A DNA stretch of 64,000 nucleotides from Echinostoma caproni (lineage: Eukaryota; Platyhelminthes; Trematoda; Plagiorchiida; Echinostomatidae), in assembly GCA_900618425.1 (NCBI GenBank), contig UZAN01040240.1, positions 1 through 64,000 on the forward strand. The letters run 5' to 3'. Positions within the stretch are counted from its first letter, which is position 1; every line of letters begins with the position of its first letter. This document shows, in pieces, positions 1 through 64,000 of this stretch. A program made the translations under genes and the position numbers. The notes below the pieces were generated by a model. It saw only the letters and a program-made list of their open reading frames with translations. It searched no databases and was not told where the DNA came from.

Positions 1-1060
1 TAACACGAACAAACATCGTATTTTAATCGATCCATCTGACCGTTTGTATCAGTTTCATAGCTCATCTGTAGAACCACTGGCCCTCGAAGAGCGATACCCT
101 CGTCTGGCAACTTTAAACATTACTGCTGCACTCCGCGAATGTGGACTAATGATTGGTGTATTGTTTACGTCACTTTTCACTGTATGTTCACACACATACA
201 TTCTATTCTTGAACTGCTTTTGGGGTGATCCACCTGCCTGGCAAATTCCGCTACTGCACTGTATTCGGACATGATGCTGCTAGTCGTACTCGGTTCGCGT
301 GCATGAAACAAGCAGTAGCGATTTGATGCGCACATACATGAATACATACATTAATTCCGGAAAAGCGTATTGAATTTCCTCTGCAGATAGATAAGATCAC
401 AGTCTGGCAAATCTGACAGTGCGATACTTGATGAATATCGATACGTTATAGCCAGTCATCAGAACGAACGGTTGTATTTAATATCTTTTCACGCTCACGC
501 TCTTGAGCGAAACCAACAAAAAAGGTAAAAGAACAGTGTGATTAAATGGAAAGCGCAATGTGCATGAAGGTGAACTCACGTTTTTGCTGCTGTTGCTGCG
601 GCTGCGTTAGACGTTGTTGCGGTTGTTGTGGTTGTGGTTGTGCTTGGATTAAGATGCAGAAAAGATCACACATGGAGGTTGAGAGTGACCGTTTTTAATC
701 GTTCGACTCAGAACTATTACCACATTTATCATTGAGTAGTGATAAGTATCTGCGTTTAAAATTGCCGTTAGTGTTGGTCTGGGTTTTTGAATCAACACAA
801 ATCAACAATGTCCGTTACAGGCAATATCAACTTCAAACGATATGGTTCAGTTGATTTCAGCGATAAATAGAAAACACAAAACGTGTATTATTTTTTTATT
901 TTCAAACGATACTGTCCTAGCAAACATCCCCACATTCGATTGGCTCCCGTCCGGTGTTCGTGATCCTAATCATTCGTATTTGAATCCCCACAAATCCATC
1001 GCCTTTATCATACAAAATACGAACATACATACTGTTCAGGTGTCTTAAACTTTTCGTTCA
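1..1060. repeat. Segmental duplication, copy 1 of the Gln-rich exon block
   Basis: This stretch is a diverged copy of about 12030-13200. Shared landmarks in the same order are an opening motif ending in CTGACYGTTTGT, the CTG-rich exon with its ACTCACG donor, a CGAATCAACACAAAT-type motif, and the pair AACGTGTAT and CTAGCAAACATCCCCACA. Spacing differs by insertions. The repeat runs off the left edge. Apart from the exon at 580-642 I see no coding signal in it. Confidence 0.7.
580..642 (-). CDS. Gln/Pro-rich symmetrical exon (63 nt), copy 1
   Basis: On the minus strand this reads two bases, twenty codons, one base, then the donor GTGAGTTC. The frame gives a Gln/Pro-rich peptide beginning QPQPQQPQQR and ending QPQQQQQK. 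It aligns with the exon at 12338-12409 in the same frame, so the Gln-rich frame is conserved while the DNA has diverged. The acceptor TAG used in the other copy is TAA here, so the acceptor is probably six bases further in (TAATCCAAG). That shift keeps the length a multiple of three. The next exon 3' would lie outside the window. If the weaker acceptor fails in vivo, the exon would be skipped without a frameshift. Confidence 0.55.
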
Positions 1061-3559
1061 TTAAGCTCCTCACACTCAAATTCGCTTCTGGTCACAATGG
1101 GATAGATCACAGACTACTCCGGTTGAGCTTGTTGGGGGTGGGGCTCACTTGTCTTGTGATTGTAAGATGATACGTGGCTCGTCACCAAAACAAAAAGAGA
1201 ACCTTACCTGGTAAGAGACGGTACCTCTTTGGTATCAGAACATGCATAAATGCAGATAACCACTGTACGGTTGCGGAACTTTTTTTGACAGAACCAAGGA
1301 ACAAGGATTCCCTCACTATGTAGACCTACATACAACGTTAGACTACGTTTATTCAACTGCTGTATCTGGAACAAATTCGAATGAAGTGACCAAATGTGTT
1401 CATTCCTACTGAACGCCCAACCTGTTCTCATTTATTCGTTCGAATTGGTGCGGTACTTAATCCATAACAGTATCCCTAGTTAATCGACATCTGAGCATCG
1501 ACAGAAATAACGTAAAGGCCCCAAGAAAGCGCATGCCAATGACGGCATTGGCTAGTAATAAGCTCGATGTAGTTCCTGCGCGGCCGAGGATTGATGAATC
1601 GACATCAAAGACCATCTCGCAGATAGAGCCGCAGCAGATACGATGCCAAATGCGAAAACAGTCCCACGTTCCTATCAGCAGGATACGAGCAACATACCAA
1701 ACCATGACGAAACATGGGTGTCACGTTCATGCCTGTGGCTTATAATTGATGCAACACTTTTGAACTTACGGATGATACAATGGATTGGGGATACGTCAGT
1801 ATTGTTTTTCATGCGGATATTTAAAGCAACGAATCATATTCAGGTTCGACTGCTGAATTACAGTTCGAAAATACGCAAGATAATGCTAGCCGGAATCTTG
1901 CAGTACGTCTGCACTTGCTCACATATATTTCGTTCGTTTTCGAACTGAATACTGACGCGAAAGCTTGTGCTTGCGTTCTAGTTTGGGTTGTTCCAGTGAT
2001 GTTTATTATAGCAATCCCCGAATCCATTTTCTGTCTATCGTTTTTCACAGTGAAGTGTGACTCTACGTTTCATACTACTACCCTGCTACTTGTGTTTCAC
2101 TTAGCTCCAATATCACACTCAGATCTGAGTCCTGTTTCAATGCACCCAACCTATGTGAAGAGCTTTCTTACGTGATACAAAGCATGAAAGAGCTTCTGTT
2201 GGACCGGGTGCTGCATTGATCAGCGCCATGTGTATCGCAGTTACTCATGCAATCACAAACTGATGAAACAAATTCGGACAATGTTGTGAGGAGTACCAAG
2301 TGAACACCTCACACGCAGACACAATCGACATGGAGTTCACCACTGGTCAGACTTGGAAAATCTACAACACCTTATCGATCTTGAAGCTAATCTCCACTAT
2401 GCAGTGGGGATAAAGTAAGCAAGCAGATACCCGCCAGCTTAAACGGACGCCAAGAGTTACCGAGATACAATAGCAGAACCGGATTTGAATCTCAGCGTAA
2501 TCAGTATATATGCACTACTGTTGATGCGATTGATGAATGTACCTTCAAAATGAAAATTCATCTCCTCTCTAAGGGACAAATAACTCAGCAGCCTATTCAG
2601 ACACCTTTTTCGGATAAGTGGATTGTATAGTGCATGTGGATCGTTTTACCCAGTCGGGCACGTAATCATTTGAGGTCAGGTCAGTTTCCCGAAACAAATT
2701 CAACTGTTTTCCATGAAACCGCGCGCCACGTTAAACGTCCGTTTGTATATTTGCGCAGTATCAATGCATGTGTAGTAACAGCACCCTCCGAAAACATATT
2801 CACAGTATTGTTCACACATACCTCATCATCACAGATGGTGAGGAAAAAAACGAGGAGCAAACGAGCTCGTTAATACATCCGAAGTCGTTAAAATGCTTAA
2901 TATTGCATCACACTGTTTACTGTGTCAATTTCGCCAACCCGATAGTTTACATTTCCGCCATATAAACAAACTAGTCAACCGTCAAAATGAACATATTTTA
3001 AGGATAGCATAGAGGGAGTTTACTGTCTAAATTTTAGTCCAAGTTCACTTTATCCCCTCAATTAGTTTGTGATTAAAAGTGACGTATAGGGTTTGGGTGA
3101 ATTCCAGTAAACGAGATGCATTTGCTGGAATTCAGAGCACGCGTAAGGGTGGAAAGGAAAATAGGTCAGTTCTGCATGTAAAGAGTTCTTAGAGTGTGCC
3201 ATAATGCTTGCAGTAAAGTTGACGAAAGTCAATTCGTGGTGATGTGAAAGATTCACAACTAACTCCTTCGCAGAAATTGAAGAACGCGTCGTGACAACTC
3301 GGTTAAAGACTTTGAAATTCTTTACTTAAACCAGGAAAATAACTGATAAACAATGAGGTTCAATACGGGAAACATGGTCATTTACAGAGTTAGAAACACT
3401 TAAGTGAAAATGTCTGGTCTTTAACAATGCAGTAGTCCATATGGGTTTACAAACGAAGTTTCTCATCTCTTGTTTCACCCAGAACTTTGAAACACTTCAT
3501 TCTAGGTGAAGAATAACTAAATTTGAGAAAGATTTTCGGTGAAACAACTTCGATTGGAG
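1061..3559. other. Intron or intergenic sequence
   Basis: No convincing gene was found. A GTAAGG donor on the minus strand near 1207 has no acceptor giving a frame-neutral exon. Open frames here are under 105 codons and unrecognisable. Confidence 0.5.
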
Positions 3560-3870
3560 GAGGAAAGAGGAACAGGTTGGCGGGGCTTAGTATTTCGAAA
3601 CACGTGCAAGAGCAACATAAAACTTCATCAATACATAAGGGAAAATTACTAAATACGGGGGAGGCATCGGCCTTTGAAAACTATTGGAGTTTTTGACTGG
3701 GGATTCGACCCAAATCATCTCGAGTCTAGTGGTTCGTGCTCTATCAGCAAAATAGTTGCATAACCAAGCTAAAATTGATTCAGGTATTCCAGCAATCCCA
3801 GTTTCTGTGTTGTAACATTGACCGAGTGGACGAATCAAATACGGAAGAATAGTGGAGAAAACGCACATTT
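3560..3870 (-). pseudogene. Non-LTR retrotransposon reverse transcriptase fragment
   Basis: The minus strand at 3587-3868 encodes GIPESILAWLCNYFADRAR, then a TTRL strand, SPVKNSNS and SPYLF-like PPPYLVIFPYV. This matches the fingers/palm stretch of jockey/CR1-type reverse transcriptases, where a GIP..ll.WL..Y..dR segment precedes the GVPQG..LSP.LF motif. The GVPQG block is scrambled to FQRPMPP, and the catalytic YADD region is not found downstream. It is a short dead remnant; no endonuclease or 3' tail is recognisable. A search against trematode non-LTR elements would name the clade. Confidence 0.65.
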
Positions 3871-4686
3871 AGCAGAATTGACAGAGTTACCGAAAGATTC
3901 AGTGATCCAATGAATAAGGTTAGAAACGGCGTCCAAAGTGAACCTGAAAGCAAACAGCCTTGGGTGCTTGAGGTTGTTCATATTAAGAGAGTTTGAGGAT
4001 AGCCTTTTCACTTAACCTAAGGGCTATAGCTCTCAGAGAAGGTTGGAGTAGATCAGAAATTTGGATGCTTCGAGGATTGTCTATAATTGTGACCGGCTTC
4101 TCACAGTTTGGGATTTTATAAGTGTGAATTGATTAGTTTTTATTTGAGATGATTGTTGCCGCTAGGGAAATAGCACCAAACTTGACCAGTGTCAATGATA
4201 AATCATTCAGAGAAGAAACTAGAACAATTTGAACAATATGGCCCGTCACAACCTGAGAACGCTTACATATTTTAAATGCTGTGTGGGTGGTAGGTCAAAA
4301 GAATGACTGACGTCTGACGTAGGAATGCTGTATTAGGAACTTCTACATCAACATCTTGCGCCAGTAGTACCTTCTGCCTTCCACAGAGATGTCCCATTCA
4401 TGTTGTTTCGCCTTCTCATGATAATGAGTCTAAGGCATTAGTTTCAACTTGGATAAGTCTGGACAAGTGTCTGACAGACGAAGTATTTTCTCTTTGAAGA
4501 GGTTTTCCTTTCGTTGAATGCGTGCACACTTTCAACAGGGTGACAGGAATTAATTATCAATGAGTATTTGGGGGAACACATGTGGACAGAAACGCAGGCG
4601 ATGCTTAAAACCACGAGGAAGAAGAAGCATGTCTAAATCTAATGTTGTATGAGAGTATTGGAGGATTTGATTTGTTTAAATGATCC
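3871..4686. other. Unassigned sequence beside the RT relic
   Basis: No open frame or motif is recognisable. Part of it could be further decayed retrotransposon, but I could not align it. Confidence 0.4.
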
Positions 4687-4760
4687 ATTCCTCGTATAAG
4701 TGAGGCGTGAGCTGAAAAGAAGTGAACCACTGGATAGCCGTTTCGACCTGGTTTGGTCAA
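4687..4760 (-). mobile_element. SINE family A, 3' fragment, inverted
   Basis: Read on the minus strand it starts at ribozyme stem II (GACC, AAACCA, GGTC, then GAAAC), continues through a changed cleavage region (GGCTATC) and CAGTGG, and ends with the family A tail TTTTCAGCTCACGCCTC. That 17-base tail is repeated in the opposite sense at 4917-4933. The fragment therefore sits head-to-head with the fuller plus-strand copy that begins about 4765. Confidence 0.7.
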
Positions 4761-4764
4761 AATG

Positions 4765-4960
4765 AGAAACGATCTGACCAGCTGCTTAGTGGCCTATTGG
4801 GCATTATGTTTGCGTTCTACCTGTGAGGTCTCGATTTCAATCCCCAGTTGGGCGGATGGATTTGTACTGTTGATGAGGCCCGATGAGGTCGAAACAGCTG
4901 TCTAGTGCTTCCCAGTTTTTCAGCTCACGCCTCAATTACACGACAAATTGATCATTTAGG
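4765..4960 (+). mobile_element. SINE family A (tRNA-like head plus hammerhead)
   Basis: The element begins with a decayed tRNA-like A box (CTGCTTAGTGGCCTATTGGG) and B box region (GATTTCAATCCCC). It passes into GTTGGGCGGATGGATTTG, then a hammerhead ribozyme at 4864-4908, then the tail CTTCCCAGTTTTTCAGC and CACGCCTC. The same order occurs at 43.1 kb and, on the other strand, at 15.9, 53.9 and 62.9 kb. It is a non-autonomous retroelement probably transcribed by RNA polymerase III from the internal boxes. The 3' end of the family lies near ACACGACRAATT. Confidence 0.75.
4864..4908 (+). ncRNA. Hammerhead ribozyme, type I, minimal stem III
   Basis: Stem I pairs GTACTG with TAGTGC (six pairs, two G-U). 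The core reads TTGATGA where CUGAUGA is expected (C3 changed to U). Stem II is GGCC/GGTC with loop CGATGA. Then come GAAAC, loop AGCU and GUC, which puts the cut after C4902. Stem III has only two pairs (A15.1-U16.1 and C15.2-G16.2), like the minimal hammerheads of Penelope-like elements and the short-stem types in retroelements. The 8-base ACAGCUGU around stem III is palindromic, so two transcripts could pair there. The C3 change probably stops cleavage. Confidence 0.75.
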
Positions 4961-5040
4961 CAAAATCTAATGTGGTCAGATCCAGAGAAAGATATTTAGG
5001 CACAATGTGAAAAAAGAACGCAGGTCAAACTAAGAGTAGT

Positions 5041-5470
5041 TGACTGTGAGTCAAATGATAAATATCCATCCAGCCTTATAGGTTCGTTGGAGAATACACA
5101 CATACCTACATGAAGGTCCTAACTTAGTGGAAGGCTTTCGACTGGAGTTGATAGTATTTCATTTGGCTCTCTTCTTTTCTGTTCGGCCAAATGAACTGAC
5201 TACCACTGAAGATAACACCTGAATAAACATGAATTGGCAATTTGGTTTAGCCATGGTATGAGCTGGTTGACAAAGAGTTAACGCACAGGCCATCCATGCG
5301 ATGAGTCCGGGGTTCAAAGCCCAAACGGGACGGTGGATATGCACTACTACTTAGCTCTAATGAGAGCAAAACTCGGGTCTAGTGCTTCCGAGTTTATGGT
5401 TGAATCGAAGAACTGAGGATTGTGCGTGAAGTTGAAGTCCTAGGGATAATCAGCTCAAATCAATAAAAAA
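5041..5470 (+). mobile_element. SINE family B, near full length
   Basis: It aligns with 14943-15363 from TGAGTCAAATG onward. The order is a 5' unit with GGCTTTCGACTGGAGTTGAT, a tRNA-like A box (TATGAGCTGGTTGACAAAG), a B box (GGGGTTCAAAGCCC), GGTGGATATGCACTA, a hammerhead, then the tail AACTGAGGATTGTGCGTGAA and a CAATAAA end. The promoter boxes sit about 200 bases inside the 5' end, unusual for a simple tRNA-SINE, so the 5' unit may be a captured sequence. A minus-strand frame of 61 codons here is only a shadow of the repeat. Confidence 0.8.
5341..5385 (+). ncRNA. Hammerhead ribozyme, decayed core
   Basis: Stem I GCACTA/TAGTGC and stem II GCTC/GAGC with loop TAATGA are perfect. The core is CTACTTA instead of CUGAUGA, and GAAAC is AAAAC (G12 lost), so this copy should be inactive. 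Loop III is TCGG, then GTC. The flanking stems match the family B consensus, which shows that decay hit the core. Confidence 0.7.
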
Positions 5471-6952
5471 GCAAAAAGTGACCGGTTATCGATGGTGTAA
5501 ATCCGAGTGTTTAATGCTAAAGGAAAAAGGGTGGTGGACTGTGATTACTCTGTCACGTAGGTCCCGTTAGGCTCCCTGGATGAGGACCTAAGGATGGACG
5601 TACTTGATGGTTAGCGACACTGAGTAAAATGGCTGTGTCGTAAACAGTGGCGTTCATGCATCTTGTCATTTTCTTTGCAAAATTAATGCAATGGAATTCT
5701 CAATTTTCTCTTCGATTCTACTTCCAATCTTCCTGTCTCTCTCTTCATGTTCATCCAAGTTGGCAACCAAACAACAGCAACCAAAACCAGTGCACGATAG
5801 TGCATGGGTAATAGTTGTATAAACTGAACTGAACTGTCCACTATATAGTTGTTTATTTTTGGAAAGTGAGAAACATCAGTTGCGTAAGTTGATGTCTACC
5901 CGGAGGGGGAGGGGAGAGGCAATAAAATGTATCTATGAGTCGACTAATAATGTTTTGTGTACAGGATTGGTGTGACATACAACTCAGTTAACGGTGCCTG
6001 TACAACAACACGGTTACATCTCTGATGGCGTTACAAAGATAGGCACTGAATACCATTCGAGTGGTACTGAACGACAACATGGAACTGGTCACAGAAGGGC
6101 AGGCTGACATATCTTATAACTCCCCACCTCCTCGCAGTCTACTTCGCATCGGTTTAAGGATCTTGCTGATCAACTTGCAAACCGACAAACCTTACTTGAG
6201 TGTCCTATTTGCTCAGCCATCTTGTTCACAGAACACGCAAATATTCTTATGACTGTTTTAACGGAATACACTATAGTAATGGAATCCAGCCCCTTTGGGA
6301 GGCTGGGACCGAATCATAATGCTGACTATTGAGGAAACAGTCCCCATAGCCGAAGGTTCGCAAATTAGTACAATGTGCCATTCTGTGTGTTTTGGGCCTA
6401 GGTGAGCAGTTCGGAAGTGGAATCGTACGAGACAATGAGCAATCAAAATATATCATTCCGTATTTTAGACAAATAATATGATCCAGTGAGTATCGATATT
6501 GATTGAGTATATGAGAAATTCCAAATGTGACGGAGAACATATGAGTGTAGTGCAACCAATCCAAAGAGAGGGAAAATCATGGCAAAAAAGGAAGTTCAAA
6601 AACCAATCAATATATTATCTGTTTTGCTGTCTCTTTCTCTATGTACTTATTCACTTGTTCCCCTGGGACATGATATATTGGCCACTTGAAGAGACAGTTT
6701 CATTGAAACAATACCGTGAGAAGCCACTGGACAGTCAAAATTTCGATCGTCCAGTCAAACCACGTTTCGATCGCCCCATTTCATTTGCAGACGTCGATCT
6801 GCGACGCGATTACCGGTCGCGTTTCAGAAAGAACAGAATAATTTGGAATTCATCTTCTGTTCACAAAATCTAATATGAGAACACTGGATATCTCATGGCA
6901 ACAGAACACACAAGGCAATCTATCCTGTTCACCCCAACAGACGCGAACCAAT
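5471..6952. other. Unassigned; one 124-codon frame of doubtful status
   Basis: The plus-strand frame at 6499-6873 has a hydrophobic run (YYLFCCLFLYVLIHLF) and an Arg/Asp-rich end. It has no recognisable family, splice structure or promoter, and its length is within chance. Nothing else is supported. Confidence 0.3.
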
Positions 6953-7025
6953 ACAGCCTGCGTATGGCCGCAGCCCACTTNNNNTTGACTGTACAACTTT
7001 ATATTCAATAAATGAAAAGGTATTA
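6953..7025 (+). mobile_element. SINE family C, 3' fragment
   Basis: GCCTGCGTATGGCCGCAGCCC and TTGACTGTACAACTTTATAT then AATGAAAAGG match the 3' half of the element at 32830-33012. Four Ns at 6981-6984 fall where that copy has the CCTTCCTGAATA stretch. The tRNA-like head is missing or too decayed to see. Confidence 0.65.
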
Positions 7026-7559
7026 AATAGGCATTCGTTCACATTCGTTTGTGTTGATCGACATCCGATTAGGGACCGGAATGCGGATCCTGCTTCCGCA
7101 TGATATCACCATCTCACTAATTACGCTGTCCTGATGTGTGATGCAGCTGTCTGGAGTTGTATCACCGCAAACTGCAATGTTCGCTGCTGCCGGTTTTTCT
7201 TAAGCTTTTCTCACTCTGTGTTGAAGTGTGAGCCGTGACAAGTGCTGCACAAGACACACAGAGCATGGAGTGTTTGCAGTTTTGCGTTACTGCGTTCATT
7301 AAACACCCTACACCCACGATGAACACCGCTTTTCGAGCTATTGAATGAGACCCTACCCCGTAATGGGACGTCGAACTCCATACAAATTGTCTGATCATTC
7401 ACCTGTGTAGCGATCATATATTGGCATCATATGGAACCTACAGTCAGACTATGAATAATCCATACTGACTGTATGTACGACACTCGCGATATGACCTGTT
7501 GGCAATGGGCCCTAGAACTATGTGCCGATCGTTGATTGATGATAAGAAGAACATTTGAG

Positions 7560-7860
7560 AGAAGGAACTGTAAGTCGCTGATCGATTGACTCCTGGTTGA
7601 ATCGATTTACCACATATCATTCAAACGACTAGTAACAATAGATACATGGATACATGGATATCCGGCTGGAGCTGGAAAACAAATTGAATACGAATAAAAT
7701 CATTTCGTATGAATCAGTCGGTCTGTGTGACCATCTACGTGTCCGAAAATTGATGTGAGAAAATTGACCGACCACGTAATCCTGTGTTGACCAATTGATA
7801 TTAGTGAGAATGTGCATTAGAATCGCCTCAGCCGTATGCGATCACTTTGTGCTGTTTGTT
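7560..7860. repeat. Duplicated block carrying an 18-nt exon (copy)
   Basis: It aligns with 11600-11830 through GGCTGGAGCTGGAAAACAAA versus GGGTGGAGCTGAGAAACAGA, a shared GAATAAAATC, and GAATGTGCATTAGAATCG versus GAATGCACATTGAATCG. The block ends close to the Tc1 relic, which may have interrupted it. Confidence 0.6.
7654..7671 (-). CDS. 18-nt micro-exon (PAGYP)
   Basis: The exon is CTCCAGCCGGATATCCAT on the minus strand, after the very strong acceptor TCAATTTGTTTTCCAG. In the common phase (CT, five codons, T) it reads P-A-G-Y-P. The donor is GTATCC, weaker than the GTAAGT of its paralogue at 11686-11703, and lies in a 9-base tandem repeat (ATGTATCC twice). Conservation of exon length and acceptor across two diverged copies is the main support. 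The weak donor may make this exon optional or dead. Confidence 0.55.
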
Positions 7861-7900
7861 CCGTTTGTTTCCCTGAGGAAGTCCTACTCATTGTATTCTC

Positions 7901-8583
7901 GTGGTGGAGGTGTTCTCCATCAAAGTGAGAAAACCAAAAGCCGACATTTGGAGCTGTAACCGGGTGGTTATGCATACGTATCAGTTAAACGTACCTAACC
8001 TTGAGTTCCTTGGAAGGCTGACAAAAAAGTCGTGTGTTGAGAATTTCCCCAAAAAACTTATTCCACCAAATGAAATAATTTCTCGCCTGTCGAGATTATT
8101 CATTTCGGCAGGGTTAAACATGGTCAGCCTTGTTGATGGACATCATTCAAAGGCACTATGAATAGTGGTAAATTTGCATCAGTAATTTTGAAAATGTTTC
8201 CATGAAAAAAAGTTTGTCCGGAAAAGTTATCGTTTTTCAGTAGAACGTTCAGTGTCATGTTTCACGAGAGGTATGTAAATTTAATAATATAAGCAATCTG
8301 GTTCTCGTACTATTTGCTTCTAGACTTGAGAAACCATGCTTGTGACTCTATGGTCAAGTTCATGCAACTTCCTCCTAATAGCCCGGATCTCAACGTGATT
8401 GAAAATCTGTTTTCTGTTTTGAACAGAGGTCAATGTGCTATTTATACATTGGACACTAGAGGCAAAAGTGCTCTACTTTATGGAGCACAACATAGAAAAT
8501 GACTTCATAAAAATGTTGGTGGATTCAGTGCCGAAGAGACTCGAAATGTCCTAAAGAACAAAGGCAGGCCAATCGACTATTAG
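7901..8583 (+). pseudogene. Tc1/mariner transposase remnant
   Basis: The C-terminal half is clear. Around 8240-8273 the frame reads FQ, a stop, then NVQCHVSRE, which corresponds to FQQDNAPCHVSR, so the catalytic Asp is lost. About 50 bases later comes QLPPNSPDLNVIENLFSVL, the hallmark DDE third-acid region. The end reads LVDSVPKRLEM and, after a one-base shift, VLKNKGRPIDY-stop, the usual Tc1 C-terminus. The earlier frame (VVEVFSIKVRKPKADI) resembles the VWGAFS strand but is less certain. Inverted terminal repeats were not confirmed; TGTCCACAAACTTT after the stop resembles an inner terminal repeat. The copy is dead, with stops and frameshifts. Confidence 0.8.
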
Positions 8584-8661
8584 TGTCCACAAACTTTACA
8601 TGTTGCTTACTATCACTGTTAATTTTCTGTTAATAAAAACTGTTCCATTCTCTTTAGTTAC

Positions 8662-8694
8662 CTCGTAAGTCATCATGATCTACGCCAATCACTA
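8662..8694 (-). CDS. Candidate 33-nt micro-exon
   Basis: The minus strand has acceptor TATCATTTCCTCAG, then 33 nt, then donor GTAACT. In the common phase it reads V-I-G-V-D-H-D-D-L-R without a stop. The composition is acidic rather than Tyr/Pro-rich and the donor is only moderate, so this may be chance. Confidence 0.3.
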
Positions 8695-8889
8695 CTGAGG
8701 AAATGATAGTGTCCACTGCATTCTGAACCTTTCCATGTGCTGAGTATAAACGAATCATAAAAGCACATATATAACGACTCAGCAAGGCTTGTTTATTATT
8801 ATTTGGAAAAAATGTACTTCAGTATAAATGCTGTTGCCTATACGGACCAACAAGTGTTTCATAGGGACTCGATGCTTCAGTTTCGATTA

Positions 8890-8940
8890 GACCTATATTA
8901 TATATATATATATGTATACATATTTATATATATATATATC
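8890..8940. repeat. TA-rich microsatellite
   Basis: Two runs of alternating T and A are separated by GTATACATATT. No gene overlaps it. Confidence 0.9.
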
Positions 8941-11599
8941 CAATCACACGCTTCCAGATGTGCGGTAAATGAGTTACACTTTCAAATCATCTTCTACCTT
9001 TACAACGGTTGTCTCCATAAATCACGGCTTTCCTTTTATCTACTTCATCAATGCAGTGTGTGGACGGAATTAATAGTGACCGTTGGTTTCACATACTCTC
9101 ATTCGGCTGTAAACGTACATTGTTGAGACCGTGCCAAGGAAATAAATATGAAATTTGATGTGAGTCAATTGCGCAAACCGGTGGACAAGTGTGCTGCATG
9201 ATCTGTGTTTGTTTACGAGTTACGGTCAAGTTAGATGGTAAGATGTAATGTGAAAGTGAANATGCGGTGAATGTGTTGGAGGGAGGAAGAGGAAAAGTCA
9301 TGTCACACACTAGAGCAGAGTGTAATCAGGGGTGACACCATCGCTGCCACAGCAACATAAATGGCGTCACGTTCATGCATTCATTCATCTAAAATACCCA
9401 AATCACGATCGGTCAGCAACTAAACTTCCGCAAATGATACGTGCTTGATTATCCTCGATACGGGCTGATTGTTTCCGAGATGCGAGATTCAGTAACTTCA
9501 GGTCAGGCCGACTTCGTGGACATCCCAAATACCGATGCCAGCTCCCGGCGGTCAGCAGCAAGATCTACCTGGAGACTGTGAACCAGCCTAACTTCCATTG
9601 GTGATTAACTTATAGTCAACGGATAGCAAGATCTGCCGCATTGTCGTGTACCATGTCTTATCAGGTTTTCAGATGTCCGACGCATCGACAGCTTCAGTTT
9701 GGGCAGGAAGATGAGGCTAAGGAAGCTTGTTTCCGGCCGTTGACTGATTTACTCATTATATATTAAAACGATTGCAGCTGTCCCCTTTGAATGAACGTAC
9801 TTAGCCATATGAGATTGAAATACCGGTCTCTGATTGTTCCTTTGGTGAGCCCGTTCCTTGTTCTGTCTCTTATTAGGATTTTTATGTGACGGTGGTTGAT
9901 GGCAATAGTCGTCTACAGCCCTCGACTGTTGTTAACTACGTTTCGAAACCGTAAGGCATGAGAGTAAAAAGTTCTGCGCAGAAAACTCTTTTTTGTACTT
10001 TAGGCGGATATTTTTTCTACGTCACATGGAATTCTTCAACTGAAAAGAGGAACACTTCTGATTGAATCGATGCACAGTTGTACCTAAATTTTTGCTTTGC
10101 CGTTGGGCAATGTGCTTGAGTACAAGTAATTTTGGTTTTAGACGGACTCGATTAGGTTTAGATTCAGTTGTAAATTAACTTGAGAATGAATTAGGAGTGT
10201 CATCAACAGCTCATCTTGAGATGTGTTCAACTCTCTGGACGGATCATAGATGTCCGTGTACAATGTTCCTACAAGATGAATTGTTCATTGATATCCCGTA
10301 TGGTGTTGTTTCTCAAAGTGAATGCACACACACAAGCAATCACATTTGCGGTTATCTAACTGGCTGATCCATCAAAGCCCCACATTCTCTGGCACTGTGG
10401 TGCACACAACCACTTAAAAAAAGTAAAATGCTTATAATTATATTACCACCGTTGCCCAGTGAAATATTTGAGTTTGTCAGGTTAGAGCATTACGTATTAC
10501 AACTGCAGGTCACATCGGAAATCACATTGCTGTTGGTCTGAAATGGATAAAAAAGCGTCATGCTGAGTGGTGGTGGTGGTGGTCGTGGATGTTTGGACGA
10601 TTATCAAATTTCCCAAAATGTTCCAGCTAACGATATGACTGGTGCAATCTGATTCCCTGGTGTGTTGGTCGCCGGAGACTACGTGGCCTTGGAGTCCAGT
10701 GCTCCCCAAAGGCACAACATGTCATCCATGGCAGCGGGGCTAGTTCTTGCACGAGGATATTTCGTGCTGCGCAGATAATTTCACAAGTAAGCTGCTGTTA
10801 CTTTCTGTTCCCACTTGCCGCCAATATGTGCATAGGAAAACTCAGTGGGCTATGCAGCACCACTGTATTTGGTGCAACAGAATTGGAAATCTCATCGTGC
10901 TGAACGAGCCCCAACATACGTTGAAGACCTTCAACATTCATTAACAGTCTGCTTGCATGGGATTGCACATCTTTCGCGAAGCAATCGATGCCATTGATTG
11001 ATCAGAAGACAAGTACTTTATGCCTGTTTAAGGCAAGGGGTTATGCCTATCGTCAATTCAGGCTACTAAGTAAACGGATACGTATAATTGCTTCTCAGGG
11101 ATCTGTTCGGTTACAATTGGTTTGAAAAGTTTCCCTTACAAATCGAAAGGACGCATGTTACCGATTAAACACGCATGGCACAGGAGGGAGACGACCTGCT
11201 CCAGTGCATGATGCGTGGCAATGTCCTACTTAATGTTCCTAACGATTTCGGGGATAATGTCTAGTTAATAAAATGATTTCTAGTGTGATGTTCTTAAATA
11301 CATGTTCGATTGAATTGCTCCAAATTTACTTGTCCCACACTGCAATCACGTGGGCAAAAAAGGTGCCATTTCAAACAGTAGTCTGGTGTTCATTGCCATG
11401 TAAAGATCGTGTGTTTGCACGAAATAAAATCTGCAGCCAGACTTCAAAGCAAAAACTTAAGACTTTTACGATTGCTATTATCATCAGTTTTCCAACAGTG
11501 AACAACTCTATGCGTGTGAATACCTTAGCCATGAGGCAGACATCGTGTCAGATAGAAAGTGAGAAAGAGAACCGTTAAAGTGCATTTGTGGAGGAAACG
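8941..11599. other. Intron or intergenic sequence
   Basis: Nothing recognisable was found apart from a short (GGT)n-like run near 10567-10582. An N at 9261 marks an uncertain base. Confidence 0.5.
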
Positions 11600-11685
11600 A
11601 ACGCGTTGATACCCCATTTGGGTTCATCTAGCAAGATGCGACAAATTCTATTCAAAAGATTAGTGATAGGGTTTCAAACACTTAC

Positions 11686-11703
11686 ATGCATATACGGGTG
11701 GAG
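11686..11703 (-). CDS. 18-nt micro-exon (PPVYA)
   Basis: The exon is CTCCACCCGTATATGCAT. It follows acceptor CCAATCTGTTTCTCAG and precedes donor GTAAGTGTTT, both strong. In the common phase it reads P-P-V-Y-A. It is the paralogue of 7654-7671, with four base differences in 18 and the same borders. Confidence 0.7.
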
Positions 11704-12337
11704 CTGAGAAACAGATTGGACAGGAATAAAATCGATGAAACCGGATAATTACGTGCTGCTTTTTCACTTTTTCGACAACGAAACGAATGCACATTGAATC
11801 GACGCAGTCATATAAGTTCTATGCATTTTGTGACTAATTGATTGTTTAGCTGTTCCTACTCCAGGTCACATCTATACAGGGTGTATCCCAGTTTTGTTTT
11901 CAGACGCTCTTGCTCAATCTGTGTATCACACATATCCAATACGCGTTTTTCAGTGAGAGCCACTAGTGTATCCAACTGCTATAGTAAGTTTGGCTTAAAG
12001 TCGCTTATCCTTCTTATCGATTTCAAAGAGTGAACAGGAATGAATAACGTTTTATTCGATCAATCTGACTGTTTGTGCAGTGTGTTGAATTGCATTGACT
12101 ATTCAGTTGCGAATCAGTTGTAGAATAGATCGAAAAATAGGTCACAAATGTCAGCGTAATAGTGAATATAGCGTGCTTCCGTGAAATGTGGTCGCAGATG
12201 CACGAGCTGGTCATCATAACGGAAGGTACCTTTCATCGCCTTTCGCATAACTAACCATCAGCCTGTTAGAACAGAAACAAAAGAAAAAAGCTGAGTGGGA
12301 AAATTCGAAAGCACCATTTACGTGAAGGCGCACTCAC

Positions 12338-12409
12338 GTTGTTGTTGCTGCGGCTGCAGCGGCTGCTGTTGCGTTTGTTTTTGTTGTGCTGTTGGTGGTC
12401 CTGCTTGAA
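12338..12409 (-). CDS. Gln/Pro-rich symmetrical exon (72 nt), copy 2
   Basis: The minus strand has acceptor TTTTCTCCATTTTAG, then two bases, 23 codons and one base, then donor GTGAGTGC. The frame reads QAGPPTAQQKQT followed by QQQPLQPQQQQ. The other two frames are Ala/Thr-rich and Ser/Asn-rich; the Gln frame is preferred because it is the one shared with 580-642 and the one consistent with the phase of the neighbouring exons. Low-complexity CAG runs like this expand easily, which could explain the length difference (72 versus 63 nt). Confidence 0.65.
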
Positions 12410-13200
12410 CTAAAATGGAGAAAAGGGTACGCATGAGGGGTTGATAACGGCCGTATTTAATTATCCGACTGCGAAAATCTGATAAATTCAAAATTGACTG
12501 ATTAGTTGCTGTGAAGAAGGTGCCGCGAGTGTTGATACCGGTTTTCGAATCAACACAAATTACCCAACTCCATTCAAGGCAATACGAACGTTGAACGATA
12601 TTGCTGACACCATTTGATTGATGAATACTGTTGCGGCTTAAAATTGACTGATACGCGTGTCGGTCATATCTGTGGCCGGATTGATTTATCGATGGATTAA
12701 CATATGCAGACTGCTATCATGTATGCACGTACTTACCTCATATTGACTGACTCTAATATAATATCGATTGGATCGATTTATCGATCGATTGAACTGTCCA
12801 CACTGAATAATATGTTGACTGTTTGAATGTCTGCTTGACCGTAGTCGGCTGTTGTGTGACGCTTGAACCAGTTTGTTGGCCTGCCTGCATACCTTCCCGC
12901 TTTTCTTCCTGGCTGCCTGGCTGCCTACCTGTCTACGTGTTGACCGGATCTGCTTGCTCACCGACCTAAAGACCAGTTACATTTGTGCCTGCTGCAATAA
13001 ATGTACTGCTTAGTTCACTGCGTGCGTATTCACCTACTTAAACGGAACACAGAACGTGTATAATTTTTCATTTTCAAAAACACTTGACCTAGCAAACATC
13101 CCCACATGTTAGTGGCTCACACGAAATGGGATAATGATCCCTTTCTGTGTTCCCGATCGTAACGGTCGAGGTGATTTAAGCCCCGTTTTCGAAAACATAC

Positions 13201-13469
13201 AGATTTATCAGCTTCATCAGAAGCAATACGATCGGCAAACTGATTGCACAACTTGCTACTCCATTATGCTAGACGATAACAGGTTGGCGTCGGATGCATG
13301 TCCTTGAGTTAGCTGTAAGTTCAGTTGCCTTATTCAAAATGCTTTCAAATCAGTGCATTTCCTTACATCCGCAGACACGTGCCGTTAAAATTCATCGGTA
13401 ATAACTTCGATCGACTGAATAATGAGAGTGACGGACAAACTGAAAATCACGTTTGGGTACCTTTTGGTC
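13201..13469. other. Unassigned spacer
   Basis: No feature could be supported between the duplicated block and the SINE B copy. Confidence 0.5.
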
Positions 13470-13745
13470 TAAATTCATTAGAAAAACACCTGAAAAAGCA
13501 TGAATTGATAGTTTGGTTCAGCTGCGGTATGAGCTGGTTGGCACAGTGGTTACAGACACGCCTACCATGAGATGGGTCCGGAGTTCAAATCCCAGACGGG
13601 ATGGTGGATATGCGCCCCCGATGAGCTCTAATAAGAGAGAAACTCGAGTCTAATGCTTCCCAGTGTATGGTTGAATCGATGAACTGAGGATTGTGCGTGA
13701 AGTTGAAGTCCGAAGGATAGTCAGTCAAGTCAATCAATATAAATT
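13470..13745 (+). mobile_element. SINE family B, 5'-truncated
   Basis: It contains A box GGTATGAGCTGGTTGGCACAG, B box GGAGTTCAAATCCC, GGATGGTGGATATGCGC, a hammerhead and the tail AACTGAGGATTGTGCGTGAA. The 5' unit present at 5041 and 14943 is mostly absent or diverged. Confidence 0.85.
13612..13656 (+). ncRNA. Hammerhead ribozyme, partly decayed
   Basis: The core is CCGATGA (U4 changed to C). Stem II is GCTC/GAGA with loop TAATAA, then intact GAAAC, loop TCGA and GTC. Stem I is lost (GCGCCC against TAATGC). The palindromic ACTCGAGT is intact. Confidence 0.7.
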
Positions 13746-13763
13746 ATCCCACACACTACTCAC

Positions 13764-13769
13764 AAGTAA
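13764..13769 (-). CDS. Candidate 6-nt micro-exon
   Basis: TTACTT lies on the minus strand between GCATTTGTTTCACAG and GTGAGTAG, both near-consensus. It would fit the common phase. An exon this short cannot be judged from composition. Confidence 0.3.
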
Positions 13770-14714
13770 CTGTGAAACAAATGCGATACAGCAGTTTAGT
13801 TATTGTTGGTTGTCAGGTACATCATGATACATTTGTTAACCTGGGAAGGTAACTGAATGCTGTGCCGATTGGTAAAGCTGGTACAATCTGATACTCTTGT
13901 CTGGCGATCATCAATCAAACGTGAGAGAATGAGTTCAACTTCTTTAGGATGACAAGCATTTCTCGACGATTCTGGTAAACAGATACCTCGTACGTATAGG
14001 TTCTTACAAACATCGCAACTTCATCAAACTGCATTGGACGGTGCCCGTTCGTATATTGTTAGAAATGAGGAACCATACTTCTTCAGTTGAGAAATGGATC
14101 AATAATGAGTCTGACTACTTGTACGATGTCATGATTCTGGAGGTCAGCACCTAGATGATAGCAATATTGTGCTGACTAGAAACTCAAAACCATAGTGAAG
14201 GAACCAGTTCAGTTTCGCGGTGTACAATCTGCATCCTGATAAATTCCGGGTTCATTCCCCAATTTTGGTAATAGTCCTTCGCCTAGCGCTGTTCATACGA
14301 CTCTATACGGTGTCCTGGCTTTACAGTTTACATTATTCTTATTTTGTCTATCACGAAATTCGTCATTGCACTTCACCGCGCTCTCTTGCAGCTCAGTTCT
14401 CGGTCCTGGGAAAAGTAGTTCGAGAGACTAATGATTATATTATAAATTGCAACCGATATTAATGTCTTGCATTCGGTTCGAATTCACAGTGATATTAGGG
14501 ATACGTGTAGCGACCACATTGAGCAATCGCAAATCGTGTTGACAGTTACAAAGCCCGAAGATGAGCGAAATATTGAAAAAAATTGCATTTACATCGCACT
14601 TACTTGTCAGTAGTGGTTGTGGTATAATTGATATTTGTTTCCAAACATTTCATCACCAGCCGAGGTGACATCATCAGTGCTGTGAAGTGGTATTGATATT
14701 TTATGATTTGAACA
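13770..14714. other. Unassigned sequence
   Basis: A minus-strand donor (GACAA then GTAAGTG, near 14598) could end a 76-nt Thr-rich exon (NINYTTTTTD), but its length is not frame-neutral. No other signal was seen. Confidence 0.4.
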
Positions 14715-14939
14715 AACTATTCACCATCATGCACAATCCTCAGTTCGCTATACATTCGGAAGCATCAGGCTGGAGTGCTGCTATCATTGGAGCTCATCAG
14801 TAATGCATATTCACCGTCCCGTCCGAGATTTTGAATTTCGACCCCATCACATGGAAGGCATGTGCGTTACCACTGTGCCAACCAACTCACCATGGCTGAA
14901 CCCAATTACCAGTTCATGTTTTGTCAGGTGTCGTCTTCC
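14715..14939 (-). mobile_element. SINE family B, inverted, 5'-truncated
   Basis: Read on the minus strand: GAAGACGACACC, AACATGAACTGG, A box GTTGGTTGGCACAGTGGTAA, a B box decayed to AAATTCAAAATCTC, a hammerhead, and the tail AACTGAGGATTGTGCATGA. Its 5' end meets the 5' end of the plus-strand copy at about 14940. Confidence 0.85.
14762..14806 (-). ncRNA. Hammerhead ribozyme, decayed
   Basis: The CUGAUGA core is intact. Stem I GCATTA/TGATGC is still fully pairable: it differs from GCACTA/TAGTGC on both sides but keeps pairing through G-U and A-U. GAAAC has become AGCAC and the cleavage triplet is GCC, so it should be inactive. Confidence 0.7.
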
Positions 14940-14942
14940 CAA

Positions 14943-15363
14943 GTAACCGTGAGTTAAATGGGAATTATCAATCCATATTCGTTGGCAAGTCAGCCCGTAA
15001 CCTGTAAGGAAGTCCTGAGTTGGTGAGAGGCTTTCGATTGGAGTTAACATATTGTCATCTGTGTCTCTTTTCGTTATGGTCGGGCCAAATGAACAACCAC
15101 TGAAGATGACAACTGAACAAACATGAATCGATAATTTGGTTAAGCTGCGGTATGAGCTGGTTGGCACAGTGATAATGCACACGCCTACCATGCGATGGGT
15201 CCGGAAAGAAATCCCGGAAGGGATGGCGGATACGCACTACTGATGAGCTCTAATAAGAGAGAAACTAGAGTCTTATGCTTCCGAGTGTATGATTGAATCG
15301 ATGAACTGAGGATTGTGCGTGAAGTTGAAGTCCGAAGGATAGTCAGCTCAAATCAATAAATAA
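14943..15363 (+). mobile_element. SINE family B, near full length
   Basis: It aligns end to end with 5041-5470: GTGAGTTAAATGG, GGCTTTCGATTGGAGTTAA, an AACATGAATCGATAATTTGG stretch, A box GGTATGAGCTGGTTGGCACAG, a B box decayed by a short change (AAAGAAATCCCGG), a hammerhead, the tail, and the end CTCAAATCAATAAATAA. A 60-codon minus-strand frame across it is a repeat shadow. Confidence 0.85.
15234..15278 (+). ncRNA. Hammerhead ribozyme, core intact
   Basis: CTGATGA, GAAAC and GTC are all intact. Stem II is GCTC/GAGA (three pairs plus a G-A at 10.1/11.1) with loop TAATAA. Loop III is TAGA. Stem I GCACTA/TTATGC has two mismatches next to one closing pair. Of all copies in the window this has the most complete core, but its weakened stem I probably limits cleavage. 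Confidence 0.75.
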
Positions 15364-15869
15364 TCGTTTGCCTAATGGTGTATTTTATTATCGATTTTCA
15401 CTGTGCCCCACGAAATCTGGTCAGTCATTTACTGATTAGATTCCTAACGGTTCTCATCAAATCAGGATTATTTTTCCATATTAATTTCGATTCAATTTTC
15501 CCATATCACTCTTTGTCAAAAATTAAGACAGCCCGATTCGTGTGTCAATCAGTGCGTTTATTGGTGATATTCCGACATCAACTGTATCAAAATGGGATCT
15601 GGTTGTTCGTTACCACGTTCCATATAGGAGATTGCACTTTATTTTCCCTTACTGTATATATGAACAACTTTTGACATGGAACTGAGCGCAGCAATTTGCA
15701 AACCTGGCTACACGCGGAGGGCCGCTAGACTTGCTGCGCTACACAAATAGCACGTAAGCTTTTCTGTCGCGGACAACACAGTGCTTGATTCAATTGATAT
15801 ATTTCCTGTTTCGAAACCATGCTGCTCCGCTAAGGGATTCAATCAGCAAACATCTATATAATATCATGA
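15364..15869. other. Unassigned; 99-codon frame not supported
   Basis: The plus frame at 15375-15674 starts directly after the SINE tail, is hydrophobic and matches nothing I know. I see no splice sites tied to it. Confidence 0.4.
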
Positions 15870-16060
15870 ATTCGTCACGTAAATGAGATGCAAGCTGAAA
15901 AAATAGGAGGCACTGGACAGCTGATTCCACCCTGTTGGGTCTCATCAGCAGTGTAAACCCACTGACGATTGGTTAAGCTGTAAAAGTTTCTAAACGAGTC
16001 AAAACCCTGGAGTCTAGGGTTAAGATGAGCGGTAAGATACCCATTATTAGCCCACAAAGA
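15870..16060 (-). mobile_element. SINE family A, inverted
   Basis: The minus strand carries a GGGTTTACACTG lead, a hammerhead at 15911-15953, CCTCCTATTTTTTCAGC, and CATCTCATTTACGTGACGAATT. The tRNA-like head is replaced by poorly matching sequence; only CCAGGGTTTTGACTC vaguely resembles a B box. Confidence 0.7.
15911..15953 (-). ncRNA. Hammerhead ribozyme, nearly intact
   Basis: Stem I CACTG/CAGTG is perfect. The core CTGATGA is intact. Stem II GACC/GGTG has loop CAACAG and lacks the 10.1-11.1 pair. GAAAC has become GAATC (A15.1 to U, opposing U16.1). The cleavage triplet GTC and the palindrome centre AGCT are intact. Confidence 0.7.
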
Positions 16061-16149
16061 TCTGTTGTGCTACATCGATTATATTCAAAACGAGAAACAT
16101 TCTGATCAATTACTGGAGGGTCCAGTAAGTATATAGTATGTTTGCCTTC

Positions 16150-16235
16150 TAATTATGAGATCCTGAATTTCATCCCTGTTGGGTTCGGTAGATTCGTACT
16201 GCCAACCAGCTGTAAACATAGCTGACTATTGCTTT
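16150..16235 (+). mobile_element. SINE family A fragment (B box region)
   Basis: TATGAGATCCTGAATTTCATCCC followed by GTTGGGTTCGGTAGATTCGTACTG parallels 4827-4869. The hammerhead that should follow is reduced to CCAACCAGCTGTAAACA. It is probably a decayed copy. Confidence 0.5.
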
Positions 16236-17595
16236 TATTGATTTTTAGCTCACAACTCATTGATATGACGAATGCGTCGTTATTATCCAAGCCGATCAAA
16301 TCATCCAACCCCCCCCCAAAAAGTCTAAATCACCACATTCGATGAGGGAAAACACAAACGAGAAGATAATCAGAACACTTCCGTTTTTACCAACTGTAAG
16401 CGACTATATTCACCACTAACTCTGTGATCTTTGGACAGCGATGCGTAGCAAAACAACGTGAAAAATTGTGACATATTATCCCAATCCACAAAAATGAATA
16501 TTGGCATCTGAATTTTCGATGTGAATCACTCCACAGGTTCTGTTTGGCTTTTCAACAGAGAAAATCCCTGTTAATCTGTAACTTATACGTACGGATCTGT
16601 CCCCACCGTGATAAAAACAGCTGTTAGAAACACGTTTCCCTAAATTTACAGAATAAACCCAAAGTGCTGAGATTGCTCAAATCGCGCTTGAAAATGCAAG
16701 GCGTCCGCCATGGGATTGAGCGAACACTTGGTTAACATTAACACGAAAATATATGGTAAAAACAGTCGTTTTTGTTTATGAAAAATTTAGTGATCTTTCA
16801 GTGCTTCAAGTGCTTCTGAGACACTACGGCCAAGAAAATTCCCGATAGCCGGGTTAACTCTCAGTTAAATACACGTTAATAAAGTCAAATGCGTCTGTTG
16901 GAGTGTGAAGAGACATCACTTTCAGTGTGTGCGTGTGTTCATGTGCTTGTGAGCCACCATAATAAGCGCAACAATCTTTCAGAATGTTGCGCTCATCAGT
17001 GCAAGTTCAGGTTAACTAGATTGTGAAGCATAAGCACGGCTGACTAGATGCACGATTATGGTGTTTTGACGTACTACTCACATATGTGAGTTGTACGCAA
17101 CCGGATGTGGTTGGCGGTTTCTTTAAACGATCAAAATGAACTAGAGCGAATTGGTGTGGTAATTTGATAACTAGGGACTGTCCCATTTTTGTGTGCTGTT
17201 GGGAATTGTGAGGAAATGTTTAATATGAGGCGTCTTGTTATGCATACGCTAAATTATTCATACCCTAACTGCGGTTCTTGATCAACATATCTCCTCGAGC
17301 TAGCACCGGTCTCCTGGATTTGCAACGATGGTTCTCCCTTTGGTCTTCATATTTTCCACGGATCATTGTGTTTGCATGATAGCCGAATAGGCTATCTGGA
17401 CAACGGTACACATCTTGATCGATCACAACCCGCAATGTACTACTGCTTTCTAGTTGTGATTGAAAGCGAACCGTTCACGGTTACCTGCCATTGCGTAAGC
17501 ATCACTATCTACCCGTTACAGGCTTCAAATACCCGGAGAGACAGTGTACGCAAAAATGCCATCAAACATTAAAACCGACAAAACTAACAACTCAC
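16236..17595. other. Intron or intergenic sequence
   Basis: A C-homopolymer lies near 16311. No coding or RNA signal could be supported. Confidence 0.5.
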
Positions 17596-17616
17596 TTGGT
17601 TGTGGGTATTGTGCAC
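17596..17616 (-). CDS. 21-nt micro-exon (AQYPQP)
   Basis: The minus strand has acceptor ATCACTTATTCCTTGATAG, the exon GTGCACAATACCCACAACCAA, then donor GTGAGTTG. In the common phase it reads A-Q-Y-P-Q-P, a composition between the Tyr/Pro units upstream and the Gln/Pro exons downstream. It is isolated by 16.7 kb from the next exon at 34309. Confidence 0.6.
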
Positions 17617-20600
17617 CTATCAAGGAATAAGTGATAGTTGTTTCATTAAAATTCTATTACTTATGACAATTCTACGGGGAGGAATGAGAGCCCAATGTCT
17701 CCGACAGGTTCAGATTCGTGTCGGAATGTATAAACCCATTGTCATGAGCACCAACCTATTTTTTGAGCACATACCAGTTAATGCAATTGTTTTAGTTATA
17801 AAAACACACTGAAGATCCCCCATTCTATAAAATAAGACAATTTTTTACGGCTGTCGCATCTGCAGATCGAAAAATAAAGCGTGCAGTTCTAAGTAGCGAC
17901 CCAAGTGGTTGCAAACCAAGTTGATGTAGACAACAATAGCTGAAGCAAGCAAGAAAATGAAAGTTACATCCTCTGAATGTTCACATGAAGACCTATGTTT
18001 AAAGGAAAGTTGTTCGTACATCACCCCAGTTCTGTTCTATCGTGGACGGTTCACATGACACATTGATCCCCCTCACCTCCTAGCTTATCCGACCACGCAC
18101 CCTACCATGCACTTCGCACGTATCATGTAACAAAATGATCATTGACCAGGTTGTCCGTTGTCTCTGTTGGAACTAAACAAACGTTTATTTGTACCCGCTA
18201 CAGCACCATGCTCCCCCTGCCCCCGCTCCCTTGTTGGCAGATCCGTCTTACCCTTGGCATCTCTTCAATCTGTTTGACCTTGGGATCGTTCTCCGCTGAT
18301 CAATTGTTTTTTATTCTTCTGTGACACATTTACCAAACCTGGACCCGTCCTTCTGTCAGCCACCTTTCTCTGTGGCAGTATTCATTGCATTTCTGCTGGG
18401 ACCATTATTAATGAGCCGTGGTTATCTTTCATTATCTCCTTCTCGTTTACGCATTCCTCAGTCGCGGGTTGTGCAAGCTGGTCTCGTTCAAACATCATCC
18501 TGCTCGGACCTGAACCGTCCTAGGTTTGAAGGGTTGAAACGATCTATTTACCTTTACTTTTGAGGTATATTCTGCTTATATATCAATACAGAACCATAGT
18601 GATAGAGAATACAATTCTATGTTTTGGTCCATGATCGTAAATCTCTATTGGGTTCTGTCGTAGCTAACTGAGGGGCAACCTGTGCTCGTCACAGTGGACA
18701 CGGTTGGGTGGGGCATGAAGATTATCTGCCAGTGCCCGAGAATGATGCGTTCGTTTCAGTCCACATGCACTACGAATATGTTCCTAATCTTCTCTCAGCA
18801 TCTATTCCACTGCAACAGAAAACACTTTAAGTCAGGTTCTTGATTTCCATCCCAACTTTACACTAACTGGAATTTGATAAATCCACTCCCTCTCACTCAC
18901 TGTTTGTGGCCATAATCTGCTCAGTGATGTCAGCGGATCCTACCCGATAAACTAAAACGTTTTGATTTTGGTTGTATGTCTGATTGACATCATAAAATTC
19001 TACAGTTAGCATCCCTTTCACTGTTGAGCGCAGTCACTATGAAACAACATTAGGAAACAATCAATAAGGCACGTATCTGATAAATGATGAAATTTTGTTC
19101 AGTGAACAAGTCTGACTGAAATCAATCCTATCAAAGAAAATGTTGCGATGAAACGATAGGTTACATTTCATTACTCCCGAACAAACAAAAACATATAAGT
19201 AAAATGTGATTCAAATAAGTTAGTACAATAATTTTGATCAACCCAAACCCATTCAAAATTTTTACTGAGAAACATAATCCACCCCCCCCCCCAGAACACT
19301 ACTCATACTGTACGCGGGTGAAGTGAATCGAAATGCAGCGAAACACATCTGTCCAAGTAACGATTGCTTACTGCATTTGTAGACGAGCACCGTGCACATC
19401 ACCGTGATGGTCAGGACGCTTCCAACTGGAAATAGCATACTGCTAGATTCTCGATCCGATGGATTGACGTGGACTGCGCAAAACAGACTAACACTTAACA
19501 GTAATCCTTTTTATATGATGAAAGATAAGAATAAAGATCGATGGACATTCTAATCGATCTGTTCTGTTCAATAAGTAATCAGTTTTGCAAAGGCCAAGGG
19601 TGAAAAGGACGATTTGCACGTTTATCATGTTTCACAGTATGAACTGTGACTGCTGTGTATCGATCAGAAGGTAGGCAGTTATATAAAGGTCATCGTGCAC
19701 TTCTCTTATAGTTGTATACACAGTTGGGTTCCTTCTAAACGCAGTCGATCATGGTACATCTTGTTTGCGAGAAAATATCAATAATTTTATACCCATTGTA
19801 ATATAACTGTGGTGAGTTTTGTTCAATAGTAGAAGAAGTATCACGTAGTGATTGATTTCTGTTAGAATCACTGGTGTTTGAATGTCAGACGTATTCAGAC
19901 ATTTAACCTCTTCGATTCTCATATGAGAATGTATTCTGACATTATTCTGCGAGAATTCTGTTTGCTAGCTGACCGATAACAACCCTATGTTCTGGATCAA
20001 TCACAATCCCGAGCATTGGAACAGGAATCTTAGGTCACGAAAAACATGAACTTCGATTGATCGATGCAGTTCACACGATGATATCCTTTTGGATGTATTG
20101 TGTAATCGCACTGATTTATTGCAATAAACGAACAACTCCTTCTGGGGTATTTTTCATGCGTTTCCGTGACGCGAGCTTTCGGTACACAATGTTTTGTGTT
20201 TCCGTTGCTACTTTGATTGTAAGTACGATTTATGATTTTCGTCTATTGCCATCATTTCAGTATTCCAAATAAGTCAGTTTTCTCAGGTCTGAGGTCTCGC
20301 AATCGAACCGTCAACTTATCAAAGTGTCCTTCATTTCACATAAGAGCGAGAGAGTAAATATTCTGGTATGTAACAGTTACAGATATTCTAGGATGGACTG
20401 CTCAATGCTCAATCCGATTTGTGTTAACTTCAGAAACCGCAATTTTTGGGAATTGATGTGTAAGCAAGATCACAGATAACACATCAAGGATAGTAATCGA
20501 TTGTTCTCCAGGAGAAAACCGCGACCTAATTTGGTGTCATCACTTGTTTCAAGCTTTTACAATCACAGTCATGTCAAAAATGAGGTAGCATATGGTATTT

Positions 20601-21245
20601 GTATTGGCTCATTCGATTATACAGGGGTACCAGGAACTCGTGATGGTCTTGAGCTTGGGTTTCACTCTTTGCGATATCGGTAACTCCCCACAAGGTGAAT
20701 GCATTTGACTGCGATGGAAAGATTTTTGATGACCGATTAAGAACACTAAACACTTGGCTCGTCCTGCTTGGGATGATTCGGGTGTGAGGTAATAAGGAAC
20801 TCCGAATCCTTACCCGGTTTCGATTGCGTAACCAAATATTCCTATGAGTCAATGGATGTCGTACCAAAGATCACATTTCACGCTCGCTCACAGCTGAAAC
20901 AGGGGGGACTGGTTCTGTGCCAAGCTCAACTGTTATGCTTAGTTGAGATGATCATGACATACACTGTCAAAGTCGTATCTCACCTCATCCGTTCAGAACG
21001 TAAGCAACCGGAGGAGGAGTTAACATCAGACTCACAAATCCCAAATTGGGAGCAATGTGAAAATTGATCTAAACTATCAAACTCCCCGGATCAAGTCAAA
21101 GGAAAATCGCTGTTTCATACGACCATGACGTGACATACTGTATTTGATTACGTAACCGAGACAGTATGTCAATTCGGAGTTCTGTCGGACTGATTGCGAC
21201 ACACATGACCTATCCATTTTTTCATTTGATTCTATCGATTGAAAA
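17617..21245. other. Intron or intergenic sequence
   Basis: A poly-C tract lies at about 19280-19292. No other gene, RNA or repeat was identified. The plus frame at 20057-20272 runs past a GTAAGT at 20220, but no acceptor or family supports an exon. Confidence 0.5.
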
Positions 21246-21249
21246 AATA

Positions 21250-21425
21250 AAATATGATTTTGATTGACGTGCCTGACCGTCCCTTGGACTTCATCTTCAC
21301 GAAGAATCCTCAACTCATCGATTCAATCATGCACTTGCAAGCACTAGACTCGAGTTTCGCTCTTATTAGAGCTCATTAGTAGTGCATATCCACCAAAAAT
21401 GATTGTAGGAGTTTGAAAACGCATA
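21250..21425 (-). mobile_element. SINE family B, inverted
   Basis: The minus strand reads TTCAAACTCC (decayed B box), TTTGGTGGATATGCACTA, a hammerhead at 21341-21385, TTGCAAGTGCATGATTGAA, GAGTTGAGGATTCTTCGTGAA and a GTCAATCAAAAT end. The A box is missing or unrecognisable. Confidence 0.8.
21341..21385 (-). ncRNA. Hammerhead ribozyme, one core change only
   Basis: Stem I GCACTA/TAGTGC (6 bp) and stem II GCTC/GAGC (4 bp, loop TAATAA) are perfect. GAAAC, loop TCGA and GTC are intact. The single defect is CTAATGA for CTGATGA (G5 to A), a position at which substitution abolishes activity in known hammerheads. This copy best shows the family B consensus. Confidence 0.85.
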
Positions 21426-24400
21426 CACCAAAAACCCATGTCAATCAGCATTGTGTTCTTAATGAGTGGGAATATTCTGTGAATTGATGCTTTGATAGTA
21501 TTTAGTAACCATGTTGTCCTCACTATCAATCATTTTGTGGTTACTTGAGGTGTACATTGATATTTCTCCATCAAGTTGGTTTCAACTACTCCGAAGGGAT
21601 ATTTGTATTGTCATTTTTGATCCGATTTCCCTCTTGAACTGAAGTCACAATTCCCGATTGGATTTAGAGCAGATGATTGAGTTGACCACGGAGGTGTCCA
21701 CTGGCATGCGTAAAACTTGCACACTACAATGACACAAATCGCAGGCATGTCATCCGGAGGAGAATCATGTAGTTATTATCATATATTATAAAATATTAAT
21801 ACCACTCTTTGTATATGGGTCAAAAAACCTCAGGCGATAATGAGGAGGAGTGGGGAGGTAAATGTGACTCCATTCGGAGGTTTTTCTTTTCCAGTTCGAG
21901 ATTGCAAACGTGTACGAATGCATCATGCCACTGGTTTTCGTGCAGTGTCATATGCCGTCAACGGTGGATTTTAGGGGGCTCCAGTTTGGAAGACGGAGTT
22001 ACCTAATTGATTTCCTATCCGGAAACCGTTTCTTTAGGCATTTACGCCATATCACAGTTGAACCGACTCGTTGTTTGTGTCAGTTTGATGCAGTGTATGC
22101 AAGGTCATACCAGTGTGTCTTCGAGGGTTGTACAAGAAACCACTTAGCATAATGCAGTCGAATATTCTCGTTTAATAGAACATTATTTACCGCCCTCTGA
22201 ATTCATCGTGACATGTTACGACGTACCAACCATACGCCGCGAGTGAGATGATGCAGACAGACAATGGTTATCAATATTCCGAAGATTTTTATTCATGACG
22301 TGCTCGGTAGGTCAATATCGCACGTACCGTTGGGCTATACACACGATATACGGTTGACTTATATACATCTCACCGGCACCAGATATGTGTAATGTTTGAC
22401 AAACGATAATCTTCCTTGAGAAATACAATCGAAGATCATTTTATTCACACTGCGACCAGGCTTTATGCAACGCCAGATATGGACAGAGCTTTCGATTTTT
22501 TCCAGGGTGGCATTGCTTAACAAACCTGCAGGCATAAGCAGCTGACAAACTTTAGGCAGCAATTGGAATTTTGAAGATGCAAAGTACACACCATACCGAG
22601 CAAAAGCATTTGCCAGGTGCATGCAGTCCACCAGAGTTTGTTGCGTTAAGTAGCATTAGGCTGTCAAACATCAGTTTTGTCGAATTTAAGGGGAAACGGT
22701 CACATAGAGCAACCATGTCGTATCTCAACCGTGACGAAATTTGAGAAAGAAAGCTCATCATTGTCCCGCATCTTTCCCGATATCTGACCCGACGGGAAAA
22801 TACTTCTTAGCTCTTCCATATGTCAGCATACAGTTCCAAAGAGCTGGCGATAGCTGGAGTCATTTGCCAATCTAATATACAAAAACACGACAATGTTGTA
22901 TCGTTCATGCGGTCCTGCACCAGTTGACAGAAGGTCAAGGTTTGCTCTACGCACTTATGCGTTCCGAGAGATTCAGCCTTCTCTGGAAGAAAAATCTTAC
23001 GACAAATGAAAGTTACTCAAATTATTAAAGCGGACACTTACGATTTAGTAGCTGCTTCCGTGAGTGAAACAAACATGTCGACAGACTTTGTTAAAAATCA
23101 GAATCAATTGTAACTATGCAGGAAGTACGGTTCCTCGTTTTCAGTTCTTTCAGAAATAGTCCAGCAAGCTCCCTTATTCGAATGATATCCACCATTTTCA
23201 GAGGGGGCCGTTGCTAATCTGCATGACGAGGACGAATATTCGTGTTTTGTTTCTTGGAGTATCTTTGGGATCTTGGGTTCTTTGGGCTGTTCCGTGAATG
23301 GTGACCAGGGGTCATTTTCAGGAGGATTCCTTTGGGTAAATACGGTGAGAGACTGACTGAACTGCTTCAGTGAAGACCGTACATTAGCGCACCATCTAGT
23401 TGAACTCTTTGTGAGCTCTCGCTTCATAGGAAGATGCTGACTCCGGTACTCGTTTTCCACGGGGTCAGAAAAAATTTCAGTTGTATGCAGCTTAGTAATT
23501 TAGGCCACAATTGTGTGTGATGTATCTTCAGCCAATCATTTGGGATTGAAACTACACAACAAGGGCTGTTCTAAAAATGATAAAGTTTATAATAACCATG
23601 AACTATTTACGAGATCCTGGGTTAGAAAATTGTATTGTATTTTATGGGTAGAAATTCACAACTGGATCATCTACGTTAGTGAAATCATCTGGTCCTGTTG
23701 AGCTACTTATACACTGCATGCTTTCATTATAAGACAAGCTAGGTTGATCTGGACCACATTTCGATATTCACATTTAACAGATTCAAAGCCGGTAAAATAT
23801 CGGCATGCTTTCGATTNGGGGGGGGGGGGGGCACGCTTCACAAAAGTGGTATCGTTACAAGTTTGAGATGGTATTGCAGTTTTCAGTGGCACCCGTTTTA
23901 TCCTTTGCGTCCGATTATTAACCAGTTGTATCCAGACTACTAGATGGAAACGTAAAGATAGTGGATTGTTTTTGGTCGGATGCATAAACCACCTTTGCTT
24001 TATGCTCGCCCTCGGGAACATTGTTTTTAACTAATTGGTATTTAAAGTTAGATATCAAACTGGTTTGCCTAAGGCTCTACGGACCATCATGGAGAGCTGA
24101 ATTCATTTCAAAACAGAATCCTCTATGTTACCGTCAAGCTTGACAGAGGAAGAAATGAAAGTGGTTTGTTCTTGATTAACTTACCCTACATTCCACATGA
24201 AAAACAGTGTTTCGTGTGATAATGTTGTGATCAGTAACAAAAACAACTTGACTGGTGGTTTCTCCTAACGATCAAAAATGAGCAATACCCTTCGAAGCAA
24301 ATTGCTGTGTTCAAAATGCTGACAACGGCAAATATGAATCTACCATAGGGTCGTTTCAATACCTATCCTGTGTGCTTGTAATAATTCTGAGACTTGTTCC

Positions 24401-27400
24401 TATTGAGACATTTTGTTGTATGTATGCCAATTTACTAATACCCTCACAGCTATTCGTAATCTAAAAGACTTTACTCGAAAGCAGAGGATCATAGAATTTT
24501 CATCTTGAGTATGGCGACATCAGAATTATTATAATTCCACAAGGCGGTTACGGATGACGACACTACTCATAATTCAAGCAGTTGCCTCCTGTTTGCTATG
24601 GAAGCTTCGTAAACGTAATTCACTTTATTTTATGAATCCGAGTTTCGATTGAAGTAATAGGACTTTAGTTGCTTCCAGATATGGCCAACTAATTTAAATT
24701 GGTGAATCTGATATCAGTGGATCATCATCGCCCTTTTCAGTGGAATCCAGTTTAAACTTTCCGGTTCACATTAAAGGACCCGGCTGTTAGTATTGTCAGG
24801 CATTCGGACTTCCTTTTATTTTGTCTGTTCAATAGAAACGTGACTATTTGTAGCATTGCCTGTGAGATCCAGAGTTAAACTGTTGGTAAAATCTATCCTT
24901 AAATGCTCAAAAAGTAACAATAAAAAAACGGGTTCAGTTCGAGACACGCATGACTTCAGTCTAATTTTGCACACCGGGTTTATCAGGGCCCAGGCCGAAA
25001 CAGCCTATCTAACGATTCGTGTCTATAAGCACACATGATCATCGTAGCCGAATCATGAATTCATCTATTCGTGACAGTCCAAGGTAATTTCGTTTCGCTC
25101 AAAGTGAAGTCGATCAACCGTGGAGTACAAAAAGGTCTTGTCAAAAAATTCTCGAACCTCACTAAAATCAACTGGTTGCGACGATGTTTGTCTAAATAAG
25201 GCTTGTCCACCGGACTCGGCAACCCGAGCTTATTCGCTTTGCTAAGAAGGCCTATAACGTTTGGGTCTTAGTCATTCAATCCATCCGACTTTAGTTACAC
25301 GATCATTCGAGTAACCTGTCTTAGGAGCTGTACTCGCCATGGGCTACTGCAGTGGATCACATGATGTTAAAGATAATCTCCTTAGCCAGTTATTAGGTGC
25401 GTTATGTGCATGTACAATACCTGTAAAACACGATTATAAGATGGAGCACTGGTGATTTCCACCCGACTCTGCATGCGTTTTGCATTGCTTCCATGAGAAG
25501 AAAGTAAATGCGAGAGAATTTGTTACTCCCTTAGTATGTTGAATCTTGGACCCCTTGGTCATAGTGGACCGAACGCGGGCAGCTCGCGGTGCTCACTCAT
25601 AACTTAGGCCAAAACAAGGGGCTGATGGACCAGGTGATTCAGCAGATCAGCTCTGGATAATTTGCAGTTATACCCTTCTGAAACTGTATAAACTGTCAAA
25701 GCACGGTTACAACTGGCAAACCCATTCAGCCTGAACCCAATCTTAATCTGTCGTGATTGTGTCGAAGTGCGTGCTTGGTTTGAACCTTCTACCGGTAATA
25801 CAAAGCAAACTACAGCTTTAATTGTTTCAGGATTTACTTAACGGACAATAGAAAAGTGTATCTGGACTGGACAAACCCATCAGGCTAGGTCTCTTTGGAA
25901 CTGACGAATTCTAATCCAAGCGTTTTAACTCGTTTTGAGCCAGACAGCGGAATTTTCCGGTTAGAGACACAAACGACACAAGAATTAAATGGGCGTGGGT
26001 TGTACTCATGTTTTGCCATCCGGGACAATCCGGGTTAATCACTGGTGAAAATTCAACTCCGCAGTGCTTTCTGTTTGGTGGGTCACCTGGTCTATGGAGA
26101 GAATCATACCAAGGCGGAGCGGCTGGACCAGGAAAAACTCTATTCACTCGAAAACTTAAGTAGACGAACAGGAGCACGCCACTTTGAAGTACCTCAGGGC
26201 ATTCTTTCTGCGAATTATAGGACTTTTGAAGCCTTTGTAGTTAATGGTAACTTGATAACTCATCAGAAACGACCTTCACAAGTTTAAGCAAATGGGATGA
26301 CCAAAACATCTGTATTCCCGTCTTATTGGTCTTGGAGGCTCACGTGTAGAATGTCAGGTATTGCGGTGTCCATTAGATCAACTGGTTAGGACTGAGCAAA
26401 TATGGCGTTTCACCAAATTGCGGTATTGTTTTATTCTGTTAGCAGCGTGATATCTTCCTTTTTGTTTATTTTGCTTCCTTTTTGTTGAATATGCAATGAT
26501 ACAATTTTTACGAAATGGCCAGTCCAAGGCCTGTCATACAGTGAACGAAAAAGGTCAAACCACGGTGGTGGGGTTCGAATTTCGTCACGTTGGTCGCAAG
26601 ACCACTAGCATTACATGGACTAATAGTTTGCTGTCTATTCAACTGAATTTTCCATATAAGTTTCATTTTCTGAGCTGGAATTCTACCTTCACCCGAAATC
26701 GATTGATTAGTGTTATTTTGTGATTTCGCCTATAATTGCTAAATTGTCAGTCCAGAATAGACGGAGATTTTTGTTCAACTTGTCTCTTTCTTGGTTCTTA
26801 AGAAAACATTATTTTGAACATCCCATTCCTTCGTCTGTTGGAGAGTCTTGAAGCCCTACCCTGTGACCAAGATGAGAGCATTCTTATACGGAGTTTTCCG
26901 CATAGTATACGCGAACATACGAATGATTATTTATGGTCAATGAGGATTTTTTTGGTCGAAAGATGCAACGGATTGCTCTTCTGCACGCTTGCTATCAACA
27001 AAATAGATTTCGTCTGTTGTCAATCAGTTAATTTGGACCCCATCCTTAGTCCAATAGAATTGACAGGTACGTGGTAATTAAGGTATTTATTTGTCTGTAT
27101 TCCGTCGCCGGTGAAGCAGATCTCGTGATGACCAACGTTGGCTGTATAAAGAGATTCGTAATTCTGTATCAATTCTCAAGGAAACTTTTGTAGTTCACTG
27201 CCTTCTACGAAACACATCGAATGATGTCATTCTGACCAGATCTCAGTCGGATACATACAGTACATACATACAGTACAGCTATTTGACAATCAGATAATCC
27301 GAATAACTTCACCTTGTGGAACTCTTTGTAAATTAGTTATTTTTCATGTCTACAGCGGAACCTATTTGTGCATTGTTAAGCCTCACCAAATGTTATGATT

Positions 27401-30400
27401 CCTTGTTCGATGATGGTTTATCGAGGAACAGAAAACTTTGTGTTATGATTGAAGAAAACGTCGTAATTTTTGAATTTCGGTGGGTCATGAACATGATTGG
27501 TACATCGATAGTACAACCAATCTCCTACTGAGTCGCAGCCTTCGAGAACCTAAAACATTGGGTAACCTGTAGCAACGCAATAAAACCCGTTAATCCGCAT
27601 TATTTGCTATTAAAATAGCATGACAAATCGATTTGGAGTTTTATGACAAAATAAACTGGAGCAGATGAAAAGTATGCTAATTCTGCTTTTTTCCCTACGA
27701 TTTATGGTTTCTTCTGTTTGCTTCAAACGAAATTTAAATAAACTGTCGCAAGTGACACGTATGTATGGCAGAAATCGAAATTTTTTATGATGCCCTCTGC
27801 ATAACATTAGTAGAACGTTTTCGGTATTCAGCCCTATTTTACCTCCAAGTGGCTAGTTATCCCCCCGGAGTATATACCTTTCCCCAAATATTCAAGGTGT
27901 TACTTCATTCAGTTGCAATACTAGGCTAACGATTTAAACTTTATCGTACATGCGTGATGTAAAATCAATTTCGTTCATGAAATCCCATTAGAGGGAAACC
28001 GTGCACTCTAAAACAATTGCAACATCTGTCACTGTATGCATATGAAGAACATTGCATTCCTTTACACATTCCAAACTCCTATTGTTCACTGTGAAATCTT
28101 TTCATAATTTTCTGGAGAAAATGTGTCTGATGACATCCATTCGTTCATTCGTTTTTGTTGCTGAAACCCATAGACAGATTCGATATGTCTAGCGGTGGTA
28201 AACATTGATTATTACTCTTTCGGTCTATACTCTGCTCAGTATCGTCAGATTCGAGACTTGATTTTAGTATACCAAATATTACACAACCCAAAACACCTTT
28301 GTCGCCCACTTTTGACGTTGTCATCAAACGTTCACTAACGGGGATTTCCATTCTCGACTGAACTGTCATCGTAATCCCTTCGAAGTCAGACTGTGCACCG
28401 ATAGAATTCCTTATCATCTCGTGTCGTTTGTGCCGAGACGACTGATTCTTTCAAGGTAAAAATTACCGAAGCACTAAAACACATTGCATTCCAACTTCCA
28501 CGAGCACACAAAACAACCGAATTCAGCCAATGGAATTTTGTTTATCAATGTTACAGTTCAATTAGTCTAAACACCGTATGAGACAAGAAAGGTGTGTTCT
28601 TTAAGTAATAATAAAACTTTCAATTTGACTGTCACTTGTGACGGATTAATGCCAACATGTACCGCTTAACCTGCGTCGCGAAATATTTAAATGCATCGGT
28701 CAAACATAGCAAGTGTTCATTTGACCCGTACATCCTTGGTCATATTTGTTACGACGATTTTTGGCGAGTGACCGATTTCATATAAGTGTAATTATCATTC
28801 ACCCAGTCGCACAGGCGCGTCAATGCGATGGTGTTTATCACTCAGTCGGTGATCGAACATCTTACTCCACAGTCCCGCGTACCGGTTGAATGAATCGCGA
28901 TGATCGTTCACTCATTCGCACAGCGACGTGACAGCAACGGAGCTCGTTGATCGATTGGATTTCTCTCCCATTAGAGACAACCTTGGATTTGGTTATCACT
29001 GTGACAAAAATGATCACGTCCCATAGTACCCCACAGTATAGCTACTAATAATATAATAATAATAAATAATAATATATTTGTTTTTAACAAAATCGCAAAC
29101 CGTAATTTGCTTCAACTTGACTCTCTACTGAAAATCAGCAAACTTGCTGTTTCAATCAGTCTTTTACTTCTGTAATGGAACCAAATTTAAATAATAGCCC
29201 AGAAAAACAACCCTGATTGACCTAACAACATGTTAACTTCTCTAATTGAGGTAATTCCCGATACATTCACTGCTCCTTTTTTTTCTTCTAACGCTCAGCT
29301 TGATTCGAAACAGAAAATAGACTTAATACCACAATATGAATAACTCACGTTTTCATCAGCATGAAACTCTGAACGGGTGATGATTCTGCAAAAGCATTCA
29401 ATGAGAGTTTGAACCCAGCTTTGATGAAAGCGTAGATCCGTTCCTGTGGATGCACAGATATTTTTGACCCATTTGATGATCATGACAATGCCTGTTTTTT
29501 CTGTATTTAGTTGCTCGACTGAGAACAAAACGCACTCCGCTGAATCGTTTGTAGCCGAAGATCTGGAAGACTAAACACATCCTGATTTTTGGGCTATCAC
29601 TGAAGAAGGAAAAGTGCGTTATACCCAGATATTGAAGATAATGACGTTGGATTTGCACTTGATACATCCACACCTGAATGACGGATGATACTAAGTTGTT
29701 CGACTTAGATTGTGTTGTTTTGCAGATTCTTCTTCCTCTTGCTATTATTATTATTAATAATTGTTCATACAACCGACGCATCTTTTATTTGCCGAAATAA
29801 TTATCCTACTCATTAAGAAGATTTTCAGCAGAGAAAAATAGCTCGTTTTATTGGGGGGGGGTCACATAGTAGTCCGTACTTATGACGGTGTGAATTTCAC
29901 CTTGCTGATTATATGCGCATGTACATTTCGACGTCAACTGAGACTGTCTTTCCTTGCTGGCATCTGTTGTGCTATCAATGACAACGTTGATGAAATGCAA
30001 AGCAGAGGATACCATTACATGATAAGCGCCTTACTAGGAGTATCAGGTGAACACGGATCAAAATGTACTTTTTTGTACTTGATCGATAACTGTTTGATTT
30101 TGGCTTGCCTTTATTGAATCGATTCATAAGGCTTATAACTTGTGGTGACGTTACAAGGCTGTCAACCAAATCCACGAAAATGGCTTCAGTCCCCGTAAAT
30201 CAATAAATAAATGATTGGTTCGATTCCAGTACCATTCAAAATGGTCGACACAGGTTCCGTAAAACAATTGTCCACTGCGTGCTTTTTCACTTCTTCCCTC
30301 TTTCATTTACACAAGATTTTTTCCATATGGAAACAAATGCTTTTAAGCTTCCAGTGGTGTGGTAGTACGTGCTGATCAAGTGAGGTTTCCAGGTGCAGGA

Positions 30401-31174
30401 TTCTTGAGATCACAAATGTCACCGAAGCCCACCATTAGGGTTGAACAAATTACCCACCCTCAGAAAAATGAATGCGAATTATTAGAAAAAAATCTAAAAA
30501 GGTGTATTTCCCAAAATCATGGGATAATTTATCATGGAAGTTGCACAATAAGACCAATTGAAGTTGAACAAAATTTGATATGGTACGACGACGCATCACT
30601 GGTCTCTTATTCTTCTTATTGCATTCAAGAAGCGAAGTAGTTTAAAATTACATGTGCCTCAATTCGAATCAAACAAGATAACAATTCAGAAAACAGGAAA
30701 CCAGCATCGCCGGAAGAAAGTAGATCAGAGAAATTAGGGACAAGCAAATTAACCGGCGGACGTCGCTTTCGCAGCGGCATGTTCTGCAATGATCAAATTA
30801 ATGTGAGGGGATGGAGAATATACAAATGCATACATCCTTTATGTTCTACTTCGTTGTATAAACTGCTGAACGTCAATCGCAATATTTAAATGTGGTTTAT
30901 GTGAAAATACAGTTACATGGTCAGGGTATATACTAAGTAGCTAGGTTTAGTGTGTCCCTAAGGTGTGCGCTACAGTTGAGCCCGCAATCCGTACGATTCC
31001 TGTCAATCAAATTTCACTCCATGCAGACGGGCCGTGGTCGTTTTCTTGATATTTTCCGTTCCATTTTTAGTGCTTCATTTCCATTATTGTTTAAACAATC
31101 ACATGTTTACAAAAAGGACTGGACTAATGGAAAGATTCCGTGGAATACAAATAAAACAGTGAATGTTAACTGTT
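21426..31174. other. Long stretch without recognisable features
   Basis: I found short homopolymers (a G run after the N at 23817 and another near 29854), a TAA-rich run at about 29045-29075, and a B-box-like GGGGTTCGAATTTC near 26573. Several good donors occur on the minus strand (for example 23040, 24175, 29348) without frame-neutral exons. It is probably intron. Confidence 0.45.
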
Positions 31175-31262
31175 CCGATTGTAGGGTTCGAACACAAGAC
31201 ACTCGTCATGGGATAAGATTGACCAATAATTCAATACCACCGGTCTATCGCCTGATATAACA
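31175..31262 (-). mobile_element. tRNA-like SINE head remnant
   Basis: The minus strand has an A-box-like segment (CGATAGACCGGTGGTATTG) and a B box (GTGTTCGAACCCT) about 45 bases later. No tail match was found. It is similar in layout to 36895-36985. Confidence 0.35.
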
Positions 31263-32829
31263 CCTATTTTGTAGGACAAACATCATTCATCAATCTATCG
31301 ACTAAGTGATGCGTGGCTGATATTACCTGTGGAGTTTATTCTGATTCTTGGATAAAATCCGGAGCTTCGACACACACACACATTCTTTCTAATTTACTAG
31401 CGGTCTGTGTCTGAGTACGCTAATGAACCTCCAGTCATCTAACAAGCACCCGTCCTAACCTGTTTGCGCCAGTCGTCCCAAAATACGCCACAGCTAAGTT
31501 CGATTGGATCAACGTGCTGGGTAAAATGTAGCAAAGTAATTGCGTTTTACCCGCTATTTGTTGTAACGAACAGAGTTATTGTAATATTAGTATCTCATCT
31601 GTGATAAGCAAAAAGTGATACTGAGCAATTTGTACGCATTTCATTTCTATTTCCATAAAATTAACACCCATATATATATATATATATAATGAAATTGAAA
31701 AAAAACAATTTAAGCAATCTTCCAGCGAAGAGCTGGTGCAAGTTGTGATTAATGATCTTGTCTTCGTCTCGCAGTTATTATCTCACTGACTATAAACACA
31801 TCACTTTGTTTGCGGTATGGGCACGTGTTTGTACAGATGCAGCAAAATGACCATGGGGGGTGTATTGCGCAAACCCAGTTGTTTTTGACTTCTCTATTCA
31901 AATTTGTGACGGGAAAACATTGTTTATATAATATAGTGATTCAAAGTGTATGGGTTAGTAAAGTACTGTTGTATTAGCGAGTGAACAATTTTGATATTCG
32001 TTAGAAAACTGTCTGTCAGTTCGGTTTGCAGTCCTTTCAAAATCAAACTCACTCCGAAAAAACTCCATCTCCCCGCCTGAATAAAGTTACAAAAGTGAAG
32101 AAATCTTATTTCACCGGGTTGTTATTGCAGTCGTAATTCCCCACTATGGATAGCAAGCACCAGTGTCCAGAAAATCTTCAAAAGCATGGATGTGAACAGT
32201 CAAATGCTACGCGATGAGACAGAGGTAGCAATATCCTGACTCATCGATTATAGGCTGTTTATACGAAATAAACAGCTAAATTTGTCGAGGTATGCCGCAG
32301 ACGCTTGATAAGTCCCCACATGGATGAGGAAATTGTCCGTGTGCCACAAAATGACTGTTACACATCGAAGTCCATCATGATAGCAATTGGTCGACAGTCT
32401 CGTTTAAGCACGTGTAAAATCATATAATTTATGATTGTACTGGATGAGTATTTTGTTTTTATTATAACAAAATTTTTCATCAAGCTATGAATAATTGAGA
32501 TCAATCAGACAATTAATTGTAGTGTGTGGAATCAATCCGGACAGGATAAGGTATCAACTGAATCCGGGTAAAAGGACACTCGTCGATAGTCAGCAGTTTG
32601 TACAGTGTGAAAGAAACGAACTTTACATACAGATTGACTGAAGTGTAATTTGGTGAGTGTTATTAGACAAGATTTTGGGCAATGTTAAGATAGCGTTGGC
32701 CATAAACCCATTGAAACTCTTGATATTTCCGCATTTATTCGCATCTCCAGTTCAGTCATTTCTGCTGCCTGAACAACCAAGTTTGTGGTATAACATGATA
32801 AGTAATATTTGATTACGAAAATCGATCCT

Positions 32830-33012
32830 GGGCGGTGGTGGCCAAGTGGTTAGGTCACCAACTTGTGACCTGGGAGTCCCGGGTTCGAACCGCTCCCCCG
32901 CCGCACGTCTTCTCAGGCAGCCTTTGTATGGCTGCGGCCCCCCTTCCTGAATATTGACTGTACATTTACATATTTGACAAATAAAAAGGAAGTGAAAGTA
33001 CATTATTATTAT
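32830..33012 (+). mobile_element. SINE family C (class II tRNA-like head)
   Basis: The head reads GGCGGTGGTGGCCAAGTGG then TTAGG (A box), a variable-arm-like TGACCTGGGAGTCC, B box GGGTTCGAACC, and CCCCCGCC closing the acceptor. GGCGGTG pairs with CCCCGCC at six of seven positions. TGGCCAAGTGGTTAGG resembles Leu/Ser-type tRNAs. The body (AGGCAGCCTTTGTATGGC) and a TTGACTGTACA segment recur at 6953 and 61440, and the 3' end is (ATT)n. It is a dispersed element rather than a functional tRNA gene. Confidence 0.85.
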
Positions 33013-34248
33013 CATATCCTATATGTTACGTGGAGTGTACAATGATCAACATATGACATGTAAATGTAAGGTATCGATTATTCCGATGCATTTCAGGTGC
33101 GTCACGAATTTAGTGTGACCCACAGAGTGAATAACTGTTACCGACCGCAAGGAACGCGATTTGCAAGAATTTGCCGTGCGTTGCAGGAGGTCTTGGTCGT
33201 TGGAGGGGTCTGGCAACCCTATATAAAATGCGTGTGCCTGAGAGTCAATGAAAACCGGAGAGACGCAACTTCGTTTCTTTGGCCTCTAGAACGCAAGGTA
33301 CCCATCAAAGCTCCAATACGGTCGTGATTGGGCACCCTGGTTCGTGATTCCATCATCGTTCTCTTGCACCTCGTGAAATGCTCCCATACGACCAGGCATT
33401 TCAAACAGCGTCTGCTAGCAAAGCTCTATTCCCTGTCTTTTGGTGATAGTGGCGTTTTCCTACAAAAATGCGATGTCGAAAATCTGACATCACGGGGTCA
33501 ATTTGGGTTCTAGAACCAGTGGCAGTTTGCATAATGGTTTTGGATAAAAGCCATGATTCGAAACCAACCAGAAAGAGGAAAAGGAGCCACACACATGGAC
33601 CTTCCTGGTTTTGACAATGGATTGCGGTATTCTCACACCTCTACGCCTCATTGCGGATTAAATGCTCCGGTAGAGACTTCCTCAAGAAAATTCATCTGCT
33701 TTGGCTCGGACAACCCAGCAGAATAGCTCCCAAGCATAAACCATGGGCTGGTTTTATTTGATGATAACCCATTTAAACAACAAATAACTGAATTTTCCTC
33801 TGTGACCTTCTTGTACCCTGTACCACTTGAGAAGAAGACTAGTAGCCATTTAGACTCAAAGTAAAATGAAGTGTTTTTTTCTTCAGAATTGCAAATTAGA
33901 AGGAACGAATAAACAGACAGGATATGGTAGTGTTATATGTCTTCTACTCTAATTATTCATTGTAGGCAATATAGACGACATTATCCTCCAAAATAATAAG
34001 AGGTTACAGTTTGGGTCGCATACAACCATAGCTATTCTTGCTTACGTTTTATTTCCATCTTATTCAGTTCAGTGCTTTTAAATAACTGGTGAAAAGAAGC
34101 CTTTTCCCGGTGAACGGCTGAATAATACATGTTTATTCTCACTGAAAGTTTTCCCGCTCATTCTGAACCAGTCAAATAGTCGTGATGATCAATGATGAGA
34201 TTTTGTTGCAGGATGTCCCAGTGTAGAACAATAAAACCCTGAAATATG
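33013..34248. other. Unassigned sequence
   Basis: Small overlapping frames of about 61-76 codons occur at 33.1-33.6 kb on both strands with no recognisable family. Nothing else was seen. Confidence 0.45.
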
Positions 34249-34254
34249 TTTATT
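34249..34254 (-). promoter_or_regulatory. AATAAA polyadenylation signal
   Basis: The minus strand has AATAAA about 55 bases after the in-frame TAG of the exon at 34309-34334. It fits a 3' end there if the donor is not used. The motif is common in AT-rich DNA. Confidence 0.35.
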
Positions 34255-34308
34255 TTTGAGAAGAACTCAGCAGTGGAAATTGTATTAGGGGAATTAGAAA
34301 ATACTTAC

Positions 34309-34334
34309 CTAATATGGGAAGCCTCCATAATAAC
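34309..34334 (-). CDS. 26-nt exon with in-frame stop (YYGGFPY)
   Basis: The acceptor is TTCGTTCCGCAACAG and the donor is a perfect GTAAGTATT. Entered in the common phase the exon reads Y-Y-G-G-F-P-Y then TAG, so it would end the protein. It is the only strong candidate whose length is not a multiple of three. It could be a terminal exon that reads past the donor to AATAAA, an alternative poison exon, or a real internal exon in another frame (L-L-W-R-L-P-I-L). The Tyr/Gly/Pro composition favours the first reading frame. Confidence 0.5.
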
Positions 34335-36002
34335 CTGTTGCGGAACGAACAAATGACACGTATGGTAAACAGTCAAACTCCATATGTTGGCACAATAGTG
34401 ATTTGCGAGAGCAAATGGTAGAAACAAAACTCTTACGACCGCTAACAAAATCTGAGTAACATTTCCCGTAGCTAGACAAACGTGCTTCACATTAAACCAT
34501 ATGCGGGCAAATGAGATAAAATTGGAGTCTCATTTTTCAATAGAAAGTGTTCGATTTTTCCACATTTGTTTATTAATTGATCCAGATTATGGTTCTATAT
34601 AAATGAGGTAATCTGAAACCGAGGGAACTTTATTACTCGCCATCATTTCCTGCCTCCAAATATCCTGCTTAGTAGACTAAAACGCCACCGATTTTAGTTT
34701 CCTGTTTCAAGCTATTTAAACCAAATCTGTGTCGATGCGTAACAAGGTTTAAAAATGTCTGGCGTAATCAGTCTGAGGAGTATCATCTGTAACGAAATTA
34801 ATGAAATTTCATTTAAAATGAAAACAGCAACAGAAAAACAAAACAGAATATTGTTTATCCTGATTGACGGCGCTAAGAAATGACCGTATCACTACACGAA
34901 ACACTCGTAAAAACCAAAATGTAAAACTAAAGGTTTGGATGCGCTGTTTAGTTACGTATCTCTTTTTCAAAAATCCGCCTTATCTCAAACGTCTGTTCTG
35001 TTTCATATGAATACAACATATGGAGCATATTCTCTTATCCATGACGCCTTTAACACATATTTACGTGTCGATATCAACTGTGATGTTCATTGAAAGAAGT
35101 TTAGATTAGATTCAGATTGAAAACCCTAAGCGTTCACTTGGATTGCTGTCCACATCTGCAAATAAGCAGACTTCCTGACACAGGAGAGTAAAACTAATGT
35201 GAAAAACCACAAGGCAGAACACATTTGTGGCGTGTACATTAAAATTGCATTTATGTGCGATGATTTCATTGCATATTAACCAAAACTGATTAGAGAATAG
35301 TTGTATTATCTCTGTCTGACTTGACCATTTAGGTGTACCGCCCTACTGCAATCGGATTTCAACGATATATTTCAAAATTCCAAACCCGGTAGTGTACGGC
35401 CCTTTCGCATTGTTTGGAAAACATCCGATGAGTTACCATACTGCAACATCCGTAAGAACTTTGTATCAACCGTGTTACATATGCTGCCAACCAGGACACA
35501 CGGTTTTCACCATGTTCTTGACCCTCGGAACATATCATTAGATTGACTGAAGGTCACAAGTTCAACGACAACGACTGAGTTGCCACAAATTAATCAGTGG
35601 TAGAAGGGTAATTGTGGCGCTAACTTCTATGAGATGTGTAAAAGAATCAACTGTATTCAAAACGTTTATAATTTTTCCCTGCAGTCAGCGATATTCAGTG
35701 AGTTGTCAGTCCAAGCTCTTTAGGATTCGCTGAGTAAGAATCGTATTTTGACCACTTTAGGACCCCGAAAGGTTTAGGTCGTATGCAGTGTGTCATATTT
35801 GTACAACCGAATAAACTCATCGAAAAAACTTATATCTGTTAATTTTATAAAAATCTTTTCTTCACGCAAAGGCAGCGGCGCCTGTGGCCATGAGGTATGA
35901 ATTTCCTCTCTGCACCATACACTGCTATGCTCGAGTGCCGGAATGCGCAGAATTACAACAGAGTTGAAACCAGGACCAAGCAACTACTAACTGTCCTCAT
36001 GA

Positions 36003-36077
36003 TCAGTATTGTCATCGTTATCATCATTATCATCATCATCATCATCATCATTTCATTCATCATCATCATCATCATTG
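36003..36077. repeat. (ATC)n microsatellite
   Basis: Two runs of ATC repeats lie around TTTCATTC. The isoleucine-rich frame across them is an artefact of the repeat. Confidence 0.9.
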
Positions 36078-36894
36078 AAATTACCGGAATTCGATACGCA
36101 ATATTGCTCAGGTTTACAATGTTGTTGGAATTTTCTTCTCGGAGGATGAATCGAGATTTCGTCTAATGGGCAGTTAATTTAAAACAATGGTGTTTATTTT
36201 TCCAAGGCACATACCGTCGGGAAACACTAGTGCTGCAAATGAAGAAAAATGTTGAAAAATTAACCTTATGTTAGATGTGGAGATATGCACCGATGTAATT
36301 ATTCCGCGTATGGGTAAACTCATGCATTCCCTTTTGATAAATGCACTCTCGTTTGAATACACTATCCCGTCATTGTGTGTGGACCTTAATCGTAAAAACA
36401 AGTAGCCACGTGGAATCGCTGGCTATTTTGGTAAAATCTAGTAAAAGTGTTGCATTCTGTTCGACTATTATTGTACAAATAATCCTGGAGCAGATGTGTG
36501 TAGAAAGGAGGCAGAAGGGTTCATATTGCGGCTAGGGTTGATAAACACGGTTGATACAGTCCTTCCGCCAATAAAATTGGTTAGTGCGTTCACTATGCAT
36601 CTGATTCAGTAGTGGATTACGATAAATAAGGTGCCCATATTTAGGATTGAGGAATTATTTGCTCACGATTTTGATTTAACTCGGGATTCCTGGCTAAGAT
36701 ACTTTTATCATAGTACGTTATTTGTTCTACTGCTCGAGTTCTGTTTGTAAGAATAAAGCCAAAAAAGCGATTCATGAAATGTTCGTATATCATCTAGTGA
36801 TATTTGATTTGAAGCGTTCAATACAAAGTTACAATGTAATGCACAGTGTATTTTCCTTGGATGAATCTAGTTACCACGGAAAATCCACGAAATC

Positions 36895-36985
36895 AAGTGA
36901 TGATCGAACCCGGGGACTCACAGACTGAACACAAGCGCGCTACTCACTCGATTACCGGACAGTCGATCAGACCCTTGGATTTTAT
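36895..36985 (-). mobile_element. tRNA-like SINE head remnant
   Basis: The minus strand has GGTAATCGAGTGAGTAGCG (A-box-like) then CCCGGGTTCGATCAT (B box). The GTGAGT strings here belong to the tRNA-like sequence, not to splice donors. Confidence 0.45.
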
Positions 36986-39900
36986 CTGTTGTTTACACAA
37001 TGATGCTTACGAAATAGTAAAACCCGATTTGCCCCGATAAATTTCTGTTCATATGTGAGTGCATATGTTCATTGTATATACAGTGCTGACCGACGTTCTT
37101 GAACAAAAAACTGAACATACTTGATGAAATATACGAATCGGTTCCGCCTCCTATTAATTGGCACATGATATTCACAAACGTGCACTTGGTGGGCTTTAAA
37201 TCCGTGATCTGGCTAGAATACGGTATTGTTTGTGTAATGTGATTATAGTTCAAGCGGTTGCACATGAAGAATACTTGCTTCTCATCAACTGAATGACTTT
37301 ACAAGTGATAAATTTGTAGGTGCTTAAATTCGTTCTATAAGAGATTAGCGTAAATGTGCTTCTGTGTTCAGTGTTCCTTCTGACTGAAATCCAAGCGGGT
37401 GATTGGGATGCATAGCACAAATAGGCTCCGTTATCCACAACTGTTTTCATCATGACATCATCATGAATGCATACAATTATTCGACTCTGTTGTGAATATT
37501 ATGTTAGTGTTCCCTATTAACCCTTCGCTGAAAGACAGATAATTTTCGATTTGATTCGCTTTTGAGCCCGATCATTCATTCACAAAGATTTTACCGTTTG
37601 TCACATAAAAACCCCAGTAACAAGTATTGATGAACGGTAACAAGGAGGGGAAGAAAAACATCTTTGTTCGTGGATCATAGTGATTTACAAAGCGTCGATT
37701 GTGCGTTAATGTTACACCATGGGTGAATGTGGTAATTCAGATTTTTTACCGAAACCAGGTCGTGACTTGTACTTGTTATTACTAAAGGAGTCCAAAGCAA
37801 CTAGCTTCCTCTCCTACCTGAATTGGGATATGTGTTTTTGAAGTGCCAGAATGTGCTTTGCATGTACTGAGTTTCAGCAAACTAATTTGGTTTTCTATCA
37901 ACTACGGAATGGCTTCACTCCGGGTTGCCTAATTCCTCATTCGTTTTGACCGCCCAGTGAAAATATTCCCAAATGATTTTTTCTGCACTTTCTCAATGAA
38001 TAAACTTATTCATATGCTCTCGTGTTGTTTGTTTGTGGCAACCAATTTGTCACGTACTTCAATATTTATTTTTGACTGATGCATTACAGATCGCTGACTG
38101 TAAGTGAAGTTCGAACATTTGCTACCCAAACACAACATACAACATATAGCATAATAAAAGCCACTGAAACCTGTAGCTATTCTATACCTGGCTAGATAGA
38201 TCCGAAACGACTGCAGTCCATCCCAACATCAACTTGGTTTCACTCAATATTAAGGGAACTTAAGAAGACCACCAAGGTTCCGTGACCGGAGTCCACAAAG
38301 ATGGATTTATAATAAAGCCTTTAGGGAGCAGTTGACTCGAATGTTTCATTTGAAACAGTGACCGAAGCACGCGTGTAACGATCAATGGTTCTAGATGTTG
38401 CATAAGCGTAAAAATGTTGAGCATGTAGGAGAAACTGTGCGAGTCTATGAAACGTTTGGGATGTTGTTGTTACCCTTAAATAGTCTTGGTAAACGCGGAA
38501 TTAGATTATTTCCTGCACTCCCTCAAAGTCACTTTGGATAATTACGAGAAACTGTCCACGTGTTCCTAATGATAGTTTGCCAAAACATGCGCAATTGCGT
38601 TTGAGCATGAAATGGAACCGATTTATATTACCAATAACACAATTGACTTTTGGCAGATCCAAGTTGTCGGACAGTGTTTATCCGTGTGAGCTTGACTGAT
38701 AACTGAGTGGATGGTCACTTAAGTGGATAGCAGTTGTATCACAAGAAAGTGTTTTAAAGCGAATGAGAATAAAACTGGTGAACATAATAGAGGAACGGCG
38801 TCCGTTCAACGTCAGGATTGATCGTTCACATATAACAAAAAGTAAACGGAATGTTGTTTTGTTCCAAATTCACTTCTCTTTTCTATTATTTTATTTATTA
38901 TTGGACCTTCCTAGCCAGCCGGTTGGTGAACTGTAAGCATTGCAAGATCTGCGCTGTTTGGGAATGGAATCATTGTAACCGTTGGAAAACCCTAATATCA
39001 TAATGAAAGCAAATTGTGGTTGACAAACCACTGAAACTTGAAGACATTGAACCAAATGCATAGCTCAGTTCAGAGGGCCTCTTTCCGGTGATTGATCTAT
39101 GTCAGTTGTTGTCGAATTTCCTACAGTGGATTGTCCCCGCTGGTTGACCAATGCAGACTGTACCGTAAACTCGCCTCAACACTTGCCCTGATTAGGGGAA
39201 GAAAAACACAATACCACTCCTGCTCCCATAAAAGCTCAACAGAAGGTAAACGTAGGTTCAGTCCCGCCAATCCCCTCCTCTTTGTTTTGATGAACCCAAA
39301 TGTCATATTCTTCGGTAAACACAGCAATACCTGTGGATGGAAGATCGAAGCAAACATGCGGTGCAAATTCAATTCGGTCATAACGTGAGCTGATTGGCAC
39401 GCTGGTCACACACACGTGCCCTCCACACAATGGTTGGATGGCTCAGGATTTGACAGCCTAAACGAGATAGGAAGATTGAACGAGATTCAGAGTGAATGTT
39501 TTCACATGTTTGGTGAACGGCACTACTCGGGGGCAGCGAGTGTGCAAAATTCAACCCGTGACAAAATAATGGATACTGCTACTTCTATCTGGGATTTGTT
39601 ACATTTTGTAACCATCAGCGTTTTTGTTTTTCAACACAAAATCCGTGCTGTGAAAATGAATGCAGAGAACAACAACGTCGGGCAGTTATGTATACCACCT
39701 AAGCTGCATTGGTATCACCGTCACACAGAAACATAGGCTTATGTGCGTAGTCACTGAGGCACTCTATGTTCAAATTGTGGCCTCTGCTAAATCTGTCTTT
39801 TACGCCCTCTATGGCGGCTAACCTCAACTCACACCTGGATTGCATCCAATACTGCGTGAATTACTCTCTTTCATCATCATGAACCATTACCAGACTTTCT

Positions 39901-41007
39901 GTAGATCTGTGCAGAATGCGTGCAAATTCTCATTGTTGATTGCGCATCAAATGCACCAGACACACAAAACCATGAGCAAGTTGGATTAGCTGCCTTGGAT
40001 GAGACGAATAGAAAATACCGATCCGGAGTTCCCCGGTAAAATTAGTCATTTCGATTAAGTGACTGGCTAAACCCTCCGGGAACTCGTTGAACCAATCACA
40101 TCATGCAAAAACACGCGCACGCGTGAGCGCAGTTCTGCACGCGAGAAAGTACCCGATACACACTGCACTCATTGGGGGCAGTACGCACTGAGTAACTATC
40201 AAAAGATGCTCCTCAAATGCGAAAATTCTTTACCACTGAATTTGTGTTTCATAACACTGCACTGAGAACTATTTTCACTCACCCATAGACCAGTAAATGA
40301 AAACAGACTAGAGGAAGAACTTTGCTGCAGGAATGAATGCTTTGTCCAAAGCGAGCAACCCTGACCAGTTTACACAGTCTTACACAAATTTATGTACCAG
40401 ATGACTAGGTAGCACGTCGGAAAACCCGGATCAGTTTGAATGAGATTGACGAGCCATTCGATCGTAGGAAACGTTCCTGGATCCAGCTATCTCGACATAC
40501 CAGGTTTATAACCAACAGTCCAGAAATGAATGAATCCATTTAGCGAACGGGAATCATGGATCGTCCGAGGTAATCTCATTCGGGAAGATGAAAATGTCAA
40601 CAAAATGGTCGTGTGAAGCAGGGTCTTTCAAGATTTAATTAAATATCATACTATCTGTCCTGTGCGAGTCACAACAGCACAGGAGAGAGTGTGATCAATA
40701 TAATTTTGATAATACCAAAGATGGCAACGGTTGTCAGATTGTTGTGGTATGTGAACAGAAATTCCGATCTCTGAGAGTCAGTATAAGATCCATACAACGG
40801 AGAACGGATACTTTTCCCTCAAGGAAAATATTAGATCCCAGATGCATCGCTTAAGTCAGGTTTCATGTTGCCCTCCACATCCTGTATGTCGATTGCAACA
40901 AATTCTTTCTCCAAAGTGGTTTTTCAGTTGACCATGAAGCGTGGGTATCTCAAATGGTTTCCACTCCATCCAAGTCTGATTTGCAGTGTGTCATTATTTC
41001 TTTCCAG

Positions 41008-41041
41008 TGAAAAGAAAGATCAGAGCACCTCTGAAAGTCAG
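41008..41041 (+). CDS. Candidate plus-strand exon (34 nt)
   Basis: The acceptor TGTCATTATTTCTTTCCAG and donor CAG then GTAAGTG are both near-consensus. One frame (one base, then eleven codons) reads E-K-K-D-Q-S-T-S-E-S-Q. It is the only strong short exon I found on the plus strand and no partner exon was identified. It may be chance or mark an unrelated gene. Confidence 0.3.
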
Positions 41042-41552
41042 GTAAGTGCATGTTTGAATAAACAATGTGTAACAGAACAACAGCCGTTTGAATTGCCGGT
41101 AAAAAGCAGAGAATTTCGCCAAATTCAAATCGCATGCGAAAGAACGGTGAAACCGCTTCCAAATGACCTGAGTTTCACTGGGTGTAAAGAGTATCACGTA
41201 AAAATCACCTTACTGTGTGGTGGGATTCAGTCAGAGATAAAATGTTACAAAACCTTAGTGTAATGTGTGTAAGTAGATTTGCGGTCGACAAATCACGACA
41301 CTTTCGGCATGTATGTTACACGGGATTGGAGCTGAACTTGACCATATTACAGCTAACTAAAGCAAAGGATGATTGAATGAAGGGAGAGAGAAGGGGTATA
41401 ACCTTACAAACGTTTAGTTTAAAAAATACGCTGATTTTGAAAAAAACTAAAACATTCAGCATGATTATCCTGAAGCGAGTTTTAACGTAGCCGAGTTATA
41501 GACTGTCGTGTATATCTTTGTGAACAATGGTCATGAAAATATGTTCACTTAC

Positions 41553-41570
41553 GTAGTTGCGGTATGTAGT
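41553..41570 (-). CDS. 18-nt micro-exon (YIPQL)
   Basis: The exon is ACTACATACCGCAACTAC between acceptor GGATACATTTTCCTCAG and donor GTAAGTGAAC, both excellent. The common phase gives Y-I-P-Q-L, and the junction codon from the exon before is CAC (His). It lies 3.7 kb downstream of the exon at 45291. Confidence 0.75.
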
Positions 41571-43069
41571 CTGAGGAAAATGTATCCGGGGTAGAATTTG
41601 GCAAAAATAGAGTAAATTCAAATGGAACGATTTAGGTATATATTAGGGGTAATTAGTCACACATGCTGTTTAAATTCGTTGCACCTGTATTATGTGTTTG
41701 CTTGGATGCAGCCCAGCCAGTATCCCCGGGTCTATTGAAGAACACTCAACAAGTGACGTGGTAAATTTCCCTAACAGTTTCACTTCTTCTGCTTACACGG
41801 GTGGTACTGAAGTATATCCGATTTCCTAGTGATATCACAACCCCATAGGTAAAAGAGCTGTTCACTGTGATCAGCATTTCATGCGTCTGATCCCGATTGC
41901 GCCCACCTTTGTGCCGAGGGTGCCAAATTTTCGTCGGCAAATGTTGACTATGATGCCAAACGGATTCAAACATTACAAAGGCAAAGAAAAATAAATCAGT
42001 AGTGAATACTATCCATTTGGTGATAAGAACAAAGCAGAAAAATGTGATTACTTCAGAACTGGATACGGGTTGTGCTCTATGTAATAACCAAACATGAATA
42101 AATTACATATCATCAAGCGATTTTTCCGCATTTTCCGAAACATCCTGAAAACTATTTTTATTTTCCCGTATGTCAGTATGCAACTGAATGAACTAGTTGA
42201 ACTCTTTCTAAGCCGCTGCAGATTGAGGATAAATCAAGACTTCTGAATGAAGAAATCCAGAAAGATAATGGAAGTGGCAAGAAAGGCATGCAGTGCGATG
42301 CATGCTAGCAGATATTTGGAATAAGTGTAGTGAACTGGAAATAGGGGTATTGTTCAGTGTACACAGTCCTACTGGTAATTGGTTTTCCGTTGACTGCAGA
42401 CGAAATGGACGGAAATTTCTGCCATAGAGCTTTGCAATAGGTGGACTGGCAAAGACCATTTAGCTTACTCTGTCTAAATAAATTCCTTTGAACTAATCTC
42501 TCTGGCAGACTATAAGCAATCGGACCTAAATTAGCGGAATCCCTGTCGGGCGAATGGTGTGAGTCTGATTCGTTAGGCAAACATTGATCATTGAGAGCCG
42601 GTAGCACGGCACACTCGCTTTTCCCTTGCGGTCGGGATAGTGGCATTCTTCGTTGAAAAATGTAATTATTATTTCCATGGTGCTAGAACACAAATGGGGG
42701 ATGTTTGTCTCCAAAAACGATTCCCCATAATCCTATCTAAATGAAAGAACATGGATAAAAACGGCAGGTTTGTCTCTGCATTTACGGTAAAAGAACCTAC
42801 TGAATCCTATTCGAATCGTGATCTAGTGCACACTATGTGAGTCCGTCGGACGAAAGTAGCACCATCCACTTTCTTGGTGTCATACTTGGTCACATTTCAT
42901 AAAACTGAGGTTTAGACTCAAAGTGTTGGTCTATAAATTCTGAAAGCCAATTGATCAAATTTCTTAAATATCTGACAAATTCGAGGAACGGGGTTATCAA
43001 CTTTCAAAATTATTCCATGTGCGTAATGGAGGATTTGATTAAATTGCAAATGGGGATCTGTCGTGTGTA
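41571..43069. other. Intron
   Basis: A ten-base acceptor/donor pair near 41778 is not frame-neutral. Nothing else was supported. Confidence 0.45.
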
Positions 43070-43210
43070 TAGCAAATGAAGCGTGAACTGATCCCCAGTT
43101 GGGTCGATGGATTCGCACGGCTGATGAGACCCAACCAGGCTAAAACAGCAGTGCTTCCTAACTTTTCAGTTCACGCATCATTTGCCATAGACACGACGAA
43201 TTCCTAGTTG
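43070..43210 (+). mobile_element. SINE family A, 5'-truncated
   Basis: The order is CTGATCCCCAGTTGGGTCGA, TGGATTCGCACGG, hammerhead, CTTCCTAACTTTTCAG, TTCACGCATCATTTGCC, ACACGACGAATTC. Only the end of the B box (GATCCCC) is left of the tRNA-like head. Confidence 0.75.
43115..43153 (+). ncRNA. Hammerhead remnant lacking its cleavage site
   Basis: CTGATGA is intact, but GGTCGAAAC has become GGCTAAAAC. The expected ACAG-CTGTC-CAGTGC is shortened to ACAGCAGTGC, a five-base loss between CAG repeats that removes the GUC and stem III. Confidence 0.65.
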
Positions 43211-45290
43211 AAGTTTTTAAACTACCGAAGAAAGGTAACTAAAGATAGTCAAAATCTGACTTATATAAAAGCTGAATAACTTTCCTAAACTGATCAGAAA
43301 TGAATTTATGACAAGCGACTTTTATAACGAATTTAACAGAATATGCTTTCTGTTCCCTGAACACAGAATGGGTTCCCGAGAATCGTTTGTCCGCTCTCCA
43401 AATAAAATGAATCTAGCGTGCTTCTTACGATTCCTGACGATTCATTGACCGCTTTATGGGGGAGGGTCTAATATCTAACTGATAAGTTGCTTACCATTAA
43501 CTAACCGCAACACGTATGCTACCGTGTTCATTTGAAGGTAATTAAGTTGTGATAATATGACCAAACATTAAATCAATGGGAGAAACTTCTGTCAATACCA
43601 AGGGTAATCCGATTTTGTATCTGTTGTTACGGAAACCTAACAGAACAATTTTTCGGGCCAGGTGCAAAATTTACGAAACCTTTCTACAGTTGCTTGTTTC
43701 ATCTTGTGCTAAACCGTGGTATTCTATAAAAATGAAGCTTCGGAAATTCACACGTGATCAAGCACCCAATGTCTGACTTGTCACGTGGCAGAAATTGGCT
43801 GACAACAGAGGTTCCTTGGAATAAAGTTGCAAGTGCTGCATCACTGACGTTGGACCAATTAAAACGTCGGTTGTATACTGGTATCATCGTGGTTATGCAT
43901 CGAAATATACTTCAGAGATTACTTGAGAGATCGTGTGGTGATGTACTGGTCATTCAGTGTTGCTGAAATTACTGAAGTAGTCGCATTGCAGATTTGGGAT
44001 TAGACGATCGGATTTTGATCGGTTGTGTTTCATTTATTATGCAACGTAGTTGCACTAGGTAAATAAGGAAGTAAATTCAACATCCAGTCAGTTGATGTCT
44101 AGAATAATATTTAACTCTCACCCAATCATCTTGAATTATTTGTAGACCAGTACTGGCTATACGGTACTAGTCATTTCAGTAAACCTGTTTTTTCATGGAC
44201 TGCTTTATCATCTTGTTTTTTCGTTGAGCTTTAAAACGCTTGAAGGTTTTTCGTCAGCAGCCACTCTCTGTGATATAGGTTTTGCTAAGCTTTCGCTGCA
44301 GCAAACACGGTGAAAGTGATCCTGGTTGATCGAAACTCGGTTTTTTCGATTTCCAACAGTCTATCGAAATATTGATAGTTTATTCTCCTAGCCAATGTTG
44401 CACACTTAATTTACAAATGTTCGTTTACGCGGAATATGAACAAATAAAGTCAAAAGTCATCTATAACCATGCCGATGGCTGTAGAGAAGGGATGGTTGGT
44501 AAGACTATCAAGTTCAGTGGGTATACTTTATAGAAGATTGACGATTGGAGGAGGCAGGTGTGCCCTAATTGTTCAACCAGATACGTCAGCGGACGTGGTT
44601 ATCCACTGCAGTGGGGAACCACTTCCGGCCCCAATCATTGTTCACTTCTAAGCCGACGAAGTATATATACTGTCAACAGACAGAATATCTGATTCCGTTA
44701 TCAAGACAGATGAGCTGTCGCCTACTTAACATCGCAGAGGCGTTCGAGATTTGTCTGGAGAACCCTTTTCTGTCAGAGACCCGGAAACAATGTGTGAAGA
44801 CATTTATGCTACCCTTAAACAGATCCCTCAACCTGATAAATTTCAATGATTGGATGACCGAACAGAAACTAGTTTGTGATCCCTGTGAATCCCATATCCG
44901 GTCTCAAGTTAAATTTTGCCCCGACCAAGTTGTCATACGAACTTGCCGTTCTCCAAAACTAATATATTTATGTTGCAATGTAGTAGCATCAATAAGAATT
45001 ATCAAAAATTGTCTGTTTCACTCTAGTGGAATTCATTTGCAACGTGCTAGATAAAAAGGAATTCCTTGACATTATATGAGTCGGTTTCAGAATAAATACC
45101 CGATTTAACGGATGTTCATCGACCGGCAGCAAATGAAAAAATCATCAGCATTATATGTGCATGATGTATACCTGTAATTCACGGATACGTACAGTATCCA
45201 AACAGGGTTATTTTTCAAGAATCACATCTTATAGTCCAGGATCGCACCCAAATAATAATCTGATGCTGACTAACGATAGGGCTAACTTAC
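43211..45290. other. Intron; longest ungapped frame has no support
   Basis: The 161-codon plus frame at 44569-45054 has no signal peptide, known motif or splice context, and its length is expected by chance. A six-base acceptor/donor pair near 43490 has a poor pyrimidine tract. Confidence 0.4.
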
Positions 45291-45308
45291 GTGGAGTCGG
45301 GTGGTAAA
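45291..45308 (-). CDS. 18-nt micro-exon (YHPTP)
   Basis: The exon is TTTACCACCCGACTCCAC after acceptor CATTGTTAACCCCATAG and before donor GTAAGTTAG. The common phase gives Y-H-P-T-P, with TTT (Phe) formed at the upstream junction. Like its neighbours it begins the unit with Tyr and has Pro two residues later. Confidence 0.75.
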
Positions 45309-46533
45309 CTATGGGGTTAACAATGACAACAAACAATCTTGATTTTGGTATAGTTAAGGCGAGCATAGGGTTTCTAGCATTGAAACATAGAATATCACCG
45401 TTGCGCATGCATATAATGACATTTTTCGCAGCAACCAAAGTGCAGCATAGCACCAAAAAGTAGACGGAACAGTTAGACACAGTATCTGAGTAGAAATCTT
45501 TCGCTATGGATACATTTACAAATCCATTAAAAAGGCAGTTACTGAAGTACAACGCTATAAGTGGACAAATAAATAACCGAAAAAGACAATATTCGTGTCA
45601 TGCAAGAAGACAAAATCGAAGATAACTAATTAAAGCCGTACAAGATTCAAGTGATCCATCAAGAAAGGATATGTATAGTTATAGAGAAAACCAGAAAATA
45701 ACGAGAAGTTAGAAATCGAAGGGATATAATCTACCAAATTAGTTTGCAGTTCTGCAACAAACAATTCATTGTTCAAAACAGGCCCACAAGAACACAATCG
45801 GTGCGGGTCTCAATTCAGAACTATCAATAAGGACATAATTTTGATTTTAGATCATCCAACTGGTTGATCAGACCTACCCTTAATCCTACACAAAACAATT
45901 TCTGGAAGATCAGAATTCGTCGAAGAACTCGATCAGTCAGCATATCCGCATCCATCAAATCTACCTCCTCAGGCAACCAATGTACTCGTCAACTCGATCC
46001 GTCACAAACGTCACAACAGAACAACAGCAGCCACCGACTAATTGATAACCAACTAACAGATTAAATGTGTCTACATTGTCTTCTATCACCACCATAAAGA
46101 TAAACAACTACCAAACAAGAAACTCTATGTCTTCCTACCACACTCACTGACCCATACAACGAAATAAAACTGCCTGGGTTCAAATACAGTTAATTCCGAT
46201 ATTGTGAATATCATGTCGATTGGTGATGAAATCTTGGCAATCTGAGAGGAAAACTTCGGGAACAAATGGGGACTTTTTTACGAGTTAGCAGGAAAAAGGT
46301 TCATCAGAGACGTTTTGTAACTGGCATGTTATTTCGCCGATTGACTTCCCGGATTAAATCTTACGTGCTGAAAAGATGTCACAACAACTTATACATTTTC
46401 CTTCATTGGAATGCGACACTACTGTTATCTGGTTTCTCTGATCAAGTTGTGTTCCACAATGGACCGGAACTATTGATAACAAATGATCAGGAGATAGGAT
46501 TGCACAATTTACTGCAAATCTGTTAGGACTTAC
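45309..46533. other. Intron
   Basis: Nothing was supported. A three-base exon (CAC) could be drawn near 46364 from a good acceptor and GTAAGA, but it is not testable by eye. Confidence 0.45.
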
Positions 46534-46551
46534 ATGGATATGGGTAGGGTG
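46534..46551 (-). CDS. 18-nt micro-exon (PYPYP)
   Basis: The exon is CACCCTACCCATATCCAT, with acceptor TTTGTTTATACTTCAACAG and donor GTAAGTCC. The common phase gives P-Y-P-Y-P. The junction codon before it is CCA, so the run is P-P-Y-P-Y-P. Confidence 0.8.
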
Positions 46552-48718
46552 CTGTTGAAGTATAAACAAATAGCAGAGATAGTTGTGCATACGTGCATCA
46601 CTTCCCCCATGATTATCGACCACTTATTTGAAGCGCACATGAACCATGATGTGTTTCAGCTTGCTTCTTCTTAGCTGGGCAAATTCTGACTGTTCTTCTA
46701 TCAAAAGGAATTTACTGTTCGATAGATTTGCGCCGTGATGCCGCATTGTCTGACCAAATTATAACCTAACAAAAGCGAATAGGCTTGATAGATGCAGTTT
46801 CTCAAATCTTTTGTGTGGGGAATAAAGCGAAGCGGAACAGATTAGTCACACTAATCCAATGATCAATGCGATGCAGTTACCTATGCAAGTATGAGTAGTT
46901 TTCTGCGAAGCCAATGACATGATCAGCCGCGAATTCAGTGACCTAGTAGACAGACCTCAATATACAACAGCTTCTTGAATAATCCGGTATGATCCTTAAC
47001 ACTTGAATGTGGGAAATGCATGCGTTTATTTCATGGTCTCGCCGCTATGCAATCTGGCTGATAACCGGCAATTCACAAAAACGTACAAAACCGTAACGTG
47101 CTCTTTAACCTTCCGACCAAGTTAATTTCGCAAACCCTCTGTATTGCTCAAAATATTCGTTCATCCACCTTCGTATGCGTTGTTGACAAATACCTAACTA
47201 CATTGAACATTCAAGACCGGTATAATAAACATTAATGAACTACCGGATTCCGTGTAAATGTAATTGTTCCATAGGTAGTTTAGAGATTTCCAAAGAAAAT
47301 CCCTTGTCAATCGGCAGATTCGTACGGAATTTTCATTACGGTGATTTTGGTTTATTTTATTTGTATTCACCTTTGTAAATAGGGTGCTGAATTTTGGGCG
47401 AATGCAAAATGTATTTCTACTTGAGCAACAAAGTTCTGACTGAGACATTGCACATCTTACCACTGAGGCGGAAACAGAAGAAGAGGATTTGCTGCTTCAC
47501 TCTATGTTCGCATTCATACAGCTCTATGAATGACGAACTATGGTTATTTGGAATGTGCGGTTATCCGATTGTTGTTTGGAGCTTTTGTGGATTCGAGCAT
47601 GCAAGAAGATTCCCGTATCCAGTCCATAATGCGTGTGATTCATGTGTAAACACGTTGAATGACAATTGACATACACGTATCCGCATGGCCATGTCTGTTC
47701 TTCAATGAAGTCAAATGAGGTCAGAGGGTGAGGCAGTCAAATGTCTGTATTCCGCCTGTCAAGAAAATCTATAGATTGGCTTCTTACCGTTTTCTCAGAT
47801 GTATTACTTGTCTGACTGCTGCATGGCGTGCAAGGCTTTTGCAAACATTCCTTTTATTTTACCACCCATCTTCTATTTATTTTCGATAACCCCCTGCATT
47901 GAATCAGACTTTCATACTTTTGGAAAGTTCTGATAGCATTGGGTTGAAGTTTTGACCAGCGTCGTCAAACATAACTCTGATCATGTTGTTTTTCAATTCT
48001 CATCCCAAACAACAATTCCGATGAAGACCAGTGGATGGATTGATAGTATCTCAACCAATTCCGTAGAGTTCGTTTGTCAGTTCTCTATGTTCTGAGCATT
48101 TTGTGCATTCCACTTGTTTTTATCAAGCGCCTACTTCATACAAACGTAACTTTTCTTCGTTCTTGATCTCATAGTTCAACAATTACCGTACTGTTGTAAC
48201 ATAACGTATCAGGTTCAGTAATCATTTATTTTTCCAAATCGCCCAAAACCACATCCTTCTTGAGTGATTCTTCCTCCTCCTTCAGCTTCCCCAGTTCACT
48301 GAACTTTGCAAATGGTCATTAGATATCTTACAGGGTCATTATGATGGACTGAAGTAGGTATGAACATTGCCGGGTTCAGCTAAGAGCAGTTCAGTTGTGT
48401 ACAGTGCCTGGTAAGTTTGAGGGAAACGAGGTAGGCATAAACTGCAATAATTCCCAAGCAGACCCAGCCAAAAGGGCTTTCAACATTATCCAAACAAATC
48501 CATTTCTACTGTGGTCTATTCCCTACAAGATTCAGCGAAATTTTATCATGAACCCTGGGGAACATGTGTGCACATCAGGATGCAAAGCATATAACTCTCT
48601 TTGCCTGTTGGCTATGTTGCTCGTTGGTATTCAGCGGATGTTGTGCACATGTGTGAAACTTAATGAAAAGATTTCGGTTCACCTCGGATTCACTCAATCT
48701 TTCACTGTGATCACTTAC
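46552..48718. other. Intron
   Basis: A 22-nt segment near 46875-46896 (N-Y-S-Y-L-H, donor GTAACT) has the right composition but not a frame-neutral length. No other signal was seen. Confidence 0.45.
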
Positions 48719-48736
48719 GCAGATTCCAGTTGTATT
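48719..48736 (-). CDS. 18-nt micro-exon (YNWNL)
   Basis: The exon is AATACAACTGGAATCTGC. Its acceptor CCTTTTTCTCCCTTTTAG is one of the best in the window, and the donor is GTAAGTGATC. The common phase gives Y-N-W-N-L. The first two bases are AA, so it must follow an exon ending in C, as 49191-49208 does; after an exon ending in T it would create TAA. A 128-codon plus-strand frame covering this spot is treated as a shadow. Confidence 0.75.
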
Positions 48737-49190
48737 CTAAAGGGAGAAAAAGGCTGTATTATTTCCTGGGGACAAATTTGACGAAAGTGGCATACGCGTT
48801 CAGTTTAATCTGTCAAATAATGAGTATAACACACTAGTTGGTTAGCAAACTGTTTTGTTTGCCGGCAAGGGCTAATTTGTACATAGTAGTGGTTGAACAC
48901 TGATGCCTGCATGTCCTCACTGAGGTCTATACGATGTAGTTCAGCATGTTTCTTTTGGGGTTGTTTCTGGCCGTCGATCTAATTGTGTACATTTAAAAAG
49001 CGTTGTTGGAGAGCTACAAGTAGAGCAAATCGGGTTAATCAAATTAAATGTCATTCATGTACGGTCTTTGCTCGTAAATTGGGTTGTGCTTCAATTTCAA
49101 GATGTTAACAATGACATGTACATAGATTGATAATGTGTAAGTGTTTGGAATCTTGACTGTTGTTTTGTCAGTCATTAGACGGTCACTTAC
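48737..49190. other. Intron
   Basis: No feature was seen. Confidence 0.5.
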
Positions 49191-49208
49191 GTCGATACGG
49201 ATAGTAAT
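49191..49208 (-). CDS. 18-nt micro-exon (YYPYR)
   Basis: The exon is ATTACTATCCGTATCGAC, with acceptor CTGTCTCTCCCTCTTAG and donor GTAAGTGACC. The common phase gives Y-Y-P-Y-R, preceded by a junction TAT, so the run is Y-Y-Y-P-Y-R. Confidence 0.8.
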
Positions 49209-50236
49209 CTAAGAGGGAGAGACAGGGAGCGTAAAAACCGTGGTAAGTGTGACCATTAACAATCAAATATTCAGATCAGTGCTGTAGACACTTTTACGAA
49301 AACTCAGGGATCTACAGATCCATTGGCTAATTGTCTTTGCATCACTACAAATCGGGTGACATCACTGAAGCGAAGTAAAACAAAACATTCAAAGGCACTG
49401 ATTTGACCCAGTCAAAACCTTGGGATGGTAAATAACATTACTACTTGAGGTTTGTTGTCTGTCTGGTCTCCAAAGAGAATATTACTCATTTCAAATATAC
49501 CCAATTAAAATACGTGTAAACTATTTTACGCGGATTGACCAGTTTCTCTCAATAAGATTATGTGATGTCATTTCGATTGCATTGAGCTTTGAACCGAGGA
49601 TAAGCCACTGACTCTGAACTATATTGGCTCGGATTTGAATTGGGTACTAGGATCGTCATACACACAGTGTAAACTCTCAATGTCTGAGTATTACGTACGC
49701 ATGGTATAACCAACTGCGCTGGATAAAATGTTCCCCATGGGAATCCAAAAGGTATCTTTGGTTGTGCAGTGAAACTGATTTTACACCTGTGTTTTTGTTT
49801 CAAGTGTCCTGCTCGAGAATTGGTGTAGTATTTTACAATCCGCACGACCTTGGAGCATTACACATCATGGGCGAGTCCAATGTTGTGCAATCCACACTTC
49901 AAGCTGATTATTGATTTTGCATTGACTGTCTAATTTGCCTTTTGTCTTGCAAAATATTTCTTGATTTTCTGAGGTCTTTTTTATCAAACAGATGTAGAGT
50001 TATATTATTTATTGTGGCACTGAGCTAGGCCTAAAGAAACACGGATTATGAGCCTAGAATGATAACCAAAAATGGGCGCAGCCGACCAGCGCAGTCAACA
50101 CTCCATGTGGGACAATATTGTCAAATCAAATAAAGGGAAAAATAAACTGTATCCATCAATTACAGATGATTATTATTAGCAACATACAGTAGAAAGCAAG
50201 CTCATTTGTGTCCATTAATATTCAGGCCAACTCATC
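49209..50236. other. Intron
   Basis: No feature could be supported up to the assembly gap. Confidence 0.45.
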
Positions 50237-50615
50237 NNNNNNNNNNNNNNNNNNNNNNNNNNNNNNNNNNNNNNNNNNNNNNNNNNNNNNNNNNNNNNNN
50301 NNNNNNNNNNNNNNNNNNNNNNNNNNNNNNNNNNNNNNNNNNNNNNNNNNNNNNNNNNNNNNNNNNNNNNNNNNNNNNNNNNNNNNNNNNNNNNNNNNNN
50401 NNNNNNNNNNNNNNNNNNNNNNNNNNNNNNNNNNNNNNNNNNNNNNNNNNNNNNNNNNNNNNNNNNNNNNNNNNNNNNNNNNNNNNNNNNNNNNNNNNNN
50501 NNNNNNNNNNNNNNNNNNNNNNNNNNNNNNNNNNNNNNNNNNNNNNNNNNNNNNNNNNNNNNNNNNNNNNNNNNNNNNNNNNNNNNNNNNNNNNNNNNNN
50601 NNNNNNNNNNNNNNN
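50237..50615. other. Assembly gap (379 N)
   Basis: The gap is flanked on both sides by GCCAACTCATC, so the two contig ends share at least eleven bases. The open frames reported through it are artefacts. Confidence 0.95.
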
Positions 50616-50979
50616 GCCAACTCATCTCGTTTTTTGTCAAATGTTTAAAAGGGAGTGAGGTGGGTTGGAGAACACATGAAAGAACGGGAGGAGAAATAAT
50701 GAACAATCTAGCTGCATGACCAGATGATTTCAAGAAAGTGGGACACGGACAAGCTGGGTCTACTTGTACACTGCACTTTCATCAAGTTTTTAGTCCTCTC
50801 GCTCTATTATTTTCTCCGTATAGATAATCGTAGGAAAACAAAAACAGAGGCACCCCGAGAAAGTGTGTGGTTACCGAGTGAATAGGTTGAGAAGGTAATG
50901 TTAACTTGTTTGTAAGTTTAAAATTGAAAAATGCATATAAAAAAATTTGGGTAACAATGATGGCCAAGTCGGAACTTAC

Positions 50980-51003
50980 ATCCATNTCCATACGGGAAGT
51001 AAT
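50980..51003 (-). CDS. 24-nt micro-exon (YFPYGxG)
   Basis: The acceptor is CTCAATGTGTTCACAG and the donor GTAAGTTC. The common phase gives Y-F-P-Y-G-x-G, where x is unresolved because base 50986 is N (NAT: Asn, Asp, Tyr or His). The exon start (ATTACTTCCCGTATGG) closely resembles that of 49191-49208 (ATTACTATCCGTATCG), suggesting the two arose by exon duplication. Confidence 0.75.
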
Positions 51004-51643
51004 CTGTGAACACATTGAGATCAACAAAGACCAATCAGGTGGAAGCAAATACGTTTCCCTGAGAAGATTATACATTATATTTTCCAACATGAATAGATCT
51101 GTGATGGGAATGTGCCCATCCGCGCAGCTTCAAACTGAGTTCATCAAACTGATGAAAGATGGATTCAATAAGTTGAACAAACAATAAGGTCATCAAACAG
51201 GGATAAAGTATATGAACCTAAGGTGAGCGCCATACCAAAATGGTTCACAAGTTAGGTTGAGGAGAGAAAAGCAGGTAACGCAGGTAAAAAAACGTGGATT
51301 GCCAAAACGGATCACGGTTTAGTGAAAATTGAGCGTCTTGTTTTCATCTATTCGTCATTCTTCTAATCTATTGACGATCAGTGAAGAAGCTCATAATTGT
51401 AGTTATCGGCTCAGGAAGGGAGAATAAGATCTTTATCAATTTCGGTTGAAGAACAATTTAAGATCAGTAGAACCCGTAGGCCAATCGCAAACAACAACAT
51501 GGAGCACATAACCATTGTTCGCCACAATTGTTTATTAAAGACGGTATCGGAACCATCCGTCAATTAAGCACACAGTTGCTGAACGCAGATAGGATTGAGA
51601 ACGGTCAGGACAAGTAACCAGAACGATGAAATTTTATACTCAC

Positions 51644-51673
51644 ATGGGTTGTACAGGTCCGGATATGGTTCAT
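51644..51673 (-). CDS. 30-nt micro-exon (EPYPDLYNP)
   Basis: The acceptor is TTTTTGTTCACTAAAG and the donor GTGAGTATAA. In the common phase the exon reads E-P-Y-P-D-L-Y-N-P after a junction TAT. The pyrimidine tract is good, and Tyr/Pro make up five of nine residues. Confidence 0.75.
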
Positions 51674-53924
51674 CTTTAGTGAACAAAAACGAACGATTGT
51701 TGATAAACGTTTTGCTAACGAGAAGTTCGCCTAGGCGAATGGATGAACAAACGGAACTGGCAACAAAACCTTTGATTGTTTTCAGATATAACCATAACTT
51801 GATTGGAAACGGCCTGTAATGCTAAAACATATATATTGAAACCTGGTCAAGTCAAGTTGGAATAATGCCGTATGTGAATGTAGGTACATGTTTCAGGCAA
51901 CAATTAACAAAAGAAAAACAAATTTTGGCTATTTCATTCTTATTGAACATCTATGCTATCTCGATGTTTCCGCATTTTTCTTTTAAGTTCAGCTTTCCAG
52001 CATTGAACCCAAACTAATTTGGCCCACGCGGCTCGCGACACCGATGGGAATGGAACTTTCCTGGTGCTAGGAATTATATTGCAGTGTTCTGCCAAGTGAC
52101 CGCCAACCTTGTCACACGTTTTGTAACCTGGAGCGCGTCCCACCAGTATAGCTTGTTTTTCAGCTTGGTTCTAATAGCATCTCACCAATGTATGATGCTT
52201 CTGAGTTGACCTGAATTGGTTCCACACCGATTAAGAAGGACAAGATACCAACAGATAAAGCTATTTCACTTCCTCTTGTAGTCCAGATGTATTACCATTT
52301 CAGTCATCTCTGACCACTACCTGATCAATACATTTGTCGGTGATCTTCCGGAACATCGTTAAATGTTTTGATTATATTCTTATTTTCTCCACTGTAGCAA
52401 GTGTGTCCTATTGCTGTCCGCAGATAGCCACATTCTACGCTATGAAGAGACACTTCTCGTCTGTAGCGCACAGAGCTAATAGCCGTTTTCCAGCACAAGC
52501 GGTGCTGTTGAAAACTCACTACACGCATGGTAAACAGAAACAGTGAGTTCCACTTAATAGCACCCAGTTTACGGAGCTGGTTCACAAGAACGGCCCTCGG
52601 AAATCCCAGTATATCCGTTTTCACGATGATTAAGCCTCCAGAAATGGAGTACGCACTTTAATTTTCAATTGATATGAAAATGCTCCATAATTCTGTAGTG
52701 TTGGAATGTTTGCAAAAACGTCTGTCACCTTTTTTCTGTTACCAATCGCCCTTTTTGGAGACTTTGCAAAGCTGTTTTGCATACACGCATGAATCGGACC
52801 AGTTGTTCCTCACGATGAAAACCACCGCCGGATTGAACTATTAGCGCGCCGCCATAAACAACACAAACCAGTCCTTCCAAAACCTCTACTAGTAGCATTG
52901 ATTCAAGTAACTCCTTCAACGGTGCTTTGGAGCGTATCGTATGATAGCGGAAAATTAATACTATGATCCTTAGAAGAAATCGGTATGACTCATTGCTTTC
53001 CTGCGTCAGAGAGTGATATTGTAATGGTTGATGGACAGCGTTTCATCCCACCGCTGAATCATGAAAGTTGTTGCCTTGGGAACAAATCAATTGGAACTTA
53101 TTGTACACTGAATTTATTGATGATACTTCACCATCGTGAACTGCAGCCCAACCGTACTGTTTACGCAATCCTCAAATTGCTCAAAACACCATTGGGACTT
53201 CTTTCTGATTATGCTAATAAGGTTTTACTACACAGTTAGTCAATACGAACAAATGGGTCTTTGGAAGTCATTTTTGAGCTTTGCTTCCAATGTCGGACAC
53301 TCGGGATATTACACTATGCTGATTCATGCACTCTGACACGTTCATCACTCCTTCACAGTGCACGTATGAAAAACCACACACCCATTCAGGAACACCGAAT
53401 CCCCGTCGACGTTCGGATGTTTTTAGTACATTATATAACTTCCTTTCGAATTCGTTAGGTGGTATCAGACAAAGTGCTTATCCGCATCGTTTTGAGAACA
53501 GATGAACCAATAAGTAACACTGAATAGTCAAATGAAGTCACGAGAAAGATTTGGTACGTTTATTTTACGCAGGCGATGTATGTAGACACATCGGTCTGAT
53601 GGTGCTACTCGAACTAACGAACTCGGCATAAAAGTGAAACTGTTCCAGCTTGAAAAATGTATGCTCCATTATGGCTGGTTTAAGTTCAATCACATTTCAT
53701 CTACGTGTAAAATAGACTGGCTTCCGCTTGTTGATCGGTGAATTCATCACCAGATGAAATTTCATTTGATGCCGCATCCCAATACCACTGATGGTCACTT
53801 CACTCCCATATGCCCTATTCTTTAACAATGTCAACGATTCCGTAGTGTTTGCTGCAGTCAATCGGTTTGAGGAACACCATTTGAGTCTCAGATGCGATGG
53901 TAATGTTTCTTATAACCGACATAG
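51674..53924. other. Intron, with one weak exon candidate
   Basis: The only signal is the candidate at 52186-52200. Overlapping small frames at 52.3-53.5 kb have no recognisable family. Confidence 0.45.
52186..52200 (-). CDS. Candidate 15-nt micro-exon (ASYI)
   Basis: AAGCATCATACATTG lies between AGGTCAACTCAG and GTGAGATG. The length is frame-neutral and the common phase gives A-S-Y-I, but its AA start after an exon ending in T (54963) would make TAA. The pyrimidine tract is also poor, so it is probably not used in that order. Confidence 0.2.
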
Positions 53925-54065
53925 AGCCTCGGGCAGTTGTTTAGTCTTGTTTGGGGCTCGTCAGCAGTGTGCACTTTCTGTGTGTCCCTGCCAGGATTCA
54001 AATCGCGAACCTTCGGGCTGGGACTTCAAACCCTCACCTTTGAGCTACACGGTCGACGGTTATCA
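53925..54065 (-). mobile_element. SINE family A, inverted, with tRNA-like head
   Basis: Read on the minus strand: GACCGTGTAGCTCAAAGGTG (A box), a CCCGAAGGTTCGCG stem, GATTTGAATCCTGGC (B box), CACACAGAAAGTGCACACTG, then CTGACGAG and a decayed hammerhead (53931-53968). CTGACGA is allowed since position 7 is free, but stem II, GAAAC and GUC are degraded. This copy best preserves the A box of family A. Confidence 0.7.
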
Positions 54066-54591
54066 CCTTGTGCAAATGGCTCAATCAGTTTACAGTATCA
54101 AGCTTGGATTAGCCCATTCGATTGTTCAGAGGTACTAGGCACTTTTGATGGTCGGTTACAAAAACGTTTCCATTGTATTTGGATGCATTAACTCGTGGAG
54201 AATTACCGGTCTCTCAATGAGTGAAATCCACATCCAAGACCATAAACAGTGCCCAGTGCCTCTGAACAATCGATTGGGCTAATCAAAGCTAATCCATTTG
54301 AGCCTGTTCCACTGACTTTTGAGTTGTAAGATACGACAATTGAACACATCATCCATTCACCCCAAACACGAAATTCAATTCATCCACTTAGATGCTTAAA
54401 ATTCTTAGGAGAAGCACGTATTGAAAAGAAAAACGTGTGTGTTCCAACATAAGTGAAGCTGCGTAAAGCAGTGGAAAACGCACGTATCACATGGCATATT
54501 ACAAAGAGATTTCTATGTATCACTGTTTCCTAATCCACCGCACGAACCTATGGGACCAGAAAAGCATGAGCTTGTAAGTTATTCCCATAAT

Positions 54592-54622
54592 AAATCTTTG
54601 AAATCTTTGAAATCTTTGAAAA
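54592..54622. repeat. Short tandem repeat, 9-base unit
   Basis: Three copies of AAATCTTTG run in tandem, followed by AAAAG. Confidence 0.9.
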
Positions 54623-54962
54623 GGGAAGAAAGGTCAGATGTTTAGAAAAGGTGGCATTCTTCAAACGTCAAAACAGGGTCCTTTCCGTTTTGCTTTGTTG
54701 TGCATCAAATTGTATGCATGCGTCGATCCTCGTCGGATATCATTCGAAACGTGGGGGGTTAATTTTGGGAATTCAGGCGTTGCAGTGTCATCCGAGGTCA
54801 TTCAAATTACTTGAATCCCTAGGAAATCAGAGTTTGGATTCCCAGTGGACGACTACAGATAGAAACGCGTACTCAGATTCAATGCTGTTGGTTGGTTAGT
54901 TTCAATCAATGAAAGTAAACATGCGTGCACAGTGGCACAGTCGTGGCACAGTGGTAACTTAC

Positions 54963-54980
54963 ATCCATATTCGTTCATAT
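54963..54980 (-). CDS. 18-nt micro-exon (MNEYG)
   Basis: The exon is ATATGAACGAATATGGAT, with acceptor TTTTATGCATTCACAG and donor GTAAGTTACC. The common phase gives M-N-E-Y-G after a junction TAT. It carries Glu and Gly like the other 5' exons and less Pro than the later ones. Confidence 0.7.
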
Positions 54981-55724
54981 CTGTGAATGCATAAAATGTG
55001 ACAAGGACTAATCAGGCCAAATTGACAACGTTGGTCAAGGTGCAGTTTTGAATATATCAGTATAGATAGAATGATGAAGCACTGTGAGAAGTGAGCAGAA
55101 GTAGGAGACAATGATGATATGTGGATGTGGCAGAAGAAACCAGTTCAAATTGCAATCCGGTTCGGTGAATAGATGCGACTAGCGATATCTCTGCATTATA
55201 TCAACATTTGATGGTAGATTGGAGTCTGTTGTGGAAAGAGATGTTTCGAAATAATTTTCGTTCATCATAATGCAAACGGAATCCACTCGCAGGACACCGC
55301 TATTTCCGCATGATCAATTAGGGAATCTAGAAATCGGAATAAAAAGTTTCATCAGGGGAGAATGACTAAGAACCAACGAAATGAAGCCAAACAGATACAG
55401 CGGCAGTTTTCTGTACTACATATTGCTCTTGTTTTGCACCATGTCTGATGTTGAATGCGTTGCGTTAATTTGCAAAGCCTCTGAACTTTGAGAGGGTTTT
55501 TGACCTGGGCGTTTTTACAGCGTTGGATGTCGAGATGTTAGACGGTTGAGGAATCTGTCAGATACTTCTATGGGTGCCACTCATAGAGTAAGACATTTGG
55601 AATCGTTAATTTCGGAGCGGCAGATTTTCATCAGCTGAAACCATCCGGCAGTTAAATAAAATTACACCAACAAAGGTAGGACTGAGATAAGAACAGCCAA
55701 CCGTATCAATATCAGTATACTCAC
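54981..55724. other. Intron
   Basis: No feature was supported. Confidence 0.5.
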
Positions 55725-55884
55725 ATTCGAAGGGCTCCTCCGGCAATGGTAGATCTTCAGATTGTACAGAGATGAATAGAAAGGGGATGAGGAAGTAGAG
55801 TGAATAATGCCCGCGACAGCTGAAAGGGGCGGGCAATGCTAAATTCTTAAGGGGTATCTTTCCTCTGCCACGATAAGTATTTGT
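55725..55884 (-). CDS. Leader exon: hydrophobic segment then acidic Pro/Glu stretch
   Basis: The donor is GTGAGTATAC. The last 30 nt (55725-55754) read L-P-L-P-E-E-P-F-E in the common phase. Upstream, the same frame stays open back to a good acceptor (CACTTCATTTTAG) at 55885, which would match the phase-0 end of the start exon at 56531. Within it is a hydrophobic run HYSLYFLIPFLFISVQS resembling a signal peptide core. Caution: that run is encoded by a pyrimidine-rich tract ending CTGTACAATCTGAAG, which could itself be the acceptor of a plain 30-nt micro-exon at 55725-55754. A third option is the acceptor CCCGCCCCTTTCAG at 55820. The 3' border is solid; the 5' border is open. Confidence 0.55.
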
Positions 55885-56530
55885 CTAAAATGAAGTGTAT
55901 AACAGGGTCTAGATTCTTCATCCAGAATGTTCGTTTGATTGATAAGTGGAAAAGTGGAAAAGGTCGTATTCATACAAGGAAATCGATAAAGCGATATAAG
56001 TTTGCCAACTGTTGTCCTGCAGTTTAGTGAAGAATGATTCCAATATTTCGAAAGCGAGTTTATTTTCTGTCACATTTCTATCAACTAAGAGTTTTCTAAC
56101 CGGAAACCCGTTTGCTGCCCAAAAAAACGCATTTCAAACAGGCCGTTTAGCCCACTGTTTATAAATTTAGTGTAGTTATCTCGGTGGGATTCAAACGCAC
56201 CGCACGCATGTCGTCCTCTCTTTTGTTTAACACACTCTGCCAGCTTTGATATAACGCTAATCTAAGACCACTGATCTTTTCGATTTTTGTTTTACTTATT
56301 GGAGTGATCAACCGTGAAATGCGCAGGGTTATTAGTGTTTCCCGGCAAAACATAATAAATAATGTGCTAAGCAATAGGTACTGCTACTGGAAAACTGTAG
56401 ATCGAAGAGTCTCCCTCAGCAAAACAGGCGTTTGAACGCACAAAATCTCAAACAAGTAATAATACACACATCAGGAGTGACTTTCTACACCTACTGCAAA
56501 CAGATACAAATTACAGGATTGCAAACTTAC
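55885..56530. other. Intron 1
   Basis: I found no further frame-neutral exon in it. Confidence 0.4.
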
Positions 56531-56545
56531 CATAAAAGTCTTCAT
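56531..56545 (-). CDS. Start exon (MKTFM), coding part
   Basis: The minus strand reads CTAAATCACA then ATGAAGACTTTTATG directly against donor GTAAGTTTGC. The start has A at -3. MKTFM is a typical opening of a secretory signal peptide. It ends on a codon boundary, so the next exon must enter at phase 0, which the long version of the exon at 55725-55884 does. The 5' UTR extent is unknown; no TATA box was identified, and trans-splicing of a leader is possible in flatworms. Confidence 0.55.
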
Positions 56546-57269
56546 TGTGATTTAGATTCGGAAAATGACAGGTAAGGGGGATACGGTATGAGCATCTTGT
56601 TCAACGCTCAACTCAAATTCACGTATCAATTTACGAGGAGAACTTCAAGCTCGGCGAAAACATTTAATTTGGTCGAAAATTGCATTTTCAATCTGTTTCA
56701 ATCACTTCAGCATGAAAACAAAATAGCGAAGAGTGCTGAAGAGGGAACTATTGTCTCGAAATAATCTATCGGAGAATAGGGATGGAATAAGTGGATGAAG
56801 CAGCAATATTGAAGTGTTTGTGTGAGTTGGAGATTTGGCGGGAAAATGTATCGGAAGCCTCAAAACAGAGATGTGACCTCGAACCTCAACATATATCGAA
56901 TCACTGTCATCGATAGTTGGACCTAGGTGTGCTCAGAGAAATAAATTTTAATCTCACCAACTCGTCGGATCAAATGATCTTCGCTTTGATGCGAGTTCAC
57001 TCTAACGATTTCGTATCTCAGAGGAACACTCGATTGTTCCCAGTGAAAGTTAATTCCTTCACCTACATCATTTATATCTCCCAACATTGACTGAATGCGA
57101 TATTATCGTTCCAAATTGTCATACCTCTAACGTTTGGAGGATGAAAGTCATCAAAAAATCCTGTTCCCGTAGTAACTCGTGTTTTTCCTTTTTCCTACAC
57201 ACTCGTTTAATGAATAGCAGACGGCAAAAGCCCTTATAGTCACGAAGACCTGCTGTTCAGTGAAGAAAA
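56546..57269. other. Upstream region of the micro-exon gene
   Basis: This is presumed promoter and 5' UTR territory. No recognisable element was found. Confidence 0.4.
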
Positions 57270-57460
57270 CCGGTAATCTAAAGCCCGAACTTGGAGTGAT
57301 GAACCACTAAAGGCCTCGACAAGTTCGGTGTGGTATTAGACCGGAGGACAGCAGAACTGCCTACCACCATATTTGGGCGGCGATGGCGGGGCTCGAACCT
57401 CAGTTCATAGGATTCAAAACACGCCAGTGACAGCAGGTATCGATCAGGGAATTGGACATG
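57270..57460 (-). mobile_element. tRNA-derived element, type unassigned
   Basis: The minus strand has GAATCCTATGAACTGAG then B box GGTTCGAGCCCCGCC, CATCGCCGCCC, and a body with AGTGGTTCATCACTCC and CAAGTTCGGGC that continues past 57270. It fits a tRNA-SINE head with a decayed A box. No second copy is in the window. Confidence 0.5.
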
Positions 57461-58412
57461 GGTGAGTCATTTACAAGGCACATGTTTAGGAGAAAAATGC
57501 TCAATTGTTCCCACGCACACAAACACACACCCATGTTATTACCTGGTCAAGTAGTACCCTCAAACAAATGCCATGCATACCATAACAATGAATAGCTGAG
57601 ACCAGTTGCTGGACCGGTTAATTATGCATGTTCTTTGCTGAAACTTCAGTCAGTAGGCCTACATTTTATTGAATAAAGCATTAAAATGACATTTTTAGGC
57701 AAAATGATAGTTTTTGCGGACAAAAAGATGTGAAATGTCAAATAGGGAACAGGAATAAAAGGAAAATTGTAGCCCCTAAAATGCATCCCCTTATTGCTTA
57801 AAAACATTGCAAAAATAGCCTAGTAGTTAGATGGTTTGTGTAGACAAAACAGGGGCCACTAGTTTGGCGAAGCTCATACAGAGGTTAGGAGTGTGGGCTG
57901 ATTTCAAAACGGTTAGGTGCCAACGAGAGTAATACTGGAATCCGATTCCGGGGAGGTCTCTAATCCGAGATTGTGATTGATGAAACCCATATATTCCTGT
58001 GGTAGCACACAGTTGTGTGTGAGAAAAAACGGAACGTTTGTGTGCATAAGGTCGGGTGATGTAATCGAATAGGCAGTGCTTTTACTCCAATTCTTCTTTC
58101 AAACCACCATTTCGTATTTGCAGTACTAAACTTTTGATCTAAATGTTTTTGATACAATCAATCCACTTACCGTGGGTTTGACCTTCTTATTATATATTTA
58201 GTAATCTTTGTATGTTTGTACGCGCTCGGTCTCCAGAATTGATTAAAACCATGTGCTATTTATGTGTGCCTGTTTGCTTTTAGTCAGTAATTGAAAATAT
58301 TAAACGAAATGTTCGCATCTCGGAACATTTATTCTCTTTCGATATGACTGAAATGAATAAAGGTTACTGATTGCTTCAAATCACAAAAATATTTTGAAAA
58401 CTCAAACATGAA
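57461..58412. other. Unassigned sequence
   Basis: A strong minus-strand donor at 58165-58170 (CACG then GTAAGTGG) lacks a decent acceptor. No other signal was seen. Confidence 0.4.
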
Positions 58413-58510
58413 CGCCGCCTATGCTTTGTACGCGCACGCTCTACAGCTGCGCGTACAAAGCGTAGGCGGCGTCCATGAGTGGGTTCCAATCCCACCGAGG
58501 CCACTGAACT
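58413..58510 (+). mobile_element. tRNA-like element with fold-back 5' half
   Basis: Arms 58413-58436 and 58448-58471 are complementary at 23 of 24 positions (one G-U type change) around an 11-base loop. They are followed by GTGGGTTCCAATCCCACC and GAGGCCA, a T arm and acceptor 3' strand. The right arm plus this end is the 3' half of a tRNA-like unit whose 5' half (GGCCTCGTAGCTCAGCTG) is seen at 58717. The left arm and loop are an inverted copy of the D-arm/anticodon region. Confidence 0.75.
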
Positions 58511-58716
58511 TTTCACAATCGACATAGAAACTTCAAATCTGCCAAACAACAGTTTGAGCAATCATCCTTGTCTTAGAAGCTTATTCGGTGGATTCCGGTG
58601 ATTTGTAAGGAAAACCTGTTGGGGCAGTCAGCTTACATGTTAATTGGTGGATGCTACATGCCTCTATAAGTTGGATAGGTAAATCGGAATGTGAAACGAT
58701 GAGTGCTATCGGTGTG

Positions 58717-58750
58717 GCCTCGTAGCTCAGCTGATAGAGCGTGCGCGTTT
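58717..58750 (+). mobile_element. tRNA-like element, 5' half
   Basis: GGCCTCGTAGCTCAGCTG then ATAGAGCGTGCGCG forms an acceptor 5' strand and D arm with a near-perfect A box. GGCCTCG pairs with CGAGGCC at 58497-58503, which lies upstream, so the halves are in the wrong order for one tRNA. Sequence after 58750 no longer matches. Confidence 0.7.
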
Positions 58751-61439
58751 ATACCATGGTTTATGATAGTCTGATGACTGTTTACACTGCCCCTTTGACC
58801 TTTCATGGCCATGTATCAATCCCAACTGTGTCAGAATCATTAGACCAATGACTCCCCTCTGCACTTACTCAACGTTTTTGTGTTACTGCCCCAGCCCCTA
58901 TTTGGTCACTTAATTGTGGGTCTCTTCGCTGTTTTACAATTTGTGGTTGGACAGCTGACTTCGAGCACTGGATATTCACGTTTGTTCAGCAGAATCCTTT
59001 ATTGAGCCTAACAGGCATTTGTGTTCCAGCTTTGTAAATTTATTTCCTTGCTTTTTAAATCAGGTCACTATTCTTTTGTTTGAATCCCTGTTTGCTGTGC
59101 AGTGATTAAGTCGCGTTATTGCGCTACGTTGTTCTTTAGCTTGCTGGGTTAAAGTAGACAGTCCCGTAGACGTTGTGGATCAATAGCGTCATTTTTTACG
59201 GGGTTTGGATTTCACCACGCGTTGCTCAACGGTCTCATCTAACCATGCAGGAAGACCGTTGGAATGGTCGATTTTGATTGGGCTTCGGTCTGATCTGAAC
59301 AATTGGTTTGGATCCTACAGGGCTAAACGACTAATTGATCACAGGACAACAAAATGAGTGTGACAGTTGTGGTTGTATAAAGATGTTTCACCTAGCCCAA
59401 GTTTTACTCGCGTAAATGCGGAGCATTGTTTGGATGCATTCAGAAAATCGAACCTGCATATCATCTGGGCGGTACACTTACCAGACACTGCTGTTGGTGG
59501 GTAAGTGTGTGGTTTATTGTTGAAAAATGTTGTCCAGCTATAGTCACCGTTTACGTGATGCAACATCGGAATAAATCACTGAATACTGAGTGCGTATTTA
59601 TGAATGTATGTTTGAACGGGGGAGGGGAACATCATGCCTGTAACAAGTATACATCCCAGTACCTCCACTGGGCATGGCACAGCGAGGATAATAGAGTTAG
59701 CTGCAGTTAGGATTACGACCATGTCTTTTCGTGTATAAGATTCCGAAATGAGTGGTTCGCAAAGAGAGCGAACATATCGTTTATCTTATCAATGTTTTTT
59801 CTAATTTTTTTCAATATTTTGAAGGAAAATAGTGAAACCATTCTTGCATTTTCTGTTGGAACATTGTAACACTAGCCTCAATTTGGCTTTCCTCTTTCCG
59901 GTATATCTTCAGACAACCTTGGATTGATCACAGATCACTTCGTACGAAATGTGATGTGCCATTATGAGTTTTGTGAGTAAAATTGAGGAAAATGAGCGGA
60001 ATGAAGTGGACAGATATCAGAGAGTGACGTCCAACTACCAATAGAGTTTGATGTATTTGAAGCGTAATACTATCTAAATGCTGTTTTCAGCGCAGAAATA
60101 CGGGAAATCAGGGTCTCGATTGCATGTTTCCTCCGTCAAGGCGCCTGAATGAGTGAGTACGATTGCGATCGTGTACCTGGGATTAAATATATCATATTTC
60201 TCATCCAGATGTATCTCTTAACCCAAAGAAAACAAACAGCATGCGGATGGACACTCAAATAGTTAAATTGAAACATACTGATAGTCAACCGGTCAAAAGG
60301 TTGTTTCCAATTTACTTGGTTTATATGGCTGTATTCTATTCCATGGAACGGTTGGTACTGGAGGTGGTGTAACAGCTGCAATTAAAGTAGTGAAAAAGTA
60401 TCTTAAGTAAATTTCTTGTTTTCCATAAAGATATCACAGCAAACGTTTTATAGATGTAGCGGATACAAATTGTTACAATCTCATTACAGAAAGATGTTTT
60501 GAGAACTGCAATTCGGACTTATTTCCCACCTAATGTAAATAATAACAATGTGTATGTATACTCGAAAATGTGCAATACTCGAAATATGCCATACTCCTAA
60601 TTTGGCCATTTGGCAACAGGATAGCCTACAAAGCAATCCCGGCCGGTAAGACAAAAAATCACTCGCAAAGAAACATGACATTGCCATAACTCTAATCGTG
60701 GATTGTGAAATCCGGGTATCTCTACTGGTTTCAAAGATCAAACATGGAACTTCCTATAATATATTCTACCACATTCAGGTTACCGATGAGAAAGAACTTG
60801 TTGTTAGTTAGACAAGTTATTTACAGCCATCAAAGATCCTACCTATGCTGAGCGGAAAACTTGGAACCAGAGTTGAGTTAACCGTCAGGATCAACTCTTC
60901 CCACTGCTATCCCTTTAAATGTCGTATGGTTTATTTCCACAGATCAACACTCCGATGCATGTACGTTCAAGCCTCAGGGTGCTGTTATTCGTAAATCTCT
61001 CATGGTCTTCATCTAAGCTCCTTTGTAATCTGGAGAGGTGCAGCAATTTAGAAAAATACAAGGTCTACGCTTCAACGTATAGCTAATTGAACCACTGTCT
61101 CTCGTGTCGTTCATATATTTAACAAGAACCTTTGAAACGATTGGTTCAAGTATAGGAGCAAAAGCCTAATCAAGATAGCTGCAAAGCTCCTATCACATTT
61201 CACTTTTTACAATATGCGCAAACAGTAGACCCACGAGGAGAGGCTGGTCGTGGATGTATCAATGATTTACCGAATGAGCATTGTTGCTGCCAAATCACTA
61301 ACTGAAACGAAACATTGTGATGCTGTTCCAAATCCACATTTCATTGATAAAACTGCATTATGCTACGGTTTGTGTTCAAAATAAAGAGCATGGATAAATG
61401 TCGTTTTAATTCCTCTTTTATTTATTTATTACACAATTA
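58751..61439. other. Intergenic sequence without recognisable features
   Basis: A minus-strand donor near 59470 (TCTG then GTAAGTGTAC) could close 6- or 9-nt segments after CCACCAACAG, upstream of the start exon. It is unsupported. No repeat or gene was recognised. Confidence 0.4.
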
Positions 61440-61590
61440 TATAATCATTATATATATATCATAATATATAGTTAGGAAGGTGGGCCACGACCATACAAAG
61501 GCTGCCTGGAAGACGGGTGGCGGTGGAGCGGTTCGAACCCAGGACTCACAGGACGCACAGGTTGTTGAGAAACTGACCTTCGTGTAATGG
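61440..61590 (-). mobile_element. SINE family C, 5'-truncated
   Basis: The minus strand reads GTGAGTCCTGGGTTCGAACC, GCTCCACCGCC, CCGTCTTCCAGGCAGCC, TTTGTATGGTCGTGGCCC, and ends in an AT-rich (TATA)n tail. The A box is gone or diverged. Confidence 0.8.
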
Positions 61591-62874
61591 TGGGCTAATT
61601 CTCTTAGAGTTATCGTCCTAATAACAGCTTTCAATGCTCCTTAAGCGTTTTCTCTTGAGTTCTCCTTTATCCTGATTTCTTTCCAGCGTTGCTCAAAATG
61701 TCCCAAACGGTAAGCTTTGAAATACTTGATGATCGAGGTATCGAAATATGGTATGTGCTTTGCACAACCACCGAAATGTAAAGTGCTCGTACAAGACTGT
61801 GCTTAGACTTATCATATGTGGTAATGGACTTGAGAGGTTCTTAAGATTCAAGTTACCTGGATCTGTTTCGTAACTGGTGGTGGTGTTGTCTAAAAAGTTT
61901 AATAAAAGCACTTGTAGCACAACCAGTACTTCTGATTTACCATTAGAAGAACGGTGGAAATCGCCGCGGTTCGTCTGTTTGCTTCCGCGAGACTCCGCTT
62001 CTTCTGCTTTCTGAGAACGTCAACGTACTTCACGTATTCCATCATCGATCTCATCAACAAGTATTTCTCTAATCTTGCGGTTGTATTGGATGAGCAATGA
62101 AGACAATATCTTCACTTTGCTTGCAAAAGGCTGATCCTATTTCACGTATGATTTTCCATCATCTACCTGTTCGCGCAGAATGAGAGAAGTCGTGCGTTAC
62201 AAAGATCATTCCTGAGGTTAGAGCAATAACGCAGTTAGCTCCGGTATCCGTTTTTATTGAAGCTTGCCATCACCGTAGTTGGGATAAAGTAATCATGTTA
62301 GTAACAGCGTAGCGAAGTTGAGGGATAGTGTCCACAATAGAATTCAGTGACGCTATATGGTTTGCCCGCTGAATTCATTTAAACAATGAGTACTGAACAT
62401 CCCACATGATACAAGAAGACACAAAGACGTGCAGCTGAAGTGAAGACTTGTCGAATTAAAATTAATGTGACTGCATGTAAAAACCCATGTGCGGTATGTA
62501 AATGGAGCAGGAAAGCGAACTTACTGATATAGGCTTGAATGCGTTTCGATCGGAAATAGAAGCATCACATTATTATGACTGCATTATGTCACATTCATAA
62601 AAAAATAATGTAATTCATATTCTTTATGCGTAGGACAGCAATGGTGAAATCAAATCGATCACAATCGGAACACCTAACAATTGTAATAATAACGCGAGGG
62701 TCATGGATTTGTCTGTCGCCATAAATCGTTTAGGTTCAACGGTTTATGTGTATACCGAATTTGTGGCCTCTTCTGGGTGGGACTCGAAACAACCAACGGA
62801 GTTAGTAATGAATAGATGTATAAGAGTAGCGGAGGATTTCGTTTAATTATTTTACAAGCTCGTAATGTAAATGA
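61591..62874. other. Intergenic sequence
   Basis: A 9-nt acceptor/donor pair (CCTATATCA, donor GTAAGTTC) lies on the minus strand at 62525-62533, upstream of the start exon. It could belong to another gene of this type or be chance. Confidence 0.4.
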
Positions 62875-63000
62875 AGCTAAAGCTGAAAAGCCAGGAAGCA
62901 ATGCATTGCTGTCTGGATCTGGTTGAGTCTGATCAGCAATGCAAACCCATCGACCAACGTGGGGATCGAACCCGAGATCCCACAGGTAGACTAATAACAG
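62875..63000 (-). mobile_element. SINE family A, inverted, decayed hammerhead
   Basis: The minus strand reads CTACCTGTGGGATCTCGGG, B box GGGTTCGATCCCCACG, TTGGTCGATGGGTTTGCATTG, CTGATCA (core changed), GACT/GATC stem II remains, CAGAC in place of GAAAC, and the tail CTTCCTGGCTTTTCAGC. This copy has the best family A B box. A 146-codon minus-strand frame (62701-63141) crosses it and is a repeat shadow. Confidence 0.75.
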
Positions 63001-63309
63001 GAACGATTGAAAGAACAAAACGAAACGGCAATATCTGAAAACTGTTAGTGAATGATTATGGCGATCTCCTGAGGTTCTGTGGTTTCTACATGCTTGTTTT
63101 GTGTATCCTTTGGAACTCTCTGGAACTTTCTTCCACCTCAAGTTGTTTGCGCATCAACCATTAAAGTCACTTCTCGATGAAGCATTGAAACACCTAATTT
63201 TTCAGTAACAGTGATTGAACCTTGTCATTTGCTATTTAATTGTACTACCAACCCAACTCAGTGTGCGCAGATCATGTGGGATACAATAAACATCAGCTTT
63301 GAAATTTAC

Positions 63310-63610
63310 CCATAGTAAAAGTTGAATTTCAACTTGTCATTGATTCCGTACCGATCACCAGAAGGCACAAAATCAAATACCCAGGAGTCAATATAGAGAG
63401 CAGTCTACATTGGTCCTCTCATGGCGAAGTCTGTGTTGGTATATTGCGTCGCTTATCCAACCAAACACAAAGTAAGACATTTCCGATTGAAGCATGCAAC
63501 TATTTGTCGTTTTGTTAACTGGGTCATTTTTCCTATCACACTTGAGTGTTTGTCCGTTAATTCCCTCGAACTACTTAAAAAGGATTTTAGTTCCATTACG
63601 GCTTGTTAAC
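63310..63610 (+). pseudogene. Non-LTR reverse transcriptase C-terminal fragment
   Basis: The plus frame reads VIDSVPITRRHKIKYPGVNI, then ESSLHWSSHGEVCVGILRRL and SNQTQ, ending at a stop near 63517. The IKYLGV.I..sL.W..H pattern follows the palm in non-LTR reverse transcriptases and precedes the thumb region. The catalytic FADD segment is not present upstream. A frameshifted continuation may run to about 63607. It could derive from the same kind of element as 3560-3870, on the opposite strand. Confidence 0.7.
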
Positions 63611-64000
63611 TGTTCCTCGTGTTTTTCTTAGTTCCATAAACACTAACCAGAAAGAAGCGTGATTTTCTTAATATTTATGTGAGAATTTCGTCCATAAGAG
63701 GCTTAACGACCCCGTCATCCGTTCAATCACGACCTATGTGCTCGCCGTTCCCACGCTACAATCACATCCACAGTTATCGCTCCTTATCGTTTCGCAAAAA
63801 CATTTAACGCGATTCAAAAGTACCTTATTTCTTTTGTGTTCTGAATGACGACGAGAATATCGGAAACGATCTAACTTTAAATCTACAAGGATGATTTTTT
63901 GTTTACCTATTATCATTGTTTCATATGGCTTTGTGCATTTCGTTATCCTTTTGTAACAGTTAACACATTTTTTGACTGAGACGCTCACATATGTCATTGC
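63611..64000. other. Unassigned end of window
   Basis: No gene or repeat was recognised. An 87-codon minus-strand frame has no supporting features. Confidence 0.4.

Follow-up and report, generated by a model that had tools for sequence, protein, structure and literature searches.

Flatworm micro-exon genes (MEGs) are described in PMC4350168 as having very small symmetrical exons and an N-terminal signal peptide, and one exon duplication event is reported there for MEG-3; the criterion given in PMC7653826 is at least seven exons, at least half of them micro-exons (under 70 nt and divisible by 3), with runs of at least four. The bicycle effector genes of aphids, phylloxerans and scale insects likewise have numerous small exons that nearly all share one phase, and are strongly diverged; as far as PMC9168663 describes them, nearly every internal exon is phase 2, and CYC motifs are carried by many of the products, not all.

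Most of the window (the whole 64,000-nt stretch of Echinostoma caproni DNA analysed here) is probably spanned by a minus-strand micro-exon gene, or by two adjacent ones, with a predicted Tyr/Pro-rich protein (Table 1). The predicted structure is like that of the flatworm MEGs (Schistosoma, Echinococcus, Hymenolepis) in its many consecutive symmetrical exons below 70 nt and divisible by three, its long introns, its exon duplication and its expected frame-safe exon skipping; it differs in that the commonest length is 18 nt, as against the 15 nt given for S. mansoni (PMC10526429), and in that the product would be Tyr/Pro and then Gln/Pro rich, with no sequence match in our searches. The exons are very small and symmetrical as predicted here; of the 14 in the predicted list, 13 are multiples of 3 below 70 nt, all but the 72-nt exon at 12338 (12 of 14 qualify if the 160-nt form of 55725 is taken); the first ten are consecutive (nine with the 160-nt form).

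Table 1. Predicted exons and candidate features of the window, in transcript order
Position	Strand	Feature	Remarks
56531..56545	-	candidate first coding exon MKTFM	uncertain; phase 0 out, donor GTAAGT
55725..55884	-	candidate exon 2, 160 nt	phase 0 in, phase 1 out; open behind MKTFM
55725..55754	-	30-nt micro-exon LPLPEEPFE	last 30 nt of candidate exon 2
54963..54980	-	18-nt micro-exon MNEYG	flank similarity with 50980: score 27.4, null maximum 24.2
51644..51673	-	30-nt micro-exon EPYPDLYNP	flank similarity with 55725, score 32.3
50980..51003	-	24-nt micro-exon YFPYGxG	one N at 50986
49191..49208	-	18-nt micro-exon YYPYR	best other minus-strand match exon 48719, in register, score 20.5
48719..48736	-	18-nt micro-exon YNWNL	bounded by AG and GTAAGT; first bases AA
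46534..46551	-	18-nt micro-exon PYPYP	reciprocal best match 17596, in register, score 19.5, borderline
45291..45308	-	18-nt micro-exon YHPTP	best match elsewhere exon 49191, in register, score 16.0, not significant
41553..41570	-	18-nt micro-exon YIPQL	flank similarity with 48719 borderline, score 20.0
36215..36232	-	possible 18-nt micro-exon LVFPD	weak; acceptor strong, donor GTATGT
34309..34334	-	possible terminal exon YYGGFPY plus in-phase TAG	then GTAAGT; AATAAA begins at 34254; best match elsewhere a non-exon
17596..17616	-	21-nt micro-exon AQYPQP	reciprocal best match 46534, in register, borderline
12338..12409	-	72-nt Q/P-rich phase-1 exon	paralogue, flanks included, of 580-642 (E 4e-24)
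11686..11703	-	18-nt micro-exon PPVYA	paralogue of 7654 (E 1e-6)
7654..7671	-	18-nt micro-exon copy PAGYP	donor GTATCC; paralogue of 11686
580..642	-	63-nt Q/P-rich phase-1 exon	copy of 12338-12409; acceptor weak, score 0.1

All eight 18-nt segments named in an earlier note on this DNA were found where it had put them, each flanked by AG and GT on the minus strand; its description of their splice sites as strong holds for seven donors (GTAAGT) and fails at 7654. The 21-, 24- and 30-nt segments of which it had spoken were located at 17596, 50980, 51644 and 55725. Altogether the set was enlarged by phase-1 exons of 30, 30, 24, 21, 72 and 63 nt, and an 87-nt form sharing the 51644 donor is likewise open in phase 1. 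The possible segment at 36215 was absent from the earlier list, and its best match elsewhere on the minus strand is a non-exon.

Splice matrices were made by hand from the splice-site consensus, with a cut of at least 2 for the acceptor and at least 4 for the donor; for lengths of 9-60 nt they retained 13 segments on the minus strand, six of them 18 nt, and 11 on the plus strand, none of them 18 nt. In 200 dinucleotide shuffles under the same cut, 18-nt segments averaged 0.07 per strand (maximum 2), and the maximum for any length from 9 to 60 was 3 per strand. Between AG and GTAAGT, the minus strand has 7 segments of 18 nt, whereas the 51 other lengths average 0.57 there and reach at most 3 (for 9 nt); the plus strand has 1, with an average of 1.0 for the other lengths. 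When any GT was admitted as donor, the minus strand had no 18-nt excess (200 vs 203 for other lengths), and the plus strand gave 227 vs 215. Plain YAG and GT at a spacing of 18 nt were counted 131 times on the plus strand vs 105, joint highest among 52 lengths; this excess runs against the micro-exon reading, though the donors there are not strong. With YAG and GTRAGT as the bounds there were eight on the minus strand and two on the plus strand, one of the latter with a phase-1 stop (36922, RLCSV, on the minus strand, was left out of the exon set), and a relaxed phase-1 scan gave 8 and 2 18-nt candidates, respectively. With strong donors, an 18-nt excess is seen on the minus strand alone. The statement that the plus strand holds no 18-nt counterpart stands at the hand-made score cut and gives way on counting fixed patterns (one bounded by AG and GTAAGT, two by YAG and GTRAGT); equal numbers in shuffled or opposite-strand sequence, which had been named as refuting, did not appear, both giving far fewer.

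The eight 18-nt segments are stop-free in phase 1, as had been claimed; this openness is weak evidence, as a second frame, the one with a single leading base, has no stop in any of the eight either. Composition, not openness, singles out phase 1: Tyr and Pro make up 22 of its 40 residues (55%), in agreement with the Tyr/Pro coding first noticed, as against 12% and 10% in the other frames, and the phase-1 content of these exons was reached in none of 200,000 draws. Each of the 14 exons of the predicted list has a length divisible by three and no stop in phase 1, and in transcript order their 13 junction codons are all sense codons, the first four being TAT. Exon 48719 begins with AA, and an upstream neighbour ending in T would produce a TAA stop at the junction. 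The exon peptides contain no cysteine and, by eye, have lysine in the Q-rich exons only; composition passes along the gene from Y/P to Q/P further downstream.

Flank similarity was compared for 17 regions against a null of up to 400 random pairs, and among the 14 best pairs listed, four exon pairs (12338/580, 11686/7654, 55725/51644 and 54963/50980) scored above the null maximum; four rows of identity 1.0 at identical coordinates were dropped as overlaps between neighbouring flanks. BLAST recovered two of the four, 12338/580 and 11686/7654, and a cassette of 30 nt, a 744-nt intron and 18 nt is echoed by one of 30 nt, a 640-nt intron and 24 nt. Because these four pairs have flanking sequence in common, exon cassettes must have been duplicated. 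Eight regions were queried for their best match elsewhere, which was another exon in register for 45291, 49191, 46534 and 17596, and was not an in-register exon for the first exon, 34309, 36215 and 32053. For the downstream introns alone (13 exons, 580 left out), with 58 other GTRAGT sites supplying the null, the 99% level was exceeded by 3 of 78 pairs, with 0.8 expected; on this result universal paralogy of the exons was dropped, and common descent of all of them is not claimed.

At the 5' end, three donors behind an open ATG frame score at least 3.5 in the stretch from 55760 to the right edge of the window, and that of MKTFM is one of them. Directly after it stands a 37-nt intron-like piece (GTAAGT to TTTGCAG), the splicing of which would bring TAG into phase 0; pieces of this kind, 30-47 nt long, are present on both strands, and it was given no weight. 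Candidate exon 2 contains the hydrophobic stretch YSLYFLIPFLFIS, which may be only an intronic pyrimidine tract before 55725; we doubt it as a signal peptide because the similarity between 51644 and 55725 takes in the acceptor of the 30-nt form. Acceptors for this region score 2.2 at 55884 and 4.4 at 55819. Three further continuations of MKTFM are hydrophobic, but their splice sites are poor, and no single-exon signal peptide exceeded the hydrophobicity cut. The S. mansoni MEG motif is given as FL, two hydrophobic residues, F, X6, W, a polar residue and K, H or R (PMC10526429); by eye, FLIPF is there, with no W six residues later, in an N-terminus that is itself uncertain.

The proposed extent of 7654 to 56545 is doubtful: the Q-rich phase-1 exon 580-642 lies outside it, the stop exon at 34309 lies inside it, and the donor of 7654 is degraded. 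Since 580-642 is a copy of 12338-12409 and 11686 comes 634 nt after the latter, an 18-nt phase-1 exon of the 11686 type is predicted some 70 nt outside the left edge. The gene may extend beyond the left edge of the window, or it may stop at 34309; the segment 34309-34334 is possibly a terminal exon, a poison exon or a product of chance, and it may end the whole gene or a first gene. At somewhat less than an even chance, in our estimate, there are two tandem micro-exon genes, one running from about 56.5 kb to 34309 and a Q/P-rich second one with an unseen start below 34 kb that continues past the left edge. An in-phase stop behind YYGGFPY with AATAAA 55 nt on, the switch from Y/P to Q/P, and the 24-kb gap from 41553 to 17596 (weaker candidates only) would fit two genes; against them, AATAAA is common around 34309 (4 in 1.4 kb), the first-exon region has no significant second copy on the minus strand (best score 19.0), and 46534 resembles 17596, at a borderline score, across the proposed border.

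Small symmetrical exons that each encode one Pro-rich repeat unit are also found in tropoelastin-like and other repeat-exon structural genes, whose exons are longer and whose products are rich in Gly, Val and Ala. It is rather doubtful that the product here is a structural, cross-linkable extracellular material (eggshell, cyst wall or adhesive), each exon a Tyr/Pro unit, and not a host-facing variable protein; Tyr and Pro exceed half of the residues in the 18-nt exons, Tyr stands at the first four junctions, and a fluke vitelline protein with a Cys/Pro/Tyr-rich extensin-like extension is described in PMC11727788, whereas the lack of cysteine, the restriction of lysine to the Q-rich exons (by eye) and the lack of a homologue in the protein database argue against it. 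Two conceptual products were searched against that database with no relative found (6452 candidates for one, none at E of 10 or less; no candidate for the other), neither matched Pfam, and the one compared with PDB had no match there. We would call unlikely, too, the fuller proposal that splicing sets the number of six-residue Tyr/Pro units in a cross-linkable extracellular protein, cassette duplication preserving the 18-nt quantum, in a family without recognisable relatives in the databases searched. A micro-exon gene of another animal kind, such as the bicycle genes, is improbable: the many exons of almost uniform phase are common to both, but the phase here is 1 throughout and the exon peptides have neither cysteine nor CYC motifs, as against the phase 2 and the CYC motifs of many members in the account of PMC9168663. 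Chance segments or decayed exon copies with no working gene would accord with the degraded 7654 donor and the want of a clear signal peptide; we regard this as very improbable, for far less is found in shuffles, on the opposite strand, at other lengths and in other frames, and seven GTAAGT donors are intact.

The preferred reading, one micro-exon gene on the minus strand or two side by side, keeps from the earlier note the phase-1 symmetrical micro-exons, which are well supported by their length excess, donor strength, composition and cassette duplication, and treats its extent as doubtful. Such a gene would consist of phase-1 symmetrical exons, 18 nt being the most frequent length, with introns of about 0.45 to 24 kb in between; six residues would come from each 18-nt exon, as five whole codons and one codon split with its neighbours, mostly in Tyr/Pro-rich units with a Q/P-rich part farther downstream. 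Part of the array has expanded through duplicated one- or two-exon cassettes, splice sites included. Since all the exons share one phase and have lengths divisible by three, skipping of any one is predicted to shorten the protein by whole units with the frame kept; the exception is exon 48719, which could not come after an exon with a final T. We infer secretion, splicing, one transcript and isoform variation, and the proposed role would be that of a variable secreted protein, like those of flatworm micro-exon genes.

Exon length, donor strength, phase and composition make it possible to recognise the locus in raw DNA, which provides a search recipe for such genes in any assembly. If it is expressed, its regular 18-nt units and the cassette duplications that can be seen in it would make a clean case for array growth, and also for skipping that alters a protein in fixed steps. 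Across the window, no tRNA was found, no Rfam family reached its gathering score, a homology search with one open reading frame picked as a guide to the taxon gave no result, and ten long open reading frames (of 64 listed) gave three weak Pfam matches (E 0.037, 0.12 and 0.23), all below the cut-offs. The CpG ratio of 0.88 and the long introns are consistent with a platyhelminth host and are not diagnostic of one.

The minus strand holds a non-random gene architecture, for which a Tyr/Pro-rich micro-exon gene, or a pair of them, offers the best explanation. All eight 18-nt segments that the earlier note had read as its exons were present on the minus strand (8/8), each bounded by AG and GT; the strong splice sites claimed for them held for seven of the eight donors (GTAAGT), the donor of 7654 being GTATCC (exons are named by left coordinate). 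Counting 18-nt segments on both strands and in shuffles, as that note had proposed, gave an excess on the minus strand. Under hand-made scoring of splice sites (acceptor >=2, donor >=4), the 9-60 nt range held 13 segments on the minus strand, six of them of 18 nt, vs. 11 on the plus strand, none of 18 nt. In 200 dinucleotide shuffles at this cut the 18-nt class averaged 0.07 per strand (maximum 2), and the maximum for any length was 3, so that the choice of 18 nt after inspection is controlled for. Loosening the acceptor cut to 1.5 gave seven minus-strand segments of 18 nt, which by the scores are seven of the original eight (shuffle mean 0.10, maximum 2; any length <=3). A relaxed scan for 18-nt segments open in phase 1, the reading phase common to the candidate exons, gave two on the plus strand and eight on the minus strand, among which 7654 was absent and 36215, a possible exon not previously listed, was included.

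A score-independent count of AG/18/GTAAGT gave seven on the minus strand vs. a mean of 0.57 over the other 51 lengths, and one vs. a mean of 1.0 on the plus strand; with any GT donor the minus 18-nt class was ordinary (200 vs. 203). As a counter-result, plus-strand YAG/18/GT without donor restriction numbered 131 vs. a mean of 105, joint top among 52 lengths, but this class shrank to two members once the donor was GTRAGT. The surplus lacks strong donors throughout the window, and we have no explanation for it beyond chance.

Stops are absent from the eight segments in phase 1, but also in the one-leading-base frame; a stop-free phase 1 alone is therefore weak evidence. Tyr/Pro coding in phase 1 was borne out (Y+P 22/40 residues; the two remaining frames, 12% and 10%). 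The 322 phase-1-open AG/18/GT segments from both strands averaged 0.42 Y+P per five residues, and none of 200,000 draws of eight from these reached at least 22; this figure is not selection-free, as composition had also been considered in choosing the eight, a caveat counterbalanced by the seven segments that composition-blind scores alone yielded at the looser cut.

Additional exons of 21, 24 and 30 nt were likewise found as phase-1 candidates.

Candidate exons of the probable minus-strand gene
Feature	Position	Strand	Remarks
18-nt exons (eight)	7654, 11686, 41553, 45291, 46534, 48719, 49191, 54963	minus	phase 1
30-nt phase-1 exon	55725	minus	same scheme
30-nt phase-1 exon	51644	minus	same scheme
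24-nt phase-1 exon	50980	minus	same scheme
21-nt phase-1 exon	17596	minus	same scheme
72-nt phase-1 exon	12338	minus	same scheme
63-nt phase-1 exon	580	minus	same scheme
Possible terminal exon	34309-34334	minus	YYGGFPY, then in-phase TAG; AATAAA at 34254

In a 14-exon list omitting 36215 and 34309, joining neighbours in transcript order gave sense codons at each of the 13 junctions, the first four being TAT; among 21 combinations of observed exon ends a stop arose only from T + AA, so that exon 48719 cannot be joined behind a T-ending exon. The possible terminal exon and its AATAAA only hint at a gene end, since AATAAA is common in that region (4 in 1.4 kb). A run of 379 N (50237-50615) within the gene, past exon 50980 and before exon 49191 in transcript order, could hide another micro-exon. 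A minus-strand segment of 24 nt at 32053-32076 (GEMEFFR, without Tyr/Pro), open in phase 1 and flanked by strong splice sites, is a possible extra exon within the 24-kb gap between 41553 and 17596.

The candidate first coding exon (MKTFM, 56531-56545, minus) has a strong donor and would splice in phase to an open 160-nt piece (55884-55725) bearing a hydrophobic stretch. Similarity of the last 30 nt of this piece, exon 55725, to exon 51644 takes in the acceptor, so the stretch more likely represents a pyrimidine tract accidentally translated. Three alternative continuations of MKTFM are hydrophobic with poor splice sites; the upstream part of the window yielded no signal peptide encoded in a single exon.

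Exon duplication was examined on 17 exon regions, taken with 400 nt of flanking sequence, against a null of up to 400 random window pairs (maximum 24.2). Flank similarity exceeded this for 12338/580 (124; BLAST 4e-24), 11686/7654 (36.9; BLAST 1e-6), 55725/51644 (32.3) and 54963/50980 (27.4), the last two not being recovered by BLAST at E 0.01; 48719/41553 (20.0) and 46534/17596 (19.5) were borderline, although 46534 and 17596 are, in register, each other's best match. Because the introns of the 30-18 pair 55725/54963 (744 nt) and the 30-24 pair 51644/50980 (640 nt) are alike, a duplicated two-exon cassette would be the simplest reading. The best match was another exon in register for 4/8 query regions and no in-register exon for the other four (the first exon, 34309, 36215 and 32053-32076). 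With downstream introns only, 3/78 exon pairs lay above the null 99%; for most pairs, therefore, no common descent was detected.

Protein database and Pfam searches with the two conceptual products, and a PDB search with one of them, returned no homologue. Micro-exon genes (MEGs) are characterised in passages of PMC4350168 as apparently platyhelminth-restricted genes whose symmetrical exons are very small and whose products have signal peptides; the predicted exon set agrees with the working criterion in an excerpt of PMC7653826. Bicycle genes, insect effector genes with many same-phase small exons, are described in part of PMC9168663 as having internal exons almost all in phase 2 and, in many members, CYC motifs, whereas the candidate here is in phase 1 without CYC motifs, which makes a bicycle gene unlikely. 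The gene is of an already known kind: its build is that of a MEG, and it probably belongs to the class. Its interest is as a clean instance of a micro-exon gene and as a DNA-only path to finding such genes. The window's CpG is nearly undepleted (0.88), which speaks against a vertebrate; its GC (40.5%) and long introns are near the fluke values in excerpts of PMC11727788 (GC 43.1%), PMC6530080 (GC 44.1%, mean intron 3.5 kb) and PMC4404566 (mean intron 3.7 kb), but many invertebrates would also be compatible.

Elsewhere in the window, a 93-aa open frame (3587-3868, minus) was considered as a decayed reverse transcriptase, unsupported by Pfam. A dispersed repeat at five places (5043-5470, 13485-13741, 14946-15363; inverted 14720-14938, 21257-21395), with BLAST matches of 56-432 columns (74-88% identity, both orientations), has the look of a short interspersed element. 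An inverted pair of about 100 nt (32855-32954 / 61468-61568; BLAST, 83% identity) carries GGTTCGAACC, which we take to resemble a tRNA-type B box. A second dispersed repeat of about 100 nt occurs at 4816-4955, 15863-15961, 43090-43183 and 62860-62990 (BLAST, 71-76% identity, both orientations).
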